64,000 nucleotides of DNA, taken from Bugula neritina (taxonomy: Eukaryota; Bryozoa; Gymnolaemata; Cheilostomatida; Bugulidae). The notes under the pieces are model-generated. The model did no database searches. It was not told the DNA's origin and saw only the letters and a program-made list of their open reading frames with translations. Position numbers and translations under genes: made by a program. Location of the stretch: the NCBI GenBank assembly GCA_964035545.1, contig OZ037766.1, positions 27,848,673-27,912,672 on the forward strand, in the 5' to 3' direction. Below, piece after piece: positions 1 to 64,000 of the stretch (the stretch's first letter is position 1; each line of letters starts with the position of its first letter).

Positions 1-1331
1 TTTATGTTTAAGGCAGATTTTCAAGTGGTTTGCATCAGGTTCTTTACAGCTTGAATGAATCAGTTGTGGTTTGGTTAGTCATTTTGTAAAATAACTGGGC
101 TTAGCGCCAACAATTAAAATTCGACTGTCCATTACTGTCCATTCTTGACACTGACAAGTTTTAGATTTTGTGGAGAATTTGATTGACCATTTATTTTAAA
201 AGTGTCAGTTTTTTATAAAAAAAATTCAACTGATTTCCGGATATCTCTAATTTATCAATTGATTCTATCCTATTTGATGTTTTATTGTTTTTCAACAAGG
301 ACAAAGTAACTCATTTTCAGATACGACTCATTGAATCAGTTGCATTCAATTTGGACTACCTGTTATAAACATAAAATGCATATACCTATGTTCCATGTAA
401 ATGTGGCTCTGAGTTTAAAGAACTCAAATTCTGCTCATATAGTTGAGCTGCAGTTTTTCAATAAGTGTTTGCAGCTTAGTTTGTAGTTCGTGAAAACTTT
501 GAAATTGAAGGAAAAGTTTTGAGATCCTCTTTAAGAATTAGATTTTCATTTGAGAGGGAACACCAAATTATTCAGAAAAGCTTTTTCTGGAATAAGTTTT
601 TTAGGGGCTAAATAATATTCACTTGAAAAAATTAAAATAAAAACAAAATCAAGTTGCATGGGCTAAATCCTCTTGCAAAAAGTGCAACCCTCGGTTGAAA
701 TACAAATTGGTGCAACTATTTGTATGATTAAGTTACCAAATTAATGACGATGATCAAAATTTAGCAACAGCGCTATTAAGCTAATGTGTTTAGAATGCAA
801 GTTCCTTCCTATGATGTTGATACAACCTGTATGCTATATAACATTGCTGTATTTTAAAAAGGAATCATAATTGACTTGAATGTTTCAAATGTTAGATTAG
901 AGCTACTTCTCGCAGCTATATGAAAGAAATAAATAAATGAAAAACATGGTTTTAAAACTGCTAACAATAGGCCCAACCAATCTTAATCTGGTAATCACTA
1001 AATAATGATGAGTTGATATATTATACATTCAATTATCAGCTAATAATTATAACCCTTATAAAACAATACAGAATGATTTAGCCAGGTGCAGAGTGCAAAG
1101 TCTGCTAGGTTATTCACCTAGGCTAACCTTTCAGATTCTTAGTGATGAGGTCTGATGATGTAATTTAAAAACTTGAGGTGTGTAGACTAGTTTTACATTT
1201 TTGATGCATTATAGGTGGATGGATGTATGGGAATATTTTAGCAATTATTAAACTATGAGTTACACAAACCTAACAAAAGATCTTCCCCTAACTTAAACTC
1301 AAGCTTGAACTTTAGTTGAATGAAAAATGTT

Positions 1332-1334
<3 letters not shown>

Positions 1335-1413
<79 letters not shown>
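1335..1413. repeat. (TA)n microsatellite
   Basis: Uninterrupted TA dinucleotides for about 79 bp. The Ile-Tyr open frame here is an artefact. Confidence 0.95.
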
Positions 1414-1415
<2 letters not shown>

Positions 1416-4400
1416 GATAAAAAAGCATTTTGAGTTCAAATGTAGAAAATATCCGCGCCATAATTATGGACTGCTAGTCTACACAAATCAGAATATGTAT
1501 ATAAGTACATAGGATTTATAACACGGGTTGAACACAACAGAGTACATAGCATTAATTTATTAATACTATATGTCAAATGCAACTACATAGCAAAAGATTT
1601 TCATAGCTGTTATGTATTATATAGGGAACTTTTCTGTTTTCTTTTTGCATAGTAACTTACTAAATTAATATTTGGAATTTATTTCATGCTTTTAGGGTCA
1701 AAATAACTAAAAGTATGCAAGATTTCAGAAGCAGTTATTTTGTTCACTGCCACGCCAGACTTGCAAGCAATATGACATTGAATTATCTGTCAAGTTTTGA
1801 GTGTGTTTCTGGCGGGAATTTGAATTTTCCTAAGATAAAAAATACTTCCAATACAGCTTTTCAAACAATTCAGATTAAAGTTTGAAAACGGCTATATTTT
1901 GAAAAATACATGATAGAACAAATTTTACATTGGTAATAAACCAAAAACTTCCATCAAGGTTTAGTGCTTCATATCTAACTGCTAAGTTTTACTCAAGATT
2001 TTTGGAAGAAATAAATGATTTCAATTCAAGCTGAGATATTATACTTCAAGATGCTTATGAAGCAGCCAATGTGCATGTATTTGGTGAGTTTCATTTTGGT
2101 CTGAACAGGTGGTAAAGAATAGAACTATGATTTAAGGGCTGAGTGTTTAAACAGAACTATAATAGGAAGGCACAGTATTTTTGAGAAAGATGCATCTGCA
2201 TTTGGTAAACACTGATTTTAATAATAAAATACATCCATGAAAAACGCAGTAGTATAGTGGCTAGTATAACCATAGTGATAAAGCTAAACACACAAGTAGT
2301 TATCGCAAGTAGATTTGAATGGTTAAATCTGGCAGTGTAAACGTCTAAAATCTTTTAAACATTCCATTTATCTAGAAAAATAAAGTATAATTTAAAGCCG
2401 AACATTGAAAGTTGTTACTTAATGCCTATAGTTGAGAGTTAAGGCAAGACTCTGTAATGACAAACATATAAAACATAACTTACTTAATTAATTAATTTTG
2501 CTCAAGCTTTGTCATTGCAGAGTTGCACAAAATAGCGTTGTTGGGGAAGTAAATTACGATATAAAAATTTCGATGAAAACAGTCAAAGTGTTGTAGGGTT
2601 GCAGTAGCATGAATATCGCAAAGTTGGTAAATGGACTTTTTAATTTGCAAGCAATAATTACAGATAGCAAAACAGCTTTATCAACTATTATTTATATAAG
2701 CTTTAGGGTTTAACACCTGCTGCTTATTGTTAACTCTGGGCTAAAATAATTCTTTGGTGCAGTCACGTAGACAGATATACTTTGCATACAGAATTTTGCA
2801 AAAAAGTTATCTTCAGATTAATATAACTCAAAGTAAGGTAATCAATTAAAACTTAGATTTAGAAAAGTTTTTATCAGACAGTTTTCTAAATATAAAAGCC
2901 AGTTTTTTGCTTAAGAAGCGGCTAAACAATTTTTTTAGTCATTTAAATGTTATGTAACCACAATATGAGTTTACACCTGCATCAGGATACAAACTGATAC
3001 TGCATAACAATATTTTTCCTTCTCTGCAGCTAAATCCTTTTATCTATAAGATTAATTTTTATCAACTGGCAAGTTGCACTCCTTACTCAATCAATCTTTT
3101 CTTTGAGTGAAAGAATTTTAGTTAAAATTACATAACGTCTGTGGTTTCCCACTGAAGGGTTTTCAGAATTAATTTTGACATGTGTCTAGTTAGATCTTGG
3201 ACTGTCAGCTTAGTACTAGAGTTGATTGAATGACTCAATACATTATGCAGCTCTAAGATTAACCCCAGTAAGTAGAAAGGCCCATTTATGTATATTTTCC
3301 TATTCACATTTACGGCCAATGAATAAATTGAGTCTAAAGAGGGCTAAATGACTTTTAATTGCAAATGTTGGTGTTAAATCCGTGCATACTTCACACCAAA
3401 GCTCGCGGGTCATATTATATTATTAGGCCAGTAATTATGATAATTATTCAATAAATCATAAAAAGACCTTATATAACCGGAGTATACAGTGTGTTTATTA
3501 GTCAAATAGCTTTAATCTGTCTGTAAATAATCTAAACATGGAAAAACATGGATAAGTGATTCAATTAGGATTGAAACTAGACTCAATGTACCAGAGAGAT
3601 TTCTTTAAGTGCTATTACTGCGTAATTATACAGCATCTGTGGTGTATTACACTGAGTTGCCCTGAACCTGTTAGCTTACCCTAGGACATCAACACCGTGA
3701 CCTTTCAATTACTCACATTATTCTAAATATTGTGTGCATCTAGTTGCAACTCAGACTAATCTTGGGCTATCTAGAGTAGCCTTAGGTTCAAATATAAACA
3801 TAATTTGCAAACAGTTTAGTTGACCAAAGGCTAATCATAAGCTGTATGCAAGTTTTATAGATTCTTTGGACTCTGTAATTTTTAATACTCCAGACTACCT
3901 TGACAATTTTTGGTGTATTGGTGTACAAGGCTCTGTACACTTTGGAAAAGGGACAAATAATATATATAGCTAAAGCAGTGTAGCAAAGTCTATAGTTTTT
4001 TTGTAGAATTGCATACCATGATTGGTTGACAGCTATGAGCAATACTGCATGAGGCGCAAGCTCAAAATGTTATTTTGTTTTCTGATATATTCTTATTACT
4101 AAAGTCTGTATAAAATGGCAATTAGGAACTTCCTAAACAAATTATTAAAAGATGGCAAAAACTAGTAATCATTATTTTGATTTAAGATTACAGAATTAGA
4201 ACAAAAATCATAAGATATTAGGATGCTCAAGGTACTAGAAAATAAAGAGTAAAGATCAGATTAATTACAATGCCTAATTACACCAAATAAATGTTTTACA
4301 TTTTGAGGTTAATAAAAATTTAGTATATTCTAAAAATATCTTCACATGAATGAATGAATGAATTATATGGCAAAACATTGTTGATGTTTATGTTGGTATA

Positions 4401-7020
4401 TGTTTTGATGGCTGTTTAAGTTTTAGCAGCAAAGTATCTTTCAGTTGAAACTATGATAAGCTAGCATGGCTATCTAGATATAGTGCGAATCTATAACATT
4501 TATTGTAGTTTAGGTTGGTTTTATAAAACTAAACTTTATTACAACTACCTGAAAGAGTTGGTACTCTCGATTGTGCTTTATTGTGTAGGTTAGTGCATCA
4601 TAGAACAACAAAATTTTCTGTAAGACAAATAAAACTGTGAATCAATGATGCAGTGTTACACATTGCCCATTTTTGATTTGCACATTTTTATAAAAAGTGT
4701 AAAATGTTGTTATACATAACACAATGTTTCAGTGCTAGCAACTAACTTCTCAAATGGTTTAAGTTTTTTTTGTATTTCGCAGAAGAATCTTGAGAACATA
4801 CTTGAACTTTTTGCAATAGAGCTTTAAATTGCATTATTATGTATTATAACTATGTAAAATCTTGTAGATTTATTCAAATGGTAATTATTCTTTCCTTATT
4901 AGGTTTACCTGATTATTGAAACAAGTAAAATATGTGTATTAAAAAATAAAGAAATTTGAATTATTTATTTAATCAGAGTCTACCCTAACTTGAGAAATTT
5001 TGCCAACTAAAAACCTTCCTCCTTGAAAGCTACGGCTATTTTTTTATTATAAGAAACCATGAATCAATTTAAATTTATGCTCAAAAATCACAGTTATCAT
5101 TCCTCGTTTAGTTTTATGGTAATTTCATTATTTTGTTTAAAACATTTTAATTATAAATAAATAACTGATCAGGGGTATAATTGAAATGCACTCTAGATTT
5201 GCTGCATTCTGCAATACCACCAGTACTCTTTATATAAACTTTAGATTCAAACCAAATATGATTCAATTTAAATATGCTCCATATTAATAACTTTAGGGAC
5301 CCCGTACAGGATGTAAATTAATAATACCCTGACATGAGCATAACGCCCTGTCTAGTATGTCGAAGTAACACCAATTTTGCTTTGAATAATTTATTAAGAA
5401 TGGAGAGGTTATAAACATTGTCATACAGATGATTGGTTCATAAGAGACAGTCTAATGAAATGCTTAGCTTTATTATTCTTGATCATTCTTTATACTATTG
5501 CTTCTTGTTTTTCAGCATTCTACATCTAAAACAATAACAACGAAAAGATGCTTTAAACGATTGAGTAGCCTAATTATAGAGCTGAAAGTTGAAAGTTATG
5601 ATGAAAATGTCACTGAAGATTTCTAAACTTTTCATTGTTATAACTTTATTAATGTCATTTACACATTACACGCACCTTTTAAAAATTGGCAAAAATATTG
5701 AATATTAAGTAGTCCATCATAACAAAACGGACATAAGTTTAAATATCTGCAACAAAAAACTGTAGAATTCTGTAAACTCATCAATGAAAGGCTGGATGTT
5801 AGTGGTTCAAGATGGCAAGCATGAAAAGGATATGTAACTAGAAGTATGACTAGCTGGAAATGCCTACTCTCACATTTCAAGTCTTCAAGATACATGGTTG
5901 TATGCAGATTACCGGGAGTGGCAACATCAGAATGGAAGGTTGACATAGGCTGTAATATATTCGTGGGATGATTGATGACTCATTAAAACGACATTGCCAA
6001 TTTATACACATGTGGCTGAAAAAGCAAGCTCACTTATTTCATTTTGGCATGACATGAATTTTTCAATTATTTTTTCATTTATATTCAAGAAAATGCAAAA
6101 AAATAAAAATAATGTTCAACTATACATAATTTGTTATAGCCTGATATGGAATAAAACAAAAAGGCCTCCCACTTGCTACTGTAGCCTATCCACAAGTGTT
6201 AGGAGTTGGCTATGTGGTTGCCTTTTGCCTGCTTTGATTCTCTGTTTATCAAACATTGCTTACTTATTATATAAATGATTAGGGTATATGAATCCAATTT
6301 AAATTCTTTTGGAGAAAGCGGCCTTGCTAAGAAAGTGAAAAAAAGGAAGGAGTTGGTAAGAATTTTGAGTCATGGTGTCAGAGAGTTATTCGACATGACT
6401 CAAGCAGTTCAAATGAAGGAGTGATGATTGTCTTGTTGACTCACATTTGGCACTTGTTTTTTTTCAAAACACACACTTTCTAAAACATCTACTATGATGA
6501 GTATAATTATTGTGTGTTAGTTTACTCAATAATGCTACGATGCCTACTCTAGCATATGTGCTAAACCTCAGAGCAATGATATCTTCATGAAAACCTTATG
6601 TAAGAAAGATTCTGTATATTGATAAAAAATCTCACTTGAAAAATTTTGCCCAAGTTTAGCTTGCTTCAGTTTCTTTTTTTTTCTTCCATTGTGTTATATA
6701 CTATTCACCAAGTAAAAATTCATTTCCACAACCACACATTAAGGTCTAGAGCTTCTGGTAAGCACTGTTTTGCAGTTTGCCAGGATTAGAAGATTATTTT
6801 AAACTTTGTAAAAGTAATGGTCAAAGAAGGCTTAAGAATCTTCTGTCAATCGGTAGCTTGGTTAGTAATGACCAAGTATTATGTGTGACATGTTGGAAAG
6901 GTTATAAATTATTATAATATGATATACATCATACCTATAACTTATTAGACCTTGGTCATGGCCTGCTTTAGAATAATAGGCATATAGTTATCACAGTGTG
7001 AGAAATTGAATTTATGTATA

Positions 7021-7039
7021 GGGGGGGGGGGGGGGGGGG
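7021..7039. repeat. G19 homopolymer
   Basis: Nineteen consecutive G in otherwise AT-rich DNA; the length is likely approximate. Confidence 0.9.
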
Positions 7040-7359
7040 ACTGAGAGGCAGTGTTTGTGTCATTAGGTTTAGCATAAGTGATTGTGAATTAAATAGAAAA
7101 TTGTGATTATTTGACTAAACTTCAATGTTTTAACACTACTTATTGCTAGTGATAACTTATGCATTTTAACAGTTTTATCCTAAATTGGCAAATGAATTGC
7201 AAAAAGATAATGGCCCAGTTTATAAAGTATATAGTATTATGCAATTTAGAGTAGTTCTAACTTAGGTAAGCATTAAGCTTCCTACAGCATGTCATAGGTG
7301 TTGTATTTAGCTGGCATCAATTACCAATGCCTAAGCTGTAGTAATTATTTTACTTAGCA

Positions 7360-7430
7360 GCCCCTGTGGTGTAATTGGTTAGCGCCTGCTTGCAAGCCGG
7401 AGGTCTGTGGTTCGAATCCCAGTGGGGGCA
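7360..7430 (+). tRNA. tRNA-like Pol III unit, probably a degenerate tRNA
   Basis: A 7-bp acceptor stem (GCCCCTG with TGGGGGC, two wobbles) ends in A as discriminator. The D arm (GTGT/GCGC around AATTGGTTA) forms an A-box-like sequence, and GGTTCGAATCC is a perfect B box. A T7 run follows at 7434-7440. Faults: the T stem pairs only if one T is bulged (CTGTGG with CCCAG), and the anticodon arm around CTTGCAA does not form a regular 5-bp stem with a 7-nt loop, so an Ala (TGC) identity is only a guess. It could be a tRNA pseudogene, a SINE head without a body, or a tRNA with sequence errors. Confidence 0.5.
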
Positions 7431-7440
7431 AAGTTTTTTT

Positions 7441-12666
<5,226 letters not shown>

Positions 12667-12838
12667 GGTTCAGGGGTTAGAGCCCGACAAAGGCCATTGG
12701 TGATGTTAAGAAGAGTATCTATAGTCATAATTGCTCCTGTGCCTTATCTGAATAAGTCTATAGCCTGACTTAACAAAAAACCTTTCCATCAGGGGTTTTC
12801 TCACAGGGATGGCGACTATAAACTTCCGGGAGTGAGTC
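12667..12838 (+). mobile_element. SINE fragment, same family
   Basis: Shares gacaaaggccattggtgatg and the 3' part cacagggatggcgactataa with the 20.4-kb copy. The tRNA-derived head is missing or degraded before 12667. Confidence 0.75.
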
Positions 12839-15800
12839 TAAGCAATTGTAACAAATTAAGTTCTAATCAACCAGTAGTAAGTTTACTACCTTAGATAGGT
12901 CAGACGTGCAGACTAATAAATAAAGCCACATACAGACTAATTCGGCTTACAGTGTCAACATAAAGTTTAATAATACTTTTTAAAATAGATATTAATGAAT
13001 TTGCAACTATTTAACTTTATAATGTTTTAAAGCTATACCAAGTTTAATCAGCAAGAATCGAGTTAACCGGATCTATTGAAGTCATAATTTACTTCCGAGC
13101 TACTAGTCTGAGAAATAATGACAGTATGATTAGAATGTTTCTTGGTTTCTCATTTGCAAAGCATGAGCAGGTCAAATTACCTGATTGATTAGAAGTGTTG
13201 AGGTAAGGTCATCAAGTCTGTTACATAATTGAACTGTCTGGCTACAAGTGTTAAAAAGTAAATCCTGCCTAACCTTAATCTTCTATTGCATAATGTATAA
13301 TATATAGGATGCCCTCTACTGAAGGTAATGGTGATAAATGGATATAATTTATAAATAATCTATGCTATTAGTTGGCAAAAAATTCAGTCTCCTTTTTTTA
13401 AGCTCAACTTGAACTTTCTAGATTATAGAATACCAAAGCAGGTAAAAAATGTTATAATACATTGTTACCTGCGTTTTTAATTTGCTGTTTAGCTAGAAAT
13501 ATTGCTAATATGCTTTACAAGTTTAACAAAGTAACTTTGCAGATTTTGCAAAATATGTTGTTTATTCATTTATGCTTTTAATGTATAGCTCACCATTATT
13601 TTAAGTTCAAGTTGTAAAAAAACTGTTTGTGAAAATCTTTGACCTCAAAACAAATCTTGTAAGCATAGCTAATTCAGCTCACTGTAATCTTTCACTGAAT
13701 AGTGGTGGGTGTACAGAGCTTTTTATAAGTGTTTTATGTTTAAAACCGGTTTGATTAAAAATGTCAAAAATAATTATTCACAACTACTGAAACTTGCAAA
13801 AGAGTTTATAATAATTGAAAGGCAGCTGGTTATAACAGCACGTGCTGAATAAAAGAGAGGGTCAAGTTTGATTAGTAGTAATGATATTGATAATAAAGTG
13901 CTGCTATTATTAACTTTTAATATATTCACTAATTTTCTAGTATTAAGGAAGAACTAGTGTTTTTACATGCACATATAATTATGTGTGGGACTAAATAATT
14001 TACCAAGTTTGACAGCTAATTTACATAAACTTTGCTTAGTCAGAAGTAGAAGCTATTTTTGATGTTCCTTTGTAACTTCAAGCGTTTATTCAAGCAAAAT
14101 CTGCTAATTATAAAAACTAATCTTCAAGTTTAAAGAAAAATTCATTGTAAATAAACTTAAGACTTTAATGACCCAAGGCTTATCTTCCCTTCTTTTTCCT
14201 ATACCAAATTTCAAGCTGTCTTACCTCAAGTTCAAATAATTATGATTAGTTTTTTTAATGCAACAGCTAACCTATGTAAAGTTATATACCTGCTAAAAGT
14301 AATCATCCCTAAAGCAAAGATGTTAATTTTTGTGAGGCATAATTTTTTTGTGTTTTTAGTCGTTAGTTTAGTTTGAAATTATAATATGGTACATCCAAAA
14401 TTAAACTTATTTCTGAACAAAGTTGCATTTGTGTTTTAAGATGTTAAAAATGGCTATAAAGAGATTATTTGTTAAACACCTAACCGTTGTTTTTACTCTG
14501 TTTTTCATGACACATTATATTTCACAGAAATATCAAATCTATTTTCATACTAACAATTAACTATTTCATATACGACTTATTATATATATATAATATAATA
14601 TATAGAACATTCTAGTGAGCTTCACACCTGCATCTTGTTGGATTATACATCTTGTTGGGGCTACTGCAGTCAGATTAGTTGAACTAATAGCAACACAACT
14701 TTTAATTAAGGAGGAAAGCTTCCTTATAACCATGTTGAATCCTAAAACAAGTTTAAACTGCTGCATGGAAACTTCTCATTCTTTATAGTAACCTGTTTTG
14801 CACTCTAGAGGTGTGATTCTCTCAATTAGCAAGGACGTGATAGCCAGGCTTAGCTACTTTCATGTCACTTTGCTATCTCCAAAACGTTTTAGTATTATTA
14901 AACAATTACCTAGCTGGCAAATTGTGCAACTGGCAGTTTGGGCAACAAAACCTATACACACTCATAAATAATGAATATATAGGCAAAAAATACACTCACT
15001 TTCAATGTGAGCGCAACCAGAGAATTTCCTCAATTATGCATAATGTCACAAAAGATTTTTTGTCATTATATAAATTTATTTACTTCCAGTAATTTTTTCA
15101 AAAAAAAGTATTTTTTGGCAAACAAGGCAACAATTGTGCATGCTGTACATTGGTTTGAGACCTTTGGCAAAAAAGGTGTGTAGCCTCAGGGTTAAAGTAA
15201 TACAAGTTAAGTTTGGTGCAGTCAAGGGTTTTAGCTATTAATTACCATACTTCTTGGCTAGAATAGCTTATAGATAGGCTAAATTTAATTTGAATTTTTT
15301 TTCATCTCATTCTATCATTTTAATACTTTTGTGTAGTGTAAAAAAAAACAATAGGTATAATGCATTAAAGTATTACATTGTTTGTAGGAGGTGCCAGAAT
15401 ATGCTTTTATAAGCAATTATTCTATTTAGAGGAATGTGATTTTTTTAGCATGCTACATTTAAAAAAAAATATAATATCAAATACATTTTATAAATACACC
15501 AATAAGTTATTATATACTGTAATTCAAGTGCTAAAGTTTTCTGGTACATCCAACAGTTTTGTAGCTATATAGATAGTTTATTTGAAAAAAAATCTTTTTC
15601 TCCAAACAGTATTGGTTAAAAATTAATTTTAAAGTATTTTATATAAATTTGAACTCCAACATATGTAGTGTAGCAACATGTTTTTTAGTTGGGTTTACTG
15701 CACTTACAGGTACCCATCATCATAGTTATTCTCTTTCCTTCTTAAAGTTGACTGGTCACTATATTTAGCAGTCCTCTTTCAGGTTTCAATTTTATAATTC

Positions 15801-18800
15801 TTTTTCAAAACAGTCACACATTGTAGAAAATGATAAGTAGATTTTTAAAATAAAATAATTTTAAACAGTCAGGAAACCTTACCTTATGTGGTAGAGTCTA
15901 TTGAATCACATCAGATGGTGAGGAGATTGTTAGGATGAAATATTTCTAACTCGTTGACCTGAATCATACTTTTTTGCTTAATTTATAGCAATTTTTTGCA
16001 GTATAACTGAACAGGGATTTAAATTTGCTTTTGTCTGCTTCCATTTTAAATCATCAAAATAAAAAAAGTTTTGTAAAAGGCTTTGGCTTTTTTAAATTTC
16101 AAAATCTATTATACCTGTAAAAATTTCAATCAGCTGTCTAAGAATAGTATCTAGGCATAAATATATTACGTCAGTTAGTGCCACCATATCTAGAGTATTT
16201 CTGGTAATGTGGGTGACATACGTGGGAATTTGGAACAGGTGCTCTAAGGACACCCATGTTGATATGCCACACCCTGTAACTCAGTATGCTAGGCAGCATT
16301 ATGTAACATCAAGTGTCATCTTGGTGACTCATTCACTTTGCTCAACTGAACAATGATTAAAATATGGAAGACATAATTTAAATAATTTAAAACATCTAAA
16401 AACATATCACCTATATAGACAATGCTAAATGTGGTACAAATATAATTGTAAAAAGGTAAAGCTTTATTGGGCTTTTTTATTGCCAAATACTCAAATACTA
16501 ATTTGAACACTGTTATACAATCGGTGCAAATTAAGTGAAAATAATTTCAGTTTTTAGAATCTGAAGGAGAATGTTTCGCATTTATAGTTTTCGCATTCAT
16601 AGTTGCACTAGTTTGAACAAAGCTTACCAAATATATTTTTGTTGTGCTGCCACTAATGATGAGTACTTGTTGTTGAGAAACAAACTAATTAGGTAACAAA
16701 AATTCTGTGATTTTTCCAATTGATTGAGATTTAAAAATTGCAATATTTTTCAACACAAAACAAAACAGAAACACTTTAATTGTGTTTGTACTGAGTTATA
16801 AAATATTTTTGAAAATTCCTCCATACTTCGAAGTGGGACTAGGTTATTTTTCGAGAAATTTAGGTTTATAAATTAACTGGTATCCTTTGTGATTTAAGTA
16901 ACCAAACTCTTAGATATTGCCTATTTACTGTAGTGCATATCCAATACAACCTTTCTATCAGCGGCCCTCTTTTGAAGTCTCAAACCGGTATGGCGTGAAG
17001 CAGCTAACCTGGTAACATTCTGCTTATTCAAACTCTTGCATTTGCCAAGAACACAAGGCTGAAAAGGCCTAAACCTACAACCACTTTGCCAAAGTATTCT
17101 TATATTTAGAGATTAATGCAAACACTGCCCTGGGCACCTCAAAACCTTTCTCTTTGTTTAGAAATAGAGTCTTGAGGGCATGTCAGTTGTGGTTTACACT
17201 TTTTGTTTACCACCGTGGTAACAATGCATACAAATTTGAGTCAAGCAGTAAACTGCTATTTGCAAGCTAATTATTTAAGCATTCAATGTCAAACAAAAGT
17301 CACCATATTTGCACACAGGAAATGTTGCTACTAAAAGTGATAATATTTGCTATAAATGTTGGAAATAAATTTCTAGCTAACTTTGTAAAATTGAATTGGT
17401 AAAATTAATACAGAAACGCACAATATGTTTGCATGGTAACAAAAGCATCAAACAAAACTTGAGCAAATACTGCTCGATAAATAAATACAATACTTTCATA
17501 TTGAAAACTGCAGCAAAATGCACAGCGAGCTTCCTTTCAAACTGATTAAAATATCATAAATCAGTCTTATGTACTTAAACCTCTATTGGGCTGTTTGACA
17601 CGTTGAAGATATTTTTTATGATCATTAGAAAACTTGAAGTCTACTGATCCTAACAATCATATATGTTTTGATTTCTGCAAAAAGGCAAACTTTATTGTGT
17701 CGAGAGATACTGTATGCTATACTCCTTAGAAATATATATTTTATTAGCAAGAATATATTGTAATGAGCAAAAAGATTAATTTTTTTGAGTGGAAAGAAAT
17801 ATTAATTTGTGTTAAAATATATGATATTATTTTATCGCGTATAGAAAAATACATGATTAAGAAAGTGTAATTAATGTAAAATTATTTCACTGCTCAAATT
17901 AATAGATTTACAGACACAATTGTTTTTAATTACCCTTATAGATTTGTCTCCCACTCATTAAAAGTCCAGCTTTCTATAGACATACAAAGTTAAAAATAGT
18001 AGAAGGCTTGTAGGATTTGAATACTTGAATTTTGTATATGGGTATCTTTTGCAAAACTATTCACACCGCCCATGATATTTACTGCTATAACATCAGGTTT
18101 CACAGTGACTCACTTTTTTACTAATTATTTACTTTTGTTGAGGTATATGTAAATGTAGATGGGCAATACTAAATGCATCAACGCTGCTTGGCCGATTGCC
18201 TACATGAGAAAAGCCTGTTATTATAAAAGGTTTGATCATCGAAAGTGGAGATATTTATTGCAACTTTTTATAACTACTAACTTACAATTTAAACAGCCAG
18301 TTGCACAATAATTAGGAGACTACCACAGCCTTTGTGATACTTACACCTAGACATGTTTGTATTTGGTAGGCTTATACAGCTAGTGAACCTAAATGTCTAT
18401 AATAAGTAGATTTATAACATATATTTAAAGCTGACCATTAATAACTTCTTAAGAGATCAACATTTTTCAGACAAACTTCAAAAATAACCACTATTTCACT
18501 TGCTTAGTCACCACTAATACTATGCACAAAAAGTGAAAGTATAAATTGATATTTTTTGCTAGATTCTGTGGGTAAGAAATATGGTATTGTAGACCGCAAA
18601 CATCAGGATGCTAAAATGTCAACTAATTCCTTCAGGTGGTTTTGCAGAGATGATGACTAGCTGAGTTGTAATAAGTAAAGTTGGCAGGTAGTAAATTATA
18701 GAGCAAAGGCTATTTTTAAGCATACATTTTGGTCAGCTAAAAAAGTGATAATTAAGACCACCTGGTGAGAAAATCTTGTAGAGAGTTGATGTTAAATAAA

Positions 18801-19260
18801 AGGACATAAATGATATGGTTACCAAATCTAGCTCCATTGAGTCATCATATAGCTGCTTTCTTTAATAAAGCAGGCTTAGTAAAAGTTTGTTGGAGAAACA
18901 TATTTTTGTTGCTTTTTACTAACATGTGTAAGTTTTTGAAATAATATTTACAATAATATAAAGGGAAATGCACAAAGTTTAGATTTTGCAAGGCTTTTAA
19001 AATTAGAGATTTATTTCATCATTAAAATAATATAACTGCATGCTATTCTTCTTTTATGCACAGTACAAAAGCACAAAATCAACAATAACCAGTCAGTAAT
19101 TAACTTATTTATTCTTTAATAAATTGTCATTAAGGCAATAAATAAAGAATACAATAAAAATCATTGAATAAAGCTTCGGCTCTAAAAAGTTGCTCTTGTT
19201 GCTTATCAATACTTAAACATAGTGATTTTTATAAAAGACAGAATATATAATTTAATTTGA
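12839..19260. other. No supported gene
   Basis: AT-rich intergenic DNA without repeats I could match or paralog exons. Confidence 0.6.
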
Positions 19261-19264
19261 TAAT

Positions 19265-19447
19265 GTGCTCTACTATCTAAAGTCAGTGGTTCAATCCCCA
19301 GTACAAGCGATTGGTGATGTTGAGATGGCATTCATGCAGTTAAAACTGCTCCTTTGGCGCAATAGAGAGAAAGCCCTTTACCCCCTTAAGACAAAACTTT
19401 TTCCACCAGGGTATCTCACAGGAATGGCGACTATAAACCCGCATGAA
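19265..19447 (+). mobile_element. Diverged SINE copy, same family
   Basis: Head with ggttcaatcccc (B box), then attggtgatgttgagatggc, aactgctcctttggcg and cacaggaatggcgactataa. More diverged than the other two. It accounts for the 71-residue open frame here, which is not a gene. Confidence 0.7.
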
Positions 19448-20347
19448 TGCTTTTATTCATTATTTAGGGTAAACTTATAATAAAGAAATTATTCAGATTT
19501 CCTTTTCACACTATTAATTATATTCATATTACTAACACAGTGTGAATTGACCCAAGTGACATAATTTATTCTAAAATTATACAAATACACTGAAATTCAA
19601 ACTCAAATTTGGTCGCCTCCTATTATTTATCACCTTTTCCAAATGAAATTACAAAAAACCAATTGAATTTTTTCCAAGTATAATGATTTATTAAAAAATT
19701 AATTATATATAAAAGCCTGCAGATAATGGCTGTTTTTAGGGTGTCTCCATTTCATGAAGTACAGCTTTACATTCCTATATATATTTAAGTCTTAGAACCT
19801 AATTTGTTTAACTGATATTGAGGGTGGGCACTGGGAGTCATTGTAAATTCATATACATAATGTCAAATTGCAGCTAATGCCATGATGACATACACCCCTG
19901 TATTACATATTCTAAAATTGACAAATGGGATAAATTTTGATAGATAATTTGCATCGACAATTATAAACATTGGGCTTTGGAGATGCAGATGTCACATGAC
20001 AAAGTTACGCAGCAACAAACCATTCATTCTATAATTCAGTGTAGAGCTGAAGCAAAGAAAGATTATAACGAGAAATTCAACAGCACCGAATATTTTCTAA
20101 ACAACATGACTTCTTAGCTGTATTGCATATAGCAGCAGTTAGAATGTTAGTACAGTATCTACATCAGACTCTATATTTTATAAAAAGCTAAATATTAACT
20201 TCATAAAGTCTAAGAATTTCAAGCACTATAATCAGAACTGTGCTTACATCTTGATTAAACCTGTTGGCTCTAAACTGTTCAAATGCTTTAATGGTTAATC
20301 ACTTTCATAGGCATTTTATAAATGTTGCACCTTTAAAGAAAAAAACA

Positions 20348-20602
20348 TTTTAGTTTATTAAGCAATAAAAATACTCTCCCAAGTTTAGAGTCGCTATCCC
20401 TGTGAGAAACCTCTAATGAAAAGGGTGTTTGTTAGAATGAGCTAAGGACTTATTAAGATGAGACATTTGAGCAATTATGACTGGATGTTCTTCCTAACAT
20501 CACCAATGGCCTTTGTCGGGGTTTGAATCCATGACTTCGAGTTCACAATGCAAACGCTCTAACAGCTAGATCACGGCTGCTCCTTTTAGTTTATTAAGCA
20601 AT
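20348..20602. repeat. 19-bp target-site duplication pair around SINE
   Basis: ttttagtttattaagcaat occurs at 20348-20366 and 20584-20602 with no mismatch, directly bordering the SINE. Confidence 0.85.
20367..20583 (-). mobile_element. tRNA-derived SINE with perfect 19-bp target-site duplication
   Basis: Read on the minus strand it begins GGAGCAGCCGTGATCTAGCT with an A-box-like head (TAGCTGTTAGAGCG) and a B-box-like GGATTCAAACC. A body follows containing GGCCATTGGTGATGTTAGG and ending CTCACAGGGATAGCGACT. It is flanked by identical 19-bp repeats (ttttagtttattaagcaat at 20348-20366 and 20584-20602), the mark of target-primed reverse transcription. It is the least decayed copy in the window. Confidence 0.85.
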
Positions 20603-22980
20603 GCTTTTGGTCAAATACACCTATATAAAAGCTTTGGATATACTGGAATTTATTCTGTTATGGAGTTGTCTCCCTATCCTATTGGTCTTGTTCTATGAAT
20701 AGCCTGGCGGCCTTAACATATTCTAGTCAAATATAATTTCAATTGAATACTCATGTCTTGCACCAATACCTTTATTTGTTGCTTTTCAATTCTGACTTTT
20801 ATTACAAAAGTTTAAAAAGCTATTGGTTTGTTTTCATATAACACGTATGACTGCAACAGTGCATTATGGGATAAATCTATTACCATTACTGATTTGCAGA
20901 ACTTTGATCCACTCAATTCATTACATTTTCTAGCTAAAATTGAACCATAATAATTATGTTGCCTTATATTTAAGTTAAAATAATAATTATGTATTCTATA
21001 TGTTTTAATTATATAGGTAATGCTGATATCATATTATAGCTTTCTGAATTGGAGCTCAAATTAAACTATGTAAAAACAAACAGCCGAGTCAAATACAGAA
21101 ATAATTTTTTGACAAGGTTTCTAATACCTAACTAAGCAACATTTAATTTAACATTAATGCTAATTTGGATACTTGTTTTTTGTTTTTATTATAATGCATA
21201 CATTTATATTAAAACACACTTTTGGTGCTATCACAATGTTTGTGATAAGATATTTGGAGTTAATATCTCTTTTTAACAACTTTTTTGTTTGTTTTCAGGA
21301 ATTATATACATCCAGGTTTTTACTTATTTAACAAAATAAAGTGTTATTTAAGATATGATAATAAGCTGTCAACTAAAAAATTGTGCTGAATAACATTCAA
21401 TGCACAGCAGCTGTTTTGAGATTTGTCACCTCTTCAGCACAAAACGGAATAGCATGACCTACACCTTCACCATAAAAGAAAGTCATGTTTTAATTTGGGC
21501 ATATTTTAAAACTGTGCAAGCTCATGCTGGAAAACCAAGCAAGTCTAGAAGCTTATAGGAAGAATATATATTGTTTAAAGGTTTCATTAAAACTAGTTTA
21601 AATGTGAAAAAGCACAATGATCAACTGACTAATTCTATAGCCATTTTCAAATGCCACAGTCACATGACATTAAAGTGGCTGCCTCATTATCTAAAACTAC
21701 AATATAAACTTTTGTAGCAAAAATAGCACAAAGACAAAATTGTTGTACAAGAAGAAGCAACTGTGGCCGGTCTACTGGTTATATATAGGGTTCTAGCCTA
21801 GCTATCTAGTATGACTCATTTATGCTTAAAATCATAACTTCAAATCCTTACAGTGTCCTTCCTGATGTCAACAAGAGTATTTAATTATATTATTTACTCC
21901 TGTGCCAAATTATTTTGTCGACATGAAAAACATGACAACTCCTAATTGCCAATCTAATCTAACTTATGAATTTCTACTGCATGGTACTTGAAAGAAATGG
22001 TAACCTGTTACTCATGATGTGAGCTTTTGCAACATGCATGCTGTTTATAACTATGACTATAATAACTATAGGATATGCATGGAATTGATGTACCCTAAGC
22101 GATTAATTCATCAAAAACAGCAAAAGTTAGAAATTGATTAAGATAATTATGTTTAGACTAATTTGTGTCAAGTAATATTTTAATGTGACTATTACACACT
22201 AAAACTACCTAAACCCTTATTGTTGGTTATCAAATTAGAACAAATCTAACTTCAACACAGAAGCAGCAATTCGATAGAATAACGAGGCTTGGTCAGTATT
22301 TTCAAAAATATAACTTTTGAGTTTCTGTTCTTCTACTCAGAGAGTTGTTTACTCTTGTGACAGATTTCTTTCAATAATGTTTATATATAGTATATATGCT
22401 TCATTTTCTTAAGATGGTTATTGAATAATTTAGACTTTTTGATGCATTGTTAGTTATTTGTATAATAGGTGTATATGTGCTTCTAATTCATATTACTTCC
22501 TAATTTGCTAAATAAGTTTGAAACATGAATATTTCACCAATTGCAAGATTTCACAAAGCAAAATGTTTGCTGCTTACGAAAATCTGCTCTAAACAACTTT
22601 ATTTTATTGTGTTTTTAAAATCACAATAAACGCTGTGAATGAGCAATAAACACTTTTTTGTAGGCATGCCAAAAGAAAGCTTTTTTTTTAAAGATAAATG
22701 GTTATTGAATAATATTTATGTGTTACAACAGTGTTAAATCAAAAAGAAATTAGCATGATAATTATAAATGGTTGAAAATTAAACAGAAAAGTAATGGTGT
22801 TTGATTTGTCCAAAAAATTATAACATATAGAAGTAGACCAACTTATAGTCTTGATAAGGCTGTACAATGCAAACTATGATATAGAATAGTTGTAAGAATT
22901 TTTCCTATTGAGAGCGAGCATTCTACTTATAATTAGCCTATTGACCTCTCCTTAGTCAGCTGTTTAGTTTATCTATTTGG
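20603..22980. other. 3' flank of paralog A, homologous to the E and B flanks
   Basis: About 20930-21400 aligns with 50790-51110, and 21960-22400 aligns with both 27480-27960 (B) and 51380-51800 (E). No gene seen. The homology shows that duplication units included one to two kb beyond the 3' end. Confidence 0.6.
21752..21960 (+). mobile_element. Old SINE in the 3' flank of paralog A
   Basis: Degraded tRNA-like head (actgtggccggtctactggt), then cttcctgatgtcaacaagag and the tail motif gacatgaaaaacatgacaac. A matching copy sits at 51165-51350 beside paralog E. Confidence 0.5.
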
Positions 22981-25546
22981 TTATCCGGAGAGAGCGCTCA
23001 ACAGTCTGTAGATATCCTCATATTCTCTGATTAAACTAAGATGATTCTCTAGGTCTATCAGAGCTAAAACATAACATCATAATAATTTTAATATCAAAAA
23101 AATTCCAAATTGTACGAAAGCAGATAAAATCAATTTTTAAATTAGTTTATATATTGACCTAATATAAAAACAGGATAGATTCATTTTTTGACATGTCCAA
23201 TGTTGTTTTAGTAGCAAGTTAAGTTTTTCAAAATTGGAAATAAAGCAATTTCATTGTACTAAAATTTTAAACATCTCAAATATTCTTTTTATATTTTATT
23301 TCAATAGTTAACTAGAGCTTTTAGAATTTTTATAACTATCTTGCATTGCCATTTACAAATAAACATATTTTAATATGGCACTAATTGCTTGAAGAATACA
23401 GTTCTATCACCACAAACATAATTATCTCATAAAATACATATTTTTAAAATCACAGTTTGCAGCTTAATATGAAGTAACATGAAATTTTTTTGACATTTCA
23501 AATTTACTTTGTAACTAAAATTCTGTAAGTATAAACAGCGATAGATAGACCTATTAAAGAAATCCAAATTCTTTTAGTTTTTATAGAGATTTTTCTAAAA
23601 GTTTTATTATTATCATATACATAATATACACCAATACAAAGTACTTTAATATATATAGTTGCTATTTTATATTTAAATTAGTTAGTTTGGTAACTATAAA
23701 CATACTTAGACATTGATTAAAGGGAGCGAAGTACACGTATCCGTTGCAGCAGACGACATTAGCATCCGGGCACTCTGGGTCTACTTGAATATAGTTATAG
23801 TCTACATAATATTCGGTTGTAGTTCTGAAACATATGAGATAGTTCAATATTTACACATGTGGTGAAAATAGACACAATTTTTTCGTAATAACCTGAAACT
23901 TATAAAGTTCATAGTCTCAAGCTAAATGGCTTTGTGCTTGACTCATGCGTTGTAATTGGGAAAACTATTTTTTCAGAGTCAGTTTTGGTTACATATTTCG
24001 CTGAATAATTGAAACATGAGGAAAGCACAAAAGATTGACAGGTGTGCAAGTAATAAAGAAAGTTATCCAAAGAGAAATTTTATGAAAACTGGTTATTATA
24101 ATGGGAAGTTATCTACTCTTGACATTTAGACATGGTAAGACAATTACTAGTATGTGGGCCTTTATTAGTAATTATAGGAAAGAAATCTATATTGTAATTA
24201 GAGATTGAATTTTATCAACACATGACAATATTAACTTTGTTATTTAGAATTATACATATTCACCAATACATTACAAATATGATACAGCATTGCGCATGAT
24301 AAAATGATGCAATAAATAGACCAAATTTTACATATAGGAGTTGTCTTACATGACAGTGGGATATCTGGAATAACATCTGCTCATTCCATATAGTCTACAT
24401 CTGTAAGAGTGTCCCGCGTAAACAGTCCTAGTTACAGTCCTGGCCCGAACCTATGAAGAGGTTACAGCAAAACATAATTTAGTAGCTTTACAATACTGAG
24501 TCACAACCAGAATGCATAGGAATGTACTGGTTATATTATGTCATCTTATATTGTAATATGATATAATTTCTACTATCTGCATGCAGCTGCTATACTAAAC
24601 ATTATGCTACAAAGCCGGTTGCCAAACATAGTTTCATAATTGTCATGTCAACGTACACCCAAATATAGAAACATAAATATTTCCTAAATCATTCAGTGGT
24701 TTAAAAAAGACTCACTCAGTGCTATAAAACATATCAATACAATTTGCAAAAATTTGCAGATGGAATGTTATTTAAAAATTAAAGTTGATATTTTATTATT
24801 GCGTAGACAGCTTCAAATTATTCTAAACTAAAGAGTATATCAACTCACCACTTCATGTCTACGTGTTGTACCAACAGTGAGCGTCTTGTTACAGCAAAAC
24901 TGAGAGTTGTCTCGCAAGGAAATAGATCTTTTAGATATTCCATTGCCTTTCAGCATGTCCTAAAATAATGGATTGTACAAGTCTCATGATACACACAGCC
25001 ACTCAATGTTTTTGTCACTGTATAAATGACTATTTGCTATTTTTCATTCACAGCTGGTTTTTTCATGAGCAACATACATGGCATTATAAAATTATTAGTT
25101 AGCTAACCAACACTTACGCCATCGTAATCTAAAATAGATAATAATATGTTGATTATTTGTTTTTCTAATACGTCTTAGAACATATATATGTGTTTTCAAT
25201 TAACGGAATGTTATCCGTTAAATGAGGACAGAAGTAAAAATAAACCATCATAAAAGCTTATAAAGTTTTATGCTGTAGCTAGATATAGCTATTATCATAA
25301 AGTATAATATATAACAAAACATAATCAAGTTACCAGTGCTTGAACACATTCGTCAATCATGCTTTGCTTTTCATCAGCAGAAAGCAGTGACAAGGCATTT
25401 CTAGTTTCCCAACTCAGCGAAGTTCCATTATCTCCAGGCACAGCTATGCTGTCATTATAGTCTTGTGTGTGGGAAGAGTTCAGCTGTGGTAGACTTTTGA
25501 CACCCACAACAAGTACTACTAAGGTAATGGCAGCTATGATCTTCAT
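22981..25546 (-). CDS. Paralog A: secreted nine-cysteine protein with EMI-like domain, five coding exons
   Basis: Spliced CDS, minus strand: 25546-25334, 24959-24849, 24450-24350, 23824-23706, 23063-22981; 627 nt, 208 aa, TAA stop. All four introns are GT-AG with phases 0, 0, 2, 1. Residues 1-18 are a hydrophobic signal peptide (MKIIAAITLVVLVVGVKS). Residues 19-80 are an acidic pro-region with a SADEKQSMIDEC motif (Cys67). Lys81-Arg82 is a possible convertase site. Eight further Cys follow at 93, 94, 126, 134, 160, 167, 168 and 180; a Tyr-rich run (EYYVDYNY) precedes CCNGYVY, which resembles an EMI domain. Residues 183-206 form a Leu-rich charged helix. The start ATG is the one directly before the hydrophobic core and is shared with B. 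The family is not one I can name; the secreted nature is well supported, the EMI assignment is inference. Confidence 0.88.
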
Positions 25547-25596
25547 GTTTATATAATGTGAGCACAGCAAATATAAAGGGAAAATGCTCTTTGCTC
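25334..25596 (-). other. Paralog A exon 2 (5' UTR end plus signal/pro coding part)
   Basis: Acceptor TTCTTATAG lies just above 25596 and donor CTG|GTAACT at 25334/25333. The 50 nt before the ATG are noncoding and nearly match paralog B. A first untranslated exon ends at 25859 with donor GTGAGTAT, so translation begins in exon 2. The reading frame runs open upstream of the ATG (to 25612), but that extension has no homologue in C, D or F. Confidence 0.7.
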
Positions 25597-25858
25597 CTAT
25601 AAGAAAATTCAATGCAAAATTGGTTAAAACTAAACCAGGTGAAACTAAAGGAAAATCTAAATTAGTTTAATATATCACGCAAAATTTGAAATTGCAGCAT
25701 AAGGGTTGCATGCACTGAGGTGTAGAAATTAATTATAATGACACAAAAATATTTATCAATAAAATAACTTTCTAAGTATTATAAGAATGCTGAACAATAA
25801 AAATATACTAGCTAATTTAGTTAAAATTCAAACATGTAGTGGTATAATATATACTCAC

Positions 25859-25921
25859 GAGACACCAGTTGGCACTGTGGACAAAGAGTGAAGAATTACA
25901 AAGAAAACTTCTAGTTATATA
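25859..25921 (-). promoter_or_regulatory. Paralog A TATA box and 5' UTR exon
   Basis: On the minus strand TATATAAC lies at 25921-25914, followed about 55 nt later by a consensus donor (GTGAGTAT) ending a short noncoding exon at 25859. The same TATA, short exon, donor order occurs before every copy in the array, which is the main support. The transcription start, expected near 25885, is inferred. Confidence 0.65.
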
Positions 25922-27060
25922 CACATTTTCTGATGATTTCATGCTTGCTACCATAGTTAAACTCTAGTTGGTGAAAACAAACGGAAATATGATGTGACCT
26001 AGCAGATCAGGAACCAGGAAAAAGAAGCAGACCACGCTTTATCTCTTAGCCAGCTATAAGGCCTAATTATTCTAATTTGTTTGTCAAGAAGAATAACAGC
26101 TGGAATACATCCAACTTTCTGAAAATGAAAAGTTATACAAAGAGTCAAATCAACACGTTGATTGGTGAATTTAGTGCTGTTTTATTACTTGAGTAGGTCA
26201 CATTCGTGGTGAAGTTTTGGATGCAAAGTTGTGTTTATGATATTCATGAAATCATTTCGGTTATTACTTTTTCATTTGTTTTTATAAAAAAACATGTATC
26301 AGCAGTATTGAGAATATGTTGCCACACAAATAATGTAGTTTATAATCAACAACTGAGCTTGGACTGAAAACAACTACTGTGAATATTATTGAGAGTCATC
26401 ATTATTAACTTCAAGTCAGATGCAATCTGTGGAGTAAAATAAATTCATTACATAATTTGAATATTCACAGTCTTCATTTTAGTTTTAGTTTCAAGCAACA
26501 TTTATGATATCCAAAAGAATTATAAAGTATATGTAATATACAATATATAGTATTGAAAAGGGTTCGGTCATATGATATTATATACTATATTGTGACGCAG
26601 TCATAAGTGTAGTTTGCATGTATAGGAGTCATTGCAATGAAAAAGTTACCTTGAAAAGCTAAAAACCTGAGAATAAAAAATCCATTAGCATAATAATTTA
26701 TAATTTTAATACTGAACACTAAGTAATAACCAAATATAGCCTTTTAAATAAAAATGTGAGATTATACCAGAAACTTCATATACATGTATAATATTTTTAC
26801 TAAAATGATTTCATGCTGTCAGCTGTATGATATCTACAACTTAAAAAATGTTATGCTATAAGAAGTTGCAAGACTAAGAAGACATGAATGCTAGCTTGTC
26901 ATATTTTGCTCTAACAATGTACATATATATCATCTTTTAGTTTTTTAACTTTGTGACCTTATATAAGTTGAACAAAGCAGTTTGCATTAAATAGTAGAAG
27001 AGGTAAAGGGTAAAGGCCACGATGGGCTTAAAAGTTAGCAGCTTTTTGCCATATACACGA
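25922..27060. other. 5' flank of paralog A and A-B spacer
   Basis: The first 280 bp share the gaaccaggaaaaag and ctttatctct blocks with the B and E upstream regions. The rest holds no gene that I can support. Confidence 0.5.
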
Positions 27061-27071
27061 ACACATATATG

Positions 27072-27330
27072 TATGTGTGTGTGTGTGCGTGTGTGCGTGT
27101 GTGCGAGTGTGCGAGTGTGCGAGTGTGCGAGTGTGTGAGTGTGTGAGTGTGTGAGTGTGTGAGTGTGTGAGTGTGTGAGTGTGTGCGTGTGTGCGTGTGT
27201 GCGTGTGTGCGTGTGTGCGAGTGTGCGAGTGTGCGAGTGTGCGAGTGTGTGAGTGTGTGAGTGTGTGAGTGTGTGAGTGTGTGAGTGTGTGAGTGTGTGT
27301 GTGTGTGTGCGTGTGTGTGCGCACGGGTGT
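27072..27330. repeat. Hierarchical 8-bp minisatellite
   Basis: Units GTGTGCGT, GTGTGCGA and GTGTGTGA occur in ordered blocks, and the whole order is repeated about 114 bp later (GCGA blocks begin at 27103 and 27217). Three overlapping His-Thr frames on the minus strand are artefacts. Confidence 0.9.
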
Positions 27331-28504
27331 GTATATAATACAAATATAAAAACTAAATCACATTCAAAGTTGGTTTGTTGCATAATCCCATTTTTGTGTG
27401 CCAAGCTTGTCAGGGTAATAAAAGTTTACTAACATAACTCAAATCACATCTCTCTGATGAGTGGTGCTGAAATTATTAATATAACAAGTATTGCTACTAG
27501 TTACTTGAAAGAGGAAATGGTTACCTGTTTAGTTTTGTGTAATGTGAGCTTTTGCAAGTGCTGCCTAATAAATATAACTATAGCTACATATATGATGGAA
27601 CTCATCTCCAAAACTTATAGCATAACATAGATGTTATACCCCCATGCAGGGAGTTAGTTTATCAACGGAAACACTCTTGTAGGTTTGATTAATTATTAAA
27701 TTAATTCGTTGACTATAATTTATGTAGCATGCAGAGGATGACAAAATACATGTTAAATAATCTTGTAACATTATAGTGTTCCAAACACAGCACACCACAC
27801 TCACACTATTCACTAAAGCTACATAAAGCCCTGATGTTGCTTATCATTAAAGCAACAGACTTGGTTTCAATACAGGGGCAGCAACAGTTAATAGAATACC
27901 GAGGCTTTGTCAGCATTTTTAAAAATTATTAGTTTTCGTAAGTTGCCATTATTTTGCTCTCATAGTTGCTTTTTCTTGTGATAGAATTCTCACAACCATG
28001 TTTATGGTAGATAGATATTTTATTGTTTTATTATGGTGACTGCTATTAGTTTGGAAATCTCCCATTTATAGTTATTAATAGAGTTATGTGCTCATGGTAA
28101 TATAATTAATTTCTAAAAGCTATATATAAATTTGAGGCAAGAATATTTTGCAATTTTTAAGACTTACATGCAAAAGAGAATGTTTGCTGCCTATACAAAG
28201 GACCTCTCAAGTTTATATATTATTAGGTTTAAAAGTTACAAGAAAAGGTGTGGAAAAGCAATTAAACAATTTATTGTAAACATTTGAAAAGAAAACAGGA
28301 ACTATTTTGCTTTAAGAGGGATATTAATATCATTAAATTATTATTGAATAAACTTGAAGTAAATCTTCAGTGTGATATTTATAAATGGTTAAAAATTAGA
28401 CAGGAAATTAATAGTGTTTAATTTGCAAGAAGAATTATAACTTTGTAGTTACGATCAGCCTATAAACATGCTCTGTTTAACGCATGTTTACTTTATATTG
28501 CGAA

Positions 28505-30667
28505 TCAATAATAGCCAAGCAACCACAGATCATCTTCATACCTTCTCCTTAAATCCAGTTCATTCTCCAGCTGTATAAAGGCTAAAAAAAAGAATATATA
28601 ATATATGTGGTAGTTCAAAACTTTAAAAATGTGAAGTTAGATCAAACTATTTTTAAGTTATTTTATAATGTATATTCATGCAATAAAACAGGCGCTGTTA
28701 TAGCACAACTTTTAGCAAAATATTTATTCTCTTGACACATTTAACATTTATTTTCGTATCATTTTTTGTAAAATTAATAACGATAGATCCTACATTGCCC
28801 GGTATGTTATAAGTAAAAGTTTCAAAAAAGTTTTAATGACCTTTATCTATTTTTATTCTAACAGCTGTTTTTTATAAATTATTGTATTACTTATAATTTG
28901 ATTTTAAACTAAGTTTTAATACGTAATAGCTTAAGCTAGCAGCGTGCAAAGACGCTTATCTGGTAACAAAAAACAATTTATACAGTTTTGTTTTTAGTTT
29001 ATGATGTTGAATAAAATATACAACTTAACTAGATCTTAAAAGAAACACAGTTTATAGATGATCATATTAACATAGCCTACTTACATATGCATTGACCAGA
29101 GGGAGGGTGGTACACGTATCCACTGCAGCATACAAGATTTGCACTCGAGCACCCTAGGTATGATGTAACCTCAATATAGGTATACTCTGCATAGTACTCC
29201 GTTGTTGTCCTGAAACAGATAAAGTTGTAGTTCAGTATTTGTGAATGTGATAGAAGTGGACCCAACACAATTTTGATTTCTATTTAACAATCAAGATATT
29301 GCTATGAATGTTGCAATGATATTTTATGAATGCTAAATGTATAAAGAGCATGCAGATAATATTATAAATAGCTTTATTTGCTATTTGAAACTATAAAAAA
29401 TGTAACGGAGCATTGAAAATTTTGTAATATTGTACATGATAAGATGGTGCGAGAAATAGACTGCAATATATTCAGGAATTGTCTTACACCACACTAGAGG
29501 ATCTAGAATGACATCTGCGTATTCCGAACAAGCCACATCTATAGGAGCGGCTACTGTAAACAGTCCTAGTTATTGTTTTAGCCCGAACCTGTAAAGAAGT
29601 AACAGCAAACAATAATAAAAATAATAATATTAATGAGGTGCAACTAAAATCATATTATAGTTTATTGGTTATATACAATCTTGTAATACACTATGATTAA
29701 GTGTTAGACGCAGCTTACATGCAGCTGCTACTTATATGCTAGAAAATTATTTCATCTGCTAAAAATAACTGCATCATTTTTATGTCAAGTTACGCCAAAT
29801 ATAGAAAAATAAATAATACATTAATCATTCCACACTTTCAAAATCAAGCTCACTAGTAATTATACCAATACAAAAGATGTTGATGCAATTTTATTTAAAA
29901 TGTTTAAGGACAGTTTTTATATCATAAACATGCAGACTCAAAATATTTATTTATTTGTAAATTAAGAAAATCAGTGAGCCTATAATATATTGGTTAGCAT
30001 ACTGCACTACAAAATTTATTTAGCTGAAAAGTATATTAACTCACCACCCTCCGTCTGCGTGTTGTACTAACAGTGTAGGTTCTGTCACAGCAGAAATTGT
30101 TTCCCCAATAAATGGACCTTTTAGATATTCCGTTCCCTTTCAACTTGTCCTAAAATAATGGAATTATATGCAGGGAAAAAGATACAAACAGACGTAGATA
30201 GCTATCAGTTATGTTTAATTTACAGGTAACTTAGTCAAATTGATTTTTAGATAAAATTTATGCCAAAAATGCAAAAAGAGGGATCATAGCAAAACGTAAC
30301 TTCATGTATTTATTTTAAAATGCTTGGAACTTGCGCAAATTTGTCGAAATAATTAGAAATAGTTAAATAATTTTGTACTGTAACATGACCAACTCAATGC
30401 AGAGTTATCCATTATTATAAAGTAATATTACATAAGAAAACAAAATCAAAATACCAGTGCACGGAGACACTCATCAATCATGCTTTGCTTTTCATCAGCA
30501 GAAAGCAGTGACAAGGCATTTTCAGTTTCCGAACTCAGCAAAGTTTCATTATCTCCAGGCACAGCTATGCTCTCATTATAGTCTTGTGTGTGGGGAAAGT
30601 CTAGCTGCGGTAGACTTTTGACACCCACAACAAGTACTACTAAGGTAATGGCAGCTATGATCTTCAT
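28505..30667 (-). CDS. Paralog B: secreted nine-cysteine protein, EMI-like
   Basis: Spliced CDS, minus strand: 30667-30455, 30149-30045, 29588-29488, 29209-29085, 28581-28505; 621 nt, 206 aa, TGA stop. Intron phases 0, 0, 2, 1 as in A. The first 22 residues, covering the signal peptide, are identical to A. The pro-region differs at about ten positions. ISKRS at 79-83 keeps the dibasic site. The third exon is two codons shorter than in A (YWGNN before FCC). Cysteines fall at 67, 91, 92, 124, 132, 160, 167, 168, 180. The loop before the last Cys is HPPSGQ. The C-terminal helix (QLENELDLRRRYEDDLWLL) keeps the LEN motif. Every splice site is canonical and no disabling change is seen, so the gene looks functional. 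Confidence 0.87.
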
Positions 30668-31027
30668 GTTTATATAATGTGAGCACAGCAAATATAATCA
30701 GGAAATGCTGTTTGTTCCTCCTGAAATGGCAAAAATAACTGGTTTATTTCACTAAAAAATTCAAACTAAAAATATTTGAATTAATCAAATATAATGAATG
30801 CAATTTGAAATTGTAGTATAAATGCTACACTGAGTTGCATGGACTACTAAATTTTAAGGACACAAAAACTATATCTACCCATACCTAATATTTTTTTATT
30901 ACTATAACAAAGTAAAAAAATAAAATAACATAATTAATACAAAATTCAAACTTGAAATGTTACAAATATGATTTTCAATGAAAAAAGAATTGCAACTTGA
31001 AGAGGAAAGTTGCAGTGTTACACTTAC

Positions 31028-31090
31028 CAGACACTGTTAGGCAATGCTGCCGAGTAATAATGAATTAACAAAGGAGCTGCTTTTTATATA
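31028..31090 (-). promoter_or_regulatory. Paralog B TATA box and 5' UTR exon
   Basis: Minus-strand TATATAAAAA at 31090-31081 is the best TATA match of the array. The short noncoding exon ends at 31028 with donor CTG|GTAAGTG; the next exon opens at 30720 after CATTTCAG. Start site near 31055 is inferred from the usual 30-nt offset. Confidence 0.68.
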
Positions 31091-31749
31091 CATGGTTTTC
31101 TGATAATATTATACACGTGACTATTTACTGGTATTTAAAGTCTGAACTCTAGATGATTAGCAATGAGACAGAACTCTTAGCATGGTTGACTGCCAGCAAC
31201 AGGAAAAGTGGTGTTGGCAGACACTTTATCTGTCACCCAGTTAATGCACCCAGTTAATGCCTAATTACTTTGTTTTGTTTCCAAAAAGGATACAACTGGG
31301 GTCAAATCAATCTTCTGAAAAATCGCATATAATGAGCCATATAACAGCAGTTTTATTTTCCCAGATGGGTCACAATTGTGGTTAGTTTTATGTGCAAGAT
31401 CAGATTACATTTGTGATATTCATAATACGATTTACAGTTATTGCTGTCATATCTTTTTGATAAATAAATATGAAAAGTGTAGAAAATGTGTATACTACAA
31501 TAAATAACCAAATCCACATCTATATCTGTGCTATAATATGTGATTGAGATTCTTTTATACCCAATTTATAATTAGATGTTGTAGCCTGTTAGCTGGTACT
31601 ACCTGTAACCTAATCACACAGATATAGATCATGAAAATCTTAGAAATTGACTACTATATGAAATACTAAGGAATACTAACTATATGCTATAAGCTAAATT
31701 GCTTTTCTAGGAGATATTTAAATTGATAGTTTAGTGGAATTTCTAGAAA

Positions 31750-31788
<39 letters not shown>

Positions 31789-31880
31789 TGATTGAGCACT
31801 CTCACCATGGTCACAAACTCAAGCTGCTAGCATTTTGCAATGCTCGTGACTCCTAGGTGACCCCTAGAGTCACTTGAGCA

Positions 31881-32017
31881 CTCTGGCTTGAGTTTACACA
31901 CCTTTTAAATATGCTTTAGTAAAACTATAAGTTTTACTATTGCGAAGGTGTGGGCCATGGTACTCTGTTCTGTGCTGATGAGGGGACAAATCCCGAAACA
32001 GCTGCTGTCCACAGATT

Positions 32018-32087
<70 letters not shown>
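31881..32087 (+). mobile_element. Repeat element ending in a (TA)n tail, copy 1
   Basis: ctctggcttgagtttacaca up to gctgctgtccacagattgag, then (TA)n to 32087. About 95% alike by eye to copy 2 at 33589. A TA tract also lies upstream (31755-31784). gctgatgaggggacaaatcc followed by gaaacagc resembles the 3' region of retroelements, but the family is not established. Confidence 0.55.
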
Positions 32088-32088
<1 letters not shown>

Positions 32089-32142
32089 CACACACACGCA
32101 CACGCACACGCACACGCGCACGCGCACACACACACACACACC
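32088..32142. repeat. (CACACG)n/(CA)n tract
   Basis: Follows the TA tail at 32087 with acacgc units, then cacaca, before ccccaccccc. Confidence 0.9.
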
Positions 32143-32239
32143 CCACCCCCAGTTATCTGCTTTGCAAAGTCATGAAATTAAGCGGTTGGTAGCTATTATC
32201 GCTTAAAAAAGAAGTGCTATAATAAAAACAAGACATTGG

Positions 32240-33520
32240 TTTTTAATTCCTCCTTTATTGACATGCAGATGGTTTATGCATATGACCACATGTATTATGG
32301 CTGTAATAAAATCAGCTCAAAACATTCTAACAACCAGACATGATAATAAAACAAAACAATATAATATCAAAATATTATTTTGATACTTCCTTCTCAGCTA
32401 CATAATCTTGATGGTAAAAGCACAAATATTCACATGGATAATTTAAACATAACAAACTTGGAGTGCAAGAGTTCACACTTGGTAGAAAGCAATGAAAAAC
32501 AGACTGGGAAATTGCTAAAACAGATGAATATACAACAAAATGATTACATTACAAATTCTCTTTGCATGTTCAGGTCAACCAATGAAATGTCAAATCTAAA
32601 TATTACCACTGTCATGCTGCAATTTTTCTAAAATGAATAAATAATTGGTTTGCCGTGTGGACTGTACCAGAATGACCTGCTTTTTGAAAAGTATTTTAAA
32701 GAGCAATGGAATTATTCTTCCTGACTCAAATCTCTTTTGTCAAACAAAACATCTACTGCAGAAATATTTAGGTTCAAAGATCAATGACATCTACATAGAT
32801 ATTATTCTCAGTAGACTGTGGGAATGATTTTAGTAAGAGAACAATAACATCTTTAGTCATCATGCAGTAACAAATAAATGCAATTGAAAGCGACAGCTGA
32901 AGGAGAGCATATAAGTTTATGAAAATGCAAGTTTTGAAAAGCAACCTAATTCTCTGTTCACAATTGCTTGACAATAAGATACAGTTTGCAACAGTTTTAT
33001 GTATGAAAATACAGAAGGGAAAGTATTTATATAAAGTGAACGAACATATATAGTTATACTATTCATTTACAGTTGGCTGTAGCTGTATATATAGTTGCAC
33101 TATTTACATAGAATTAATTTAGCTGCAGCTGTATTATTTATACAGAGTTGGCTGTAGCTGTATAGCTTAGTTTTTTAGAACAGAACTGTTGTCAGGTATA
33201 TCAATGATTGAATCATAATTTATACAAAATATAAAGTAGTTAGGTTCCTCTACCTAAATGAAAAATTTATAGCAAAAGTTAAATCTATTTATTTTATCTC
33301 ACTTGATGAGGACTTTGAGTTTTAGTGTTGATTAAGTTCTGATAACGTGAAATCAGAAGTTGAAAACAATTTGGCTGCATGCAGTAGCCTATATATATTG
33401 TTATAAAGATTAACTATAAGTGGAAGATTTCTAAACTTTCAACCAATGAAAGAAAATTATGCTATCATTGACTTATATTATCACTTGCCATTTTTTATCA
33501 AACAGACAAGTACGTCTTGC
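32240..33520. repeat. Segmental duplication, member 1 (3' flank of paralog C)
   Basis: Aligns by eye with about 56120-57530: shared agatggtttatgcatatgac, cattctaacaaccagacat, cttagctaca/ctcagctaca, gtcatcatgcagtaacaaat. Diverged, with many small indels and no conserved frame. It holds degenerate repeats of ttggctgtagctgtat at about 33070-33168. Confidence 0.7.
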
Positions 33521-33530
33521 CTCTATTTGT

Positions 33531-33563
<33 letters not shown>

Positions 33564-33588
33564 CATATATTATATATATATATAAGCT

Positions 33589-33860
<272 letters not shown>

Positions 33861-33993
33861 ATACTAGTACCGCAATAAAACATCTAATTAAATTGTTCTT
33901 TTCTTCAATAATACAATTGCTCATTATTATACACATAATAATTTGAGCACTTTTTCAACTGCTGTTTTTTTTTAAAAACTCACGCTGCAACTA

Positions 33994-33995
<2 letters not shown>

Positions 33996-34083
<88 letters not shown>
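33996..34083. repeat. (TA)n microsatellite
   Basis: TA dinucleotides with two short tacata/tgtata breaks. Confidence 0.9.
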
Positions 34084-34088
<5 letters not shown>

Positions 34089-34238
34089 CATACTACGCCT
34101 TTAATTTCTATGTTAGCTAGAATAAAATTTAGTGATTGCAGCCAAAATATATATATTGCAATTGTTAGACTAGAAGAGTCTAGGTACTCCTGTTTTTCCA
34201 CCACTTTATAACTTTTGTATTAGTTAAGCTTTGCAAGT

Positions 34239-34252
34239 TTTATTATTTTATT
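34239..34252 (-). terminator. Candidate polyadenylation signals for paralog C
   Basis: Two AATAAA hexamers on the minus strand (tttatt on plus at 34247-34252 and 34239-34244), about 250 nt past the stop codon. A homologous AATAAA is present at the matching place behind paralog D (about 42534-42540), which raises the likelihood. No downstream GU element was assessed. Confidence 0.35.
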
Positions 34253-34501
34253 ATGTATAAAAATAAATGTGAACTGCAAATTTAACTATAAATAAGACCA
34301 ATGTTTATAGAATGCGTTAAGAAGGCTCTCAAATATCATAAAATATGATCACCCAAACTCCGTACTTATATATAATTTTATATAATGACTATATTAAAAC
34401 TTTGCTTACATAGAAAGTGAAGGCATATAACATATTTTGTTGAGTTACATTGAAAAATGAATATTTAGTAAACATAGTCAGTCTAGCTTGTTGAGCTTCA
34501 T

Positions 34502-36959
34502 TTATCCATAACCCCTAAACATTAAAAAGTTGAAATAAGCTTGATATCGCCTCATCATACTCAGATATCTCTCTGCTTCTATAAAAGCTACAAAAATGTA
34601 GTAAAGAAGATTGGTAAATAATTGTAACACGTTTGTTTATAATAGTGTAGATGTGCATTATAGGCAGTAAAAATTATCAAGCACCAACTTGGATACATTG
34701 TAGTTGGCAAATACTATAAGAAGAATAACATAATCTATATATAGGGACATTGCACAATAGTGGTAAATGTTTAACACTTATAAAAGTATTAGTATAACCG
34801 ATGAGTCATGCTTAATAAAACTTAAACCCTCATTTTATAATTTATATTTTAAAACTTTTTTATATAAGGTTTTATTATGTAGCATTTTCCTTTATACCTG
34901 CAGCTACCATAACAGGCTTATCATTGAAGTGCATGTAACACCAAGTGTTTTTCGATGTTAGTTACAGAAAAATATGCAGCTGGTACCGTTTTATAAAGTT
35001 TCACTATGTCTATTATACATGTAGTATCTGTAAATACTTACTAAGGCATTTTCTTAAGGTAGGATAGTACACATAGCCAATGCAACAAACAATATTAGCT
35101 TCTGGACAGGAGTTGTCTTCTACAATAGTGATGTACTCCTCATAGTATTCTGTTGTTGTTCTAAAACAGGGGACACAAGTTGTTTTAGAAGTGAGTAGAT
35201 TTTAACATATACGTAGAAACTTTTTAGAAGTAATAGAATTGCAATTAGAAAGTCCCATGTCTATAGTTACTATTTTTTGCTATAACTACGATATTTTTCT
35301 GTAACTTACTATTTTCTCACATATGATACTGTAACTCATTTAATAGGTTGATGCACATTTTTGTGAGGTTTCACGGTACTGCACAGAATTAATAAAAGGT
35401 TAAGAATGGAAAACCGATATCTTTTCATGCAGCATCAATGCACCTTGGCTTCAAAGTTATCAATTCAAATCAAATAGAGTTTGAAAGTTTTTGAAAGTTC
35501 TATAAATAGATGAACGTTTAGTAGAGATAAATTTCGTTATGTGAATATATTAATTAACTTTATATCGTCAACTAAAACTGTCTAATCTATGCACCCATAA
35601 TTGTTTGACAATGTACAATGATAAAGTTTTACTGTAGTGTATGCCTGAAGAGCTTTTTAAAATATAGGGAGTAGCTTTGAATAGTGATACAGCTATAAAC
35701 TGCTGTTGCATTTGCCTAAAATAACTTGTTACTATGAGATACTAAAATAACCTTACACTGTTGTGTTGAAAGCAGGAAAATAAAAGGGAATGCATTGGAT
35801 ATGGCCTATAAGCCCACATACATAACGACCTCCTCTTTGTACGACTTTAGTTACTACTCTGGCTCGGACCTGTCAGCACAACACAGAATGAGCACAATAT
35901 TGTATTACAAATTACAAAAATGTATTATGCAGCCAAATAGAAATATTTGTATATGTATAAAGTTCTGGCAGGCTCATATTTGGTCATCAATCTTAAAATT
36001 TAATGCTTGTTTACCATGGTTATAACCACAGAGCTTATTATTAAGTTTTTTTCATTAATTCAGGAAACATCTAAAATTTTAACCTTTCCTTGTATATGTA
36101 AAATTTAATAATAGAACTTGTAAACTTAAAAAACTCACCACTTTCTTTATGCGTGTAATTGTAGTTGGAGTTGTGCTACAACAGGTATTAGGGTTGTCTC
36201 CTCCCTGGACTGATCTTTTCACTATTTCACCACCATTTTCTAACAAGTCCTAAATATATATCAAAAAGAAAATTAGTTTAAATCTTCCCTGAAAGCGCTT
36301 TGATTGTGATAATTTTTAATTGAAAGACAAAATTTATTGAGGTAGATGCAGTGATGAAAACATTTGAAAAAACCCATGTTTGTAAATAAAAAAATATTGT
36401 AATAGAAGTTATGTTCTTGAAAGAGAGTTTTAACCCAAAGCTCGTAAAGACAATGTTAAAAAAGTTAGGCTGTTTAACTTTCTCTGTTCATGCACCTATT
36501 TGAGTCTAACACAAAATAATTAAATATAGCAAAAGTTTTAACAAATTGCATTTCTCTATTTTTATAGAAAATTTCCAGTACACTAGTTACCACATACACT
36601 GTGTTCTTGTAATTGACGAAATTGCAGTTGATTTTATACACATTTATAATACGTGTACATTTTGATTTGCGGTGTATTTTTACATAGTGTTATTATATGT
36701 GAAATGCTATAATAAAATATATTGGAGACAATTCTAATTCACTCACCAGTGCATGGATGCATTCATCAATCATGCTTTGTCTTTCTTCAGCAGAGAGCAG
36801 TGACAAGGCATACCGAGCTCCTGCATCTAGCAGATTCTCCCCATCTTCAGGTACAGCTATGCTGTCATTAAAGTCTTGTCTGTGGAGAGAACCCGGTTGT
36901 GGGATACCTCTGACACCCACAGCAAGTACTAGCAAGGTGATGACAGCTATGAGCTCCAT
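34502..36959 (-). CDS. Paralog C: secreted nine-cysteine protein, second subfamily
   Basis: Spliced CDS, minus strand: 36959-36747, 36249-36139, 35869-35757, 35160-35042, 34587-34502; 642 nt, 213 aa, TAA stop. Signal peptide MELIAVITLLVLAVGVRG, then a pro-region with HRQDFNDSIAVPEDGENLL and SAEERQSMIDEC. The dibasic site is IVKRS (Lys82-Arg83). The fourth exon carries four extra codons relative to all other copies, so the spacing between the fifth and sixth Cys is 29 rather than 25. The fifth exon ends with CCIGYVYYPTLRKC. The C terminus (EAERYLSMMRRYQAYFNFLMF) is more hydrophobic than in A or B. The signal/pro exon is nearly identical to paralog D, while later exons diverge sharply. Confidence 0.87.
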
Positions 36960-37359
36960 GATCCGAACACCTGCAGTGGAATAAGAGAGTAGCAAAATCT
37001 TTGTTGTGTGTTAAGCTACAGAATTTATACACCAAAACAGGTCAAACAACAGGTAGTTCTATGTAAATATTATAACACACTATGCACGCAGATGCAACTC
37101 ATCAGATGTTAGACAACATACATATCTAAAGCATCATATAGACAACGTTGCTGTTAAATAAAATAACATTTTTTCATGCAAGTTTGTACCATATTTATAA
37201 TAATTATAAGAAAATAGTAAGTTTTAAAATAAAGTACTATGTACCTATATAGCAGCTTTCACAAGCTTTCAGCCTATAATATTGCTTTGATAGCTTGAGT
37301 GAAATGAAGGCTTTACACAGAAATTTAGACTACTAATAAAATTTCATATTTCTACTCAC

Positions 37360-37408
37360 TTCCTCCCAGTATGTAAAATGATCTTTGCCACTAGCTTTAG
37401 ATTATATA
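37360..37408 (-). promoter_or_regulatory. Paralog C TATA box and 5' UTR exon
   Basis: Minus-strand TATATAA at 37408-37402, then a short noncoding exon ending at 37360 with donor GGAA|GTGAGTAG. The following exon starts at 36970 after CCACTGCAG. Same architecture as the other copies. Confidence 0.62.
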
Positions 37409-37707
37409 GTCTTCAACACAGCCTAATAAAAATGCAACATGATTGCTGTAATCTCTCACACAAATAAAGTCATCAAAAAGCATGTTTGCCAACTTTTTCC
37501 TCCTCAATAATCATGTGAAAAACCGCAATAAACAATTTAAATAATGTGTAGGTTGATGAAAGATTATAACAGTATAAATAAAGTTATACTAATTAATGGT
37601 TAGTTGGCCAAGCGGTGTTTTAGTATTCAAGTTGAACATCGTGATCTCTATATGTTAGGTCAACCAATGTTTTTGAGATTATTATTTGTCACTCTGACAT
37701 TATTTAC

Positions 37708-37887
37708 AATTTTCAAGCTTGATGCTCAGACTTAGTATCTATGATCACATTGGCTTTAGATTTTGGTGTCAACTTTTCTGTTAGGCATGGCATGCTATAG
37801 CATGCCATGCCTAACAGAAAAGTTGACACCAAAATCTAAAGCCAATGTGATCATAGATACTAAGTCTGAGCATCAAGCTTGAAAATT
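37708..37887. repeat. Perfect 180-bp palindrome, no spacer
   Basis: The symmetry axis lies between 37797 and 37798 (catgcta|tagcatg). I matched all 90 base pairs outward to 37708/37887, and the symmetry stops at the c/c pair 37707/37888. No gene sequence is inside. Confidence 0.92.
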
Positions 37888-37899
37888 CACTAGTAATGA

Positions 37900-38390
37900 C
37901 ATCTCTATGACATTTTCTATTCATACTTCCATATCAGATAAAATCACTGCTGTTTCCATTTTTCATTCCTGTTTTTCTGTGTTTGTTGCATTGTCACCAT
38001 CCACATTCAGTTGAAACTAATATTTGGCCTCATATAGTATTATGACTTAATGCACACATTACACCTGCATGGTGATCTCTTCCACACAATATTACTCTTT
38101 TACTCTCTTCTATGTGTTTAAACCTGCATATAATGTATATAGCCTGGGTTCTAAAGAGAAAATTGTTTTGTTCTCTATCGCATCTTCTTAACTTATGTGT
38201 TAAGGATTGGTAGAAAACAATTTGTCACATGTTTCCTATCCTATTCTTTGTGTGTCAATACTGTTGTCAGTGTTTTTTATCAGAACTGTTTAATTATATA
38301 GTTGGCCTGATAAGTACATTAACTTAACGGTGATTAAAGAATATGCATGCATAGATAATATACAAAGAAAACGCAATATAATTTATGCTG
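37900..38390. other. Spacer between palindrome and TIR element
   Basis: No gene or recognised repeat. Confidence 0.5.
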
Positions 38391-38392
38391 TA

Positions 38393-39721
38393 GGGGTAAC
38401 GGGGGGGGGGGGGGGGGGGGGGGGGGCACAACGGTCATAGGGGTACAAAAAGCCGGCCAAATTGTGAGAGAACTTATTGACTTAGAGTTGTGATTTTTTT
38501 TTCATAAAAAGATATTGACATAATTATTCAGCCCTTGTAGTTTCAACACTTGCGGAATATACGTGTTGAAAAGGCGAGCAAAAAACTGTTTTTACCTACT
38601 TTTTGTAAATTTTTTAGGATGTCGTTAAAGCTTTATAACTTTTTACACTCAAAGGCAAGAAGCCTAGATTTTACTAATATTGTTGCCATTGCTTGTTTCT
38701 ACATCGCTTAACTAGTATAACAGCAAACTATGAAATAAATTTTCCTTGAGGCACATTTATTTTCAATTTGGCCACATGGGGCACAATGGACCACGCTGAT
38801 TATTGCACCCTGATCACTGTTATTAGTCTGTTTGCCCAAAAAGTTGGTTGAAATGTTACTAAAATCTATAGATATATAGCCATTTCTGACCTTTTTGTAA
38901 AGTATCAAAGACATCATGGTAAGACTACAAAACTACAAGTTGAAGCTCCCTAATATATACATCTTGTGAGGTTAAAGCTTTGCCATTTTATACATAATAC
39001 AAAACACTCTGCTGTTGCTACTTGCTACTAGTAGATAGCCATGATATTTATTATATATTACACCATCGAGGGAATATACATGTATTTGACTAAAATAAAT
39101 TGTGATTTGCTCATTTGCTCCCCCCTCTCCCTTCCGTACTCCAGTCATAAACTTCAGCCATGCACCTTAGCTACAGTTCATAGAAAAAAGTCGACTTGCA
39201 ATTTTGTAGTACATGTTGCTAAAGTTGTTTTTTGATTAACGTTCTTCTGAGGTGAAAATAACAGAACATTTTTAGTTTTAAATAGTAATGATAATGGCAC
39301 TGCAGAACCGAGTGAGGTGCGTTTGATTTTGCCTTCCTCTGCTATCCGTAGGGGCACCAACTGTACAGCTAAAACATGAATCTTGCTGTAGATCTGAAAG
39401 AGTATCTTTATTTATTTGTAATATTAAATAAATAAAGATCAGATGTAACAAAATATGCAAAATTTCAATATATTTGTTGTGTCCCACCCAGTGGCCCATT
39501 GTACCCCGGTACCGGGGCACAATGGGCCAATTTTTTCGCCATAAAAATTTCATTATTCTGAAAGTTGCAAGAGAGATAGAAACAAAAAACTGGTACCTGT
39601 AATAGACAACAGATGCAGCATTAAGACCAGAGATTATTGAATTAGTAACTTGAAAAACAGACAAATGAGAGCAACAAATGCAAAATTCGGCCCGTTGTGC
39701 CCCCCCCCCACCCGTTACCCC
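38393..39721. mobile_element. Non-autonomous DNA element with G-rich terminal inverted repeats, TA target site
   Basis: The left end is GGGGTAACGGG followed by a G run and GCACAACGG. The right end, reverse complemented, reads GGGGTAACGGGTGGGGGGGG and then GGCACAACGGG. Both ends abut TA (38391-38392 and 39722-39723), consistent with TA insertion as in Tc1/mariner-like elements. The interior has further gggcacaatggRcca motifs at 38778 and 39512. No transposase is recognisable; the 128-residue minus-strand frame at 39278-39664 shows no motif I know. The flanking TA is the sole target-site evidence. Confidence 0.65.
39492..39529. repeat. 38-bp near-perfect inverted repeat inside the element
   Basis: tggcccattgtaccccgg mirrors ccggggcacaatgggcca around a central GGTACC with one mismatched pair. 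It resembles two element ends joined head to head. Confidence 0.7.
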
Positions 39722-40519
39722 TATGGCACATTCTAAAAGATATTGCTACTCTTAGTATTTTAGTAACTTTACTTTAGTTGGAGTTTGTTTCATCTGCTTC
39801 TGGATATAACTGACATGTCTTATGCAAGCATTATGACAGTTCAAAGCTGATCGTCATCATCAATTCTCTTAGTTTCAGATTGACTGAACTATTAATTTAT
39901 AAATGTAAAAGATGATCTGATATATTTCAAACATTCGAGAGAAATTAAGATATATATTGTTATAACAACGTATACATACGCTAAATAGAAGCAAACTAGT
40001 TAAGGAATTTAAAATTGTTAATAAGAACATGTAGCCTAACATTTGCAATTATGAATGTATACTTTACAAAAGCCAAAGCTCATGATATTTATAATATTAA
40101 GCTGTATGTGTTTATTTATATTAACATAAATCAACATATTCCCTTCTTGCTTTAGTCTTTTCGACACGAGAAACAAGGTGAATTTTTATTTTGCTTTGCT
40201 TTATGAGAAGTGTTTTAAATATATTATAAAGCCAAACTTAATTGCACGACTCTATAGTTATATGTTAATGAATTTATTATTATTAATGCTTTGGCATAGC
40301 TCTAGAGTCTAGATTAAACAGTTAGTTTCTTCATTAAAATAAAATATTCATAACTGCCTACATAAAAGCTGTTTTTGTGAAAATGTGGTTAGCAAAATGC
40401 AAAATGATTTAAAACAATGTAAACAGTTAAACTGTTGTATGAACCTAATCATAAGTATATTTGGCATTTGCAAAATGAGTTGAGATGCATATAACATATC
40501 AGTTGTCATTCATTTCATC

Positions 40520-40960
40520 CATTCACTTTTGATACATCAGCTTTGAATTGGAGAAACACCAAATTGCAAATCATCAATTAATAAAATGTAAACAAATGAC
40601 AACATATGTGACCCACCACCACAAAACCAGGAACGTTTGTGAAATTGTGAAAATTGATTTGTATGTTCAATTATTGCTTTATATAAATGTGCCAAGTTCC
40701 TGGTTTTGTCAGTCGGGTCACATATTTAATTGATGATTAATATTGTTATTTATTTACTACAACCAAAGTGCAAAATTACAATCTGAATGTAGCCAGATGG
40801 TCATCTACTTAGTTGATTTGCCTTGTAAACTTAATCAACCACAACTGCATGGCTGGTGCTATACTCTCTTTTTCTGGTTTACATGCAACTTCCTTTTGTG
40901 GATAATTGATGAAATTTTCAATCATTTGACAAACTGCTTTTGGAGAGTTTTTTTCATGTT
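40520..40960. repeat. Segmental duplication between C and D, member 1
   Basis: Aligns with 47380-47720: caaattgcaaatcatcaatt against cgaaattgtaaatcatcaaa, ggtcatctacttagttgatt against ggccatctacttgctgattt, then tctggtttacatgcaacttcc. No supported gene; the small frames here are not shared between copies. Confidence 0.6.
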
Positions 40961-42533
40961 GCTTTGAAAAAATGATTTTTTTTTCTTAATGTATACGCTT
41001 CAAAAGAAATAATTTCCCTTATCAATAAGAATATATATCTGGCTGCAGTTACACACCTGCCAAAGTACAACTCTATAACAGAGAACACATTTCGCAATAT
41101 TAATTGATATATATATATATATTTGCTAGCTATCAAGAAGAAAAATTAATAAACGCTATCCATGATGCAATGACGATGTAGAAGTATATAAATGACATTG
41201 TTTTCAGAATTTATTTTAAAAAATCGATTTATTGGTGTAATACATATGTGATGAAATTCAATTTTATATGAAAAATTAAACAAAAGATCAAATTTTTTAT
41301 TTTGTTTTGAAAATGATTGAAGCAATAATTTCATCAGCTAATTTAACTTATATAGTCAGTTTTCTCAATGATAGCACTCATCAAAGGTTTTTAGTCTATT
41401 TAAGTAATGTGATTGTAAAATTAGAATAATGTTAACATTAAATTCAAGAGTAAAAGCTTTCTTACATTTAACATCATCAATGGTTTTGCTGCCAAAATAT
41501 ACAAATGTGCATGTAGACTGTCTGTGTTAGACTGGTTAATAGGTGTGTGATGGTGAACAGAAAGGACTTCATGATAAAATCTCTAATCTTACGTTATATA
41601 GTTGTAGCATGAGCATATGCCATTTCCTGTAAACATATGTGAGCAAAAGAATAACTGGTACCCATACTTGTGTACCACCGAAGACTACTCTACAAAACAA
41701 TTACTTTATGTTTAGCCCTAGTAGGTTATGTGTACCAGATCCGAAAGCATTCTCATGCCCAAGTATCTTTAAGGTTAAAAAGCATAACTAAAACAAGTTT
41801 AAACATTCTGCTAGAAATAATATCACAAAAATTAAATTAATATTTTGAACTTGTAACACCAGAACTACTATGTACTGCAGCTTGAGAGCTTCAAGGCTTT
41901 TAGATGCATGAATGGAGAGAAAAACTGAGAATCTAAAGTTCTCTAACCAATAATATAAATTTTGATAATAGAATTTCTATTTTTTATAAGTTGTTACATT
42001 AATTTTGCCTATTTAATAATATATGGCCTTAGAAAGTTGATGTGGCCCAATAGTTTTATGAGTATGTTCTTATCATATGCAATTATAGACAACAGCTTTT
42101 AAAAAGTAAATTCAGTATGACAAATGATCATATATGTTGGTTTTGAATTTATATAACGTAATTATATTAGCTGCTATACATATGAGCACACAGAGTTGGT
42201 CAACTAAAATTTATTTACCTTTCTAATCTTTGAATTATACATATTAATAGTTAAAAATTTAGCTCTCACACCGTATCTAGTATATAATTGTTATTGTGCA
42301 TTCACATATTATTATTATGTTATATCATGGTACAGAAAAAATTTCACTATAAGGACCAATTACTAAATCAATATTTATTGCATATAATATGCAATTTTTA
42401 TATTAGTCAATAAAACTTGAAATGAAAAACACCATTGCTTGGCAATTGTTAGTCATGGAGTGTACAACTTATACTTCTTTTTTTATTATACTTTGAAAAT
42501 TTTGTTTTAGTCAAGCTTTGCAAGTTTTTTACA

Positions 42534-42540
42534 TTTTATT
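42534..42540 (-). terminator. Candidate polyadenylation signal for paralog D
   Basis: AATAAAA on the minus strand about 300 nt past the D stop codon, in a segment aligning with the candidate signal behind C (shared context gcaagttttt on plus). Confidence 0.33.
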
Positions 42541-42836
42541 TTGAATAAAAACAGACATGACAACACATACAGGTCAAAATGTTGAATATAAATTTGTCTA
42601 TAAATGAGACTAATGTTAATAGAATGCACTAAAAATTCTCCTATCTTTCAAATATAACGTTATAAAAATATAGTTTAACTCAAAATATTCAATATTACAT
42701 TATACTATAATAGAAAATCCTTTTTAAAACATTGAAGGCATAATATAGTACAATATGTAATTTTTAATGATTTCTGTTGCATATTATTGACAAATGAACG
42801 TTTAGTAAACATAGTCAGCTTGTTGAGCTCTATAAT

Positions 42837-45421
42837 TCATCCAGAAATAAGCGAGGTAAAATAGAGAACATCTCGATATTCTCTCATTAAACTCAGGTGC
42901 CTCTCTGCTTCTATAAAAGCTACAAACACACAACAAAAGCATAACTGTATTAAATATTTATAATAACATGAATGCGTATTTGTTGATGCGATAAAAATGT
43001 GCATGAACAGAATGTGAGAGTTATCTGCTATTCAACCTAGCTAGAATTTAAAAGGAAAACCTCATAAAAAGCATCATGTTAAATAATGATGGAAAGATTC
43101 TTGGACATTTAGAGCAATAATTTTACCACATTAGGTTCCATATAATGAAACTAAACTGCTAATGTTTTATTGCTGTCTCCAAATTGGTTTTACGACATTT
43201 TATTGCATAGCTTTTTCTTAAACCCACAACTATCATATTATGTTTTCATTTTTAAAATGTATTTCATGACACCAAATAGTATTTTTTTAATAATGACTAC
43301 CAAAACTATATTGCTGTAGACATTGTTTTTTAAAAAAGAATAATTTGCTATCTATAATACATGTAGTAGCTATAATAAATACTTACTAAGGCATTGTCTT
43401 AAGGTAGGATAGTACACATAGCCACTGCAACAAACAATATTAGCTTCTGGGCAGGAGTTGTCTTCTATAATAGTGATGTACTCCTCATAGTACTCTGTTG
43501 TTGTGCTAAAACAGAAGACTCAAAATATTTTGTTTTACAAAGAGTATGCTTCAACATATTCCAAATTATGCGAGTATTTTTTCTTTTAACAAACTGCAAA
43601 TTTTATTTTATATTTTGTAAGTATAATTCTAACTATGCTATATTTGCAATCCTGTTATAGCTTCTGGTTATAGAGTGTTGGTTTTTCTTGAACCTGATAA
43701 ACTATATTTTGATTTGATGTTAAAGCTTTAGTAAATATATATTTATTACCCAAAGTTATTAGTTAATTTATAAATCAACTTAAACTCTCTAATGTAAAAC
43801 CTTATGATCGTTTAACAATGTACAATGGTTAAAGTTGTATCACTGTGTAGGACAGCCTAAGCTATAGCTGATTTAAAATAGCTATTAGGTTTGAATACTG
43901 TTAGATGAATACTGTTGCTTTTGCAGTAAATAATTATATGCAATAAAACAATCTTACATGGTTTCGGTAAATGGAGAAATGCATCTGAATGCGCCCATAA
44001 ACCCACATACATAACGACCTCCTCTTTGTACGACTTTAGTTACTATTCTGGCTCGAACCTGTCAGCACAACACATAGAGCACAATGTAGTATAACAAGTT
44101 GCAAAAATGTATAATGCAACCAAATAAAAGCATTTTTTGTGTATATAAAGCTTTGGCAGGTTCATATTTGGTCACCTCACTCGAAATGGTGCTGTTATAA
44201 TGAAAATTATAATCACAGATTGAGCTCATCAACAAGTTCTGTTATCAAAAAGCATTTGAAATTTCCACTAATATTTGTATGTAAAATGCAAAACTAAAAA
44301 CTGTAACTTTTAAAAAGCTCACCAATTTTCGTCTGCGTGTAATTGTAGTTGGAGTTGTGCTACAACAGAAATTAGAGTTGCCTCCACCCTGAACAGATCT
44401 TTTCACTATTTCACCACCATTTTCTAACAAGTCCTAAATATATATCAAGAAGAAAATGAAAACAATGCAAAACTACTTAAATGACAAACTATACATTTTC
44501 CCAAATCTCCACAGTGCTCACTGCTTATGAGTTTAAGTCAACAAAATTGAAAACACTCTTAGCTTCTACCAAAGGTAATCGTTTGAACTAAAAAATAAAC
44601 TTTGCTGTAATTGTTGCTACATCATCAGGTGATCAGTAATGGTGCAAGGTGCTATCATATGTATTATTGTAGCCAGTTTACATGTGTGCAGCACAACATT
44701 CTATGCTTACAATGTTTTCTAAGACAGTTTAGGTTCATGAAATACAGAGAAGCTGTTATTAGATGTTTCTCTTTTAATTTGGAAAAATACATCTAAATTT
44801 TCAAATAACATAATGAGAACACTTCTCATTATATTATTATTTGAAAATTTAGATGTATTTTTCCAAATGTCATAATCTAATGATATGGTTGATACTTTAA
44901 AGGACTCAAATCCTCTGTGATTACATATCCTGATATATCATGATATGCATGCATAACACAGATAAACTGCACTAGCTACTTGCATCACCATGCCACAATT
45001 CAGTCAAGATCGACACACAAAAAATCTTAATATATCTATACAAATACAGCAGAACTGATTTTAAAGAAAAGTTGCAGTTGACTTATTTTGCATAGATTTT
45101 GATTCTTTATATGCATATACACATTGTCATATGTAGTATATTTTATGCAGATCATATTATGAGAAATGCCATAATAAAATATATTTGAGGCAATTCTAGT
45201 TCACTTACCAGTGCATGGATGCATTCATCAATTATGCTTTGTCTTTCTTCAGCAGAGAGCAGTGACAAGGCATACCGAGCTCCTGCATCTAGCAGATTCT
45301 CCCCATCTTCAGGCACAGAAATGCTGTCATTAAAGTCTTGTCTGTGGAGAGAACCCGGTTGTGGGATACCTCTGACACCCACAGCAAGTACTAGCAAGGT
45401 GATGACAGCTATGAGATCCAT
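42837..45421 (-). CDS. Paralog D: secreted nine-cysteine protein, closest to C
   Basis: Spliced CDS, minus strand: 45421-45209, 44433-44323, 44058-43958, 43505-43387, 42919-42837; 627 nt, 208 aa, TGA stop. The signal/pro exon differs from C at only about five of 213 nt (three residues). The third exon reads ENGGEIVKRSVQ and then NFCC. The fourth exon starts like C (RARIVTKVVQRGGRYVCG) but then diverges and lacks the four extra codons. The fifth exon contains EYYEEY and CCSGYVYYPTLRQC. The C-terminal helix (EAERHLSLMREYRDVLYF) is closer in form to A and E than to C. All splice signals are canonical. Intron 1, between exons 2 and 3, contains a foldback sequence at 44777-44868. Confidence 0.87.
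44777..44868. repeat. Foldback inverted repeat in paralog D intron
   Basis: atttggaaaaatacatctaa (from 44777) is mirrored by ttagatgtatttttccaaat (to 44868). The arms are about 43-46 nt with a 3-nt loop (cac at 44820-44822) and one 3-nt offset (extra tta on the right). Confidence 0.8.
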
Positions 45422-45844
45422 GTTCTGAACACCTTCATCAATCAAAAAATATAGAATGAAAGAGTACAACATAATCTAGGGTTAGAACTTTGCTTCGTGT
45501 GAAGCTACAGTCTTTACAACAAAGATGGATCAAATAAATATGAGTTTCAGATAACATCGTTGCACACAAATAGAAAATATTAAATTCTAACTTAGTTGCG
45601 GAATTAAAGGTTATATATAACATAGAGAAGGTGTATTATTGGAGAAATCTGAAAAGCCTGCGCATGCATGTATCCTAGATTTGAAATAATATAGCAAAAG
45701 AAGTTATCATATCACAAGAATTTTAACCAGCACTCCAAACCAAAATGTATCAATTTACACTATACAAGACATTGTAAGTTTGTATTAGTAATTATAGGAA
45801 AATAAAGAATGAAATAAAGTTCTGACGTAATGCAGTAACCATAC

Positions 45845-45912
45845 CTGGGAGCTTTGTTGCTTCGGTGGCTGTAGGAGTGTAATGAAGAGTGTACACAGTC
45901 CTATCTTATATA
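45845..45912 (-). promoter_or_regulatory. Paralog D TATA box and 5' UTR exon
   Basis: Minus-strand TATATAAG at 45912-45905; noncoding exon ends at 45845 (CCCAG|GTATGG). The next exon opens at 45432 after GATGAAG. Layout matches the other copies. Confidence 0.62.
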
Positions 45913-47379
45913 AACAATTTTCTCTAGCAGTAAAACTGATGCTCATCACTGTTTATAGCCATCTCTATACCACACAAAATCATATAGTAGTATATATGTT
46001 TACTGGCTTTCTCTTTTACACTATTTATTGCATCACTGAAAACTAATAAAAACATGTAGGCCTACGCTGATTATAACTTCTGCAAAATTAATTATTATAG
46101 TATAGAAAACAATTTGCTGGCCTGCATGGTAGTGTTTTAGCATTTAGTTATTCATACTTTTGTGAGAATCAAAATAACCAATGTGCTATTTCATTTAGGT
46201 CGTGCATGTTTGGAATACCATTAAAATCATAGTTTAATTTATTCATCAGGTTTCATAGCAGCTATTAGAGCAAAATTATATGTAACCAACTGAGACCTTA
46301 CAAAGTAAATAGGTTATAATTTATGTTACTAGCATTCTAAAAATCATTTAGTGTTACTAATTTTAACTCAGTTTGCATCAGTAGCTCCTAGATATATACA
46401 GAGACTGAGGAAATCAGCATCTTATATATAAACATTATGGCTCTGTTCAAAGTTTTTCATTATTGCTTGTACTTCCAGTATAGTCTAGAGTCCATGAAAA
46501 AATTATTTGCTGCTTTAAAATATTTGTGGAAATATTTAGCATGATACATTTATAGAAAGTAATAAAGCTGTTTCTAAAATCTATCATTACATTTTCCTTC
46601 ACTAGCTGTAGAACTAAAGTGATTGCATTCAAAATCTCAAAAGTTGATCAACTCAATTTAACTTTTTTATCATGCAAATTAAGCTCAAAAACACAAGTCG
46701 TAACATAACATTTAGATATTTCAAAAAAAATAATAACTTGCGTAGATAATCAAACTTACCACGTAATATCAGATTTCAATATAGTTTAAAAAAGTTTGAA
46801 AAATAATATTATTTTAATTGAATTATATAATGGACTTCTGCTATAGTAGCTGGGGATATTGCTAATTTACATGCATTGATGTCTTATATTATACAACTAA
46901 AACTTAACTGGAAACTAATTTATATAGCATACTGATATTGCATAGTGACAAATGCACTTATGAGTTCATTATCGAGTCAGCATTCGAGTGCAATTGTTTC
47001 TTTTTACTTCAGTCAGAAAACTGGAAACTAAATTTTAATTTTGTTCTGCCTTTGAAAATGTTCCCCAATTTATAAAAAAAAAACATTAAACATGATTGTA
47101 CAAATATGGTGTTACTTTGTTTGCATATTATAACTATTACAATAAATTAACTTTGTATAATATATTCTTGCGGGAGTACAGTTTCTTCAGCAGATGTTTG
47201 TAATTCCTATTGGCTTTATCGAAAACAGCTTTTGGCAATGTTTTGTATGGGGCTGCAGTTGACCTGAATTGAAACAGCTCAAAAACTTTAAACTTTCAAA
47301 CTGTATTAAAAACTTTAATAAAATTTATTTGACATTTATATATTGGAAAGATTTATATTTGATTATTATGATGCAGTTT

Positions 47380-47720
47380 AGTGCCTGCATATACTTTCTA
47401 TATAAACATGTTGAATTAGAAAAACACGAAATTGTAAATCATCAAATGAGAAGACGAGATGTAAACACATGGCAAATAACTTAAAACCACATTTATTTGA
47501 CAATGGAAATATTCCTTATTTATTATATAGGGCAGAGGACAAATTGCTATAATCTGAATGCCATCATACTACGGCCATCTACTTGCTGATTTGCCATGTG
47601 AACTTTTGACCACTGCTGGAGGTCTACTAGTCATAGAAGTAATTAGCTGGCCGGAAGTTTTCCTGGTTTACAAGTTCCTTTTGTGAATTTAATAAAATCT
47701 TTCATAACTAGATCTGTCTT
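47380..47720. repeat. Segmental duplication upstream of D, member 2
   Basis: Counterpart of 40520-40960. It places the C-to-D spacer and the D 5' flank as copies of one ancestral upstream region. Confidence 0.6.
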
Positions 47721-48054
47721 AAAAAAGGTTCTTTCTTATTGGGCTGTGAAAGCCACCACAATTAGAACAACTTTTTTGTATAGAAAGGCAGTTTTCTTTA
47801 CCTGATTCAACTATTTCAGCCACATTTTCTACAATTAATTGAGAGAATAACATGCATGGTATTTTTATATTCATGCAACTTGTATTGAAATAATCCGAGT
47901 ATTATTTTTAACTTAAGCTACAAAATGTATAATAATTTAATAATTTACTTCCAACAACACAAATTAAAAATACTTGAAACGCAGGGAAGAAAAGAATAGG
48001 GAAAATAGTACCAAAGCTACTTAAATGTATTATAGCTATTATAGCTTATTACAT

Positions 48055-48068
48055 ATATATTATATATA

Positions 48069-48100
<32 letters not shown>

Positions 48101-48120
48101 CTGTAATATATATATTACAG
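48055..48120. repeat. (TG)n tract between short TA inverted repeats
   Basis: tatatatacgtgtgcg, then TG repeats, ending in ctgtaatatatatattacag (48100-48119), itself a palindrome. Confidence 0.8.
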
Positions 48121-51100
48121 AAAATTGCAATATACATTCAATTTTTTACAATTTTCTAGATTCAATAATATAGTCATCATATTAAAATTTTCCATACATT
48201 TTTTTAAAAACAAATGTCATTTTTTATTATGTAGTAGATGTACATTATGTGGTATAACTAACACGATAATATAATTTGTAGTATAGTAAGTATTTAAACC
48301 TTTTAATCTTTTCAGCAATGGCACCTTGCTGGTTTATCATAGTCCAGTTGCTGTATAACAACAGTTTTGCTACCAAGGTGAAAATGTTTGTTAGCTCTGT
48401 ATGTGTTTGACTAATTTATAGGAGATACACGTGTGATTGTGAGCATAAAAACTTTAAGATAAACTCCTTAGTTCTTTCTGATTTTACTAATATTACTTAG
48501 ACTCTGAATTTTTCAAAATTTTATTGCAGAGGCTGAAAAGATTTGTTTAAAATATTTCACACTTTGTATCAGTTGTATAGTCTGAAATGCAACTACAATT
48601 GAAAAAGAAGTTGTCTTCTTTTTAAAAACATTTTGCATCTGCCCTTGAACCAAATGGTGATTATTAGAAACCTAAAATATAAATAATTATTTTTTTACAT
48701 TCAAGTGGTTACCTAAATGCTAAACATTGTTTATAATCAATATAGCTTCCAACCTTTAGCTTGTAATTTATAAATAAAATTACCCTATAATTGTGAGCCC
48801 CTCACAGAAAATAATAGGTTTATAACTTTCTAACCACTTTTTAACCACTTTTAGAAATGAAAAGTCTTAAATGCATTTCAGCTACATTGAGCTATGCCTG
48901 CAGTACTGTTAGTCACAAAAATAATTTAATTTAATTGTTTTTTAATATTTGAATAATCACTAGGTGAAGGGAGCTACAAATATAAAAGTATGACTTTTAG
49001 TGAGGCTCTGTAAGCATTGATCTAAATTATAATTTCTTTGATTATTATCTTTTCCTTTATTGAAACAAACAACTTGTGCACTAAAAACTCACAAGACTAT
49101 TCGTACTAGATTTTACCCATTTTGATAGTTGTTTAAATGAATTTATTTTACACGTTGTCCTATATAAATGATGTAGATAATGCTGAAGGTTTTAATTATA
49201 TTTGTTAAGTTTAAATCAACTTTTACAAAATGAAAGAAATGATCTATGTAAGAAATTATAACTAAAATTGTTATTCTATGATCTCAGTCATATATGTTTT
49301 CTTTTCTTAAAAACAACAAATGTTCCAAAACAATTAGTACTTCACGTATGCATTACCATAATATAATTGCATACTCTAGTATATTGGTATCATACCGATG
49401 CATGTGGATATTTAAATACAGGTTAATTGAATCAAAAAAGAAATTTGGCACATTGCCAAATTAAAAATTTTGGCAAAAGCAACCTAGTCACACAACTCCA
49501 ATTTTACAACCACAAATGAAAAATATCTGAAAAAGCATTTATTGAGACAAAAAAATTAAAAGAAAACATTTTTTATTTTTATTTAGTTTGTAAAGAAGTT
49601 ACATTATACATGAACTTAGAATAGCTGTAATTAAACATCTGTTTGTCTTCATGTTTTAAGAAATACTATATGATTTTTAACTAAATTATTTTTTAGCTAG
49701 CTATAAGACATCACTTAAAGTTTTGAGTGTTAGCTAATGCAATAACATCTTTGTTCCGGTATAATTTACCAGAATAAAAATGTTTTTGCAATGCACATGG
49801 CAATCTGAATTGCATTGAAATGCAAAAAAATAATTGCTAATAGTGCTTAAAGTAATTAGTGTAGCTGAAAACTATAACTATCTTTGAATGATTTATTTCA
49901 GAAGTTTCTATATAATAGAATATTTTATGCGCTTTTACCAAATCCAATGAACTTGCGTGACTGCAGTGAAGTAAATAGGAATGGCTCAAAAAGTTAAAAA
50001 GACAACTCTTTCATTTTATATGAACAATTTTTGAATATTTAATATGAGGTAATTTTAAACTGCTAATTAAAAGATGTTTTTTGTTGTCGTACATAATTAT
50101 AACATGAATAAAAAATAGTTGCATGTATCTTATGGAATATCTCATGATTATACATTAAGAAATCAAACTCTTTTGTAATTTAATGCAAACGCAACACCCT
50201 TTCAATTTAAAACTCAGTAGTTTAATTCAAATAATCATCTATAAGTGTAATTGTTTGCATGGAAGCAATATGGTAATAGCTATAAAGATAATATATAGTA
50301 TGACTGCACTGGGGTGCAGCTTGCTATAATGGAGAGTTGTGTTTTAGTCTTTCAAGTGAATAACACAACAATAGCAACTTAGTTAAAACTATGAAGAACT
50401 ACTGAGCAGCAAAATGAAATAAAAACTTTATGTAATTACTGTACTGTGGTTTATGTAATTAAGTTGACAAATTTTATCAAAAATTTAACAAAATTCATTA
50501 TTTTCTTGTAGTTGAGTTTAATTTGAAATACAATGGAATAAGAAGCCATATAAGTTATATATTATTTTTCACAAAAGATGCAGTTGGAAACCCACAGTAG
50601 AAGTTAAATTTATGGCGTACTATCATTGTAATAACAGTGCATGCAAAATATCAAGCATACAAAGGAAATTTCAAAACATGAAAAATTACATGCTTTTATT
50701 TGAAGATTTTATGTGAAACAAATTAGGTCTGTTACCAATTTTTATTAGTAAAACTTTTACTGATAGATCTTACACCAAACTCTAAATTTGAGCCATAATA
50801 ACTATGTTGTTTTATATAAGTTAAAATGTTTATTAGTTGGTATAAATATTTTACTAGGTCCCATCTTCATTCATCTTTCTGAATTGTAGTGCAAATTAGA
50901 CCTTGCAAAAACAAATTTAGATTTAAATAATTTAATAGTTAGGTAATTTATAGTTTGCAAAACTAATGTTAATGCTATAATAAAACATAGTAGTTGTGAT
51001 GAAGATATTTGGAGTTAACCTCTTTTTTCAACAATTTTGTTACTTGTTTTCAAGACCAAATAATATTCCAGTGTTTAATTATTTAGCAAAGTGCATTATA

Positions 51101-51164
51101 TTGTGTAAATTATGTAAATTTCATAACAAAAAGAAAAATATAATAAAACAATTATTGTAAAAGA

Positions 51165-51350
51165 AAACTGCTGTGGTCTAATGGTCAGAGCTCTAGCTTG
51201 TAGCTAGCTAGTATATGACTCATGTATGCTTAATCATAACTTTGAATGGTTTGTGTCAAAAAGAGTTTTTGCATGACTATAATTATTTACCCCACGCTAT
51301 AAAGCAAATCCCTCAACTAACATTGTTGACATGAAAGACATGACAACTCC
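51165..51350 (+). mobile_element. Old SINE in the 3' flank of paralog E
   Basis: ctgctgtggtctaatggtca, then gtatatgactcatgtatgct and gacatgaaagacatgacaac, colinear with the copy at 21752-21960. Its middle is degraded. Confidence 0.5.
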
Positions 51351-52183
51351 CAAGTATGCTATATTCTAACAAATATTCCGACTATATGAAGTTCCTTAAG
51401 AGAAGTGGCAACCTGCTTCATATATTGAGAGATTTTGAGATTGAATGCTGTGTTTTAATGTATATATAATGTTAACTACTATGGAGCTTATTTTGAAAAA
51501 CTATATAGCATAGCATTGGTATATCTCCTGCAAAAAATTCTTATGGATTCAATTTATTATATAAGAACAAATTGTAGATTAACTTATGTGGCAGAGGTTG
51601 AAATGTCGTAACTTGGCATCTCTTAGCTAAGTTAAATGTTGTAACATTTTAGTATGATCAAACAAAAAAGGCACTAAAACCACTTAAAACTTTACTGTTG
51701 GTTATTAAAACAACAAAAGCTAATTTCACTACAGTAAAAAGATAAAATAACCAAGGCTCATGCAGTCAGTGTTTAAAAAAACATAAAGGCCTATAATACT
51801 TATTTGTATGACTATTTTTATTTTTTCCTTTGGGAGTGCATGAGAATTTGTTTTGTAAAATAATTATATATATATTATTGTTGAATACCATTTATGTTCA
51901 TACATTTTTATTAGCTTTAATCAGTTTCAATTTAAACGATATATAATTCAAATAATTGGTTAAAAATTAGATGGATAATTAATGGTTTTCAATTTGAAAG
52001 CTGAAAATTGACAGCGTTATTAAGGCTAATATTAGACATATGGTTTGATTAGACAGTACAATATAAACGTGGTGAAAAGAGTTACACAAAGTGTTGCTAT
52101 AGTAAGAAAGAATATTCTACTTATAATCAGTCAATTAGGCTCTCCTTGTTTTATGTTATTATGTGTAATATGCTTTATCCAGA

Positions 52184-54115
52184 TCATAGAGCGCCTAATA
52201 AGTAGAGAGTATCTTGATATTCTCTCAATAAACTAAGGATGTTCTCCAGTTGTATAAGAGCTAAAACATATAACAATAACAACGTAGATTAAAAAGCATT
52301 TCCAAAATTATCTTAAAGGTCAAGATTGATGCAAAGTAATATAACAAACTGCTGCATGAAAACTCAATTCTGATATACTGTAAGGCTGAAGTTTTGATTA
52401 ATAATAGCAACTAAGCTATTGAAAGAGTAATCGATGTCTATAGAATTTAAAAACTTTTTCACCAGTTTTCATTATATGAGCCTCTTTTATTATATCGCAA
52501 ATACAGCTATATTGACTGTAATGTTTTATTATGCATGCTAGCTGTCTTATAGATTCAAAATAAAGTTTATAGATGGCTATTGACATACTTAGACATTGCC
52601 TAAAGTAATGGTAGTACACGTATCCGTTGCAGCAGACGACATTAGCATCGGGGCACTCTGGGTCCACCTCAATATAGTTGTAGTCTACATAATATTCTGT
52701 TGTAGTTCTGAAGTGAATAAACATGTAGTTCATTATGCAGTAGCCAAAAAAGACTCAAAGAAACTTTGAGTTTTTCTGTAACAATCAGCATTTAAGGAAT
52801 ACTAAATTATACATAAATATGCTATAGAGTTTATTAACTCTGCAGTTTAGAAAGACAAATATTAAAATATATACTAAAATTTGCACAACAATTTAATAAT
52901 AAAAAGGTAACAAATAGTATGCTATGTAACATTTGTCTTACACAACACGAGGCGATCTAGAAGAGCATCTGCGTGTTCCAAATAGTCCGCATTTATAACG
53001 TTTTCCGACATAAACAGTCTTCCTTATGGTCCTAGCCCGAATCTATCAAAAATATATTTGCGGTTTTTTTATTATCGGCTCTACAACAATGAAATGTTAT
53101 AATAACAATGTACTATAAATAATATGATTTATTGCAATGCAATATATTAATATAATTTATACTGTCTATAACATAAAGCTGCTATAGTCAGCAACATGTT
53201 ATAAAACAGGTTTGTCTGGTAAAGATACATGCATACCTTTTCATGCAAATTTGTACCAAATATAAAAGCATATACATTTACTACTTTCAAAGCGACAATT
53301 GTATTCACCAGTAATTATATAAATACTAAATTTGTTGATAAAAAATTGTTTTAAAATTCTAATTAAATATTCAACTATATTTTGAAATTACTAAGGTGAG
53401 TCAGATTAGACGACAACTTTAAAGTTTTTCTAAACTCACCACTCTCTCTCTACGTACTATACCAACAGTGAGAGTCTTGTTACAGCAGAACTGAGAATTG
53501 TCTCTCTCATAGATTGACCTTTTAGATATTCTATTGCCTTTCAGCATGTCCTAAAATATATATAATACAATTATACAAACCAATGTTATTGTCAACAAAA
53601 ATAACCGTCAGATATTTTAGTTTATGATCAATTTAATTATGATTTGCAGATAGTAAAAATTTTAATACTGTTACATAGATTATTATTCAGCTCGATGTCA
53701 AAACAGATTGATTGTAATATATAATGGCTATTTTTCTTATAAGATAGAATACAGGATTTAATGCATGAAATTTTATGCAAAGTTAAATTAGGGTAAAACA
53801 AAAAAATGCTCAATATGTCATTTGAAATTCTATAACTTCAACTTAACTAACTACACAGTTATTGTTAACTAAAGTAAAAATTACAGAATATAATCAAAAT
53901 ACCAGTGCTTGAACACACTCATCAATCATGCTTTGCTTTTCATCAGCAGAAAGCAGTGACAAGGCATTTTCAGTTTCCCAACTCAGCAAAGTTCCATTAT
54001 CTCCAGGGACAGGTATGCTCTCATTCTAGTCTTGTGTGTGGGAAGAGTCCAGCTGTGGTAGACTTTTGACACCCGCAACAAGTGCTACTAAGGTAATGAC
54101 GGTTATGATCTTCAT
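52184..54115 (-). pseudogene. Paralog E: array copy with one nonsense codon in the pro-region
   Basis: All five coding exons are present: 54115-53903, 53550-53440, 53042-52942, 52707-52589, 52260-52184 (minus strand; 621 nt). Splice sites are GT-AG and phases 0, 0, 2, 1 hold throughout. The only visible lesion is codon 30 (54028-54026): TAG where A and B have TAT (Tyr), a single T-to-G change. The rest shows no frameshift, keeps ISKRS, all nine Cys positions and the C-terminal helix (QLENILSLLREYQDTLYLL). The fifth exon is very close to A. The options are a very young pseudogene, a segregating null allele, a sequencing error, or stop readthrough. No in-frame ATG upstream of the pro-region exon end would save the signal peptide. 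Confidence 0.8.
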
Positions 54116-54376
54116 ATTTAACTTCTGTAAGAACAGCAGATATAATAAAGAAATATCATTATGATTATTTTTTAGATAAAAACATGGTTTGAAGTAAGAA
54201 ACAGTTGAATCTAACGAAAGACTAAACTGTATATTGCATAAAATTAGAAGTAGACACTCATGCATGGAATAATTGCACTGAAACAAACCTTGTTGTCGTT
54301 TATAATGTACTGTTTACTGTAAAGTAATTGGCAAATAACAAATAATATATGGAGCTTGTTATAGTGTTACACTTAC

Positions 54377-54446
54377 AAGAGACTAGCTAATTAAAGCAAG
54401 GTTGACAAGAAATGAAGAGTAACTTAGAAAACTTCTATATATATAT
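54377..54446 (-). promoter_or_regulatory. Paralog E TATA-like box and 5' UTR exon
   Basis: Minus-strand TATATATATAG at 54446-54436; noncoding exon ends at 54377 (TCTCTT|GTAAGTG) and the next exon opens at 54124 after TTCTTACAG. The promoter remains intact although the coding region carries a stop codon. Confidence 0.58.
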
Positions 54447-55600
54447 GAGTTCTTTCTGATAATATCATGCTTGACCTTTTACTATCTATAATGGAAAAGA
54501 AACTCTTCATTACTAGCAACAGGAAAAGTGGTGCTGGCAGACACTATAATAATTTATTACTCAGTTATTGCTCCAAGTTAATGCCTAATTACTTTGCTTT
54601 GTTTGCTACTAAAAAGATAGAAGCTGGAACAAATTCAAATTTCTGGAAAAGAAATTTAAAATGAGCTAGATCAGCACCAATGAATAGTTTTAACATCGAA
54701 GCGCATGGGTCATGATAAGGTTATTGCTATATGCCAGACTATGTTTATGGTATAGTAAGACCCTGATAGTCATTGGCTTTAATAAAAAAGCATAAGCAGG
54801 GTATATAATGTACTAAAATAAAGTACTGCATCTGGGCTGATTAAGTAACCCCCTATAGACACTCCAACAGCAAATGTCAGTCATTTTTATTAACATTCAG
54901 GCTGAATCGTACGTTGTACGGTTATATATGTACGTTGCGGCAATGATCAAACACTGCTTGATTAAAAAATTACTCTTGGTTCCTTTTGGGCAGCAAAAAA
55001 ACGCAAAATGTGAGATTGGGTAAAATCTATATGTCATTTTTTTGAACAGTTATAACCAATGAGTTAGTGTGGTACTAAAATGTATTTTAAAAAGAGAGTT
55101 TTCTTCTTTTAATTGCTTTTATCTATAGTGCATAATTATATTCACATTACATAAAAAAGCTGTTGTCACAAATGTGTCATGAACAATATCCGAAAACATT
55201 TAAGTGACAACAGAAAAGAATTAGCTTAATTATGATTGGTTACAGCTCAACAACATGCACTGTACTTTTTTAGTATGTGGCCGTATTTTGAGAAGTAATA
55301 GCAGAGTCATGTTGTTTTTGCTGTTGTGAGCTACTGTGCAGCAAACTGTGTCTAGAGGGTAAGATCTCACAACTGTACTGTGTTATATATAATGATATAA
55401 TGGTGAAATTCATTATTATATATATGAATTATAATGAATTGTTGACATATGCAATCTAATATTAAGTAAAATAAATTGATTTTATTTATTATTTATTTAT
55501 TTATTATAGTCACTAATAATTTTGGTTTCATGCGACATTTACATTTATAAAAGCTAAAATAATTATGATATATACCATGTGATGTTGAGTAGATATAAAC
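54447..55600. other. 5' flank of paralog E
   Basis: 54500-54640 keeps the agcaacaggaaaagtggtgc block shared with B. An attt-repeat occurs near 55480-55505. No gene. Confidence 0.5.
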
Positions 55601-55604
55601 ACAA

Positions 55605-55753
55605 ACATGCACACACACATGCACACATGCACACACGCACACATGCACACACATGCACACACACATGCACACACACACACACGCACACACACATGCACAC
55701 ATGCACACACGCACACATGCACACACACACGTGCCACACACCCGCACACACAT

Positions 55754-55811
<58 letters not shown>

Positions 55812-55963
55812 ACGCACACGCACACGCACACGCACACGCACACGCACACGCACACGCACACGCACACGCACACGCACACACACACATGCACACATGCACA
55901 CATGCACACATGCACACACGCACACATGCACACACATGCACACACACACACGAACACACAAAA
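55605..55963. repeat. Compound (CA)n / (CACACG)n / (ACACATGC)n minisatellite
   Basis: About 360 bp of alternating purine-pyrimidine: ATGCACAC units at both ends, a (CA)n core near 55755-55800 and (CGCACA)n at 55801-55875. Six His-Thr or Cys-Val frames on both strands are artefacts. Confidence 0.92.
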
Positions 55964-56119
55964 ATGAAAACTGACAGTGGCCAGTGTTCTATACATATAC
56001 TTAATATAGCATAATTCCAAACTATAAAAATAGTAAATTTTAGCTATCAGCATGTTGCAAAAAGACATATATTGATTATACACTATTTTTGCTCAAAATA
56101 GATGAGCTTCAAAAACAAG

Positions 56120-57530
56120 ATAATTATTGTTTTTTAATGTAGTAGTTTCTTGCCAGATGGTTTATGCATATGACTATATGTTGTTATTGTTGTCAAGAGT
56201 TAATTCAAAAACATTCCAACAGCCAGACATAATGATGAGACAAAAAAGTATAATTATATATTATTAACAAATTATTTTGCTATATTTCTTTCTTAGCTAC
56301 AAAATATTGATAGTAAAAACACAAGTCTTTATACGAACACAACAAAATTTGAGTGCAAAAGTTCACTTGCATTTGGCATAAAGTGGTGAAAAACATACCG
56401 GGAAATCAAAAAACAAATGAATATGCAACAGAAAGATAAGAACATTCTAAGTTCTCTCTATCTAGGTCAACCAATAAAATGTCAAATTTAAATCATGTTA
56501 CCATGACCAGCAATTGTTTTCTAACAAAATAGATCAATCGGTTTGCTGTGGCCTGATTTCAAAGTGGCCTGGTTTGTGGAAAAATTTAACTAGCAGTTGT
56601 TCTTGGTTTCAAGTTCGTTTGTCAAGTAAAACCTCTGCCGCAATAATATTTCTGTTCAAATATCAACAGCATCTACTACATAAATTATATTATTCTCACT
56701 AGACTGTGCAGGAAGTGAGTTAATGAGTAAAACAATAATATCTTTTGTCATCATGTAGCAAAAAATAAAAACATTTAAAAAGTCACAGCTAAAGGAAAGC
56801 ATAAGTGGATCAAAGTGCAAGTTTTACAAAACAACTCAAATCTATTAATTTACTGTTGACTGACAACAGATGAAGTTTATAGAGTAGGCTGTGATAGAAT
56901 TATAATAAATATACAGCTACTTGTATCCGAATTATGTATCATAATATTGAAAATAATGCATACACAAGTTGATTAAATATGACTGCTTTATTGATATTAG
57001 ATGTTTTATATATATTATACATAGTTGGTTGTAGTCTCATTATTAGACGTATAGCTGCAGTATATATAATAATAGAAACCTAATTTTTCACAAAATATGA
57101 AATAATAAAGTTGTTTGATCTCCATCTTATAATGAGTTTTATATAGTAATGGTTTTCAAAAGCTGTATAATACACAGCAATTTAATAAGTTTATAGCATC
57201 AGACAAGACAAAGAATGCGAAAGTTGCACGTGAAAAGTAAGTTTATTGGTGCAAAAAGGCTTAGTTTGAGAATGCAACAAATATTTATTTTGTGTCATCT
57301 GATGAGAATTTTATCTTTTAGTGCTGATCTCTGCTATACTTTTATAAATACTCATAGTTAAAAGTAATTTTGTAAAATATTAGAAAAACCAAACAAGATG
57401 AGTCTTTTTATTTATTTAACCAGTGAGAAAAGGTGCAGCTTTTCAAATATTTTAATACTTTAATACAAGCTATATCACCACTACTATAGTTGACTGTCTT
57501 TTAAAGGAAAAATACATGTCTTAAAAATAA
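56120..57530. repeat. Segmental duplication, member 2 (3' flank of the relic copy)
   Basis: Counterpart of 32240-33520, in the same orientation relative to the relic exon at 57.9 kb. It lacks the (TA)n element found after 33.5 kb, so that element probably inserted after the duplication. Confidence 0.7.
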
Positions 57531-57884
57531 TCTTTTATTTATCAAATCATAATTTTTCTGCAATAATATATTAAAAAAATTGATATTATATTTGATGTTA
57601 TAGCTATGTTAAATAGTGCTGTCATATTTCTTAGACTACTAGTAAATTATGTTTAAATATGATGATAAGCAACGCCCTGGTAATATTTCCTAATGGAAAT
57701 TGTAATATTCAAAAATGAATTTTTTTCTAAATATATGCTGCATGTGAGTAGTTTCAAATTAGGTATATACAAAGCATGATGTGGCAGCTTTCAAATATAT
57801 ATAATCACCAAATAATTTATACATGTCCTATAAAATTTTGCTATACATTTTGTTTATAAATACATTAACTAAATATGTACTCAG

Positions 57885-58003
57885 GCATTGTCTAAAGCCA
57901 TTATATAATATATAGTGCACAAATAGCAATTGCAAAGAACAATATTAGTCTCTATACTAGAGTTATCTTCCACTGCTTCTAGTACTCTGCTATAGCTGTC
58001 CTA
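57885..58003 (-). pseudogene. Relic fifth coding exon of a C/D-type paralog
   Basis: On the minus strand, TTTTTAG is followed by a degraded match to the D fifth exon: ACAGCTATAGCAGAGTACTA for the TTTEYY segment, GAAGATAACTCTAGTATAGAG for EDNSCPE, AATATTGTTCTTTGC for NIVCC, and TTTAGACAATGCCTGAGTA for the LRQCL end plus former donor. A small deletion follows the TACTA segment, the first Cys codon is changed, and the donor GTAAGT is lost. I could not find its other exons. The flank at 56.1-57.5 kb matches the 3' flank of paralog C, so this is the remnant of a duplicated C-type unit. Confidence 0.75.
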
Positions 58004-59428
58004 AAAAGAATGGGAAAGACGTTCTTAGTTTTGAGCAATTATACAATTGAATAGATTTATACTCAAATAAGTTTGCATAAAATTACTATTATTATTACTC
58101 TTTGGATGTCAATTTGTAATGCATAGAATGTGCTTATTGTAGTTTTACCATTTTCATCTCACTATATATAACAATTAACCTCTGATTCTAGAGTAATTGC
58201 TTTTATTTAAGTTTACTAGGCTATATAGTGTTATTGGATGTAAAAAACATATTTTATTAGATAAAATACCCAACTAACTTCAACATCACTTTTCTAATGT
58301 ATTATTAACTTATTGTGGCTTGGAAATGTGTGAATTAGATGATAATTATATACCACTACATATGGCTGCCTATGTGCTTATATGCTACTTTAAAATAGTA
58401 ATTAAAAACTAAATAATTACATAGATTTGCTATGCCAGAAGCTAAATCTGAAACTAGTTGTACCTTCTTCATAAAAGCAAATTCTATAACCCTCATAAAA
58501 CCTTTAAATAGACCCTTATGTGCCATTTACTATAGGAAATAATGTTTTTGCCATGCACATAGCTTTAATTAATTGAAATTGCTTACATGAACACAATAAT
58601 ATATCACCTTGTTTAGCTGTGAATATTTAATATAAGCTGGAGCATAATCTGCTTTCTGTTGCTGCGTACGTGACTGTGAAAACTATAGAAGTAATTGTCT
58701 GCACATGTATAAGTTATGCAGAGTGATCTTGTGAACCCTCATATAACTCAGATCTTGTTAAACTAGTATGTTGCCGGCAACTAGAACATATTTTTGATTG
58801 AAAACTCAATTAGCTGCAATACAAACAACTATCTAGGCATTTGTTGAAGAGATATGGTATAGTAATACATGAATATGAGTGCAGTGCAGCTAGCATATTC
58901 AGAGTTGTGCTCCCACTCGTTGAGTTATAAGCAATAATATAGCAACATCCTTAAAGGCACACGGATAACCACTGAACAAGATAATGAAAGAAAACTTCAA
59001 GTGAAATTGCCGCGATAGGGTATATGTATGTAACTGTTGACAATTTTCGTTCTACTTTCTAGCTGAGTTTAATTTAAATTTACTTATATGTCATTATATT
59101 TTGTTTCAGTAAAAGGGTTGATCATAGATATAAGCTAGACAACTGCATATAATAAGACGGAGAACCAACTTGTGTAGCTTTCATAACTATTATGCCATCA
59201 GCCTGATTTAAACAATTTATTTGTGAACTGGATACACTTAGAATTCTTATCTATGCTAATGCTTTTATATCTATTCTATTGAGGATAAAAAAAATTCACC
59301 AGCATGGCATGCAAATTTAACATTTGAAAAGAAAAGTAGTTTGAAAAGCTTTATTCTAAGATCAGATCAATATACATGATGAGTGCAAATTCTTTGTATT
59401 ACCAGTGCTGCAGTTCCTGTTTTATAAG

Positions 59429-59511
59429 TATATAAGAAGTTGCATAAACAGCATTGAATTTATTTGAATGCAAAGAAGTGATCATAATATACTTTCTCTC
59501 CATCTTTTCAA
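59429..59511 (+). promoter_or_regulatory. Paralog F TATA box and 5' UTR exon
   Basis: TATATAAG at 59429-59436 is followed by a noncoding exon ending at 59511 with donor CTTTTCAA|GTAAGTTT. The coding exon opens at 59796 after CCATTGTAG. Together with the E promoter this makes a divergent pair about 5 kb apart. Confidence 0.62.
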
Positions 59512-59811
59512 GTAAGTTTTGTTTTATTTATAAAATTTCATCAACACATTTCTTAGCAAGAATTATTAGGCTTTAAGTAATAAACAATTCAAAAGTTGTA
59601 TCATAACATTTTAAATTTTGTTTCATGATGCAAATGCATAAATATTTTTTGAGATATTTTATGCCCACTATTTATGGGAAAACCTAACAGTTTGATAAAC
59701 TATGTCAACATAGAATATTTGATATATTGTAATCCAAATCTTTTGATTTTTAAATTTGCATTTGCTAACAATTTATTTGAATTACACCATTGTAGAATCT
59801 CCCCTGAAGCT

Positions 59812-61576
59812 ATGAAGCAGATTATAATACTTCTCATGATCACATTTATGCCAATTATTTTGGCAAGGGGTAAAATTCTGTCAAGTGATCTTTTTGATGA
59901 GAATTATTATCAATCTGACGATCTTCTTTCAACTACACCTCCTAAACCCTCTTTAAGTGATGTAGATGACCCAATTTCCCATCTTTCTCAAAGCGAAATC
60001 AGAAAATTATTAAGAGAATGTGAAAGCTCTCTGGTAAATATAGTTTTAAAGCATTTAGTTTTACAACAACTTTATAAAAAAACCACATTAGGTAAATATA
60101 ACTAATGTGTTGAAAATTTGCATCAAAATATCATATTAATATATTATCATTACATTATTTATATAGTCAAACTAATAAAAAATTTTCACTTTTTCTTTTG
60201 ATTAGGTTTGCTTTCCAAACATTAGAAAACTTTTTTGTCTTCAATATCAAATGTCTTCAAACAATTATTTTTATTCATGGAAATTTAGGCATTGCAATTT
60301 AAGATTTAGACATGAGTTATATTGGATTTGTAATTTTGGCCTATAAGCTTCACATGGCAGGGCGAAAAGAATTTGGGCCTCTTTTAGAACATGTTCAATA
60401 GGTAAATTTACAAATTCTTTAGTGGATACTTTATTTAACTTGTACCCTTTAAGGTTTGGTGTCGTGGGAGGTGTATATTAAGAAAAATGCTACATTTAAA
60501 AACAAGTCAATTAGGTACCTCAAAGCAATAAAGCACCTGAGTTATTTTTATCTTGAGCATCTGATATAGTGCTGGTAAAATATTCTTTTTTGTTTTTGAC
60601 TTACAGTAAAATAGAATAGAGAACCAATTATGTTATGCAATGACTCGTGAGGGTTTGTTAATAGTAAGTAGCATTACAATCTGTAGATTGAAGCCGGGGG
60701 TATCATAAGACCAAAGAGAGATGTGGAATATGACAACTCTCAGTGGTGCTGCAATAAAACAAACTTGGCCACTCAATACCTTAAGCAAAACGTGGTAAGT
60801 GATATACTGAAAGACATGTCATTTATGGGCTGCATATACTTTAGTCATTGATTATACATTATAAAGCTGCATGCAACTTTTTATCTTTACAAATTTTAAC
60901 ATCTCCAGTTATGTACTTAAAAGAACTTGTATTGTCTTGTAGATCAGAGCTAAAGTGGTCACCAAGCTTGTAAAACTTGGTGGCTCATACTCTTGTGGTT
61001 TCTTAGGTTTAGGGAAGTGCAGCTCCTCTAGTGACAGTGTTATGTAAGTATTATATACGCTACAATATTTAACATGATCATAAATGCTAACGAAACCTCA
61101 ATTTGTATGCTAATAAAAATAATCTAAAAGCTACAATCAGCAACTATTCTTTTAGCACAGTTTTCCTTACTAGATCTGCATGTACCGTTATTTCTACACA
61201 AATATCCAAATATTTCATCATTTTTTCAGAACCACTACAGAATATTACGTTACCTATGAGTATTTAGCAGTAAAAGATGCCTGTCCCGCTGAAAATACTG
61301 CCTGCTGTAATGGGTTTGTATACTACCCATGGTTTGACAACTGTTTGAGTAAGTATAGATGCACAAATTCTAATATAATACTTTTCTGATGAACTGTATG
61401 TGCAACGCATTGTGAATCTTTTGATGTAACTTTTCATTTATCCCAAATGTTCTAAAATATATGTTTATACTATTTTTTGTTTAGCATACCAGGAAGTTGA
61501 AAATAATTTGCAAATCATAAGAGACAACAAAGATATAATAAGAAAATTGAATAAACGTCTTCGTTTCAAGGAATAA
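59812..61576 (+). CDS. Paralog F: divergent plus-strand member of the array
   Basis: Spliced CDS: 59812-60033, 60687-60794, 60943-61043, 61230-61348, 61485-61576; 642 nt, 213 aa, TAA stop. Intron phases 0, 0, 2, 1 match the minus-strand copies. Signal peptide MKQIIILLMITFMPIILA; an acidic pro-region with LSQSEIRKLLREC (Cys70) replaces SADEKQSMIDEC. The dibasic site is RPKRD (84-85). The eight-Cys domain keeps the framework: WCC at 95-96, C128, C136, then EYYVTYEY, then CPAENTACCNGFVYYPWFDNC. The C-terminal helix is longer and more basic (ENNLQIIRDNKDIIRKLNKRLRF). Sequence identity to A-E is low outside motifs, so F is an older branch. The frame is open upstream of the ATG but interrupted by the acceptor at 59795. 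Confidence 0.87.
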
Positions 61577-61577
61577 A
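61572..61577 (+). terminator. AATAAA overlapping the paralog F stop codon
   Basis: The terminal codons GAA TAA plus the next base create AATAAA. If used, the 3' UTR would be only some 15-25 nt. An alternative AATAAA lies at 61899-61904. Confidence 0.3.
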
Positions 61578-61599
61578 ATGCTGGGAATATCTTGAAAGC

Positions 61600-64000
61600 C
61601 TTTACTTATACAGTATTCTAAAACATCATGCAATTTAACCTTTCTTGACTAATCATGCTTTTTATGTTAATACATTCAGTACTAAATTGCTACCTTCTTT
61701 TTTTAAACACTTTTTAACTCTATATATTATATATTACATATAATATTACATGATGACTCTCTATAGCATAAGACTTGCAAAATATCAATTAATTGGTTGC
61801 TTTCAACTTTAAAACCTGCTAAATTTTAAGGTCTTGCTAATACTTTTTCTTTGCATAAATTTTTATTGCTAGCAATACAAATATTTTTAAAATCTAAAAA
61901 TAAATTTCATTTTTCTCATCAAGTCTAGCATATATAGTCTACTCTATTAATAGAAATTAATTAGCTATATATAGTGTTCCAAACATTGAAGGTCACTTAA
62001 CCCAATGATCATGCATTAAAACCTTCTAGTATATACAAAATCTGAGTCAATTATAACTTTTGCACAGAGTTTATCATTTTAGTGATGTTACTATACTAAT
62101 TTGAACCCTGTATAAATTGTTTAATTTGTATAAAAACAGTCATCCAGCTTAATGAAATTGGAAAAATATGTACAGCTATTTATTTGAGCAAAGAAATACT
62201 ATAGGTAGAATGTACAAAACGAATCACTGTTTATTGCTAAAATATTTAGTTGGTAAACTTTTCAATGCATTGCCCTTACTAATAAGTACAAAAACAATGT
62301 TTTATCTATTTTACTTATCACAAATTTTTAATGAGCTTTATTACTTGAAATATTATATAATTATTTAATTGCATAAATTTTGCCTATATATAGCTGGTAA
62401 AAGCTCAGTGTAAATGTAAGAATCTTCGCTTAATAAATTTCAACATGTAAGCATTTTAGATATTTGTTTTGTAAAATTAACAGCTGCACTCAATTATTTA
62501 TGTATCATTATTGAAAAAAACTTATGTATAGAAAATGCAGTTATACAGCAGTTTCGAATAATCATGCTAATACTCATTGAAGACTCAATAAAATTTGCTT
62601 TTACCACAAAAAGTTCTAAAAAGTGTTTTTATGATTTGCAATAAATTTCACAGCATCTTATTTTTGATTCTATTTTTAACTTTGATACTATTAAACAAAA
62701 AATAGTTTCAGGCTGTAAATTATTCTGCTAAAAAACACTGTCCATGAGTTGAAAAGATCAAATAAAGAAAAACTCCATTTGATGCATTGCAATTGAAATA
62801 TAAGCAGTAAAAGCTACAGACATATAACTAGTAACATACTCATAATTTAACCTGTAACATGTTCATAGTATATAATGTATAATTTAATGCATCCCATGCA
62901 ATACTATCAAACAAAGACTATAAATACATATTTATGCATGAAACTCATCTACAAGGTTTGAGTGCATGTATGAAATCTTAGGCTTCATTATTTTTGTAAC
63001 CTGATTGTTTATTATAACACAACTACAAGCATTAAATGTGCATAAGTATATATATAAGGCTATAATATAATCCTTAACTCTCTGTCAAAACTCAATGTTT
63101 TTTCAAATATTTGCAGCGATTTTAGCAAATACTCAGTCAAGAAGGAAGTTAGAGTAGTTGAATTTCCTTGCAAGAAAATCACAATCTTATATTTTTCAGA
63201 AACCATAGTCATGCAAAAAATTCTTGTCTACCATCAAAATCGGTCAGTTTTTCTGAGTTGAAATATGAAAAATTGTCTAATTACATTATCCATAATGCAT
63301 TGCGCTGGGAAAATGTTATTGTGAATTCATCAAAAATTAAGCCCACCTTTTGAATACCTTCTTGAGATCAAAACGTAAAAGTTATTTGTAGTAGGCCTAT
63401 TACAAAACTTGATTGCTCTTGCATGCTTAATAATAATTATGTCACGTTAGCAGTGTAGGACAATTAGAAGACAACTCTAACAAAGTAATACAAGTTGTTA
63501 TTTTATAGTTTGTAACTTTCCAATTGATAACTTTCAAATTGCTAATTATACAAAATGTAATACAACTAATCAAATCTTCTGAAAACAAAAGTTCCAAAAA
63601 CAATCTCAATTGTATCAAGCCTGCCTATTTGTACCTATTTAAACATTTTTCTGGTACGTACATATATAACTAAATTCTTTGCCTATAATACAGTTCCATT
63701 ATAACTATATTACTCTTTAAACTCTGCTCCTGAGAGTTGAGTATAGAACCATAATTTAAAAATCAGAAGTCTGCACAGAAGCAACTTGTGAATTATCATA
63801 ATGTTCATATTTTGTTTACTTTTTTACTTTCAATACTATTATATGGGATAATTAAATAGAATAAAGCTCAAATATTCAGAATCAACGATGTTAAAAAACT
63901 AAAAGATAATTAGAGATCAGCCAAACTTTTAACTTCTTTTGAAACAATTATTTGCAATTCAACTTTATAAACTATTTTAATTTAGCTGTTTAACAAATTT
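61600..64000. other. 3' flank of paralog F, no gene
   Basis: No further paralog exon, repeat or coding signal was recognised up to the window end. Confidence 0.55.

Follow-up and report, generated by a model that had tools for sequence, protein, structure and literature searches.

The window analyzed here is a 64,000-nucleotide stretch of chromosome 2 of Bugula neritina (Bryozoa), in which six copies of one gene family were modeled, five on the minus strand (A–E) and one on the plus strand (F). All copies are built on a common plan of five coding exons. In copy A (minus strand, 22981–25546 for all coding exons), exon 1 encodes a signal-like start and pro-region (25334..25546; self match 4.5e-41, with paralogues also matching), exon 2 a KR site and a CC pair (24849..24959), exon 4 the C..CCxGY..C stretch (23706..23824) and exon 5 a Cys-free tail and the stop codon (22981..23063), with exon 3 at 24350..24450. 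The remaining minus-strand copies are B (28505..30667; exons 30667–30455, 30149–30045, 29588–29488, 29209–29085, 28581–28505), C (34502..36959; exons 36959–36747, 36249–36139, 35869–35757, 35160–35042, 34587–34502), D (42837..45421; exons 45421–45209, 44433–44323, 44058–43958, 43505–43387, 42919–42837) and E (52184..54115; exons 54115–53903, 53550–53440, 53042–52942, 52707–52589, 52260–52184), while copy F lies on the plus strand (59812..61576; exons 59812–60033, 60687–60794, 60943–61043, 61230–61348, 61485–61576). Intron phases after coding exons 1–4 were 0,0,2,1 in 6/6 copies, and all 24 introns between coding exons had GT-AG ends. The array with its shared exon plan and phases, Cys framework and signal-like start, as given in a preliminary description of this DNA, was recovered in the gene models with identical outer ends (22981 and 61576). 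Its six-exon plan holds in modified form, as five coding exons preceded by a 5′ exon that is supported in copies A and D and is probably untranslated.

The count of six copies proved right for the window and too low for the family, which has at least seven plus distant relatives. Profiles built from the six window copies retrieved an intact seventh copy, G, at 69282–70936 (window numbering, right of the window; exon 4 E 6.9e-20), with the same exon and phase plan. Two divergent relatives, I and H, lie with G no more than 35 kb right of the window, and three others (J, K and L) were found elsewhere in the genome, on chromosomes 1, 2 and 3, giving a gene set of seven array copies and five relatives (H–L). 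Phases 2 and 1, read from the sequence, flank exon 4 in all five relatives. A profile of the array aligned to a joint profile of H, I, J, K and L at 97.2% (hhalign; E 3.3e-11, 84 columns), a value reached by 0/80 free and 0/80 Cys-preserving shuffles. These comparisons support a reading in which the array is the branch that expanded within a small family, other members of which sit at separate genomic sites.

NCBI already contained two members of the family, both labeled B. neritina “hypothetical proteins” and matching at E 1e-98, namely EB796_014537 (P0002, 239 aa) and EB796_014539 (P0001, 231 aa); “undescribed”, as the family had been called, is therefore too strong. Both are homologous to the array proteins over their full length, their letters continue across the same exon joins, and the mature parts were 87% (A vs P0002) and 91% (D vs P0001) identical. 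Each is listed on a 34,451-base contig, presumably the same one. They derive from a colony collected in Virginia and a different assembly, and were annotated using AUGUSTUS with transcriptome hints (PMC7576161); ordinary eukaryotic gene finding, as distinct from the ordinary ORF calling said to miss the family, thus has at least some of its members. The two database models name no function and carry an N-terminal extension that comes from the 5′ exon. For copy A, a 5′ exon with its last base at 25859 (followed by the donor GTGAGT) was joined to position 25596, and the joined letters differ from the P0002 N-terminus at 2/21 places before the start Met; the stretch from acceptor to ATG (25547..25596, minus strand) also matches this N-terminus and is probably untranslated. 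For copy D, the last base of the 5′ exon (minus strand) was hand-counted at ∼45845, followed by GTATGG, and the join, read by hand, agrees with the end of the P0001 N-terminus (tblastn E 0.063 for the P0001 N-terminus). No in-frame ATG was found in the part of the 5′ exon that was read in copies A and D, and the exon is for that reason probably untranslated. Donors of similar look, judged by eye, occur in copies B and E.

Since two separately annotated proteins match at E 1e-98 and the six-copy profiles retrieved a seventh copy beyond the window, the array is more than a chance arrangement, and it very probably represents a real, mostly functional family of secreted genes. The opposite reading, that of a decaying repeat family or of chance exon-like pieces, would draw on two features of the locus. 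Copy E contains a TAG at codon 30 of exon 1, a point absent from the preliminary description, and is probably a pseudogene, leaving the frame open through to the final stop in 5/6 window copies. An exon relic (57882..58000, minus strand; gaps present, CC lost) was also confirmed as a C/D-type exon 4 at ∼57.9–58.0 kb, with blastn E-values of 2e-6 against copy C and 9e-5 against copy D and local scores of 73 and 72, respectively, compared with a shuffle maximum of 41 (200 shuffles each); its scores against A, B, E, F and G were not above their own shuffles. Such decay as a general explanation is highly improbable, given that six of the seven copies (A–D, F and G) are intact with splice sites kept, that A and D have counterparts in another B. 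neritina assembly, and that omega was below 1 in 16/16 pairs with finite dS (0.26–0.79; 21 A–G pairs, of which 5 were saturated).

Each array protein consists of a signal-like start (called by eye), a pro-region with a single conserved Cys, a KR dibasic site, an eight-Cys module of ∼95 residues (CC..C..C..C..CC-x-G-Y/F..C) and a Cys-free C-terminal tail of 24–29 residues. The KR site stands at the same place between pro-region and mature part in 7/7 copies (A–G), and is also present in P0001 and P0002. Substrates of proprotein convertases likewise have a conserved dibasic site before the mature part, and processing of the array proteins at KR by such an enzyme is likely. The predicted mature part (∼14–15 kDa) contains eight Cys in all seven array copies. 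A structure model of P0002 was poor overall (pLDDT 53.3, pTM 0.27), with the tail modeled as a helix (210–233; pLDDT 77 and 81 for residues 211–230) and the blocks beside it at pLDDT 63–64. Tails were amphipathic in 5/8 cases (matched by 23 or fewer of 500 shuffles), while amphipathicity of tails B, C and D was not significant (500 shuffles).

The sole outside resemblance that stood clear of shuffles was to the EMI domain, and it was obtained through the divergent relatives only. This domain occurs in MEGF10/11, EMILIN/multimerin and periostin/TGFBI and has a part in forming multimers. A profile of H–L matched the MEGF10/11 EMI domain at 88.6% (hhalign; E 2.6e-6, 52 columns), with 0/80 and 0/80 shuffles (0/160) scoring as high. 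The array alone reached 2.2%, all 14 sequences 7.2% (3/160 shuffles equally high) and J–L alone 12.3%; single relatives gave 30.1 (H), 15.3 (J), 12.9 (K), 4.3 (I) and 0.4% (L). In global mode the values were 0.2% for an 11-sequence set and 16% for H + I, and among controls in which only the non-Cys columns of H + I were shuffled, one reached 29.0 vs 30.5 for the real alignment. The EMI domains of periostin/TGFBI gave 14.2% at most. The 25-bit cut-off of Pfam EMI (PF07546) was never reached (best 10.9 for L and 7.5 for K), and no match to it was obtained for P0001, the mature part of P0002, relatives H, I and J or array copies A–D, F and G, which with K and L were the sequences scanned. By eye, the likeness consists of the CC-x-G-Y..C end plus a stretch like W-x-x-C-T-R in relatives H, J and K, along with an extracellular setting. 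EMI has six Cys and the array module eight; alignment by eye gives each of the six a counterpart, leaving two extra. The EMI domain is described as having three disulfides and as occurring once, at the N-terminus of a larger extracellular protein (PMC11949838), unlike the array proteins, in which the module follows a pro-region with KR and a short tail ends the protein. On balance, we regard the module as somewhat more likely than not to be EMI-like with two extra Cys.

The pro-region with its conserved KR, the single secreted module and the mature size would also suit a protein hormone or cytokine-like ligand, in which the KR cut frees a disulfide-rich factor acting on a receptor, in the manner of Spaetzle or other growth factors that have pro-regions. 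Spaetzle and coagulogen are secreted precursors from which proteolysis frees the active part; the array resembles them in this and in a CC near the end, and Pfam Coagulin was weakly matched by relative L (E 0.01, 16.2 bits vs a cut-off of 25). However, the array lacks the C-x-C after CC as well as profile similarity, which was 0.1–1.3% in 10/10 comparisons, each yardstick being one sequence: 0.2–1.3% for coagulogen (1aoc), where across six tests 2 to 25 of 60 shuffles scored as high, and 0.1–0.4% for Spaetzle C-106. Furthermore, reading relatives I and J by eye showed no KR ahead of the module. A ligand role is considered unlikely.

Tandem, secreted, Cys-rich genes may instead encode defence proteins (antimicrobial, lectin-like or deterrent) diversified via tandem duplication. 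In one protein search made with the array, matches were limited to Bugula and one metagenome fragment, P0001 had a weak match to CLIP_1, an immune-protease domain (E 0.094, 13.1 bits vs a cut-off of 26), and the mature parts are more divergent than the pre-pro part. This extra divergence, however, extends to silent sites, mature omega was 0.23–0.83 (16/21 pairs with finite dS) with no excess of amino-acid change, and no Pfam match came close to a cut-off; a role in defence is considered unlikely. None of the tests run bore out the effector, pheromone, toxin-like or immune function proposed at the outset. The mature part is judged to be under purifying selection, and exon 1 to be homogenized among copies while the mature part diverges. 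A structural or adhesive extracellular protein belonging to the wall of the colony, to cement or to the brood chamber, and arising without EMI ancestry, would be in keeping with the Tyr-rich mature parts (9–16 Tyr of 124–133) and with strands in the low-confidence P0002 model; yet no low-complexity repeats were seen in the array proteins, the EMI link of the relatives counts in part against it, and we consider it quite improbable.

The best reading, to which we give about an even chance, is an extracellular protein that expanded in this lineage, is processed by a convertase, carries an EMI-like module and perhaps assembles with itself. The tandem cluster would encode secreted preproproteins, to be cleaved behind KR by a proprotein convertase during passage through the secretory path, setting free module and tail; the mature protein might then self-associate or bind surfaces in cuticle, extracellular matrix or body fluid, although an extracellular assembly or binding role is a tentative conjecture. 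Tandem duplication would supply variants, and conversion-like exchange would hold signal and pro-region alike as mature parts diverge. A secreted module that multiplied in tandem within one lineage is likewise seen in bivalve C1q-domain genes (PMC6835236), whose module is unrelated.

In a broader and more doubtful scenario, an EMI-like module found elsewhere in large matrix or receptor proteins became, in bryozoans, a free-standing secreted protein with one extra disulfide. One branch might subsequently have acquired a pro-region bearing a convertase site and grown into the tandem array, its delivery part (signal and pro-region) kept uniform by inter-gene exchange and its working part diversifying, as a modular, protease-activated extracellular toolkit of colony life. 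To our knowledge, gene families particular to bryozoans have been little studied, and the present work provides an exact gene set with exon coordinates that is directly comparable with existing B. neritina transcriptomes. The homogenized exon 1 set against diverging mature exons offers a clean test case for gene conversion between tandem copies. If the EMI link is true, the family would show an extracellular domain turning into a free, protease-activated secreted protein.

Five coding exons were rebuilt in each of the six array copies in the window, five on the minus strand (A–E) and one on the plus strand (F), with intron phases of 0,0,2,1 common to all six, GT-AG boundaries at 24 of 24 introns and predicted proteins of 206–213 aa. 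The shared exon plan of the preliminary description was thus recovered, although its sixth exon proved to be a 5' exon, seen in A and D, that is probably untranslated since the stretch read contains no in-frame ATG in either copy. Joining base 25859 to 25596 in copy A places 21 residues ahead of the start Met, 19 of them identical to P0002 (B. neritina hypothetical protein EB796_014537, from another assembly); by hand reading, letters near 45845 in copy D likewise join to the end of the N-terminus of P0001 (EB796_014539). Absent from the preliminary description is a TAG as codon 30 of exon 1 in copy E (53903-54115, minus strand); because of this codon E is counted as a probable pseudogene, with splice sites and later exons intact. 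The reported exon relic was found near 57.9 kb as gapped blastn matches to exon 4 of C (E 2e-6) and D (9e-5).

The gene family is real. When an alignment built from five of the six window copies was searched against 5.77 billion proteins, three of 4,894 candidates had E up to 10. Two are the B. neritina proteins P0001 and P0002; the third is a metagenome protein of 175 residues, which starts in exon 1 and continues into intron-like sequence. P0001 and P0002 belong to a Virginia B. neritina assembly whose annotation is described as AUGUSTUS with transcriptome hints (PMC7576161). Judged by the mature part, the counterpart of P0001 in the window is D (91% identical) and that of P0002 is A (87%); the exon joins are therefore supported by hinted gene models, at the level of models rather than reads. 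The array had been called undescribed; two of its genes were in fact predicted previously, as hypothetical proteins, while no publication on them was found in the open-access literature (PMC).

Elsewhere in the window, two stretches (31921-32086 and 33630-33795; 94% alike) are copies of an interspersed repeat, probably a mobile element; with 40 of 760 candidates scored, its first 100 bases match at least 41 places at 96–100%, spread across all nine chromosomes. Long CA/TG-type simple repeats at 26937-27425 and 55493-56092 cause spurious open frames. The open frames of positions 1-22500, judged by eye alone, show no recognisable gene, and the only tRNA match there lies at 7360-7430 (31.6 bits).

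Profiles of the six copies, run across 154 kb of chromosome 2, added a seventh member to the array, the intact copy G (69282-70936, window numbering). They also matched, more weakly, exon 4 of two divergent relatives: H, at 95.7 kb with E 5.8e-5, and I, at 77.4 kb with E 0.059. I is complete, with four exons ending in a stop; the model of H is without a tail exon and its first exon is tentative. Genome searches with the H exon yielded J on chromosome 1 (E 0.0027), K on chromosome 2 (32.78 Mb; E 0.058) and L on chromosome 3 (E 0.39); at a further weak match on chromosome 4 (E 0.67) no such module was visible by eye. J and K retrieved each other (E 7e-9 with J as query, 5.7e-9 with K), and both also retrieved H (E 0.014 and 0.10, respectively). 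As read, J, K and L retain both CC pairs, with exon 4 between phases 2 and 1. The same 8-Cys module was seen once per 10-kb stretch read in these three, and the last open frame of K is helical-looking. The array profile matched the five relatives H–L at an hhalign probability of 97.2% (E 3.3e-11, 84 columns), a score reached by none of 80 free and none of 80 Cys-preserving shuffles; single relatives gave 96.3 (H), 94.1 (K), 91.3 (J), 89.9 (L) and 50.5% (I).

Kinship with EMI, an extracellular protein domain (PF07546), was assessed against 31 different domains of vertebrate MEGF10/11, a pattern present in 46 of 98 proteins. The H–L profile reached 88.6% (E 2.6e-6, 52 columns), above all 160 shuffles, with weaker values for subsets (J–L plus H 60.6%, H plus I 72.5%, J–L 12.3%) and single sequences (0.4–30.1%). 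Against this kinship, the array alone gave 2.2% and all 14 sequences 7.2% (3 of 160 shuffles equally high), values in global mode were low, periostin/TGFBI EMI gave at most 14.2%, and Pfam EMI fell below cut-off for every sequence scanned. For these reasons the module is best termed EMI-like and the array is not placed as an EMI member. A relationship to coagulogen and Spaetzle was not supported by profile comparison. A single sub-threshold EMI match was observed in the genome, on chromosome 6 (C6:5637838-5637942; 18.8 bits).

In the predicted proteins a signal-like start is followed by a pro-region with one conserved Cys, a KR site (7/7 copies, A–G) and a mature part of 124–130 aa (pI 6.1–9.0) with eight Cys in every copy. 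The structure model was weak (mean pLDDT 53.3, pTM 0.27), so secondary structure alone is quoted: in P0002 numbering, pro-region helices at 70-77 and 81-100, strands at 127-143 and 166-182, and a helix at 210-233. As read, the signal-like exon of J runs directly into the CC module, and reading by eye found no KR ahead of the module in I.

Omega was 0.26–0.79 in the 16 of 21 copy pairs with finite dS, highest in C/D, and thus gives no sign of general positive selection. In close pairs, silent divergence was far smaller in the pre-pro part (before KR) than in the mature part, with dS of 0.033 vs 0.225 in C/D, 0.187 vs 0.793 in A/B and 0.095 vs 0.484 in A/E. The pre-pro part of A is 87% identical to B and 88% to both E and P0002, so that neighbours are as close as the counterpart; its mature part is 87% identical to P0002, 72% to E and 57% to B. 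The pre-pro tree had zero supported forks. Exon 1 of A–E (e.g. 25334-25546, 45209-45421) was seen to be far more alike in neighbours, silent sites included, than the mature exons, a pattern that resembles gene conversion confined to exon 1. On these comparisons, gene conversion-like exchange between copies over exon 1 would best explain the uniform pre-pro part, with strong constraint on the silent sites of exon 1 as the alternative.

In a test against 500 shuffles, the tails of A, E, F, G and I proved amphipathic, with no more than 23 shuffles as good, and those of B, C and D failed. A survey of B. neritina peptide hormones names insulin-like peptides, GPB5 and others (PMC4990251). The array proteins may have a hormone or a defence role. 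Given the signal-like start and KR site, the products would be secreted and cleaved after KR, leaving the disulfide-rich module and tail to act extracellularly, where EMI-like kinship and the amphipathic tail suggest that the mature protein may function in assembly or surface binding.
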